Of a stretch of 36,464 nt of DNA, positions 1 through 36,464 are shown piece after piece. A model generated the notes under the pieces. That model was given only the letters and a program-made list of their open reading frames with translations. It had not been told where the DNA came from and did no database searches. Origin of the DNA: a virus; the IMG/VR virus record IMGVR_UViG_3300030419_001823, positions 1-36,464 of that record; one strand, given 5' to 3'. The translations under genes and the position numbers were made by a program. How positions within the stretch are numbered: the first letter of the stretch is position 1; each line of letters opens with the position of its first letter.

Positions 1-1
1 T

Positions 2-130
2 TGGCGGGAAATTATTAAATTCCAGTGGAAAAAAGGATTTCTATGTCCTGAATGTGGTAGAGCAACCTTAAAATATAAGGGAGAAGATACAGTTGAATGT
101 TCCAAGTGTGGATTCACAGGGAGAGTGTAA
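2..130 (+). CDS. Zinc-ribbon miniprotein, 5' end cut by the window
   Basis: The frame is open from base 2 to the TAA at 128-130, giving 42 residues. It contains two CxxC knuckles, CPECG (residues 15-19) and CSKCG (33-37), separated by 14 residues, the layout of a small zinc ribbon. Such ribbons bind zinc and often mediate nucleic-acid or protein contact; no specific partner can be named. The visible start reads W-R-E-I-I-K, which matches the N-terminal tag M-x-W-x-x-I-I-K seen on several other proteins here. I infer that only about two or three residues are missing and that the protein is a roughly 45-residue tagged ribbon. It ends 2 bases before the next ATG, so the two are probably translated together. 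Confidence 0.7.
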   Translation, partial: WREIIKFQWKKGFLCPECGRATLKYKGEDTVECSKCGFTGRV

Positions 131-132
131 TT

Positions 133-336
133 ATGACGGATGAAAAAGAAGTTACAGAAAAGATAGAAAAGGCCGAAGATATGGTCGAAGAAGTTTTAGA
201 AGAATTAGAAGATTTAGGATTAGTTGATGAGGCTACTGCGAATAAAATTTTAGCAAAGGTATCACAATACAAACGCTATATTCTATTAGCAGTTCCTGTT
301 GTTATTGCTCTTGTAGCCGCTATTAGTGCGCTATGA
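133..336 (+). CDS. Small C-terminally anchored membrane protein
   Basis: This 67-residue protein starts at the ATG at 133, just after the zinc-ribbon stop. An upstream in-frame ATG at 97 lies inside the zinc-ribbon gene and is unlikely. Residues 1-45 are very acidic and helical, with heptad-like spacing. Residues 48-67 are a continuous hydrophobic segment (ILLAVPVVIALVAAISAL) preceded by K-R, a single membrane span at the extreme C-terminus. The layout is that of a tail-anchored protein with its soluble part in the cytoplasm. Position before the packaging genes suggests a late-expressed protein. A holin-like or membrane-docking role is possible but not shown. No family recognised. Confidence 0.75.
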   Translation: MTDEKEVTEKIEKAEDMVEEVLEELEDLGLVDEATANKILAKVSQYKRYILLAVPVVIALVAAISAL

Positions 337-346
337 GGGTGATAAT

Positions 347-2074
347 ATGGTTAGACCTATTGCATGGAGAGATGTAATTCGGCGGGGAACTAAAGAATTA
401 CAAGCAGTAGAACCAAAGATAGCAAAAGATGAGAAAATATTATTAAGTTATTTAAAGGCATTTAAGGAGGCACTTTCTGAAGTGCAATCTGAAGGCCAAG
501 TTAAAAATACATTAGTAGTAAGTGCTTTAGGGACTAATACTAATGAAGAAAAACTACAAGAATTTATTTCTATCTTGGATAAAAAACTACAAGGTAGTGA
601 TTTAGGAAAGGGTAAAGAAAAACTACAAAATATTCTAAAAGAGTTTGAAACTAAACCAATAGCATTTACAGATTTAGTTGATTTTTATAAACGAAATGAA
701 GCAATAGCCGAAACTGTTTTTGGTGAAGTAGAGTTTGATAAAGATAAAATTATTGAGTCTTTGGAAGGTATATTAAAAAGACCTAATATAAATGTTAGTA
801 GTATTAAAGCAGTAAGTGAAGCATTAGGTTTATGGGAAAGCCTATCTATATATGAGTCACCTTCTAAAGATTATGACGTAGTTTCATTTACTGAGTTTAA
901 AGATGTTATGCAGGATAGTTATACTACCCCTAAAAGATTTAAAGAATTACTTAAGAATCTTAAAAAAGCAGGGTGGTTAGAACCACCATTAACTAGGTAT
1001 GAACCTAAACAAAGTCTTCAACAAAACGTAGGAGATATAGCAACTGCATCAAGAATGCCCATACACGCGTTATATGAAAGAATGAAACAGTTTAATGATA
1101 GAGTAAATATTTTCGCAAAGGGAAGAGTAAAAATGTATAAAGGTAGTAAACAAGGAGTAGGTAGAAATCCTATAATTGCTAAATATAGAGTTTATGCCGC
1201 GTGGAAAACCAGTGTAAAAAACTGGAATAAGAACTATCCTAATTTAAAAAGAAGTCCTAATGAGGCCAAAATAGAAGAAGATAAAATAGTAAATTCTTTA
1301 ATATCCAAAGAACAAAACGAATTAAAACAATTTGAAGACTGGGACACTAGTAAGTTTGGTACAAGTGTAGAAACAGAAATAAATATAGAAAAAGATATAG
1401 GTTCTTTAGCGTCAAATCTATTTAGTGATAATATTAATTACGCGAGAATATTTTTAATCGCATTCCCCGAAGAACAAGAATCAGATAATAATTTTAATTA
1501 TTTATTTAGTTATGATTTACCAGAAAATCTATCTGAATTAAATTTAGATATAGTGTTAGAGGTAATATTTACTATGATGGCTGACTTTAATATAAATGTT
1601 GAAAAATATGATTCGCAATTAAATGTGATAAGAGAAAGAATACTTAATGCAGATGAAAATAATATGTTTAGTTATGAAAATAATAATTTACAATATAGTA
1701 CAGGAGGGATAGAAGCAGTTAACTGGGAGGATGATATTCAAGATATTACAGGGTTAATAGACAACTTTATAACTGATTTAGGTTCTGACCTACAATTACT
1801 GGGTAATAATATATGCGAAGAAATACACGCGACTATTCTACAAAATATTAATAAAAAAACTAGTCGCTCTTTTGGAATTAATAGATATAGACCATATTCA
1901 ATATCTGAAGAAGCAGAAGCAGCCGGTATGGGTAAAAAAACACCTAAAGGAGAAACCAAGCAAAAAGAAAGGGATAAGGGAACAATACAAGAATACTTAT
2001 CAACTTATCATATACCATTAGAATCAGGAACTAAAGAAACAGCAAATATAATAGTGAGGAAGATAGATGGATAA
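347..2074 (+). CDS. Large unknown protein (575 aa) with N-terminal W-x-x-I tag
   Basis: The start is the ATG at 347, preceded by GGGTGATAAT; an in-frame ATG at 326 overlaps the preceding gene and lacks such a site. No family is recognised. The N-terminus contains I-A-W-R-D-V-I-R-R, a version of the tag found on several proteins here. The rest looks mainly helical and is rich in Lys, Glu, Asn and Ile. A basic stretch around residues 255-310 (many Lys/Arg with Trp and Tyr) could contact nucleic acid. The C-terminal part (about 530-555) is Lys/Gly-rich and looks disordered. It overlaps the next gene by 8 bases. Its place upstream of terminase suggests a head-associated or internal virion protein, but that is inference. 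Confidence 0.85.
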   Translation: MVRPIAWRDVIRRGTKELQAVEPKIAKDEKILLSYLKAFKEALSEVQSEGQVKNTLVVSALGTNTNEEKLQEFISILDKKLQGSDLGKGKEKLQNILKEFETKPIAFTDLVDFYKRNEAIAETVFGEVEFDKDKIIESLEGILKRPNINVSSIKAVSEALGLWESLSIYESPSKDYDVVSFTEFKDVMQDSYTTPKRFKELLKNLKKAGWLEPPLTRYEPKQSLQQNVGDIATASRMPIHALYERMKQFNDRVNIFAKGRVKMYKGSKQGVGRNPIIAKYRVYAAWKTSVKNWNKNYPNLKRSPNEAKIEEDKIVNSLISKEQNELKQFEDWDTSKFGTSVETEINIEKDIGSLASNLFSDNINYARIFLIAFPEEQESDNNFNYLFSYDLPENLSELNLDIVLEVIFTMMADFNINVEKYDSQLNVIRERILNADENNMFSYENNNLQYSTGGIEAVNWEDDIQDITGLIDNFITDLGSDLQLLGNNICEEIHATILQNINKKTSRSFGINRYRPYSISEEAEAAGMGKKTPKGETKQKERDKGTIQEYLSTYHIPLESGTKETANIIVRKIDG

Positions 2075-4613
2075 CGACTTAATTAATTTAATTAATAGGT
2101 ACTGGTCTTTTTTAGCCAGTAATAGAACTGAAAGGGCAGAAACCCAATTAATCAGAATAGCGAAACACGGAGGCGCTGATGATGATATTACGGCAGAAAA
2201 TGAAGCACCCTATATCGAAGCGGCCTTAGCAGATTTAAAAGAGCAAAGAGAAATATTTATTGATTATTTTACAAGTCGTATTACAATAAAAAGAGGTGAT
2301 GTAATAACAACGCTTGACGAATCACATATACCCAAATCTTATTCATATAATGCATTATCTAGTAGGTACGATAATATAGATACAGCAGATTTTGATTTAC
2401 CTTCTAGACAAATAGATAGACTTAAGGCTAGAGCAGAACGAGCATTTACAGCAACAGTAAGTCCAGAAACACTTAGCACTCAATATCAAGTATTTACAGA
2501 TGAAGAGGAACGCGTATTTAATGAAATTATTAATTCGGTGGGAATAGATGTATTAGATATTGATGTGGATTTTACAGAATTAGTTCAAAAAGTTACAACA
2601 AAACGAGCCACCTCTTTAGCAAATAGGAGAGCAACCTATACCTATTGGGGTAAAGTAAATCAAATATACGAAGCATTTATTGATGGATTAAATGATAATC
2701 CTCAATTATTATATAAATTACACGAATCAGGTGTTAGAAATGTACCTAATTATATTATACAAAGTCCACCTGTATCTTTTAAACAGGCAGTTAATCCCAA
2801 ACACATTATAATTAAACAACTTTTAACGGCAAGAATATTAGGAACTAAACTAAGTTCTAAATTAGAGTCTTTAGAATTAGGTACTCAATATTCTAAAATA
2901 GACCCCGATACTAATAGACCAGTAGTAGAAGGTACTCTTGATAGCGCATACGATAAGGTAACTGAAATAGATGAGTTACTAGAAGATATATCTAGGGGTG
3001 ATATATCTAATAACCCAGATGCATTTGAACCTAGTGAACCAATTGACCCATTATTAGCAATTATATTACAACATGAGGAATTACCTGTTGTTCTTAAGAG
3101 AGAAGAAATACAGAAACATGTAGAATCAATAGTAGCAGATTTAGAAATTCAGGCTGGAGAATATCTAGAACATTTAGCAGAAGAGTTAGAAGGCTTAAAA
3201 GAAGATTTAGGTCATAATTTAGAATTGTATGCTCCAGTAGATATGGATAGATATTATTTTGCTATAATGGATGGCGAAGGAATAAACGTTAATAAGTTTA
3301 AATTACATGCTGAAGGTAATTCGTTTATAGTGGGTATGGGAGAAATACAAGTTATAAGTCAAGAAGCAGAAGAAGCACAAATTTCTCTAGCCAATCAACA
3401 ATTTATAGATTATCAAGAAGCGGTAGATTTTATAAATGAAAATACAACTAAATTAATGAAGGCATTAGCAAATACTATTTACCAAATTCCTGCTTGGGGA
3501 AGAACCTTTTCTGAACCTAGTAAAAGAACTGCTAAACCACATGAAACTGTTACTGATGAGGAAGAAAGAGGAATTTCTTATGAATTACCTCCTTTAGCAA
3601 GACCACCAAGTACCAGTCGTTCCAAATATGGAGGAACTCTTGCTCCAACCTATTCACCAACACAAGAATATGAAGTGCCTGATAACTTAAACACTATAAC
3701 TACATTACTAAATAAGTATTATTATAGGGCTTTGGTAGGTCAGAATATAATATATGATGATTTACCAAACTTTGTTAAAAAACCAGCCTACGCAGGTTTA
3801 CAACGAAATATATCTAAAGACCCAGTAAATAAACTTATTAGGGAAATATATTCTGGAACTCATAGACCTACTTTTAATGATGAAAGTTTTAAAGCAATTT
3901 CAAACTTTGTAGATATATTAAATAGAGGAATTTCTAAATGGAGTCCGGATATTAGTAATAATTTTAGTGAATTTACAGAATCTATTATTAGGTTATTTAC
4001 TGTTTTACCTGATAATGAATTACGCCAATTGAATAAGAATTTAAATATTTATTTAGGCGCAATATTATTTGATATTTGGAATAGAACGAGGGGTGAAGAA
4101 GAAAATGAACCTAGTTATCAGGGTAGGTCGTTAAGTAAGTGGGCTAATGATTATGCTGTTGAAGGTAGTGGCGAAATTAGTTTAATAAATATTGCTAGAC
4201 TATTTCAAGATGAACGCTTTAAACAATATATAATTAGCGAAGAATCTACTGATTTTACTGAAAGTGAACATAAGACGTTTATAAATAAAATCTATGGTCG
4301 TTCAGGTATTGTTGCTAATTTACTTAGAGCATCTAAGAAATATAAATTAACATCCTACAATAGAGCAGTATTAGATTCTTTAGATATTATACGCAAACAA
4401 AATAATTTACCTGTATACAAAGGTCAATTAGATGTAGATTCCTATGACGATATGGTCTATACTATTAGTAAAATAAAAACATATCATGGGGTAGATGTTT
4501 TTGCTTCAGATGTAAATATGATTGTTAAAAGCGACACTACAATAAAACAATTAGTTAGTACGATGGGATTACCCGACGAAATTATTTATCACATAAGGGG
4601 ACTATTTAGATGA
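2067..4613 (+). CDS. Very large unknown protein (848 aa)
   Basis: The ATG at 2067 overlaps the end of the 575-residue protein and follows a GTGAGGA ribosome-binding site. I recognise no family. The protein is long, acidic and mainly helical, with Glu/Leu-rich probable coiled-coil stretches around residues 345-400, where E, L and K recur with heptad-like spacing. A Pro/Ser/Thr-rich segment near residues 500-540 (PPLARPPSTSRSKYGG and neighbours) looks like a flexible linker separating two folded halves. There are no cysteine clusters, nucleotide-binding loops or membrane spans that I can see. It overlaps the acetyltransferase gene by 4 bases, so coupled translation is likely. A structural or ejected internal protein would fit the size and place. 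Confidence 0.85.
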   Translation: MDNDLINLINRYWSFLASNRTERAETQLIRIAKHGGADDDITAENEAPYIEAALADLKEQREIFIDYFTSRITIKRGDVITTLDESHIPKSYSYNALSSRYDNIDTADFDLPSRQIDRLKARAERAFTATVSPETLSTQYQVFTDEEERVFNEIINSVGIDVLDIDVDFTELVQKVTTKRATSLANRRATYTYWGKVNQIYEAFIDGLNDNPQLLYKLHESGVRNVPNYIIQSPPVSFKQAVNPKHIIIKQLLTARILGTKLSSKLESLELGTQYSKIDPDTNRPVVEGTLDSAYDKVTEIDELLEDISRGDISNNPDAFEPSEPIDPLLAIILQHEELPVVLKREEIQKHVESIVADLEIQAGEYLEHLAEELEGLKEDLGHNLELYAPVDMDRYYFAIMDGEGINVNKFKLHAEGNSFIVGMGEIQVISQEAEEAQISLANQQFIDYQEAVDFINENTTKLMKALANTIYQIPAWGRTFSEPSKRTAKPHETVTDEEERGISYELPPLARPPSTSRSKYGGTLAPTYSPTQEYEVPDNLNTITTLLNKYYYRALVGQNIIYDDLPNFVKKPAYAGLQRNISKDPVNKLIREIYSGTHRPTFNDESFKAISNFVDILNRGISKWSPDISNNFSEFTESIIRLFTVLPDNELRQLNKNLNIYLGAILFDIWNRTRGEEENEPSYQGRSLSKWANDYAVEGSGEISLINIARLFQDERFKQYIISEESTDFTESEHKTFINKIYGRSGIVANLLRASKKYKLTSYNRAVLDSLDIIRKQNNLPVYKGQLDVDSYDDMVYTISKIKTYHGVDVFASDVNMIVKSDTTIKQLVSTMGLPDEIIYHIRGLFR

Positions 4614-5158
4614 AATATAAAATAGATACAGATAAAATTTATAGTGAGTCAGAATTAATAAGTCTTTGGGAAAAACAAGGAAAGGTAAGAACACCTAGAG
4701 TTGAAAGTAAATGGTTATCACCGCTTGCTGCAAAAACTCTTACTGGTGCAATTATAGCACAAGATGAAAAGGGAAATGTATTAGCCCACACTGGTTGGAT
4801 TGACTTAGAAGATAATTTAGTATTAACTGGGGGAGTATTTGTTCCTGTAAGTAATGAAAGAAAGGGATTAGGTACTGCCTTATTACACGCTAGAGATAAA
4901 TTATTTGAAGATAAAGGAGTATTAAGTGTTACCACTAACCCTTCACCTTTTTGGATAGCAAAGGTTAGTAAATTATATCCTCTTGTTAAAAAACTAACAA
5001 GTATTCCTGAAAAATATAGAGAGCAGGTAAAAGATGCATTAAAGCACTATAAAGGAATTAAAAGAAAAGATGGAACAATAGTTAACGCTAAAGTTTTTTA
5101 CAGACCACCTAAAAATAAACCTATGAAGAAGGCATGGAGTATCATCAAGAAGGAGTGA
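4610..5158 (+). CDS. GNAT-family N-acetyltransferase
   Basis: The 182-residue product has the acetyl-CoA pyrophosphate loop of the GNAT fold at residues 84-90 (R-K-G-L-G-T-A, matching R/Q-x-x-G-x-G/A) followed by a helix (ALLHARDKLFE). It is preceded by two strand-like segments (AAKTLTGAIIAQ; NLVLTGGVFVPV). The last third is basic and extends beyond the core. GNAT enzymes transfer acetyl from acetyl-CoA to an amine; the substrate cannot be read from the sequence. The 4-base overlap with the upstream gene and 4-base gap to terminase place it in the late operon, so a virion protein or a host translation or defence factor could be the target. Family assignment is fairly firm, substrate unknown. 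Confidence 0.8.
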   Translation: MKYKIDTDKIYSESELISLWEKQGKVRTPRVESKWLSPLAAKTLTGAIIAQDEKGNVLAHTGWIDLEDNLVLTGGVFVPVSNERKGLGTALLHARDKLFEDKGVLSVTTNPSPFWIAKVSKLYPLVKKLTSIPEKYREQVKDALKHYKGIKRKDGTIVNAKVFYRPPKNKPMKKAWSIIKKE

Positions 5159-5162
5159 TGAT

Positions 5163-6584
5163 ATGACTAATCTATTACACGAAATGGACTTAAAGATGTC
5201 CGATGGTAATTTTGAATATTTTTTTACTAAGGTATTAGGATATGAAATGGCCCCATTCCATAAAGAATGGTTAGAAGAAGTAAAGACTGGTAATCGCACA
5301 GTTATTATTTGTAGTCGTGACCACGGAAAATCTGTTTTCTTTCATTCTTGGTGTGTATATCAATTAATATTTCAAGAGCCTCCGTATCAAATGCTTTACA
5401 TTTCTTCTAACCATAAACAGACTATGGTACATATGAAAGATATTGATAGAATGTTTACTAATAATGAAGTAATAAAAAAATTTAAACCTAAAGCGGGATG
5501 GGCCGTAGGTGCTATGCGCTTAACAAACGGAAATGAAATACTTGAGCGTTCCGTTGGTTCACAGATTCGTGGACTTCACCCTCAAGAAATTATTATTGAC
5601 GACCCACTAAAAGAGTTTTCAATGAATGCTATTCAACGCGTAACTGATTGGTTTTGGGGTGATATGATACCTACTCTTCACCATACAGCCGCCCTTAGAA
5701 TGGTTGGTACGCCATTTACTTATACAGATATATTTTCACAACTATCAGAAAATCCTGCATATGATGTTAAAAGATACCCTGCTATTAATCAAGCAGGAGA
5801 AGCATTATGGCCGGGTCGGTGGGATAAAGATAAATTAGAACAAAGAAAAATGGAAATTGGTTCTAGTAAATTTACAAGAGAATATTTATGTATTCCTATT
5901 AGTACTAATACAATGTTATTCGACCCTGAACATGTAGAGGCTTGTAAAGATAGAGATGCAGTTTTAACTTCTATGCGTACATCAGATGACCTAACTTATT
6001 TTATTGGTTATGACCCAGCAATATCGGCAAATGGTGATTGGACTGTTATGACCGTATTAGAAGTTGATGAGGATATGAATAAAAAAATAGTACAGATATT
6101 TAGAGCGCAGGGATTAGATTTTAGAGAACATATTATGCATATCATGGACTTGTGTAGAAGGTATCAACCAGAAACAGTTATGATTGAAACAAATACTTTC
6201 GCTAAAGCCTTCGCTATGGAACTTAAAAATATAAGTGATTTTCCGGTAAGAGAATTTACTATGAGTCGCAAAAAGAAACAAGAAATTATTCTTAATCTAC
6301 AAATGAATATAGATAATCATAAAATAATATTCCCTTATGGTAACGAGGAATCTATATCAGTTTGTAGGCAATTAATACAGGAACTAGAAGCCTTTGGAAT
6401 TAATCATAATGGAAAGATAGAAGGAGTAGGTGCTCATGATGATATGGTTATATCTTTAGCATTGGCTAATTACGCTACTAAAAGATATTCAGATTCATTT
6501 ACATTAATAGATGATGAGGGAATCTTTAATAATGGCCCTCCTTCTGTACCATTTATAGGAGGTGGAATATATGGTGTTAATTAA
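5163..6584 (+). CDS. terL: Terminase large subunit (packaging ATPase/nuclease)
   Basis: This motor protein docks on the portal, pumps DNA into the prohead with ATP and cuts the genome. The 473-residue protein has both domains. ATPase: Walker A C-S-R-D-H-G-K-S at residues 50-57, Walker B I-I-I-D-D-P at 143-148, coupling motif V-G-T-P-F at 181-185. RNase H-like nuclease: first Asp in I-G-Y-D-P (D284), Glu in M-I-E-T-N (E342), final Asp pair in A-H-D-D-M-V (426-427). All key acidic residues are present, so it should be active. The start follows AAGGAGTGATGAT. No small terminase subunit is recognisable nearby. The 3' end overlaps the endonuclease gene by 14 bases. Confidence 0.97.
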   Translation: MTNLLHEMDLKMSDGNFEYFFTKVLGYEMAPFHKEWLEEVKTGNRTVIICSRDHGKSVFFHSWCVYQLIFQEPPYQMLYISSNHKQTMVHMKDIDRMFTNNEVIKKFKPKAGWAVGAMRLTNGNEILERSVGSQIRGLHPQEIIIDDPLKEFSMNAIQRVTDWFWGDMIPTLHHTAALRMVGTPFTYTDIFSQLSENPAYDVKRYPAINQAGEALWPGRWDKDKLEQRKMEIGSSKFTREYLCIPISTNTMLFDPEHVEACKDRDAVLTSMRTSDDLTYFIGYDPAISANGDWTVMTVLEVDEDMNKKIVQIFRAQGLDFREHIMHIMDLCRRYQPETVMIETNTFAKAFAMELKNISDFPVREFTMSRKKKQEIILNLQMNIDNHKIIFPYGNEESISVCRQLIQELEAFGINHNGKIEGVGAHDDMVISLALANYATKRYSDSFTLIDDEGIFNNGPPSVPFIGGGIYGVN

Positions 6585-7947
6585 GGTCGACACAGAAGAA
6601 GTTAGAGAAAAACTTGAAGAGATAGAATCTATTCGAGAAGAAACTGAAACTGAATTAGAACCAGTAGTTAATGAATTACGTCAGTCGTTAAATAAATCAG
6701 AAGTAGATACTTGGTTAGATATGCAATCTAATAATGAATTAGAAATTATTAAATCAATTTCTACATTATGTAAAATAAATTTAACCGAGGCTATGGAATT
6801 AATACCTACATATCCTAGTTCCCCAATTGTAGGAGAACAGCAATTACCCGACTTAGTAAAAGAAATGAGAAACATACGTAGGGGTCTTAAAGGAAACCAC
6901 CGTGAAAGTATTGCTAAGGGGATTGACCATCTTATTACTGCTTATCAAGAATATATTAATAAATGTATAAAATCTATATATTGGTTAAGACCATATAGAA
7001 GTCCTTTATTAGATATTAATTTATCCGAATCAAAAATTAAAAAGTTATACTCTATTAAAGATGGAGAACGTAGAGAAATTATAATTGATAATTTATGTAA
7101 GATGTGGAATGCTAAACTAGATAGAAGAAATTTAGATTATGGTTCTGAATATTCTAAATTATCTAAAGAAATTTCAGAAGGTAAAAAGGAAATATCTGGT
7201 ATTTTAAGAGGCATAACACCACAAGAAATTAGAAAAAGTAGAAAGGAATTAATACAAGAAGAGGTATTAGATTTAATTTGTAATAATCCCGGTATTACTT
7301 CATCTACAATATTTGAAAGATTAGACTCAAAATATTCAAGATATACTACGCCTGCTATTATTGCTAAAATGGCTAAAGGTATCGGTGCAACAAAAATCGA
7401 CGACGAATATTATTTAATTAAATCTCTTATTAAAAAGGATTTATATTCTTATGTAGCGGGCTTTATAGATTCAGATGGGTATATAACTATGGATAGTAAA
7501 TTCTCACCGAGAGTAGGTATGGTTGCTACCGGTAATAGAGGTAAGGCATTCTTCACAGAATTAGAGAGTGAACTTAAATGTGGTCGTTTACATTTAGACC
7601 AAAAGGCCGGTGAAAATAATAGAAGCCAACACAGATTAAATTTTTATAGTGCTAATGATATAGGTGTTATACTAGAAAAGTGCATACCTCATCTTAGAAT
7701 GAAAAAATCTCAAGGTAAATTAGTTAGAGAAGCCCTAAGAATAAAAAAGAATCATAAAAAACAACCTTGGGCAAAGGAAAGACTTAATGAGATATTTCAA
7801 TTAATTAAATATGAAAATTGGAAGGATGCTAGGAATAGTTATGAATTAGATAAGTATGGAGTAAATCCCGAAACAGTAGTTAAGTATTTTGATAATTGTA
7901 AAAATAACGTAATGGATGAATTAGAATCTATAATAAAGGAGGAATAA
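6571..7947 (+). CDS. Winged-helix/LAGLIDADG endonuclease-domain protein
   Basis: The 458-residue protein has three parts. Residues 1-220 are helical, charged and unrecognised. Residues 226-284 look like a winged helix (E-E-V-L-D-L-I-C-N-N-P-G-I-T-S-S-T-I-F turn, then a wing ending D-D-E-Y-Y-L). Residues 290-395 form a LAGLIDADG nuclease domain with the signature V-A-G-F-I-D-S-D-G at 295-303, Asp in the metal position. One motif means it should dimerise. The ATG at 6571 is chosen because AGGAGGTG lies 6 bases upstream; a GTG at 6562 would sit inside that site. It overlaps terL and ends 1 base before the portal. It is free-standing, not an intein or visible intron. It may be a homing element or a packaging nuclease. 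Confidence 0.85.
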   Translation: MVLIKVDTEEVREKLEEIESIREETETELEPVVNELRQSLNKSEVDTWLDMQSNNELEIIKSISTLCKINLTEAMELIPTYPSSPIVGEQQLPDLVKEMRNIRRGLKGNHRESIAKGIDHLITAYQEYINKCIKSIYWLRPYRSPLLDINLSESKIKKLYSIKDGERREIIIDNLCKMWNAKLDRRNLDYGSEYSKLSKEISEGKKEISGILRGITPQEIRKSRKELIQEEVLDLICNNPGITSSTIFERLDSKYSRYTTPAIIAKMAKGIGATKIDDEYYLIKSLIKKDLYSYVAGFIDSDGYITMDSKFSPRVGMVATGNRGKAFFTELESELKCGRLHLDQKAGENNRSQHRLNFYSANDIGVILEKCIPHLRMKKSQGKLVREALRIKKNHKKQPWAKERLNEIFQLIKYENWKDARNSYELDKYGVNPETVVKYFDNCKNNVMDELESIIKEE

Positions 7948-7948
7948 T

Positions 7949-9586
7949 ATGGGTATTAGAGATAGTATTAGTAATTTTATAAGAAGAAGAACACCTACAC
8001 CTGCTGATAAAGAAGTGTTCAATTTAGGTATTCAAGAAAGAAAACACCCACAACATTTAGTCGGGCCTATGTTGTATAGTGTCGCAGACCAATCAGTAGT
8101 GGTTAGAACCTGTATAACACAGTTAAAAACAGAAATTTTCCGTAGAGGCTATATGTGGGAAAAGGCATTTTATAAGAAATGTGTTAGTTGCGGAGAGGAA
8201 TTTCAAAAAGATGTAGATGTTTGTAGTTGTGGTTCTAGTACGTTTAGGTCACCCGACCCAAATCAAAAGAAATATGCTGAAAAAATGATTAATGGTTATG
8301 TAAATAAATCTGACCAATTATTTATTGATATATTAAAAGAAATTGAAACAGATTTAAATATTGCTGATGACGCATACCTTATTTTTGTAAAGGAATACTT
8401 TGTAGATGATTTAGGTAATATTCAACTTCATAAGGTTAAGGAGTTATTTAGAGGTGACCCACTTACTATGTTTATTGATGTTGATGATGACGGTGACCGA
8501 GGTACTTCTCATTATACTTGTATAACACATAGAGAAATATATACAGATGACCCACATGAAACTTGTAGTGAATGTGGTGCTACTTTACACCCTGTTGTTT
8601 ATGTTAATAGAGTACACGGTAAAGACCAATATTATATTGAAGGAGAAGTTGTACATATTAGTAAGTTTAACCCTAGTAGGTTATATGGAAAACCTCCTAT
8701 TCTTACTCTATGGAATCATATTACTACTCTTATCGCTATGGAAACATATATTAACACTTCATATTCAAAGGCTAGAACACCTAAAGGTATCTTAGCAGTT
8801 CAAACAAATAACATGGATTCTTTAATTAGATACTGGAGAGGGGTTAAAGAGAAGTTAGAAAAAGACCCACATTATATTCCTATTATGGGTATTGAAACCG
8901 AAGCCGGTGGAAGGGGAGATGTTAAGTGGGTTCCATTTATGCAAAGCCTAAAGGAAATGGATTATTCAGCAGTTAAGGATGACCTTAGACAAAGAATAGG
9001 TGCGTTTTATGGAGTATCTAATATTTTCCAAGCAGATTCTTCTGCCGGTAGTGGATTAAATAATGAAGGTTTACAAATTACAGTTACCAATCGTACAGTT
9101 GAACTAGCACAAAATGTTTATAATAAATATTTATTTCCTTTCCTAGAAAAGCAATTCGGTGTTACAGATTGGAATATTAGATTATTACGTTCAGAAGAAG
9201 AAGATGAAACTCATGCTTTGAGGCGACGAGAAGTAGAAGTAGCATTAGCAGGACAAATGAAAAACTTAGGATTTGAAGTTGATATGGATGAAGATGGAAA
9301 TTTCATATATAAAAAGGTAGTTAAGCCCGAAGAACAAGTTGGGGGAGCAAAACCCGAAGGTGAAGAAGGATTAATAGAAGCAGACCCTTATGCCGGAACA
9401 GATGTTGATGCTAGTAGAGTAGGTCAAATGCAAGCACAATTACTTAGTGGTGCTATGAATCAACCAGTACAAACACAAGGTAGAGGTAATACAAGTAGTA
9501 AGGCTTTACAATTAGCAAATAGAAATACGGGTTCTCCCGCAGGAACAGCAAATGAAAATGTAGATAGGAGGACTGAAACACGATGA
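7949..9586 (+). CDS. Portal protein with two cysteine-cluster insertions
   Basis: The portal forms the dodecameric ring at one head vertex through which DNA passes. This 545-residue protein follows an AAAGGAGG site and the terminase region. Portal features include the stretch around residues 225-260 (V-V-H-I-S-K-F-N-P, Y-G-K-P-P-I-L), the stem-helix region, and a segment near 345-380 (D-D-L-R-Q-R-I-G-A-F-Y-G-V-S then N-N-E-G-L-Q) typical of portals. Unusually it carries two cysteine groups: C78, C81, C92, C94, and C191, H194, C206, C209, both likely zinc sites. The last 100 residues are Gly/Gln/Asn-rich and probably disordered. It overlaps the next ORF by 4 bases. Confidence 0.9.
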   Translation: MGIRDSISNFIRRRTPTPADKEVFNLGIQERKHPQHLVGPMLYSVADQSVVVRTCITQLKTEIFRRGYMWEKAFYKKCVSCGEEFQKDVDVCSCGSSTFRSPDPNQKKYAEKMINGYVNKSDQLFIDILKEIETDLNIADDAYLIFVKEYFVDDLGNIQLHKVKELFRGDPLTMFIDVDDDGDRGTSHYTCITHREIYTDDPHETCSECGATLHPVVYVNRVHGKDQYYIEGEVVHISKFNPSRLYGKPPILTLWNHITTLIAMETYINTSYSKARTPKGILAVQTNNMDSLIRYWRGVKEKLEKDPHYIPIMGIETEAGGRGDVKWVPFMQSLKEMDYSAVKDDLRQRIGAFYGVSNIFQADSSAGSGLNNEGLQITVTNRTVELAQNVYNKYLFPFLEKQFGVTDWNIRLLRSEEEDETHALRRREVEVALAGQMKNLGFEVDMDEDGNFIYKKVVKPEEQVGGAKPEGEEGLIEADPYAGTDVDASRVGQMQAQLLSGAMNQPVQTQGRGNTSSKALQLANRNTGSPAGTANENVDRRTETR

Positions 9587-9762
9587 ATTGGAACTTTTGG
9601 AAATATTTAATCACTATTGATTATAATGATATGGATGATGATTCAATTATGACTTTATATCTTAATTTAAAGAGAAATGCCGTAGAGAGTGAAGATATAA
9701 AAATGTTAAATGAGTTTAGGGAAGAATTAGAACAAAGAGGATTAAGTAATAACGAGGTGTAA
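9583..9762 (+). CDS. Small tagged unknown protein (59 aa)
   Basis: This short gene starts with ATG overlapping the portal stop (ATGA) and ends 2 bases before the next ATG. It begins M-N-W-N-F-W-K-Y-L-I, a looser form of the M-x-W-x-x-I-I-K tag, followed by an acidic turn (D-Y-N-D-M-D-D-D) and a helical second half rich in Glu, Leu and Arg. Codon use resembles its neighbours. No family recognised; the position suggests a portal- or head-associated small protein. Confidence 0.65.
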   Translation: MNWNFWKYLITIDYNDMDDDSIMTLYLNLKRNAVESEDIKMLNEFREELEQRGLSNNEV

Positions 9763-9764
9763 AC

Positions 9765-9983
9765 ATGAGCGATATGATACAAAGAAAATTAAATGCTATG
9801 AAACAAGAATTAAGCAAAATTGAAAATAAGATAAGTAAACCGGAACCTGTGCAGAAAACTACTACTAATTTAGTTCCTGCTGGAGTTCCTGAAATAACAG
9901 AACCAAAAAAAGAAGCGGACCCATCTGTTCCCGGTTTTATTACTGGTGGTCCTAGAATGGACAAAAAGATGAAAGAAGTTTAA
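9765..9983 (+). CDS. Small coiled-coil protein (72 aa)
   Basis: The ATG at 9765 follows a GAGGTG site. Residues 1-24 (containing M-K-Q-E-L-S-K-I-E-N-K-I) form a likely coiled coil; residues 25-72 are Pro/Glu/Gly-rich and probably unstructured. It sits 9 bases before the 682-residue gene. No family recognised. Small helical proteins between portal and protease can act in assembly, but nothing specific is visible. Confidence 0.65.
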   Translation: MSDMIQRKLNAMKQELSKIENKISKPEPVQKTTTNLVPAGVPEITEPKKEADPSVPGFITGGPRMDKKMKEV

Positions 9984-9992
9984 GGTGATTAA

Positions 9993-12041
9993 ATGGACTG
10001 GGAAGATATTATCAAACGGTTTAAAAGAAAATACCCATTGGTACACACCCCACTAAGTCCAGAAGAAAGACAAAAACTTGAACGAGAACTTGAACAAAGA
10101 CGAAAAGAGAAACTTGAACAAAAACGAAGAACAAATTTTAGGTTACTATCTCGAAAAATATTAAATGATGTAGACGAATTAACTAAAGTAAATCCGGCTT
10201 TCCGAGATAAGGTAAATGAATTTAAAAATGAATTTGAAAATATAGTTAGACAGACATTCCCTAGATATGATACCGCTAAACACACATTGGTCGGAGGTGG
10301 GGGTACTATCAGATTATTTTCCATAGACACTCTATCTAAAGATATTAATAATTTGTTAAAAGTATTTAGTATAACAAATGAAGAAAATAGATTAGAGTTA
10401 GTACTAGAAGTATTAAAGAACCAAATAAATAAAGTATATACAGAAAAGGGAGAAGAAGAACCTTACGATATACAACTTTCAGAACAATTAGAAGAACTAC
10501 GTATTCACCAGTTAGATAATATGTCTCAACCTCAATATGAAAAGTTACTAATTAACATAGGGAGAGCAGAAAGTCAACTGTATCGAACATTAAAAACTAT
10601 TTGGCCCGATGAGAAAAAACCCACAGAAGAAACAGAAGAAACTGAAACAACTCAAACACTTGAAACTGTTCCTAGAAGAGAAAGAATTGTAGAGGCTAAA
10701 AGAACTACAATTGATTGGGAAGGAATAGGTGAAGAGTTAAGAGATAAATTTAGAGATATAGTTAGAATAAATGAATTTCAAAAAGTAGAAGCAACAGACG
10801 CATTAAAAGATGCTTTTGAAAGTATTCTTAGAAGTGAATTAGTAACAGAAGATGAGGAAGGGAAGACAATAAACTTAACACCGGATAGATATTCTAAGTT
10901 ACATTCTTATCCAGACTATGCTAGAGTACATTATTTTATAGAACATATGGTTAGAACATATAAAAAGAATAAAAATAGTATTTATTTACAACCACAGAAA
11001 GCATTTGGTAAAACAGGACTTAATAAAGATGCTAGTTTACTTACTTTAATTATTCGTATTTATCAAAAGTATTATAGTAATACTACTATACCTAGAGTAA
11101 TGTCGTTCCATACTGTTAGTCCAAGAGAACAAACTACTACTAAGATTGAAGAAGAAGATTTTTATGTTATTGACCCAAGAAGCGGTGAAAAGGTATTTGG
11201 TACAGAAGAAATACGACAATTATTTACCGAAGTAGATGACCCTTCAAAAATTAAATATGCAGGGTTCGATATTGCCGGTACACTAAGCGATGATAAAACT
11301 TTTGAAGCATTATCTCCTGAAGAAGCAAAGAGAATTTGGGGTTCTAAACCCCCTCCGGGTGGTAAAATAGTTGAAATAAAAGACATTAATAGTCTAGCAC
11401 AAATGCTAAGAGAAGGTGGTATTCAAACAGATTTAGAAGATGAAGAACAAACTACTCCTAAAACACAAAGAGTATGGCTTAGAGAAAAACCGGAAAAGGC
11501 TGGTACGCATAGTGTTAGTATGGCCCCACCAATAAGACGCAAGGATGAAGATGGAAATTTCATAGAAACAGATGAAGAGTGGGAAAAGAAATTAGATGAA
11601 CATAAGGAAAAAATTAAAAGAATTCGGCAAAGTCAAAGAGAACAGTTAAGTGGCGATAGTAGATTTCAAACCAAAAAATCTTTAGATTTATTATTAAGCG
11701 AATTAGGAATTGATTCAGATACGATTGTAAAAGAGGACACTAGTGAAATTCTTCAAGAATTAAATAAAAAAGATAAACGTTTACTAAAAACTTTATTACA
11801 GTTAGCAAACCCAACAGAATACTTTAATGAAGATGTTCTAAAATTAGGAGAATTAATTACCATGTTAAAATCATTAGGTGTAGTTAACAATAACAAAAAA
11901 CTAAAGAAGAAGGTACTAAAGTACGAAGATGAAAATTTAAATGTAGTTAAAAGGGCGGTTAGACTTCGCCGTGAGTATGAAAAACTATATAAATCAATTA
12001 GAGAAGTCATATACCCAAAGACAGGTGACGATGATGAGTGA
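9993..12041 (+). CDS. Large charged unknown protein (682 aa) with N-terminal tag
   Basis: The start follows AAGGTGATTAA. The N-terminus is M-D-W-E-D-I-I-K-R-F, the clearest case of the recurring tag, followed by a basic region and a strong coiled coil at about residues 22-60 (repeated E-R-E-L-E-Q-R-R-K-type heptads). A Glu/Thr-rich linker lies at 210-225. Just after it, at 240-250, D-W-E-G-I-G-E-E-L looks like an internal tag-like copy. A long Lys/Glu-rich helical region occupies 500-680. No known family, active site or membrane span is visible. It overlaps the next gene by 8 bases. Size, charge and location between portal and protease suggest a core or internal head protein; this is inference. 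Confidence 0.85.
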   Translation: MDWEDIIKRFKRKYPLVHTPLSPEERQKLERELEQRRKEKLEQKRRTNFRLLSRKILNDVDELTKVNPAFRDKVNEFKNEFENIVRQTFPRYDTAKHTLVGGGGTIRLFSIDTLSKDINNLLKVFSITNEENRLELVLEVLKNQINKVYTEKGEEEPYDIQLSEQLEELRIHQLDNMSQPQYEKLLINIGRAESQLYRTLKTIWPDEKKPTEETEETETTQTLETVPRRERIVEAKRTTIDWEGIGEELRDKFRDIVRINEFQKVEATDALKDAFESILRSELVTEDEEGKTINLTPDRYSKLHSYPDYARVHYFIEHMVRTYKKNKNSIYLQPQKAFGKTGLNKDASLLTLIIRIYQKYYSNTTIPRVMSFHTVSPREQTTTKIEEEDFYVIDPRSGEKVFGTEEIRQLFTEVDDPSKIKYAGFDIAGTLSDDKTFEALSPEEAKRIWGSKPPPGGKIVEIKDINSLAQMLREGGIQTDLEDEEQTTPKTQRVWLREKPEKAGTHSVSMAPPIRRKDEDGNFIETDEEWEKKLDEHKEKIKRIRQSQREQLSGDSRFQTKKSLDLLLSELGIDSDTIVKEDTSEILQELNKKDKRLLKTLLQLANPTEYFNEDVLKLGELITMLKSLGVVNNNKKLKKKVLKYEDENLNVVKRAVRLRREYEKLYKSIREVIYPKTGDDDE

Positions 12042-12267
12042 TGAAAACGAATTACAATTACTTTTGAAAGAACTAGTGGATAGAGTTAAAAGTCTCGAAT
12101 CCGCCGTTTATGATACAGATAATATACTTATGAAATCAGGGTTAGTTAGAGCAGAAACACAAAGACCTATAAATAAATCTCCTAGCACTGTACCTGATTC
12201 AGACGCAATTGCTAAAATGGATTGGTCTGAACTTGATAATTTAGTTAAAAGAGTTAGTGGTGAATAA
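12034..12267 (+). CDS. Small protein (77 aa) with C-terminal W-S-E-L motif
   Basis: The start is taken as the ATG at 12034, 5 bases after GGTGA; ATG 12031 is also possible. The N-terminal 35 residues are a leucine-rich probable coiled coil (L-L-L-K-E-L-V-D-R-V). The middle is Pro/Ser-rich. The C-terminus is M-D-W-S-E-L-D-N-L-V-K-R-V followed by four residues. This resembles the extreme C-terminus of the protease/scaffold protein (L-S-W-D-E-V-N-E-L-V-R-E-L). I infer that both tails bind the same partner, most likely capsid protein or portal. No family recognised. Confidence 0.75.
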   Translation: MSDENELQLLLKELVDRVKSLESAVYDTDNILMKSGLVRAETQRPINKSPSTVPDSDAIAKMDWSELDNLVKRVSGE

Positions 12268-12270
12268 GTA

Positions 12271-12279
12271 TTATATATG
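12271..12279 (+). promoter_or_regulatory. Possible archaeal TATA box
   Basis: TTATATATG lies in the 46-base gap between two genes, 35-43 bases before the ATG at 12314. With the usual 25-base spacing to the start site this gives a short leader that still contains the AGGAGTTGAT ribosome-binding site. In such AT-rich DNA the match could be chance. Confidence 0.3.
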
Positions 12280-12313
12280 AGAGGACATATAATTAAAAAT
12301 AGGAGTTGATAAT

Positions 12314-12913
12314 ATGGATTTTAAAAATATTGGCGAAAATGAAAATTTAACTGCACATAGAGAAGGGCAAAGTGATGCTGAAAAGAAAGCCACTATCGCT
12401 CTTACTCAATTACGAGATTTAACACACTTAATTAGCAATCATTTAGGAAGTCCAGTGGACCCCGAACATGAAGCAAAAGATGTTAAAATTAATAAACCTA
12501 CTTCAAAAAAGGTAGATGTTTTTGGAGTACAATTTGATGACGGACCTTTAGGTGCTAGAAGTATTCCTAGAGGTGCTGCTAAACCTAATGCCCCTCAAAA
12601 AATTTCAAAGGCTTGGCCTAGAAAAAATAATGAGGATAGAGATTTTACTGGTAATAAGTATGAAAAAAGAGGCGGAGATAGAGAACCTATGGAAGATGAT
12701 GTGGGGCCATTAGGTCGGGGAGATATGGAGGATGAACCTAGTGTTACTGATTCTTTACCTGCTTTATCAGATTCTGTAAAACAAATTGGTGCTCAATTAA
12801 AAACAGTTAGTAGCCTACTCAATAAATTAATAGAACAAGAAAATACCGTTGCTGTTAGTGGAAAAAAAGGAAATACGCCACAAGATGTTGATGAACCTAC
12901 TAAAGAATTCTAG
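12314..12913 (+). CDS. Mostly disordered unknown protein (199 aa)
   Basis: The ATG at 12314 follows TAGGAGTTGATAAT. Residues 1-45 are helical, 55-140 are Pro/Gly/Arg/Asp-rich and contain a small repeated element (D-G-P-L-G-A-R and V-G-P-L-G-R-G), and 145-180 form a probable coiled coil (V-K-Q-I-G-A-Q-L-K-T-V-S-S-L-L-N). It ends with TAG, which shows that the standard genetic code applies. The layout (helix, flexible linker, coiled coil) recalls scaffold or assembly proteins, but I recognise no family. Confidence 0.75.
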   Translation: MDFKNIGENENLTAHREGQSDAEKKATIALTQLRDLTHLISNHLGSPVDPEHEAKDVKINKPTSKKVDVFGVQFDDGPLGARSIPRGAAKPNAPQKISKAWPRKNNEDRDFTGNKYEKRGGDREPMEDDVGPLGRGDMEDEPSVTDSLPALSDSVKQIGAQLKTVSSLLNKLIEQENTVAVSGKKGNTPQDVDEPTKEF

Positions 12914-12923
12914 GTGATTTAAT

Positions 12924-13373
12924 GTGCGTTGGACTACTATTTTGAAAATAGATAAATCAGTAAACAATACCGATTATAGAATATTAATGCAAACTTTGTA
13001 TGAAGAATTAAAAAAATGGTTTGAAGCAGAAGGCGTAAAAAAGTTTTTGATGTCTAATGCTGGACTCCAACCTAATCAATTAGAAATGCGTAGTAAATAT
13101 TTAGAATTACCTAGAAACTATACAATAAAAATAGAACATGAAGAATTAGGGAAGCAGGAAACAACAGTACTCATTGATTTTAAATATGCTGATGATGCTA
13201 AAACTCTTAAGGATAGTCCAACCTCAATTATAAAACGTTTTGAATTTATTAAGGGAGATAGAGAACTTTCTAATTTTATTCGACTAGCACTGGAAGAAAT
13301 TAACTTATTAGGTATAGTATATTCAAAAAATGTTATTGACGCTGATGATGGGAGTGACGTATCTACTACGTGA
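12924..13373 (+). CDS. Unknown tagged protein (149 aa), GTG start
   Basis: The start is a GTG at 12924, 5 bases after AGGTGAT. The overlapping ATG at 12922 is out of frame and closes after seven codons. The N-terminus M-R-W-T-T-I-L-K-I-D-K is a clear copy of the recurring tag. The rest looks alpha/beta: two helices (about 17-45), strands at 68-95 (Y-T-I-K-I-E-H; T-T-V-L-I-D-F-K) and a C-terminal helix (I-R-L-A-L-E-E-I-N-L-L). No family recognised. It lies 4 bases upstream of the ligase start, and may be made with it. Confidence 0.75.
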   Translation: MRWTTILKIDKSVNNTDYRILMQTLYEELKKWFEAEGVKKFLMSNAGLQPNQLEMRSKYLELPRNYTIKIEHEELGKQETTVLIDFKYADDAKTLKDSPTSIIKRFEFIKGDRELSNFIRLALEEINLLGIVYSKNVIDADDGSDVSTT

Positions 13374-13377
13374 TAAT

Positions 13378-15462
13378 ATGATGTGGTTACCTAAGTATAA
13401 ACAGTGTAGATTATTATTCTTAACTGCGAAAGAAAACCCTAAAGCATACGGTGGTGAATGGGCTAATTTTATTGATGAATTACAAGAAGTAATAGACGAA
13501 GATGAAGATTTTAAATCATTTATAGAATTAAGAATACCTAGTACAAGAATGATACACGCTAAGGATGTAACTTCAACTCACGCTAAATTAGTATTAGATG
13601 TACTAAGAGATATATCTCAATCTGCTCCAATTAATAAAGAAGACGATGAATCTAAACTTAATGTATTTATTGTTCCTAATAAACCAATGTATAGAATATT
13701 TGAACTAGATGACTTAAAGGAACTAAAAGGGTTTACTGGAGAATGGATAGTACAGGAAAAATTCGACGGTCTTAGAGTTCAAATCCATAAGTTAGATACT
13801 GTTAAAATTTATTCATTTAGTGGTAGGGATATTACTAATAAATTTCCAGAACAAGTTAAAATGTTAAAACAAGATAAGTTTCCCAAATGTATATTAGATG
13901 CAGAAGCAGTACTATACAAAAATGGAGAGCCTCTACATAGAGCAGATACAATAGGATATATAAATAAAAAAGATGCAGAAGGAGAAATTAAAATGCACGT
14001 ATTTGATATACTTAGACATCAAGGAGAAAATATTTATTCTTCTAAACTTGAAGAAAGAATAATGACTCTATTTAAAGAATACTCTAGTTTAAGTAATGAT
14101 AATATTCAATTCCCTTCTAAGCGCGATACGCGGTCTACTGATTCATATGATGAAATAGAAACTTATGCTAAAGAAATAATGCAAAACCCAACATCTGAAG
14201 GTGTAGTTATTAAAGATGCTAAGTCTTCTTATATTATCGGTAAGAAAAAGAATCCTAAGTGGGTAAAATGGAAAAAATTTATTGATTTAGATTTAATAAT
14301 TTTAGATTCAAGAGAAAATAAAAATGGAACGTATAGTTATACATTAGGTGCCGGACCTATGGATGATGAAGATGAATATGTTCCTGAAGTTAAATATAAT
14401 GATAAACGATATTTGAATGTAGGTAAAGCCCTTAATACAAAAAATAAAATAGATATAGGTAAAATTATTAGGGTTAAAGTAGATGAAGTACAAGCAAGTA
14501 AAAAAGGATTTTCTATATACAGTGCTAAGTTCGTAGAGATTCCTGAAGTAAACGAAGCAGAAAGAATAATTACTTTAAAATTTCTATCAGAAAATAATAA
14601 AAAACGACTAAGTGAGTATACTGTTGAAGCACTAACTAAATCATATATTATTACTGATAACTTACACGGAACAGCAATTATTAAAGGAGGTATATCAATG
14701 GAGGGATATGTATTTCATGGTTTTGATAATAACAACCTTATGGCTAAAAATGCTTTAATAGATTTAGATATATGGAAAGACGAATTAGGTAAAAAGTTCA
14801 TAAAAGACCGTTCAGTATTTTTAACATTAGTTCATAACTTAGTACAAGAACATAGTGTTACTATTGACGATATTATAAGAGAAACTAATAATACTCACAA
14901 AGGACTACTTGAAAGAATTTTTGGAGTCAGTGGAGAAAAATTGAAAGAAAAGGTTGTTAATCATATTAGACAAGAACATGGTTATGGTATAAAGTATAAT
15001 AAAAATACTAGAAGATTTTATAGTGACGATAAAATAGAATTAAAACAAGTAAAACCGACTTTTGAATTATGGCGTAGGAATGATGATGACTTAAATTTTA
15101 TAGTAAAAAATAGCGATGATGAATATATTTGGAGAATTAAACAAAATGATAATAAAGACCTATATAATTTATTTAGTAAAGCAGATAAATATTTATCTGA
15201 AATAGATAACGACGCAGATAAAGAAAAACTAATATCTAAAGGTGGTCTAATAATGGGTAGTCAAAGACACGGTTATCATGAATATATAATTGACTCCGAT
15301 ATGTATGCTGGTAAAATTCACTTTAGGGTAGTTCCGATAAAAGGTGATAGTAATTGGATTGTTTGGACCGGCTATAAAACAAAACCAACCGATAAATCAA
15401 GTGACGGGAAATTACCCAATATCTATAACGATAAGTATAAAAAACTAAAATATTCACAATAA
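13378..15462 (+). CDS. ATP-dependent DNA ligase with long C-terminal extension
   Basis: The enzyme seals nicks with ATP. Residues 120-300 are the adenylation domain: motif I E-K-F-D-G-L-R with nucleophile K128, motif III F-S-G-R-D (147-151), the acidic strand L-D-A-E-A (173-177), IIIa H-V-F-D-I-L (207-212), IV S-E-G-V-V-I-K (273-279), V K-W-V-K-W-K (294-299). An OB fold follows (about 303-390). All catalytic residues seem present. Residues 395-694 are extra and not a known ligase part that I can name; near the end they include H-G-Y-H-E-Y-I-I-D and N-W-I-V-W-T-G-Y. The ATG at 13378 follows CGTGATAAT; the in-frame start at 13330 would overlap the previous gene. It sits just before the protease and capsid genes, an unusual place for a ligase. 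Confidence 0.93.
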   Translation: MMWLPKYKQCRLLFLTAKENPKAYGGEWANFIDELQEVIDEDEDFKSFIELRIPSTRMIHAKDVTSTHAKLVLDVLRDISQSAPINKEDDESKLNVFIVPNKPMYRIFELDDLKELKGFTGEWIVQEKFDGLRVQIHKLDTVKIYSFSGRDITNKFPEQVKMLKQDKFPKCILDAEAVLYKNGEPLHRADTIGYINKKDAEGEIKMHVFDILRHQGENIYSSKLEERIMTLFKEYSSLSNDNIQFPSKRDTRSTDSYDEIETYAKEIMQNPTSEGVVIKDAKSSYIIGKKKNPKWVKWKKFIDLDLIILDSRENKNGTYSYTLGAGPMDDEDEYVPEVKYNDKRYLNVGKALNTKNKIDIGKIIRVKVDEVQASKKGFSIYSAKFVEIPEVNEAERIITLKFLSENNKKRLSEYTVEALTKSYIITDNLHGTAIIKGGISMEGYVFHGFDNNNLMAKNALIDLDIWKDELGKKFIKDRSVFLTLVHNLVQEHSVTIDDIIRETNNTHKGLLERIFGVSGEKLKEKVVNHIRQEHGYGIKYNKNTRRFYSDDKIELKQVKPTFELWRRNDDDLNFIVKNSDDEYIWRIKQNDNKDLYNLFSKADKYLSEIDNDADKEKLISKGGLIMGSQRHGYHEYIIDSDMYAGKIHFRVVPIKGDSNWIVWTGYKTKPTDKSSDGKLPNIYNDKYKKLKYSQ

Positions 15463-15463
15463 C

Positions 15464-15477
15464 TTAATATAGTATAA
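15464..15477 (+). promoter_or_regulatory. Candidate promoter giving a leaderless protease mRNA
   Basis: The 32-base gap before the protease gene contains an AT-rich box (TTAATATAGTATAA) whose centre is about 25 bases upstream of the ATG at 15495. The bases directly before that ATG (TACTTAAAAAAG) hold no GGTGA or GGAGG, unlike nearly every other gene here. Together these fit an archaeal promoter with transcription starting at or close to the start codon. Not proven by sequence alone. Confidence 0.4.
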
Positions 15478-15494
15478 TTGAATACTTAAAAAAG

Positions 15495-16748
15495 ATGGCT
15501 ACACTAAGCACGAATATGCTTGGCTCTCATTATGGAGCCGGGAGTGAATTAGTTATTCTAAAATCGAATAACCGTGAACCTTTAGTTATTGCTGGATATG
15601 CGTCAGTTGATGTTGTTGATAAACAAAACGACTTAATTACCTTAGATGCTTTAAGGGAGGCTTCTGATGCCTTCATGAAAGGTGATTATAAGAATGTTAT
15701 GATTACACATTCTAATGTACAAGTCGGAGAAGTTATAGACTCATGGACTGATTCTAAAGGTAAAGTACTAAAAACATCTGTTGATGATACAGGGTTATTT
15801 GTAGTTATTAAGTTAAGAGATGATATAGAAAAGGCGAGAGAAGTAGGGCGTGAAATTCGTAGGGGGAATTTACGCTCTTTTAGTATCGGAGGTCAAGCCC
15901 TTCACAAGTCGAATAGATACGACCCCGATATAGGAACATATAAGGAGATAGATAAGTTGGAGTTGCATGAAGTGACTATTTGTGAAGAAGGCATAAACCC
16001 CGAAGCGAAATTTGATATTGTTAAAGAACTAATAAAGGAAGATGATAAAATGTCTGAAGAAATAGCAAAAGCATTAGAAGAATTTAATGAAGTAGTATCT
16101 GCTCTAAGAGAGCAGGTCAATGTTAGGAAAAGTGAAGAAGAGGATGCTGAAATGGAAATGGAAATGATGGAAGCAGAATCGGAAGAAGAAGTGGACCTTA
16201 TGATGGATAAGGCAGAAGGAGAAGAAGAAGATATGGAAATGTTAGACGACGAAGAAGCAAAGGCTGAATCCGTTGTTTATGGGCATAACGAAACAGGACA
16301 ATCCCGAATTGACGGTGCTTTAATGGGTCGTTATTCCGGAGAATTTAAGGACTTTGTAGCAAGAAAGTCTGACTCAATTTCGAGTCTAGACTTAAGTGAG
16401 GAAACTCTCGCTAAGGCTTACGAACAATTTAAGTTAGAAAAAGAAGAAGCACGTGCATATGATGTTATTAAGGAACAGTTTGAAGCACGTTATAATGAAG
16501 AACTAAAGGCTGAATCAGATGCAGTTGCTAAGGCAAAGTATGATGCAGCAGTTGAGGTAGAATCCTTAAAGAAGGAATTCGCAGAATTAAGAAAGTCTCT
16601 AGAGACAAATAACGATGTTATCGCTAAACAAGTAGAATCAGTTGCGGCTGGTCCACAATTAAGCGAAGAAATGGTTATTAAAATGCAGAATGTAGGAGAG
16701 TTATCGTGGGATGAAGTAAATGAACTAGTCCGCGAATTACAGGAGTGA
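15495..16748 (+). CDS. Prohead protease (XkdF-like) fused to scaffold-like domain
   Basis: Residues 30-180 are a prohead serine protease of the XkdF/S78-like type: G-Y-A-S-V-D-V-V-D-K-Q-N-D (34-46), likely catalytic His72 in I-T-H-S-N, likely Ser130 in R-S-F-S-I-G-G, and the closing strand E-L-H-E-V-T-I (156-162). The protease trims head proteins and scaffold during maturation. Residues 186-417 are a scaffold-like part: an extremely acidic Met/Glu stretch (about 215-255) then coiled coil (300-385), ending L-S-W-D-E-V-N-E-L-V-R-E-L-Q-E. An in-frame ATG at 16050 may give the scaffold part alone. It is 5 bases upstream of the capsid gene. Fusion of protease and scaffold is known in tailed phages. 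Confidence 0.9.
   Translation: MATLSTNMLGSHYGAGSELVILKSNNREPLVIAGYASVDVVDKQNDLITLDALREASDAFMKGDYKNVMITHSNVQVGEVIDSWTDSKGKVLKTSVDDTGLFVVIKLRDDIEKAREVGREIRRGNLRSFSIGGQALHKSNRYDPDIGTYKEIDKLELHEVTICEEGINPEAKFDIVKELIKEDDKMSEEIAKALEEFNEVVSALREQVNVRKSEEEDAEMEMEMMEAESEEEVDLMMDKAEGEEEDMEMLDDEEAKAESVVYGHNETGQSRIDGALMGRYSGEFKDFVARKSDSISSLDLSEETLAKAYEQFKLEKEEARAYDVIKEQFEARYNEELKAESDAVAKAKYDAAVEVESLKKEFAELRKSLETNNDVIAKQVESVAAGPQLSEEMVIKMQNVGELSWDEVNELVRELQE
16050..16748 (+). CDS. Possible internally started scaffold protein (nested, in frame)
   Basis: The ATG at 16050 is in frame with the protease gene (codon 186) at the boundary between the protease and the acidic/coiled-coil part. It is preceded by AAAGGAAGATGATAAA, close to the AAGGAGGTGAT-type sites used by genuine starts here. 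It would give a 232-residue scaffold without the protease, as lambda Nu3 is produced from within gene C. The evidence is the site and the domain boundary only. Confidence 0.35.
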   Translation: MSEEIAKALEEFNEVVSALREQVNVRKSEEEDAEMEMEMMEAESEEEVDLMMDKAEGEEEDMEMLDDEEAKAESVVYGHNETGQSRIDGALMGRYSGEFKDFVARKSDSISSLDLSEETLAKAYEQFKLEKEEARAYDVIKEQFEARYNEELKAESDAVAKAKYDAAVEVESLKKEFAELRKSLETNNDVIAKQVESVAAGPQLSEEMVIKMQNVGELSWDEVNELVRELQE

Positions 16749-16753
16749 TATAA

Positions 16754-18049
16754 ATGAGCGTAAATACAATTAGAACAATACAGGATTTAGAAAGAGCAAC
16801 CTATGGTGGTGCGGGATATGGACTATTAAAGTCCGCAGGTGTAGAATCTGGAATTCATTCAATTCACGATACTACTACTACTGCGTCTGCTAACCCTAGT
16901 GGACTTTACAATTTAATTTATGGACAAAAAGTTTGGTCAATGCTTAACCGCGAAATTAACGCATTAAGTGTTTTACCTAAGAAACCTTGGAGTTCCTCCG
17001 GTTGGCGTATCTTAAAAGAACGTGCAATTGGTGGTGCTGCTGATGTTTGGAATACTGCTGGTGGAACTGGTCACGGTTCTCTAACAGAAGCAAATATTGG
17101 TGGTGTAGCAGAAAATGCAGCATTTACAACAAGTGCTACTGATGGATTAAGTCCATTGAAGCCTGTATATGATGTAATGTATGCTAGCCCAAAAACCGTT
17201 GCACATCAGTTCGAAATTTCAGAACTTGCTGCTGCTATGGCTAAGATTGATGATGGTATTGGTGATATTATGGCTGCTTACCGTGAAGAAATTGGTGTTT
17301 CTCACGCAGAAGTTATGAATCATATGGCTCTAATGCCTTTAGAATCTCATCTTAGCGGTGGTTCATCAATTAGCGGAATTGGAAATAACTTAACATCTTT
17401 GTATAAGGTTGTTTCTTCATACGCTGAAATTGATGCTATGGATGGTGGAGTAATTCTAACTGGAACTCAAACAGGAAATGCACAATTAATTAATTTGTAT
17501 GGTCATGCTAGAGCATCTTCCGGTGCTGATTGGTTAGACGCATATGTTAATTATGGTTCAAGTTATGCTTCTAGAAGGCCATTAACTCTAAACATTCTTA
17601 ACACAACTTTGCGTGAGTTACAGATTAGAGGCGGTTCTCCAAAGGTTATTCTAACAGGGTATGATACAATTCAAGCCCTCGGTGAATTACTACAATCCCA
17701 AGAAAGATTCATGGGAAGAACTGAAATTCTACCTACACATAATGGTGTTCGTGGTGTAAAGGGTCGAGAAGTTGGTTTCAAGGTTGCTACTTACCATGAT
17801 ATTCCTATTATTCCTTGTAAGGATATGGGAAGTACTGGTTCTGGAAGCGGTCTATCGGATATTTTTATCCTAGATACTGACCATCTTTTCCTATGTACGC
17901 TAAAACCAACTGAATACTTCGAGGGAGGTATTGATTCTGGTGACCCATTCGGTGTTGGAAAACTTGGAAACCGAGGTATGTATAGAACAATTGCTGAATT
18001 AGTTTGTACTTTCTTTAAAGGACAAGGTAAGATTACAAACCTATCGTGA
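16754..18049 (+). CDS. Major capsid protein, HK97 fold
   Basis: This 431-residue protein should form the head shell. The place directly after the protease/scaffold, the AGGAGTGATATAA site and a more C-ending, apparently expression-tuned codon mix (frequent AAC, TTC, CGT) all fit the most abundant virion protein. Sequence features of the HK97 fold include the late A-domain/P-domain stretch V-A-T-Y-H-D-I-P-I-I-P (about 348-358) and the following strands I-F-I-L-D-T-D-H-L-F-L (373-383). A helix in the middle (A-A-Y-R-E-E-I-G-V-S-H-A) corresponds to the spine region. Little distinguishes a cleavable N-terminal delta domain; the first 50 residues are loose and Gly/Thr-rich and may be the N-arm. 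Confidence 0.92.
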   Translation: MSVNTIRTIQDLERATYGGAGYGLLKSAGVESGIHSIHDTTTTASANPSGLYNLIYGQKVWSMLNREINALSVLPKKPWSSSGWRILKERAIGGAADVWNTAGGTGHGSLTEANIGGVAENAAFTTSATDGLSPLKPVYDVMYASPKTVAHQFEISELAAAMAKIDDGIGDIMAAYREEIGVSHAEVMNHMALMPLESHLSGGSSISGIGNNLTSLYKVVSSYAEIDAMDGGVILTGTQTGNAQLINLYGHARASSGADWLDAYVNYGSSYASRRPLTLNILNTTLRELQIRGGSPKVILTGYDTIQALGELLQSQERFMGRTEILPTHNGVRGVKGREVGFKVATYHDIPIIPCKDMGSTGSGSGLSDIFILDTDHLFLCTLKPTEYFEGGIDSGDPFGVGKLGNRGMYRTIAELVCTFFKGQGKITNLS

Positions 18050-18061
18050 GTGTGATAAAAG

Positions 18062-18622
18062 ATGACTAGCACAGTAACACTAATTAGTGACCATTTAGGT
18101 TCTGATAAACCATTTGTTATGGGTAATCAATATGTTGTAGACGCTGTTATTAACGTAACAGATTTTGACGATGCAACAACCACTACGGGAAATTTTGCTG
18201 CTTCAGCAAATACTTTTACCCGAACTAGTGGAACAGCATTACCAACAAATCTTATCGCAGGACAAAATGTTATTATTACAAATGCGGCAGATAGCGGAAA
18301 TAACGCTACTGTAACATTTACGTCTTTATCCGGCGAAGTGTTAACTCTAAGTGCAGTAGATGCCGATGAAACTGGTGACGAGATTACTCTCACTATGGAC
18401 CAAGAAGTTATTGCTTATGCAGACTTTGGTTTATCATCAGTTACACACGTTGAAATACTAGGACAAGAAAACCAATTATTAAATTGGTCGGTACAACTAG
18501 GAACTGACGGTAATACTCATATTGCCGACTATTTAGTTCTAAGATGTATTACTTCTTCGACTGGCGCACAAGCAACCGGTGATTGCGGAACTATTAGAGT
18601 TAGACTATACGGACAGATTTGA
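18062..18622 (+). CDS. Probable capsid decoration protein with inserted beta repeat
   Basis: The 186-residue protein follows the capsid gene by 12 bases, the usual place for a head decoration protein. Residues 41-113 are one copy of a beta domain that recurs in the tail tube and the last gene (T-G-N-F-A-A-S-A-N-T-F-T-R, N-A-A-D-S-G-N-N-A-T-V-T, D-A-D-E-T-G-D-E-I-T). The flanking halves (1-40 and 114-186) look like one beta-rich domain interrupted by that repeat, since strands on either side (Y-V-V-D-A-V-I-N-V; V-T-H-V-E-I-L-G) could pair. No enzyme motif. Decoration role is inferred from position. Confidence 0.75.
   Translation: MTSTVTLISDHLGSDKPFVMGNQYVVDAVINVTDFDDATTTTGNFAASANTFTRTSGTALPTNLIAGQNVIITNAADSGNNATVTFTSLSGEVLTLSAVDADETGDEITLTMDQEVIAYADFGLSSVTHVEILGQENQLLNWSVQLGTDGNTHIADYLVLRCITSSTGAQATGDCGTIRVRLYGQI
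18182..18400 (+). repeat. Beta-domain family A, copy 1
   Basis: About 73 codons encode the domain with core N-A-A-D-S-G-N-N-A-T-V-T and a D-A-D-E-x-x-D-E-I-T end. Related copies lie at 27537-27761, 33383-33598 and 33743-33976. Amino-acid identity is clearly higher than nucleotide identity, so these are old protein-level repeats, not recent DNA duplications. Confidence 0.85.
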
Positions 18623-18632
18623 GGTGAATAAG

Positions 18633-18995
18633 ATGGTACGAGTAAGATACATGAAGGGATTTTGTCGGATATATGGCCGACCTTTTTATCCTGAAAAGTG
18701 GACAGAAGTACCGGATGATTGGCTACCAAGACTAAGTAATGATAAAGATTGGGAAATTGAGACATCAGAAGAAACATCAGAAGAAACTACCGAAGTAGAA
18801 GAAACTGTTGAAGAAACTGTTGAGGAAATTGTTGAGGTGGAGGAAGAAGAATCTTCCGATGAAGCCCAACAAGAACCTTCTCTCTCTATGACTAAAAAGG
18901 AATTACAATCTTTATGTGATGATAGAGGTATCGAATATTCTAAATTAGATACTAAGTCAACACTTTTAGGTTTATTATCCGGTGAAGAAGAATAA
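18633..18995 (+). CDS. HeH/LEM-like domain protein with acidic linker (120 aa)
   Basis: The start is the ATG at 18633, 5 bases after GAGGTGA; an upstream in-frame start at 18579 would lie inside the previous gene. Residues 1-40 form a small aromatic-rich domain (Y-M-K-G-F-C-R-I-Y-G-R-P-F-Y-P). Residues 43-83 are a degenerate Glu/Thr/Val repeat (E-E-T-x and V-E-E-T units) that must be extended and highly negative. Residues 86-117 (M-T-K-K-E-L-Q-S-L-C-D-D-R-G-I to L-L-G-L-L-S-G) match the helix-extension-helix fold found in small head and neck proteins of many phages and in nucleic-acid-binding SAP/LEM relatives. It probably belongs to the head or neck. Exact role unknown. Confidence 0.75.
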   Translation: MVRVRYMKGFCRIYGRPFYPEKWTEVPDDWLPRLSNDKDWEIETSEETSEETTEVEETVEETVEEIVEVEEEESSDEAQQEPSLSMTKKELQSLCDDRGIEYSKLDTKSTLLGLLSGEEE

Positions 18996-19011
18996 TTATT
19001 ATGTCCGCTAT

Positions 19012-19048
19012 CCGTAAATCTGCACTAAGTTTATAAGTAGGTTTACGG
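19012..19048 (+). promoter_or_regulatory. Inverted repeat flanking a TATA-like box
   Basis: In the 78-base gap before 19074, CCGTAAA (19012-19018) and TTTACGG (19042-19048) are perfect inverted copies, 30 bases centre to centre, about three helical turns. Between them TTTATAAG (19030-19037) is an archaeal TATA-like box, 37-44 bases before the next ATG, leaving room for a short leader with the GGTGGT ribosome-binding site. This may be an operator on a promoter. As RNA the arms would instead form a 7-9 bp hairpin, so attenuation or processing is an alternative. Confidence 0.45.
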
Positions 19049-19073
19049 GTAGTGGTATTAAGTCGGTGGTAAT

Positions 19074-19673
19074 ATGGCCAGATATAGAAGTATAAGAATT
19101 ACAGGAAATACAAATATCGTCAAAATTTTAAATCAATTTGGCGATGCTAATAGAGGTTCTCATAAAAACCCTAGTGTTCTAAAAGGAGTAATGATTTTAG
19201 GTACTAATCCCGGAACTAACATTTCAGCAATTGTTAGTGTTTATGATAATAATATAGGTTCAGGGTTTACTGTTCCTGCTGCTGTCGCTTTAGCGGCAAC
19301 CGCAAATACAATTACACTAAGTAGTGGAACTTGGGAAGATAAAGGTTTATACATTGGTCAAAAAATTGCTACTTCGGGTGCTGATGAATCAGATAATGAT
19401 ATAGCGTCTATGACTATTACTAATTTAACTTCAACAGTAATTACAGTTGATGAAGATTTAACAACCGATTCTTCTGATGCTGGTTTAGTTATTGATTCAG
19501 CAGCCGGAGATAATGAAGGTTTAGTTATGAAATTTCTTTATAACTATGCATCAGATGGTAGCGCGGAAGATTTACAATTATTCTATAACGGTTTAGATAT
19601 TATGTGTAGTGAAGGTTTGAGATTTGAATCAAATTCATGGACAAATTTAGAGGTTTACGCCATAGTGGGGTGA
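19074..19673 (+). CDS. Beta-rich probable head decoration protein (199 aa)
   Basis: The start follows CGGTGGTAAT. The outer parts (1-65 and 145-199) read like one small beta sandwich seen in phage head proteins (G-V-M-I-L-G-T-N, A-I-V-S-V-Y-D-N, then L-Q-L-F-Y-N-G-L-D-I and L-E-V-Y-A-I-V-G). Residues 70-140 look like an inserted beta domain, a distant relative of family A (A-A-T-A-N-T-I-T-L-S-S-G, then I-A-S-M-T-I-T-N-L and T-V-I-T-V-D-E-D). It thus repeats the organisation of the decoration candidate at 18062. The gene after it starts 4 bases downstream. Confidence 0.7.
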   Translation: MARYRSIRITGNTNIVKILNQFGDANRGSHKNPSVLKGVMILGTNPGTNISAIVSVYDNNIGSGFTVPAAVALAATANTITLSSGTWEDKGLYIGQKIATSGADESDNDIASMTITNLTSTVITVDEDLTTDSSDAGLVIDSAAGDNEGLVMKFLYNYASDGSAEDLQLFYNGLDIMCSEGLRFESNSWTNLEVYAIVG

Positions 19674-19677
19674 ATCT

Positions 19678-22600
19678 TTGACTGATAAAAATAAAAAAGA
19701 AACTAGTGTATTAGCATTAAGAGGAACAGATATTGCCGACGGCGATATTTATTCTGAAGATATGGCGTTAGAGATTTTTAAAAATTACATTTTTCCTAAT
19801 ATATTAATGTCTCCTAGTGAAGACGGTGACTCCTCTAATTATATATCAATACCAATAAGCGGTAATGCTAAAACAAGTATTGAATCAGTTAAACGGGCCC
19901 TTGTTACTTGGTTATTTAACCATGATGGTGATGTAGATGTCGAAGGTTTTAATGAATCAGAATTTGAAAGAATTAATAAAGCAGCATATGAAAAATTATT
20001 AAATAGTACTATGAAAGATATTTTTAATATGAAAGCCTTTGATGGTGAATTACCTACTATAAAATTATTAAATTTATCAGATGCTGCTAAAAAGAATATA
20101 AAAAAATTCGTTGAATTAAATGATTATCCTCAAGACCTTGATATGGTTGAACGAGAAATGGCTCGACTTGGTGAGGTCGACGGAATAGCATTAACTATGC
20201 CGATGATAAATGATTATTTAAAAGAAAATTTAAAAGATAACCCAAGAGAATTTTTAATTCGATTAGAAACAAAGGTTAACTCTTCTCAATTGTTTGATGA
20301 TAATATTACTTTAAAGGATATAAAGGAACAAACTGCCGAAAGTCAGTACTTTTTTAAACTTGCTCCTAATGAAGCAGATGACCCAATAGTACAGAAATTA
20401 TTAGAAACGTTAGAAGATGTGCCGGTAGCAGAAGAAACTATAACTGAAGCCCAAGAATTATATAGAGAAAGTCCATTACAAGGTAATATATTTAAAAACT
20501 TTGTAAAGGTAGCCAGCAGTAAACAGTTACAAGATTTAATTAATAAACTAAAAAATGAGGCTGGTGAATCTTGGTTAGAAGAATTAGATAAAGCAAAGAT
20601 AAGTCTTAAAGATACGGCAGGTAAGGCTACCAATTATAAGAAAACTGTTGAAACACTATTAAATTTAACCGACAAAGAAGGCATAGCATTATTTGATTCA
20701 GAAGAAGAAATTGATAAACATTATGCATTATTTATAGCATATTCTTTTGATATGTATTTTACTAAGAAGGGTACTGCTAAAACAGAATTAAAAGAGGGCG
20801 AATATAATAATTATAATTTACTTCATATTTTCCACGAAGAACCTGAATACGATAAGGTTAAAAAAAGTCTTGATGATATTGTAGAAGATTTACTAAAGGC
20901 TTCTAAAAGAACTAAAAGAGGAACCGGTGAATTCCCTGCATCTATTTATACAAAGGAAGCACAATATATACAAGAGTGGTTAAAAGATGAAGGGCGTTAT
21001 ATTTTAACTTTTGATAATACCTTCCCTAGTGAAGCAGATGCCGAAAAAGTAAATGAATTATTTGTGTTTATTGCTCAATATAATAGTATGCTACCTGCTA
21101 CTTCAATAAGAAGAACTGCTGGTGGTGTTGAAACTGCTTCCGGAAATTTAAGAATTAGAACGGATAAATCGTTTAAAAAGGCATATTCTAAAATGGTAGA
21201 AAATATAGTAAATAAACTTAGTAGGGGTACTACAACAGTAGAGTTTAAAGAAATACCTATAAGCGAACTTGCTGGTGCTGGTGAATTATTAGTAGAAGGT
21301 ACTGAACCTTTATCTAAATCTAGAATGAAGAAAATAGTTTCTAGTGCTTTAAAGAAAAAAATAGGTATTGATTCTGATACTGCGTGGCCAACAAAAAATT
21401 TAACTAGAGAACAAATTAATAAGTTATTTGGGGAAACCAAAATGACTAGTACTAATAAAGAAGAAATTTTAAGAGCAGATTTAAAGTTTGATTTAGATTT
21501 AACTAAGGACCCGATTTTACCAGTTAAAGCAAAAAGTCAAGTACAATACCTTAATCCTAGAACTACTGGGGAAATTAAGAGTCGAGAAAAAACATGGGCT
21601 TCCGGTAAAATAGATATAAAAGAAGAAGAAAGAGTCGCATTAACAATGGATGCTTTAATAAAATTTATGAAAAGAAAATTAAAGGATGGTGCTAAAAATC
21701 TATTAGAAGTACAAGATGATTTAATTAATTTTATAAATACTCCTAATCTAAGTAGATTAATAAGTGTCTTACAAATTTTAGAAGAAAATTCAGAAAGGGT
21801 ACAAGGTATTACAATTAATACTACAACTGGTATAAAAAAGGCCGACGACATTATTAAAGAATATACATCTTTATTATCTAAAGATGAAGTTAGTATTAAT
21901 GAAGTTAAACCAATATTAAATAATTTACAAGAATTAGTAGAAGAAATACTATCATTAGATGAGGCTAGAGATGAAGAAGATGAAGAAGATGAACCTAAAG
22001 ATGAACCTAAAGATGAAGTTCAAGAAGATGAAGATTTAGAAGATGAAGATGAAGATTTAGAATCCTTTGTGGAAACTTTACAAGAAAATGAAAATTTAGA
22101 TAACTTATTAACAAAACATAAAGATGTTTTATTAGAACATGTTGAAAGGGATAGAGATGGTATTGCTTCAAAAAAATCATTAGCAGAAAGAATAGATTTT
22201 CTAGCAGAAGATATAGATTTTGAAGGATTACTTAGATTAACAGGAACTAAATTTAATAACGCAATTGCCAGTATAGAACAATCCGAAGTAGCGGGTGTAA
22301 CACAAGAGGTACGAACAAAAGATAAAAACGGTAATGATGTTGTTACACAAAAACCTATAACAAGGTGGGTAGTTGAAAAATTATATGACGTTAAAGAAGA
22401 ACTAGAAGATTTATTTAAAAATATACCTAGAACTATTATGAGTAGCATAGAAACGCAAACAAAAATAGTAATTAACAGTCATAAAGAATTTAATAAACTT
22501 GCTAAAGTAGAATTACAAGAATTAGATACCCAGTGGTTAAATTCAATAGATATACTTGATGAAATAGTTGATTATTTAACAGAAGAAGCAGCAGTAATAA

Positions 22601-22923
22601 ATAGAGCCAATATTGTTAATTTAGAGTTTGACGGAGAATTAAAGATGAAAGGCGCTGAAGGCACTTTTACTATTGCTGGTAAATTTGAACATACCGTAGA
22701 ACTAGAAAGAGAAAGTACTGCTGGAGGTTATGATTTTTCAATACAAGAAGCATATGCTAGAAAGGGAAGTAAAAGAATTATTACGGGTAGGTCTGATGTA
22801 GTTAGACCACTAGGTTCTCATAAAGGAACAATAGTTAATCCATTTAAGCAAAAAATATATAGGCAAGTTAGTCAATCTTTAAATGATTTAGCATTCAGAT
22901 TTAGGGAGACAGATGCAATATGA
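19678..22923 (+). CDS. Giant unknown protein (1081 aa) with acidic repeat, TTG start
   Basis: The TTG at 19678 follows GGGGTGA by 4 bases; the protein then reads M-T-D-K-N-K-K-E. I recognise no family. Much is helical and Lys/Glu/Leu-rich. Residues about 760-800 are almost pure Asp/Glu, encoded by tandem GATGAA-type triplets and two exact copies of D-E-P-K. A C-terminal part (about 960-1065) is different: strands such as F-D-G-E-L-K-M and G-T-F-T-I-A-G-K-F-E suggest a beta domain. It lies between the head genes and the connector and overlaps the connector gene by 4 bases. Size and composition suggest an internal, scaffold-like or neck-whisker protein; none is proven. Confidence 0.85.
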   Translation: MTDKNKKETSVLALRGTDIADGDIYSEDMALEIFKNYIFPNILMSPSEDGDSSNYISIPISGNAKTSIESVKRALVTWLFNHDGDVDVEGFNESEFERINKAAYEKLLNSTMKDIFNMKAFDGELPTIKLLNLSDAAKKNIKKFVELNDYPQDLDMVEREMARLGEVDGIALTMPMINDYLKENLKDNPREFLIRLETKVNSSQLFDDNITLKDIKEQTAESQYFFKLAPNEADDPIVQKLLETLEDVPVAEETITEAQELYRESPLQGNIFKNFVKVASSKQLQDLINKLKNEAGESWLEELDKAKISLKDTAGKATNYKKTVETLLNLTDKEGIALFDSEEEIDKHYALFIAYSFDMYFTKKGTAKTELKEGEYNNYNLLHIFHEEPEYDKVKKSLDDIVEDLLKASKRTKRGTGEFPASIYTKEAQYIQEWLKDEGRYILTFDNTFPSEADAEKVNELFVFIAQYNSMLPATSIRRTAGGVETASGNLRIRTDKSFKKAYSKMVENIVNKLSRGTTTVEFKEIPISELAGAGELLVEGTEPLSKSRMKKIVSSALKKKIGIDSDTAWPTKNLTREQINKLFGETKMTSTNKEEILRADLKFDLDLTKDPILPVKAKSQVQYLNPRTTGEIKSREKTWASGKIDIKEEERVALTMDALIKFMKRKLKDGAKNLLEVQDDLINFINTPNLSRLISVLQILEENSERVQGITINTTTGIKKADDIIKEYTSLLSKDEVSINEVKPILNNLQELVEEILSLDEARDEEDEEDEPKDEPKDEVQEDEDLEDEDEDLESFVETLQENENLDNLLTKHKDVLLEHVERDRDGIASKKSLAERIDFLAEDIDFEGLLRLTGTKFNNAIASIEQSEVAGVTQEVRTKDKNGNDVVTQKPITRWVVEKLYDVKEELEDLFKNIPRTIMSSIETQTKIVINSHKEFNKLAKVELQELDTQWLNSIDILDEIVDYLTEEAAVINRANIVNLEFDGELKMKGAEGTFTIAGKFEHTVELERESTAGGYDFSIQEAYARKGSKRIITGRSDVVRPLGSHKGTIVNPFKQKIYRQVSQSLNDLAFRFRETDAI

Positions 22924-24008
22924 TACACAGACCATCAGATACTTCAATAAGCCAAGCGGACTACGCTAACGGTATAGGTTATTATACAGATGTTACACGT
23001 ATTTCTAATTTACTTAGTGTTCCGGAATTTGATGATTCATCATACCCAACAGAAGGACACGTTGGAGAATTAATTAGATATGCAGAAGATTATATCGATG
23101 AATATACTAAAGATTCGTGGCGACCTATTTTAGTAGAAAATGAATATCATGATTTTGATTATGATTTTTTTAGAATGCATCGAAATACATTATACAATAG
23201 ATATGCAGACTATGTAGGTTTTATTAGATTACAGTCAGAAAACCTAAGAAAAATAGTTAGATTAGCAGTATGGAGGGGTAATAACTGGGAAGAATTAGCC
23301 AGTGCTACTGCTTCTGTTACTATTTCAGATTACACAAATATTACAAATATTACATTACAATTACCGAATAGCGGTACAACATTTACATTAACTGCGGGAA
23401 CTACTACAAGTACATGGAATAAAAACTATGGAAATAGAACAGCCGCATATGAACTCGCTTATTTAATTAATGAGCAATTACCTGTTATGACTAGTGGATT
23501 TACTGGCTCAAGTGGTAAAAAGAGTTTGACTTCAGGTACAGATTCAATTAGTGATTTCTTTTACGCAACAGTAGAACAAGATAATAAAGTTGTTATTTCA
23601 TCTAAGTTATTAGGTGATGATGGTAAAAATTGCACTATTACAGTTTCAGGTTCAGGTCTATCTAAAGAAGATTTTAGCGATACTGAATCAAGAGGAAGAG
23701 ATGAAGATTGGTGGGATATTAGGGCTGACGGCACTATATTCTTTAGAACTAATTATCCATATAATCAAAAACATTCTATTAGAGTAACATATATTACTGG
23801 CGGAGCAGCAGTACCTGCAATTATTACAGAAGCGGCAACTAAACTTGTTGCTTGTGAATTAATGGCGGAAGACGATTCAACACTTTTACTTGGTGAAAAT
23901 GGAGAGGCAGGACTAGATTTATCTATTAAATTCGATAAATATAAAGAAGAAATAGATAAGATATTAGGAATGAAAAAGCGACTAATTTATTTTTTGGATA
24001 GTGATTAA
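22920..24008 (+). CDS. Head-tail connector (adaptor) protein with large insertion
   Basis: Connector proteins bind under the portal and start the neck. The 362-residue protein has the usual helical frame at its two ends: residues 44-66 (H-V-G-E-L-I-R-Y-A-E-D-Y-I-D-E-Y-T) and 300-325 (V-P-A-I-I-T-E-A-A-T-K-L-V-A-C-E-L-M). The segment Y-P-Y-N-Q-K-H-S-I-R-V-T-Y-I-T-G-G just before the second is characteristic of the family's beta hairpin. Between them about 140 residues (125-265) of Ser/Thr-rich beta sequence are inserted, making it roughly twice the size of common phage connectors. The start overlaps the previous stop. Confidence 0.78.
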   Translation: MIHRPSDTSISQADYANGIGYYTDVTRISNLLSVPEFDDSSYPTEGHVGELIRYAEDYIDEYTKDSWRPILVENEYHDFDYDFFRMHRNTLYNRYADYVGFIRLQSENLRKIVRLAVWRGNNWEELASATASVTISDYTNITNITLQLPNSGTTFTLTAGTTTSTWNKNYGNRTAAYELAYLINEQLPVMTSGFTGSSGKKSLTSGTDSISDFFYATVEQDNKVVISSKLLGDDGKNCTITVSGSGLSKEDFSDTESRGRDEDWWDIRADGTIFFRTNYPYNQKHSIRVTYITGGAAVPAIITEAATKLVACELMAEDDSTLLLGENGEAGLDLSIKFDKYKEEIDKILGMKKRLIYFLDSD

Positions 24009-24009
24009 T

Positions 24010-24732
24010 ATGTGGTATAATATAATTAAACAAGATAATTTTAATTATCATATACCTCTTTCGGCTTATGGAGATGAAGTAGTGACCGAATTTAGTAATT
24101 TTTCTATGGGGTTTACTGATTCATTGCATCCTTTAAGAGAACTACTGAAAGACCCCGTTATTAAAAAACGTAGAAATAAATTATTTAGGAAGTTAGTTAA
24201 TGCAATATTTTATAAAATTTATAGTGAGATAATTAATAGTTTAGAAATTGGTACAGAAATCAGAAAAGATGAATTTTATGAGAAAGCCTTTCTAGAAACG
24301 AGAAAATATACAATTACTTATGATAAAGTTCAATTTAGGGGTAGGAGTAAAAAACTTGGAATTCTAACAGGAAGATTTGATTTAAATACATTTGTAACTA
24401 TGAAAGGTAAAAACATCAGATGGGAATCATATATTAAATATTCACCTAGAACTTCACCAATCCCAATATCGGATTTAGTACGAAGTGGTTATATTGAATC
24501 ATTGAGTGCGACCGATGCGGGTCTTGGAGAAACCCATAGAAAAGAAACTGGTATAGGTGTTCAAACTTATGGAAGAAAAATGAGAACATTAGAAAGAGTG
24601 GCTTATAATTCATTTATTATAAGAAGACATATTCCTGACTCTTTATATTTAGATAAATTAAGACCATTTATGGGTAGCACAGCACCAGCACCAACAAATA
24701 GGAGTGGAACAATATGGACAGTAAAAGATTAA
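24010..24732 (+). CDS. Tagged neck-region protein (240 aa)
   Basis: I prefer the ATG at 24010, preceded by AGTGATTAAT, over a GTG at 24001 inside the preceding gene. The product begins M-W-Y-N-I-I-K-Q-D-N, a copy of the recurring tag. A basic helical region follows (about 50-80: K-K-R-R-N-K-L-F-R-K-L), then beta-rich sequence (Y-T-I-T-Y-D-K-V-Q-F; G-R-F-D-L-N-T-F-V). Position after the connector would suit a head-closure or tail-completion protein, but I see no decisive family motif. Confidence 0.8.
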   Translation: MWYNIIKQDNFNYHIPLSAYGDEVVTEFSNFSMGFTDSLHPLRELLKDPVIKKRRNKLFRKLVNAIFYKIYSEIINSLEIGTEIRKDEFYEKAFLETRKYTITYDKVQFRGRSKKLGILTGRFDLNTFVTMKGKNIRWESYIKYSPRTSPIPISDLVRSGYIESLSATDAGLGETHRKETGIGVQTYGRKMRTLERVAYNSFIIRRHIPDSLYLDKLRPFMGSTAPAPTNRSGTIWTVKD

Positions 24733-24887
24733 ATATGTTAAGTAATTCACTTCCGACGATAGTTAATAATATTATAGAGGTCGAAGAAATGAGTATTGAA
24801 TTATTAGGTGCTAGTATGAGTTCAGAAATTGTGGAAAAGTTAATAAGTGATACAATTATTAAAGAAATAATAGAGGCGATGAATTAA
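24714..24887 (+). CDS. Small helical protein (57 aa)
   Basis: The ATG at 24714, after AGGAGTGGAA, overlaps the previous gene by 19 bases, and the TAA shares its last A with the next ATG (24887). The product is all-helical and leucine/isoleucine-rich, with a pattern of acidic patches (I-I-E-V-E-E-M; I-V-E-K-L-I-S-D). No family recognised. The tight overlaps on both sides and good ribosome-binding site support it as real. Confidence 0.65.
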   Translation: MDSKRLNMLSNSLPTIVNNIIEVEEMSIELLGASMSSEIVEKLISDTIIKEIIEAMN

Positions 24888-25246
24888 TGAGTTGGGAAAC
24901 AATACTTAAGGTAAGAATGGCTGTAAATTTAGCAGCATTTAAAGATGCAGTTAAACAAGTTGGGGATAGTTATGAGGCAGGTAGTGTGATTGATTTTACT
25001 AGTAGGGGCTACGATGTGGAAGAATTTTTAGATAAAGGAATGAATTTATATAATGAACTTACTATGGTCGAAGGAATTCACCCAATAACCGGAGAACCCA
25101 CATATTCAAGAAGAACGAGTCACTCTAAAAAAGTATTTTCTATGAATGCTCTTTCTGGTAGGCAAAGAGTAATAACAAGTGTTTTATTGAGAAATGGTTG
25201 GGAAAAAATAGCCCCTATGTCTAAAACTATTTTAAGGAAGGTGTAA
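24887..25246 (+). CDS. Tagged small protein, paralogue 1 (119 aa)
   Basis: The ATG overlaps the previous stop by one base. The protein begins M-S-W-E-T-I-L-K-V-R and ends G-R-Q-R-V-I-T-S-V-L-L-R-N-G-W with about 15 residues more. It aligns along its whole length with the next protein: same tag, a helix containing a K-x-[AS]-[VI] step, the strand [VT]-I-D-[FL]-T, a second helix, then the G-R-x-[RK]-V-I-T-S and N-G-W blocks. The region between helix and G-R block is about 15 residues longer here (H-P-I-T-G-E-P-T-Y-S). The basic G-R-V-I-T-S end could bind DNA or a partner. Function unknown. Confidence 0.8.
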   Translation: MSWETILKVRMAVNLAAFKDAVKQVGDSYEAGSVIDFTSRGYDVEEFLDKGMNLYNELTMVEGIHPITGEPTYSRRTSHSKKVFSMNALSGRQRVITSVLLRNGWEKIAPMSKTILRKV

Positions 25247-25248
25247 TA

Positions 25249-25560
25249 ATGAGTTGGAAGAATATAATTAAATCACGAAGAAGAATAGATTTTCCTGCTT
25301 TAAAACAATCAATTATAGAAGCAGCAGAATCTTTTCCTGTTGATACTACTATTGATTTAACTGCTATGGATATGCAAGCAAGAACATTTTTAGAAAGAGC
25401 ACAAAAAATATATGCTAATTCAACTAGTTGGGGTCATGCTAGAAGAGTATTTGACCCATATGGTATTCGTGGTAGGTCGAAAGTAATTACATCAACATTA
25501 CAAAATAATGGTTGGGATTTAGTACATAACAAATCAAAAATTTTAACTAAGGTGGTGTAA
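25249..25560 (+). CDS. Tagged small protein, paralogue 2 (103 aa)
   Basis: The ATG follows AAGGAAGGTGTAAT, two bases after the paralogue's stop. It starts M-S-W-K-N-I-I-K-S-R and ends G-R-S-K-V-I-T-S-T-L-Q-N-N-G-W plus 16 residues, matching the upstream protein. The identity is modest and concentrated at the two ends and at T-I-D-L-T, so the duplication is old and the two copies have probably specialised. It lies directly before the tail terminator candidate, overlapping it by one base. Confidence 0.8.
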   Translation: MSWKNIIKSRRRIDFPALKQSIIEAAESFPVDTTIDLTAMDMQARTFLERAQKIYANSTSWGHARRVFDPYGIRGRSKVITSTLQNNGWDLVHNKSKILTKVV

Positions 25561-26195
25561 TGGCGGTAGATGAAGTAACCGCATTAATTACAATACTTTC
25601 TGATAATTGGGCGGCAGCCTGTACTGCTTTAGATACTACAAATGGTAACGGTTCTATATTAGATATTCACGCTGTTACTCCACAAATATTAGATATTAGA
25701 AGTATGAATTCAAGTAAAAATACTGATGCTCAAGGTAGGTCGCGTGGTGGTAATAGAGTAAATATGGCTAAAATAGAAACTGGTGATAGAACTGCTGAAA
25801 CTCCTGAACCTATTTATTCTAATGATTTAATTATTATATCACAAACTTCACAATCTATAACTTATCCTACTGTCGCTTGGGATAGTAGAGATGAAGAACA
25901 TTCAATGGATATATGGATTAGAACAAGACAAGATGATAGAACTTTAACAAACGGTAGTAAAGTTTCACCTAATTCTGGAACCTTCGGAATAGATAGAATC
26001 CGAAGCCTTTATATTATAGTTAGATATATTATCGAGCAGAAGCGTAAAGGCTATATCAAAAATGGAGCATTGTACGAAGGAATAAATAATTTGATTTTAG
26101 GCGGAAGAACAGAAAGCAACGATAAAAGAAATAAATTATTTGGATATAAAATAAATATAACTATGAGAAGATTTAGTCAAGCGGTAAATTGTTAA
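25560..26195 (+). CDS. Probable tail terminator protein
   Basis: The 211-residue protein follows a GGTGGTGTA site and stands directly upstream of the tail tube gene, the normal place for the tail terminator that caps the tube and joins it to the head. Its core fits that fold: a strand pair ending E-E-H-S-M-D-I-W-I-R-T-R (about 117-128), then a helix with R-I-R-S-L-Y-I-I-V-R-Y-I-I (about 147-159), then a final strand I-N-I-T-M-R-R. Homology is judged by pattern and position only; a neck protein of another kind is possible. Confidence 0.6.
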   Translation: MAVDEVTALITILSDNWAAACTALDTTNGNGSILDIHAVTPQILDIRSMNSSKNTDAQGRSRGGNRVNMAKIETGDRTAETPEPIYSNDLIIISQTSQSITYPTVAWDSRDEEHSMDIWIRTRQDDRTLTNGSKVSPNSGTFGIDRIRSLYIIVRYIIEQKRKGYIKNGALYEGINNLILGGRTESNDKRNKLFGYKINITMRRFSQAVNC

Positions 26196-26213
26196 AGTAA
26201 GTAGGTAAATAAC

Positions 26214-28802
26214 ATGTCGACATCAGAAGTATGGACAGGTACAGGTCTAACAATGACCATGATACCAGAATCAAAATTGTTTTTAGGATATATGCCTTTC
26301 GGCCCAACATTAGGTAGAGATGATACAACAAAAGCGAATTTAATTAAATATTCGGTTGGTTTTTCAGTTGATGGAAGTAGCCTAACTATGGCTAATATTT
26401 TAGGAGAAGGAACTCCTGCATTAAATCATTTTTCTGAAAAGTATCATTTAGTTCCCGGATTATATGCCGGTTGTACTGCCGAATTTTGGTATACTACTGA
26501 TTCTTCAACTGCTGCTACTCTACAATTTACTGCTACTGTTGCAGATAACGATGTTGATGCTATTTACTTTGCTGGAAATATTGATGACTTTCCTACTCTT
26601 TGGGCCGTTCATGATGATATGGTTGGAACGGCTTCAACAAAACTTACAGTAGCACATGGTACTACAACCGGAACAGCCGGTCCTAGAGGTTATATTATGT
26701 TACAAAAACATGGAGCAGTAGTTCCTGCACCTTTAACTCTTGAACAAAGAATTACTGGACTTTCAGATACAATAGCAGCAGGTGAAGCCGCAGTAGTTTG
26801 TTCTCCTGCCGGTCAAGGTGATGTAGAAAATATAAAAGCACATGATTTAATGTACAGTGCTGAAGGTGAATTGTTAGGAAGAGTTTGGGGTATTAATGCT
26901 AGTGGAACTTCACCTACAACAAGAAGTAATGGAACTACAAGTAGTACACATATTCACTCGGTTTCTGGTGCTATTGATACTGCCGATGACCAAACCGTAG
27001 GTGGTAGTAACTTTAGTGGTATTTATGCCTTACAAGTTAATAACGCAGATTTAAGAGGAACTTTTACTGCTGGCGATTTTATTTCAGGAAATGCCGTAGG
27101 TACTTTATTAGGGGTTATTTATCATACTTCTTATGATGGAACTAATACTAGTTTATACGTAGCGCGTGTTGGAACTAGCACCATTTCAGACACAAATAAC
27201 TTATTTTGGGGAAGAGATATGGCTGCTGGTGCAACAACTGGTGCTGTTTTATCTACTGGAGCAATTAGAACTTTATCAGATAACTGGTTAGGATTAGTAG
27301 AAACTGCTACACCTGCAAATACTAGTGTTGAAGTATTACAACAAAATATGGCTATTGGTGGAACTAGAAACTTTACTCATCAATTAAAAGGAATGGAAAC
27401 TGCCGAGGGAGCATCATTAGATATTAATGTAAATCATGGAACTTGGCTTCATTATGCTTTAGGTGCTACTGCTTTAACATTCCCAACCGTAGTAGGTGAA
27501 TATATCACAGACCCATTCGATATAAAACATTCTATTACTACAACTGGTGCATTTGCTGCAAGCACTAATAGATTTACTTATGCTAGCGGGGCTAATTTTA
27601 GTAGTTTAGAAGTCGGAATGACTATTACTATTACTAATGCTGCGGATTCTGGTAACAATGCTACTGTAACTATTGACGCTATTTCTGCTGATACTGGGTA
27701 TTTAACATTAAGTGCGGTAGATGCAGATGAATCAAGTGATGAAATAACAATAACGGTAGATAGTTACCCGACTACTGAACATAAAACATTAGTTGCTACT
27801 AATGGCTCTACCGCCGCAGTTGCAGGTAATTCTAATGGGCCGTTTTTCCATAGAGTATTAAAGGGTTCAAGTGCTATTTGTCCACCATTATTGCCGGGAA
27901 CTGCTGCAAAACAAATTTCAGAACCTGCTGTTGGTACAGATGGATTATTAGATTATGGACTTACATATACATTTAGTGAACGTAATGATAGTACACTACC
28001 TTCTTTTGCTTTTGAGTTATTTGCAGAAAAGGGTTCAAATGTTGCTTCTATCCCACAAGTAGATAGGGGAACAACCGCTAGACAAGATAGCACTACATTT
28101 GATACAAAAGATACTGCTTATGCACAAATTCATCCCGGAGCAACAATGGAAAGTTTTAGTTTAACTGCGGCTGCTGATTCTATGGTTAAATCTAGTATGA
28201 GTTTTAATGTTAAAAGAACCTTTGAATGTCCTGTTGGTTATATTGGTCGTGCTTATGATGCTACACATAACGTTACATCGGGGGCTAATTTGCCTAGAGT
28301 TTTAAATAACTTTGGTCAAAATACCGGTCTTAGTACTGCTACTACACAAGAATTTATAACACCATATTTCTTTAGCGATGGTACAATTAGTTTATTCGGT
28401 AGTGAATTTATGAAAGTAAGTAATTTTAGTTTGAATGTTAGTAACGGTCTTATGGATAAAAGATACATTGGGCAATATAATAAACAAATTAAAAATGTAG
28501 TTACTGGACAAAGAACTTACACTATTGAAATGACCGCACTATTAAGTGATAGAAGACTATTCGCTGAACTAAGAAATGAAGATTCTTTCCGTAATGCTAT
28601 GAGTCATTCTAATATTCAACTATTATTGAGTAAACCAACCGGTGAAAGAATTAAATTACAATTTGATGATTTCATGGTTTCTGTTGCTAATTTCCCCGGA
28701 CCTGCTGAAGATAGAGGACCGTTAGAAGTTTCATTTACTATTATGCCTCTTCGTACCGGTACTGCAATAGATACAGTAACTGGTTGGGTATTACAAGGTT
28801 AA
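26214..28802 (+). CDS. Tail tube protein, enlarged by inserted beta domains (862 aa)
   Basis: The tube is built from this protein. The C-terminal third carries the family's character: S-E-F-M-K-V-S-N-F-S-L-N-V-S-N-G-L (about 735-752), T-G-Q-R-T-Y-T-I-E-M-T-A-L-L-S-D-R (about 764-780) and I-K-L-Q-F-D-D-F-M-V-S (about 812-822). The usual length is 200-500 residues; here insertions add bulk: two units of beta family B (nt about 26767-26897 and 26985-27175) and one of family A (27537-27761). These would decorate the tube outside. The ribosome-binding site is weak (GTAGGTAAATAAC), which is odd for an abundant protein. A hairpin follows the stop. Confidence 0.82.
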   Translation: MSTSEVWTGTGLTMTMIPESKLFLGYMPFGPTLGRDDTTKANLIKYSVGFSVDGSSLTMANILGEGTPALNHFSEKYHLVPGLYAGCTAEFWYTTDSSTAATLQFTATVADNDVDAIYFAGNIDDFPTLWAVHDDMVGTASTKLTVAHGTTTGTAGPRGYIMLQKHGAVVPAPLTLEQRITGLSDTIAAGEAAVVCSPAGQGDVENIKAHDLMYSAEGELLGRVWGINASGTSPTTRSNGTTSSTHIHSVSGAIDTADDQTVGGSNFSGIYALQVNNADLRGTFTAGDFISGNAVGTLLGVIYHTSYDGTNTSLYVARVGTSTISDTNNLFWGRDMAAGATTGAVLSTGAIRTLSDNWLGLVETATPANTSVEVLQQNMAIGGTRNFTHQLKGMETAEGASLDINVNHGTWLHYALGATALTFPTVVGEYITDPFDIKHSITTTGAFAASTNRFTYASGANFSSLEVGMTITITNAADSGNNATVTIDAISADTGYLTLSAVDADESSDEITITVDSYPTTEHKTLVATNGSTAAVAGNSNGPFFHRVLKGSSAICPPLLPGTAAKQISEPAVGTDGLLDYGLTYTFSERNDSTLPSFAFELFAEKGSNVASIPQVDRGTTARQDSTTFDTKDTAYAQIHPGATMESFSLTAAADSMVKSSMSFNVKRTFECPVGYIGRAYDATHNVTSGANLPRVLNNFGQNTGLSTATTQEFITPYFFSDGTISLFGSEFMKVSNFSLNVSNGLMDKRYIGQYNKQIKNVVTGQRTYTIEMTALLSDRRLFAELRNEDSFRNAMSHSNIQLLLSKPTGERIKLQFDDFMVSVANFPGPAEDRGPLEVSFTIMPLRTGTAIDTVTGWVLQG
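26767..26897 (+). repeat. Beta-domain family B, copy 1
   Basis: The unit has the core L-M-Y-S-A-E-G-E-L-L-G-R-V-W preceded by an A-A-V-V-C-S-P-A-type strand. Related units are at about 26985-27175, 32764-32994 and 35437-35643. Edges are approximate. Confidence 0.55.
26985..27175 (+). repeat. Beta-domain family B, copy 2
   Basis: This more divergent unit reads I-Y-A-L-Q-V-N-N-A then F-T-A-G-D-F-I-S-G-N-A-V-G-T-L-L-G-V-I and ends T-S-L-Y-V-A-R-V. It follows copy 1 in the same tail tube gene. Edges are approximate. Confidence 0.45.
27537..27761 (+). repeat. Beta-domain family A, copy 2
   Basis: This 75-codon unit lies in the tail tube gene and closely matches copy 1: T-G-A-F-A-A-S-T-N-R-F, I-T-N-A-A-D-S-G-N-N-A-T-V-T-I, L-S-A-V-D-A-D-E-S-S-D-E-I-T. 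Third codon positions differ often between the two. Confidence 0.85.
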
Positions 28803-28823
28803 TTATCCTTTAAATTAGGATAA
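28803..28823 (+). terminator. Hairpin after the tail tube gene
   Basis: TTATCCT (28803-28809) and AGGATAA (28817-28823) are perfect inverted copies with a 7-base loop, starting right after the tail tube stop codon. It could end or attenuate transcription so that the tube protein is made in excess over the genes downstream, or protect the 3' end of a processed message. No U-run follows, so plain intrinsic termination is not assured. Confidence 0.45.
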
Positions 28824-28867
28824 GGTTTATTAGGAAAATAGTGTGTAGTGATATTAAGTGAGACATT

Positions 28868-29245
28868 ATGAATCACAAGATAGCCACAGATAAAAGCAAA
28901 CTACTAGCGAGTAAAGTTAGTAAAGTGCATTATGTTAGAATCGCTCACAATAGCGACGAGTACCTAAAAGTTTGGATTAAGGAACCTACATTCCTACAAT
29001 TAGAACAAGCGCAGATGAAATTATTTGATTTCAATGCTGGTTCACAAGAAGTAAACCTAGATATGTCTGAAGTATACAGATATTTATGGGATGCTTTTGT
29101 GGAAAAAACAGAACCTGCTCTTAGTGCTATGGAAGTTTTAGGACTTAACCCTTACATCGGTAACCAGATAAAAGAGATTCTTCCGAATCCCTTTGGAATG
29201 ATGGAGATTGATGAAGATTTAAAAGTGCCTATCGCCGAGCAATAA
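28868..29245 (+). CDS. Tail assembly chaperone, short form (G-like)
   Basis: The 125-residue protein lies between tail tube and tape measure, the fixed place of the paired tail assembly chaperones, which bind the tape measure while the tube forms. It has a strand-rich N-terminal half (V-H-Y-V-R-I-A-H-N; Y-L-K-V-W-I-K-E-P-T-F-L-Q-L-E-Q) and a helical second half (V-Y-R-Y-L-W-D-A-F-V). Its last codons overlap a second open frame at -1, and a T-TTA-AAA heptamer at 29218-29224 allows the ribosome to change frame. The start follows AGTGAGAC. A 65-base gap with a hairpin separates it from the tail tube gene. Confidence 0.8.
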   Translation: MNHKIATDKSKLLASKVSKVHYVRIAHNSDEYLKVWIKEPTFLQLEQAQMKLFDFNAGSQEVNLDMSEVYRYLWDAFVEKTEPALSAMEVLGLNPYIGNQIKEILPNPFGMMEIDEDLKVPIAEQ

Positions 29246-29472
29246 GAGAAGGAAAAATAAATAATCCACAAATTGCATCGAGGTTAGCCATGTATACTTT
29301 AGCGAAAGAATTAAATATTCCACCTCATGAGTTGGCTAATTACCCAATTTCTTTAGTGGGTGAGTTATTAACAATTCATAGTGAAATTAAATTACTTGAA
29401 GCAGAAGCGATGGAAGGTGCTCAAAAATCATCTTCATCAATTTCTAGTAAGGATGGTGTAAATTTTGGTTGA
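28868..29472 (+). CDS. Tail assembly chaperone, frameshifted long form (GT-like)
   Basis: Slipping -1 at T-TTA-AAA (29218-29224) joins codons 1-119 of the short form to the frame running 29224-29472, giving about 201 residues. The new part begins S-A-Y-R-R-A-I-R-E-G-K and continues through the ATG at 29290 as one helical domain (L-A-M-Y-T-L-A-K-E-L-N-I) ending in a Ser-rich tail. The frame is open from 29215, far upstream of that ATG, and the Y-R-R-A-x-x-x-G join is typical of GT products. The 60-residue ORF starting at 29290 is therefore best read as the 3' part of this fusion. It overlaps the tape measure start by 8 bases. Confidence 0.78.
29218..29224 (+). promoter_or_regulatory. Programmed -1 ribosomal frameshift site
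   Basis: The heptamer T-TTA-AAA sits in the correct phase (codons TTA at 29219 and AAA at 29222) and fits the X-XXY-YYZ rule. A GGAG at 29203-29206 lies 11 bases upstream, in the range where a Shine-Dalgarno-like site stimulates -1 slipping in bacteria. The zero frame stops 18 bases later at 29243. I see no strong hairpin just downstream. Confidence 0.75.
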
Positions 29473-31093
29473 TTTTTCAAGAAAAAGAACTGGAAAGGTT
29501 ATGCCGATTACTCGACCCATTCCGGGTAATATGAATAGTAATCTATCAGAAACTAATGCCCTGTTAGCGAACATGGCGGAGCATCTAAAATATCTGGCGG
29601 ACAATACTAAACAATTAGAAGATGGTACAAAGAAAGTTACTAAAGAAACTAAAAGTTTGGTTAGACAATTCGCAAACTTATCTAGAACAGATAAAGAAAA
29701 TCCTCTAGGTAAAATTGGTGGTAGAGGATGGTTAGCAATTAGACAAATTAGTGCTAGACTTCTTCCGGGATTTTGGAGATTTCAAAGTGCTGTAACTGGG
29801 GTTATGAATACTATACAAACAATATATCTAATCGGTGATAAAATATCAGAAGGTGAAAGACTTGGAATAATTGAACACATGAGACGTTTTGAGACAAAAC
29901 AGAAAGAGAAAGCACTCCTATTAGAAGAACTAGAAATTAGTAAAGAAATTTTTATGACTAATAAAGATACTGTCGAAAAATACTCGGAGCAACAAGAAAA
30001 AATAAAAGCGATTAAGGAAGAATTAGACCAATTGGAAGGTACTCCGTTATCTCATAGGGGCGAGGACCATGATGAACAAGTAAAAAAACTTACATATCAG
30101 ATGAGAGGTCATCAGGGTGCTGCTGGAAAAATTAAAAAGAAACTCGGAGCAGCAGAAGAATCATTTCAAAACCTTGGCCCACTTCAGAAAAAAATGTATG
30201 TAGTTAATGATAAATTAAGTAAAGCATATCAAAAATATCACCCTACAAAAATAATGAAGGATGTTAAAATGGTAGGTAGATTTGCTAAAGTAGGTCTTGC
30301 TTTTATGGCTAAAGCATTAGCAGGAATTTTGGTACTATATATACTTGCTAAAAGGTTTAATTTAGTAGACTTGTTAAAGGGTTTTATATCCGGTTTAAAA
30401 ATTTGGTGGAGTGAAATTAAAGAACCATTATTTAAAATATTTGGAGGTATTTGGGTTATGATTACTTCCTTATTTGATATATGGAATGAAGCCATTAAAT
30501 TTTTAAGTGGTGAGCAAGGATTAATAGATACAATATCTAAGATAGGTGAGCATTTTGCTAAATACTTAAATGATGGAGTAATTCCCGTATTAACTGGGCT
30601 TGCAGAATTTATTGTTGCGTGGATTTGGGGTGGATTACAGGGAATATGGGAAATGTTTAAGACATGGTATGGAAGTTTTGTGGAAGAAGGAGAATCCGCT
30701 TTTGGTGCTATTAGACTTATGTTAATGGGTATTTTAACTATTGCTGCTGCTGTTGCGATGTTTGCTACATTTGGTTGGATTCCTGCATTAGCAGTTGCTA
30801 TTGGTGGAGTAATAATGGCTGCTATTAATCCATTTTCTACTGGAGGAATAGTAAAAAATAGAGGCATACAATTAGTTGGAGAAAAAGGTCCGGAATTAGT
30901 ATCTTTACCTGTTGGTTCTAGAGTATACAGTAATGCAGAATCTAAAAGAATGGGAGGTAATACAATTAATGTAACAGTTCAGGGTAGAGTTGGAGCCTCG
31001 GATGCTGAATTAAGAGAAATTGCACAAAAGATTGGTCAAATGATTAATATAGAAATTAATAGAACAACAAGTAGTAGAACGAGGGGAATATAA
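29465..31093 (+). CDS. Tape measure protein
   Basis: The tape measure sets tail length and lies inside the tube. The TTG at 29465 follows GGATGGTG; a later ATG at 29501 is the alternative. Residues 20-75 and 120-230 are coiled coil. Hydrophobic segments lie at about 275-300, 375-395 and 415-455 (including L-M-G-I-L-T-I-A-A-A-V-A-M), usual for these proteins, which may cross the cell membrane on ejection. The C-terminal block F-S-T-G-G-I-V-K-N-R-G then L-V-G-E-K-G-P-E-L-V-S-L-P (about 460-485) is a hallmark of the family. At 542 residues it predicts a fairly short tail, roughly 80 nm at 0.15 nm per residue. Confidence 0.92.
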   Translation: MVDFSRKRTGKVMPITRPIPGNMNSNLSETNALLANMAEHLKYLADNTKQLEDGTKKVTKETKSLVRQFANLSRTDKENPLGKIGGRGWLAIRQISARLLPGFWRFQSAVTGVMNTIQTIYLIGDKISEGERLGIIEHMRRFETKQKEKALLLEELEISKEIFMTNKDTVEKYSEQQEKIKAIKEELDQLEGTPLSHRGEDHDEQVKKLTYQMRGHQGAAGKIKKKLGAAEESFQNLGPLQKKMYVVNDKLSKAYQKYHPTKIMKDVKMVGRFAKVGLAFMAKALAGILVLYILAKRFNLVDLLKGFISGLKIWWSEIKEPLFKIFGGIWVMITSLFDIWNEAIKFLSGEQGLIDTISKIGEHFAKYLNDGVIPVLTGLAEFIVAWIWGGLQGIWEMFKTWYGSFVEEGESAFGAIRLMLMGILTIAAAVAMFATFGWIPALAVAIGGVIMAAINPFSTGGIVKNRGIQLVGEKGPELVSLPVGSRVYSNAESKRMGGNTINVTVQGRVGASDAELREIAQKIGQMINIEINRTTSSRTRGI

Positions 31094-32163
31094 TGGCTAT
31101 AACACCAGCACTAGCACCTTTAACAGTAACAGTCGCAGATGCAAATAATCCATCAGGTAGTACTTTAGATTGCGGTAGTGGTTTAACTCATTTTGCAGAT
31201 TTTGCTGTCTCTTCTAAAATAACTATTCAAGCACCTAGTACATCTACTAATAATAACACATCATTATATACTGTTGTTGGAACTAGGAGTAGTGGAAGAT
31301 ATTTAGACGTTTCAGAAGTATTAACAGCAGAATCAGTAGAAGGTGCAGTTGTTATATCAGATACTACGGCTCTTTATTCTGCTGATAGAATAGCCGATAA
31401 TATATCAAGTGGTCTTAGTACGCCTCTTACATCTAATGTGTTTTTAGAATTTTCTGCTAGAAATAGAGGGGATATTGAAAATTCTCAAGGTCCGGCTACA
31501 AATAGAATTATGTTAAAGTGTGATAGTGTAGGAATTTCAGTATCAAAGTCAGTACCAGTTTTTTCTGTTCCCGGTTCTTCCTTTTTAACTGGAGAAACTA
31601 GTACTATTAGTATGGATTTGGCTTCTTCAAGTAAATCATTTAGTATTAGTGGGATTATTACTGAACAGTATATCTCTAAACAATATCCAGCATCTGCTGA
31701 TATAATTGCCGTTGGTGACCCCGGATATAGTGGTATACCATTTAGTAGATTAATGACCGCTTTTGAGGTAGCACAATTAATACAAGCATCCGTAGATTCT
31801 TCACCTAGACAACCTCATCAACATTTAAACAGATTAGGATTTTTAATACCTAGTAGAGTAGGTTATAATTATGATTATCATAATACAGATAGTGAAACAA
31901 ATGATATATCAGTACTACCATTAATACCTTATTCTTTTAAATCAAGAAAACATGATGCTCTTTCATCTGCTCAAATAGAGGGAGAAGATTATTTTACCCC
32001 TATAAGTAACGCGGCTCAAATTAGTCACCCAATAGTAATTAAAAGTTTTAATTGTAATTTTGCTCCGGGACAACCTTATGTGGGTTTTGATATGCAAGGT
32101 GAATTTATCTTTGATATTCTTGGAGCAGCAATTGATTTATTTAAGGGTGAGAGTTCTTCATGA
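31093..32163 (+). CDS. Probable distal tail protein (356 aa)
   Basis: The ATG overlaps the tape measure stop by one base after GAGGGGAATAT. Residues 1-95 are a beta-rich domain loosely like family A (V-A-D-A-N-N-P-S-G-S-T-L-D then I-T-I-Q-A-P). Residues 135-195 (V-G-I-S-V-S-K-S-V-P-V-F-S-V-P-G; T-I-S-M-D-L-A-S-S-S-K-S-F-S-I-S-G) match phage tail-tip proteins in which a strand pair of this type forms the ring below the tube. A closing strand pair (I-K-S-F-N-C-N-F; F-D-M-Q-G-E-F-I-F) follows at the C-terminus. Assigned by position and pattern, so moderate certainty. Confidence 0.62.
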   Translation: MAITPALAPLTVTVADANNPSGSTLDCGSGLTHFADFAVSSKITIQAPSTSTNNNTSLYTVVGTRSSGRYLDVSEVLTAESVEGAVVISDTTALYSADRIADNISSGLSTPLTSNVFLEFSARNRGDIENSQGPATNRIMLKCDSVGISVSKSVPVFSVPGSSFLTGETSTISMDLASSSKSFSISGIITEQYISKQYPASADIIAVGDPGYSGIPFSRLMTAFEVAQLIQASVDSSPRQPHQHLNRLGFLIPSRVGYNYDYHNTDSETNDISVLPLIPYSFKSRKHDALSSAQIEGEDYFTPISNAAQISHPIVIKSFNCNFAPGQPYVGFDMQGEFIFDILGAAIDLFKGESSS

Positions 32164-33314
32164 ATATTAAACCTTATGTTGGAAATCAATATGGTTTACA
32201 ATTTCCTGTTTTTTCAGATGGTTATGTAGAAGTTAGTTATAGTGATAATATTTATTCTGATACAACTTCTGGACAAAACATTGGTATTTGGGAACACAAA
32301 GGTAGTTTTTCAGCAGAAGTTCTTTTTACTCCTTATGATATAAATGGTTATGGTTCTGATGTAGCAACCACAAATGGAGTAAATGTTAATAATCATATGG
32401 GAAATCAACTTAGCAAAAAAACTATGCCTAGTAGGTCAGCGTTAGTAACTGGAACAGCAACTGTTGATTTAGATTACATGTCGGTAGCAAATAGATTAAA
32501 ACATCGAATGGCTTTAATATCTAGTACTAACTTTAATTTATATTTAATAAATACAACAAGTATAAATGTTAATCAACCTGCTGAATATAGATTAGAAGCA
32601 CATTTAACTAAAGGTGGAGTAACTAATATAGTACAAAGTCAAACTATTATTACTCCTACCGATAAACATATATCTTATCATGATAACCCATTATATTATT
32701 TATATCAACAAAATCAAGCATTTCTTTTTGATACTGGTAAAACTATTGCAGCAACTCCTAGCGCAACAACTATTCACGTTGCGGCCCCAAGTGGAGCACA
32801 TAAGTTTTATCCTAGACAAAAATTATATAGAGAAGATGGGGAATTATTAGGAGAAATTAAAACAGTAGCAGAAGTAGAAGCAGGACTTAGTGGTTCTAAT
32901 CCTGATGCTGTTCTTATTACATTTGTTAATGATACAAATAGCGCAGGTAGTTATACTTTAGCAAATAGTAGAATATATATTGAAGTAGCAAAGGAAGCCA
33001 CTTATATGAAATCTGCTATGCACGTAGGCTACACATTTAACGCAAATGCAAATATGCATGAATTATACTTTAACGGAACCAAAGTAGGGGAATCCTTACA
33101 CCCTAATTCTAGTAGTTTTACCTTTGGTAATGCTAGTATTGTTTTAGGACAAAATAGAGGTTCAAGCACATATAGATATTCACAATTCTACGGAGAACTA
33201 CATGAAGTTGCAGTTCAAGCAGGATTCAAAGGTTCGTTTTCAAGAACTAATACATTATTACCATTTTATAATAAAACATTATTATATGTTGATTTTGAGG
33301 AGGCTGACTCATGA
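32160..33314 (+). CDS. LamG-like lectin-fold tail protein (384 aa)
   Basis: The start follows AGGGTGAGA and overlaps the preceding stop. The C-terminal part (about 285-356) has the shape of a laminin G/concanavalin-like domain: M-H-V-G-Y-T-F, H-E-L-Y-F-N-G-T-K-V-G, I-V-L-G-Q-N-R-G, F-Y-G-E-L-H-E-V-A-V. The early strand I-W-E-H-K-G-S-F-S-A-E-V-L-F-T-P (43-58) probably belongs to the same sandwich, so the middle (residues about 203-278, with a family B unit) is an insertion. Such folds commonly bind sugars. Placed at the tail tip, it is a candidate for binding host surface glycans. Confidence 0.7.
   Translation: MNIKPYVGNQYGLQFPVFSDGYVEVSYSDNIYSDTTSGQNIGIWEHKGSFSAEVLFTPYDINGYGSDVATTNGVNVNNHMGNQLSKKTMPSRSALVTGTATVDLDYMSVANRLKHRMALISSTNFNLYLINTTSINVNQPAEYRLEAHLTKGGVTNIVQSQTIITPTDKHISYHDNPLYYLYQQNQAFLFDTGKTIAATPSATTIHVAAPSGAHKFYPRQKLYREDGELLGEIKTVAEVEAGLSGSNPDAVLITFVNDTNSAGSYTLANSRIYIEVAKEATYMKSAMHVGYTFNANANMHELYFNGTKVGESLHPNSSSFTFGNASIVLGQNRGSSTYRYSQFYGELHEVAVQAGFKGSFSRTNTLLPFYNKTLLYVDFEEADS
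32764..32994 (+). repeat. Beta-domain family B, copy 3
   Basis: The unit reads T-T-I-H-V-A-A-P, then F-Y-P-R-Q-K-L-Y-R-E-D-G-E-L-L-G-E-I-K, and ends I-Y-I-E-V-A. It interrupts the LamG-like protein. Edges are approximate. Confidence 0.55.
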
Positions 33315-36300
33315 GTTTACATGTATTAAATAAAGGTCAATCATTTCCTGTATCTGATTGGGCCACAGCCCCTAATTTAAAAGTTACAGGTAACTTTAGT
33401 GCGAGTGCTAATACCTTTACTAGAACTAGTGGAGATGCAATTAGTACTTTAGCAGTAGGTGCTAAAATAGAAATTACCAATGCTGTTGATTCCGGAAATA
33501 ATGCTATTGTTACAATAGAAGGAAATACCGGTACAATGTTAACATTAAGTTCTGTAACTGCTGATGAGACTGGAGATGAAATAACTATTTCTATTATTTC
33601 AGGTGATGATACTTCTGTTAATCCCACTATTATTGAATTACCCGGTTCTGCTAAAACCGATAATGTAAGTTCTTACGAAATTCATAAAAGTAGACAAAAT
33701 CATATTACAAATAACGGCGGCACAATTAGTGGTAGTATATCTGTTACTGGTGCGTTTTCTGCAAGTGCTAATACATTTGTAAGGGCGAGTGGCGACGCTA
33801 TACAAACTACTACTTTTAATCCCTTTACGAAAGGTACTAAGATTACAATTACTGATGCTGTTGATGCTGCAAATAACACTACTTATATTTTAACTGCTGA
33901 TGCTACAAGTACAACATTATATTTAGGTAGTGTAGCGTTAGATGAACCTTCTGACGCAATAACAATTACTTGGGATAAAACATATAATCAGGTAATTTCA
34001 AACGGTGGTTCTGGAACTTTTCTTAACAGAATATATCCTCCTGCACCTAATGCTGCTACCGTATATTTAGAAAATAAAAGTGCAACACCCGGATATAGAA
34101 TACATTCTAGTTCTACTATATCTTTAGTAGACGGTTATGATTTATTTGTTTTAATATATGCAGATGATGGCGACCTACAACATTTAGCGAAAATTACTGA
34201 ATTAGTAAAATATGATACTTTAGGGGATGGGTTTGAATTTGAACCTAGATTAAAAGAAGACATACCTAGGGGAACAAAATTTGAAATTTATAGAGGTCCA
34301 GCAACATCTAATACTAATGTTGTAGCAGTAGGTTATGGTCTTAGAGCAGGTGCTACTACCGCTAAACATAATCACTATGTTAATGTAAGCCGCAATACTT
34401 TTTATTTCTATAATGATAGAATAGACAATCCAATAAATAATGAACTTGACCATAATACCAAATATGAAGTAATTAAAAGTAGGTGGGATGGAACTAAGAC
34501 TAGAACTACTAGTTCTTGTTTCTTAACTGGCCCGTCTAACTCAACTTCGACTAGTACAGTTAGTGGTAGATTATTAGATAAAAGTAAATTTAATTATAAA
34601 GTTCGTATTGTTGATAATTCTATACTTAGAGATAGAACAAGGGCTGGAACGTGGTATAATGATTTTTCAGGTTCCGCTTCTGGTTCTTATACATTTAATG
34701 ATAGAGACTGGGACACTTGTTATAGAAATGGTTCTAGACAAGTATATACAGTTAATAGTAGTAATGCAGTTACTGCTACTGTATATAGTGGGCCTGATAA
34801 TTACTTAAGACATGTAGAATCTCCAGAACTTACTAAAGCATTACTTAATGTTACTGATGCAGCAGTTTCTAAAAATATCACTTTGGTTGGTAATTATGCC
34901 GAAGTAAATATGCTAGACCCTGAAGGTATTATTGATGAGAAAATTAAATTAAATGATGATTTAAAAATTAGAGGGGACATAGAAGAACAAAAATTAAGTG
35001 CATTACATAACGTCGCTTTACCCGGAACTGTTTCTACTACTAGTAGTGCAAATGAATTATTATTTAGTGCTTTAACAACAAATCAAGATTTACTTAATTT
35101 ATTGAGAAGTATAGATGGTACTACTAATGTATTTGATACAATTAGAATAGGTACTTATATTTATGTAATTGCGAGTATAGGTGCTAAAGGAGCAGGTGCT
35201 TTAGAAGAACACCAACAATTAGTTACTATTGATTGTAAAAAATTAGTTAGTGATACTTCTTTCTTTACTGGTGCAGCAGGTGGTGGTGCAGATACAACTA
35301 AGGACACTGGAATACATGAGACTTTATCTAGCGTAAAAGCATTTAGAAAGGCTTGGAGCCCTAATGTAAAAAATCTAATGGTGGGAATACCAATAGATAC
35401 AACTACTGAATTAGAATCTAGTGGTGTTTTAGTTAATGAATCTACAATTAGTGCTGGTTCAGATAATGTAATTACAGTAGATACAATAGACGCTACTACT
35501 AAATTTAGTGTAAATGATTCAATATATGATAACGCAGGGGCTTGGGTTGGAATAATTACAGAAATTAGTCCTACTAGTATTACTATTAAAAATAACAATA
35601 AAACAGAATTAGCCAATGACGAGAATATTAAACGTAAAATATTAAAAAAGGCAGGTAGTAGTATTACTATTTCTGATACCGATATGGCTAAAGTAGAAGT
35701 AGAAGTATATGATGATTTAATTCAATCAGAAAGATATTCAATTAGATTGGCCGATAAAGATAATGGTTATGTAGAATTAAATAATTATAATGAAACATAT
35801 TATCAATTAGATTCAGAATATAGATTAACTACGGCAGATAGTGATAAAGTATTTAATGTTATAGATACTTATAATAGGTCTGCTCAAATAGTTAATGTTA
35901 TCTTCGACGGAACAGTTGAAGCATTAGATACTAAATTAGAGTTTGATATATTATCATACAAAATTTCTGGTAGAGATGACTTAGGTAAATTACTATCAAA
36001 GGTCAATAATAAAGAATATTTATTTTCACAAGATTATGTTTATTCTACTCAACCCCCAATAGGTACACCAGTTTATTCTAATTTAGTAATTACTTTAGAA
36101 GCATCGGCGAGTACAAATAAAACAAATCATATTATGAATAAAACTACTATTGATGTTCATGAACAAACAAACGGATTAATAACTAGAGGGGATTTAGTAT
36201 TCTACAAAGACACCGGAAATTCAGCAAATAAATATATTTTCTTAGGAGTTGCACAGGCTACTAGAGAAGGTGATGGAGTGTTAACTCTTGCGACACAAAC

Positions 36301-36464
36301 ATCAGTAGATATTAATATTGCTGATGTTATGGATAACAGTGTAACTAATTTTGGTAGACAAGTAACTACTGATACATATAGTAGTGGTGGTAGAGAACAT
36401 GTAAAACTATACAAAATTTCTGGTGTTATTTCTGGTGGTAAGAGTTTATCTTCTGACCTTCTCT
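33311..36464 (+). CDS. Very large tail hub/fibre protein, 3' end cut by the window
   Basis: The ATG at 33311 follows GGAGGCTGA and the frame stays open to the end of the window, giving at least 1051 residues. Two family A units come first (nt 33383-33598 and 33743-33976). A family B unit lies at about 35437-35643. Between and after them are long beta-rich segments. The later part (Y-K-I-S-G-R-D-D-L-G-K-L-L, then V-F-Y-K-D-T-G and Y-I-F-L-G-V-A-Q-A-T-R-E-G) reads like the hub-type proteins at phage tail tips. Position as last gene after the LamG protein supports a tip, hub or fibre role. No enzyme motif is visible in the part seen. Confidence 0.8.
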   Translation, partial: MSLHVLNKGQSFPVSDWATAPNLKVTGNFSASANTFTRTSGDAISTLAVGAKIEITNAVDSGNNAIVTIEGNTGTMLTLSSVTADETGDEITISIISGDDTSVNPTIIELPGSAKTDNVSSYEIHKSRQNHITNNGGTISGSISVTGAFSASANTFVRASGDAIQTTTFNPFTKGTKITITDAVDAANNTTYILTADATSTTLYLGSVALDEPSDAITITWDKTYNQVISNGGSGTFLNRIYPPAPNAATVYLENKSATPGYRIHSSSTISLVDGYDLFVLIYADDGDLQHLAKITELVKYDTLGDGFEFEPRLKEDIPRGTKFEIYRGPATSNTNVVAVGYGLRAGATTAKHNHYVNVSRNTFYFYNDRIDNPINNELDHNTKYEVIKSRWDGTKTRTTSSCFLTGPSNSTSTSTVSGRLLDKSKFNYKVRIVDNSILRDRTRAGTWYNDFSGSASGSYTFNDRDWDTCYRNGSRQVYTVNSSNAVTATVYSGPDNYLRHVESPELTKALLNVTDAAVSKNITLVGNYAEVNMLDPEGIIDEKIKLNDDLKIRGDIEEQKLSALHNVALPGTVSTTSSANELLFSALTTNQDLLNLLRSIDGTTNVFDTIRIGTYIYVIASIGAKGAGALEEHQQLVTIDCKKLVSDTSFFTGAAGGGADTTKDTGIHETLSSVKAFRKAWSPNVKNLMVGIPIDTTTELESSGVLVNESTISAGSDNVITVDTIDATTKFSVNDSIYDNAGAWVGIITEISPTSITIKNNNKTELANDENIKRKILKKAGSSITISDTDMAKVEVEVYDDLIQSERYSIRLADKDNGYVELNNYNETYYQLDSEYRLTTADSDKVFNVIDTYNRSAQIVNVIFDGTVEALDTKLEFDILSYKISGRDDLGKLLSKVNNKEYLFSQDYVYSTQPPIGTPVYSNLVITLEASASTNKTNHIMNKTTIDVHEQTNGLITRGDLVFYKDTGNSANKYIFLGVAQATREGDGVLTLATQTSVDINIADVMDNSVTNFGRQVTTDTYSSGGREHVKLYKISGVISGGKSLSSDLL
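33383..33598 (+). repeat. Beta-domain family A, copy 3
   Basis: Seventy-two codons: V-T-G-N-F-S-A-S-A-N-T-F-T-R-T-S-G, I-T-N-A-V-D-S-G-N-N-A-I-V-T-I, T-A-D-E-T-G-D-E-I-T. It is near the N-terminus of the last gene and close to copy 1 of the decoration protein in sequence. Confidence 0.85.
33743..33976 (+). repeat. Beta-domain family A, copy 4
   Basis: Seventy-eight codons: V-T-G-A-F-S-A-S-A-N-T-F-V-R-A-S-G, I-T-D-A-V-D-A-A-N-N-T-T-Y, L-D-E-P-S-D-A-I-T-I. It is more divergent than copies 1-3 and lies 48 codons after copy 3 in the same gene. Confidence 0.8.
35437..35643 (+). repeat. Beta-domain family B, copy 4
   Basis: The unit reads N-V-I-T-V-D-T-I, then F-S-V-N-D-S-I-Y-D-N-A-G-A-W-V-G-I-I-T-E-I and S-I-T-I-K-N. 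It is the most divergent member; edges are approximate. Confidence 0.45.

Follow-up and report, generated by a model that had tools for sequence, protein, structure and literature searches.

In phage T4, internal proteins are targeted by an N-terminal propeptide of 10 residues, which is also processed; in IPIII the first ten residues are enough for targeting, in which residues 4 and 7 weigh most, while residues 8 and 10 weigh most in processing (PMC9026906). The N-terminal signal of the phage P1 protein DarB can by itself bring a reporter into the head (PMC9024508). The capsid protein gp5 of phage HK97 has its cleavage site at K103/S104, within a flexible arm that forms an unstructured stretch of the shell (PMC10275583). 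Here we describe a single eight-residue label, M-x-W-x-x-I-L-K, on more than 100 otherwise unrelated, presumably late proteins in a large group of ocean archaeal viruses. Encapsulin cargo-loading peptides are also short and load varied cargo into an HK97-fold shell, but they are usually C-terminal and are neither cleaved nor viral.

Like the T4 capsid targeting sequence of IPI, IPII, IPIII and Alt, the tag is a short N-terminal peptide common to otherwise unrelated late-strand proteins. Two further T4 features are proposed for it here: a single propeptide, of 10-19 residues in T4, that serves both targeting and processing, and a charged residue that precedes the cut (PMC9026906). There are also differences. 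T4 gp21 cuts after Glu at L/I-x-E, whereas the elements here are Trp, Ile-Leu and Lys together with an S78 protease; the T4 core holds three IP proteins and Alt, whereas 9-18 proteins per genome are strictly tagged here; and the tag belongs to a lineage of archaeal viruses. The tag would be a counterpart of the DarB head-loading signal, but BLAST finds no consensus among the Dar proteins of P1, whereas the consensus here is strict and common to more than 100 bodies. With HK97 gp4 and gp5, the shared elements are a related S78 protease domain and a Lys before the cut, here a candidate site; sequence comparison showed that TFN, rather than aliphatic residues, precedes the HK97 Lys. We know of no tagged internal cargo in HK97. 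A full-text search of the open-licence literature returned no earlier description of a capsid-targeting signal in magroviruses or other archaeal viruses.

The stretch of DNA that we analyzed (the window) is 36,464 nt of IMG/VR record IMGVR_UViG_3300030419_001823, with a GC content of 32.6%, and carries genes for terminase, portal, S78 prohead protease, an SU10-type capsid protein and tape measure. Among annotated phage records, its capsid protein and portal matched tailed archaeal viruses only, and the best matches were to the haloarchaeal Druskaviridae (21-28% identity). In related contigs of 84-96 kb the genes are arranged in two opposed blocks; one that we examined encodes PolB as well as a ribonucleotide reductase of class II, and a thermosome is present in 7 of 12 related records. 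The Magrovirales, which are linked to marine Poseidoniales (PMC10768690, PMC12999244), have genomes of 90-110 kb with opposed replication and morphogenesis blocks, PolB and a relation to Druskaviridae, and chaperonin is an auxiliary gene in their family Aoguangviridae (PMC10768690). The relatives of the window share the size (about 90 kb, as in Aoguangviridae and Apasviridae), the opposed blocks, PolB and the relation to Druskaviridae, and the thermosome carried by some of them would fit the chaperonin. We therefore infer that the window belongs to the Magrovirales, at order level only, which agrees with the archaeal virus supposed in a preliminary description of this DNA. A host search in bacterial and archaeal genomes matched only contaminating contigs in marine MAGs.

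The preliminary description had proposed a shared N-terminal tag on eight window proteins whose bodies, apart from the last two, do not resemble each other. Both points held. All eight sites were recovered (Table 1), seven of them fitting W-x-x-[IVL]-[ILV]-[KR]. This pattern matched seven times in the window, always N-terminally and within the first dozen residues, and never inside a protein in the 12,101 residues of the 34 window genes. When residues 2-31 of each protein were permuted, 20,000 shuffles gave a mean of 0.037 tags and a maximum of 2. The loose site at 9583 is probably a genuine tag in decayed form, because a similar gene at a similar position in one relative (L004) begins MNWQDILK. 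For the protein encoded at 12924, relatives start MDWKIILK or MDWKLILK. With the tags removed, the sole similar pair of window bodies was 24887/25249 (27% identity, E = 2e-12); the next-best pair had E = 0.07.

Table 1 Tag sites and head-gene features of the window. The gene at 2-130 is cut by the window edge, and its start codon lies outside.
Feature	Position	Strand	Gene or basis
Tag WREIIK, 42-residue zinc-ribbon protein	2..19	+	gene 2-130; Zn ribbon by Pfam
Tag WRDVIR, 575-aa protein with ATG start at 347	365..382	+	gene 347-2074
Portal protein, untagged, core	7949..9586	+	PHROG 18178, 2.3e-65
Probable decayed tag WKYLIT (loose MNWNFWKYLIT)	9598..9615	+	gene 9583-9762
Tag MDWEDIIK, 682-aa protein	9993..10016	+	gene 9993-12041
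Tag (M)RWTTILK, 149-aa protein, GTG start	12924..12947	+	gene 12924-13373
S78 prohead protease with acidic scaffold-like C-terminal half	15495..16748	+	Pfam PF04586, 1.4e-12; PHROG head maturation protease
Major capsid protein, SU10-like	16754..18049	+	matches Druskaviridae best
YGLLKS in capsid protein N-arm (K26/S27), candidate protease site	16817..16834	+	[IL]-[LIM]-K as in tag
Tag MWYNIIK, 240-aa protein	24010..24030	+	gene 24010-24732, variable slot 3' of head-tail adaptor gene
Tag MSWETILK, 119-aa protein	24887..24910	+	gene 24887-25246
Tag MSWKNIIK, 103-aa protein, paralogue of 24887	25249..25272	+	gene 25249-25560

We extended the analysis to related viruses. Most relatives are fragments; eight near-complete genomes of 84-96 kb, some of them possibly incomplete records, provided 1,046 genes, with starts called in this analysis rather than taken from annotation. 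The strict tag was present on 111 genes, and all 111 lay on the strand of the head genes, which carries 527 of the 1,046 genes (Fisher P = 1.6e-36). Shuffled N-termini of the same relatives gave a mean of 0.89 tags compared to 112 counted by that scheme. So that the motif was not imposed, we derived a consensus using Trp at position 2 or 3 as the only anchor. On the head-gene strand, 143 genes had such a Trp, where about 14 were expected, and the consensus that emerged was M-[STN]-W-[KE]-[DN]-I-L-K. Information peaked at the Lys (2.43 bits) and fell to 0.67, 0.45 and 0.13 bits over the next three positions. The final position was Lys in 118 of the 143 genes and Arg in 3 (P = 2e-19 against the background K:R ratio). 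The 26 genes on the opposite strand with a Trp at position 2 or 3, several of which form one family with TEKYRP after the Trp, included none with the tag.

The consensus refines the motif as it was first described, with I-[IL]-K at its end. The residue before the Lys is most often Leu rather than Ile in the relatives. A looser class with T, Y or E in place of the first Ile also exists (MSWEDTLKA, MKWEEYLKS, MNWKDTLQKK and MTWKDEIKK), indicating that this Ile is the most replaceable core residue. No likeness to the T4 capsid targeting sequence or to the gp21 site L/I-x-E is present in the tag logo, which ends in Lys and not Glu. Because its sequence and its presumed cleavage motif differ, we do not claim the tag as a member of the T4 family.

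We also scanned 2.9 million viral contigs blindly; the only pattern used, a DNA rendering of M-[ST]-W-[KE]-D-I-L-K, matched at least 120 stretches, compared to 2 matches for each of two control patterns with the same codons in scrambled order. Among 50 of these records that we checked, 36 had the same capsid protein and 3 more had the portal; as for the remainder, five had between one and eight called tags over the stretch examined and about six appeared to be chance matches. Since most of the checked matches belong to the lineage, the tag is nearly private to it. Head regions of Druskaviridae lacked the tag, despite the homologous head proteins of these viruses.

The proteins that bear the tag are accessory and modular. 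Stripped of the tag, 204 distinct tagged proteins fell into 118 clusters, 87 of them singletons. In IMG/VR, the window protein encoded at 9993 had two relatives and that at 24887 had none, compared to 479 for the capsid protein. Core head and tail genes (portal, capsid protein, tape measure, 25560 and 26214) have no tag. Small, basic or zinc-binding bodies are common among the tagged proteins, and bodies that matched families included GNAT, PAP2 phosphatase, zinc fingers and SUKH. A DUF5754 body was tagged, strictly or loosely, in every member of this lineage that we found. It is 70-80% identical to a segment of the cyanophage protein T4-GC119, for which the annotation is structural in S-E7 and S-P4 but only hypothetical in an earlier paper. 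In a 'HiPIP'-like family, all 8 members here had the tag and none of 4 homologues in unrelated bacterial phages did; in one of these phages, the homologue forms a domain within a protein whose gene neighbors that of a capsid maturation protease. The tag-free homologues of these two families in other phages indicate that the tag was added to existing bodies.

We next consider whether the tag is cleaved. The PF04586 catalytic domain of the window protease scored 48.5 bits against a cut-off of 21. Although the length of the capsid protein N-arm is variable, [IVL]-[LIM]-K is kept in 69 of 71 relatives, with a conservation of 3.82 at this site compared to 1.79 in its flanks. All 54 complete capsid protein N-termini had [ILV]-[LIM]-K, located 5-9 residues after TYG and often directly preceded by D or N. 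Two points speak against a common site: the residue after the Lys is K, R, A, N or E in the tags but Q, A, G or S in the capsid protein, and the HK97 Lys follows TFN. The N-arm motif, taken with the K103/S104 cut in HK97, leads us to propose that the S78 protease would cut the capsid protein and the tags alike, in each case after the Lys. The abrupt loss of conservation past the Lys and the matching N-arm motif suggest tag cleavage, and by analogy with HK97 we regard cleavage after the Lys by this protease as a plausible step that falls somewhat short of even odds. It is the weaker half of our proposal. Two similar motifs in the protease were set aside as cleavage sites: [IL]-[IL]-K at its N-terminus and [IV]-[VLI]-K where the catalytic domain ends are both explicable by the S78 fold, HK97 gp4 having TEIK and AAMK at these places. 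This leaves the capsid protein site as the one that supports a common cleavage motif. An excess of candidate substrate sites in the scaffold half of the protease (70 versus 25) was largely due to one conserved fold position. A structure prediction of the capsid protein had a pLDDT of 43 and was not used.

We put the probability at roughly 0.6 that the tag is a short linear N-terminal address on late accessory ('cargo') proteins of Magrovirales-like tailed archaeal viruses. That the tagged genes are expressed late is suggested by their gene order and by the strand they have in common with the head genes. By analogy with T4, the address probably docks proteins to the procapsid, and head loading of the T4 kind would be the best fit. 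In our model, the protein would attach to the procapsid during assembly through its Trp and the aliphatic pair, at the scaffold, the capsid protein or the portal interior, so that many different proteins could be carried in the head; the S78 prohead protease would then cleave after the Lys, much as the HK97 protease does at K103/S104. The Trp and the aliphatic pair would thus serve targeting and the Leu-Lys processing. Proteins borne in the head would probably enter the host along with the DNA. A bolder version, in which M-x-W-x-x-I-L-K is a lineage-wide address-and-cleavage code that evolved independently of the T4 signal and by which 10-20 or more interchangeable proteins per genome are packed and delivered, is more doubtful than cleavage itself. 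It counts against the address that haloarchaeal relatives, whose head proteins are homologous, have no tag, and a literature search found no virion proteomics of these uncultured viruses.

The main rival to procapsid docking is that the tag docks to some other late partner of the virus or host, such as a component of a virus factory, a membrane or the transcription machinery, and that the proteins remain unpackaged and work inside the cell late in infection. A short, address-like motif carried by unrelated proteins of the late strand would suit this role, as would the enzyme and regulator families among the bodies. We nevertheless consider it unlikely: the restriction to the morphogenesis strand and the occurrence of [IL]-[LIM]-K in the capsid protein as well fit a virion better, the DUF5754 family has its counterpart in a cyanophage protein annotated as structural, and T4 packages enzymes too, Alt being one (PMC9026906).

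Less probable again is that the tag marks decoration or connector proteins of the outer head, neck or tail rather than internal cargo. Three window tags do lie between the head-tail adaptor gene (22920) and the tail genes, and the preliminary description had allowed for loading into the neck. This option is weakened by the finding that the slot 3' of the adaptor gene is variable, with many relatives lacking a tagged gene there. The absence of the tag from the conserved head and tail genes, and the small, basic or zinc-binding nature of many tagged bodies, also argue against it.

The tag could also be a functionless N-terminal coding segment spread by recombination or duplication. Some neighboring genes carry near-identical leader-plus-tag cassettes, and tandem tagged paralogues occur; both suggest how tags spread. 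However, conservation ends at the Lys, Lys is preferred over Arg 118:3, and the motif has been kept through divergence of both codons and bodies, indicating that it is maintained by selection and making absence of function very improbable. Least credible, and rejected here, is a translation enhancer or late mRNA element that encodes M-x-W-x-x-I-L-K incidentally: tags do sit exactly at the start codon and a few neighbors have ribosome-binding leaders that are nearly identical, such as GGAGAGATTACAATG (5% of tagged versus 1% of other late-strand genes), but the tags draw on all six Leu and all three Ile codons, their K, D and E codon usage is close to the genome background, and we found no upstream element peculiar to tagged genes apart from the ribosome-binding site. 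This free choice of codons indicates that selection acts on the protein and not on the DNA. Collectively, these data support the sorting tag first proposed to the extent that it is a conserved, modular N-terminal add-on to unrelated bodies, selected at the protein level and restricted to the morphogenesis strand.

If the proposed address is correct, more than 100 clusters of nameless late proteins of abundant marine archaeal viruses become predicted virion cargo by a one-line rule, and archaeal viruses join T4 and P1 as cases of protein loading into heads. Expression tests on the protease and the short peptide would be open without culturing virus or host, and cargo loading in these uncultured viruses becomes directly testable.

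Finally, we looked at the other end of the proteins. Tag copies at the C-terminus numbered 4 in the relatives where 1.35 were expected, which is not convincingly over chance. In the window, the protein encoded at 4610 ends AWSIIKKE, and similar ends are present in relatives G003, G004, G011 and G014.

Sequences resembling the N-terminal tag were also seen at C-termini: one 182-aa protein carries W-S-I-I-K in its C-terminal part, and proteins of the related virus records G003 and G004 have comparable ends (AWDIIKGR). The excess of such C-terminal copies over chance was not convincing.

Inspection by eye revealed a module of ~60 residues common to several structural proteins, with the rough pattern GxFxASANTFTRTSG...ITNAADSGNNATVTI...LTLSAVDADETGDEITI. 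The head gene block also encloses a gene with a weak PHROG match to an HNH endonuclease and a gene for an ATP-dependent DNA ligase. The position just ahead of the tape measure gene is the usual place of tail assembly chaperones; the short genes found there are possibly a frameshift pair.

Features of the window
Position	Feature	Remark
4610-5158	182-aa protein, C-terminal tag-like sequence	
6562-7947	461-aa protein, weak match to HNH endonuclease	between terminase and portal
13330-15462	ATP-dependent DNA ligase	between portal and protease
18062-18622	module	
26214-28802	module	
28868-29472	two short genes	before tape measure
33311-36463	module	last protein; two copies

Binning contamination probably accounts for the placement of contigs of the same virus lineage (L245-L248) in GTDB MAGs that carry the names Altibacter and Maricaulis. 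The 184,733-base IMG/VR record G030 (L143) carries two differing capsid protein genes ~91 kb apart and therefore probably represents two joined genomes. Finally, the portal matches in records G016 (L004) and G017 (L006) both contain an in-frame TAA.
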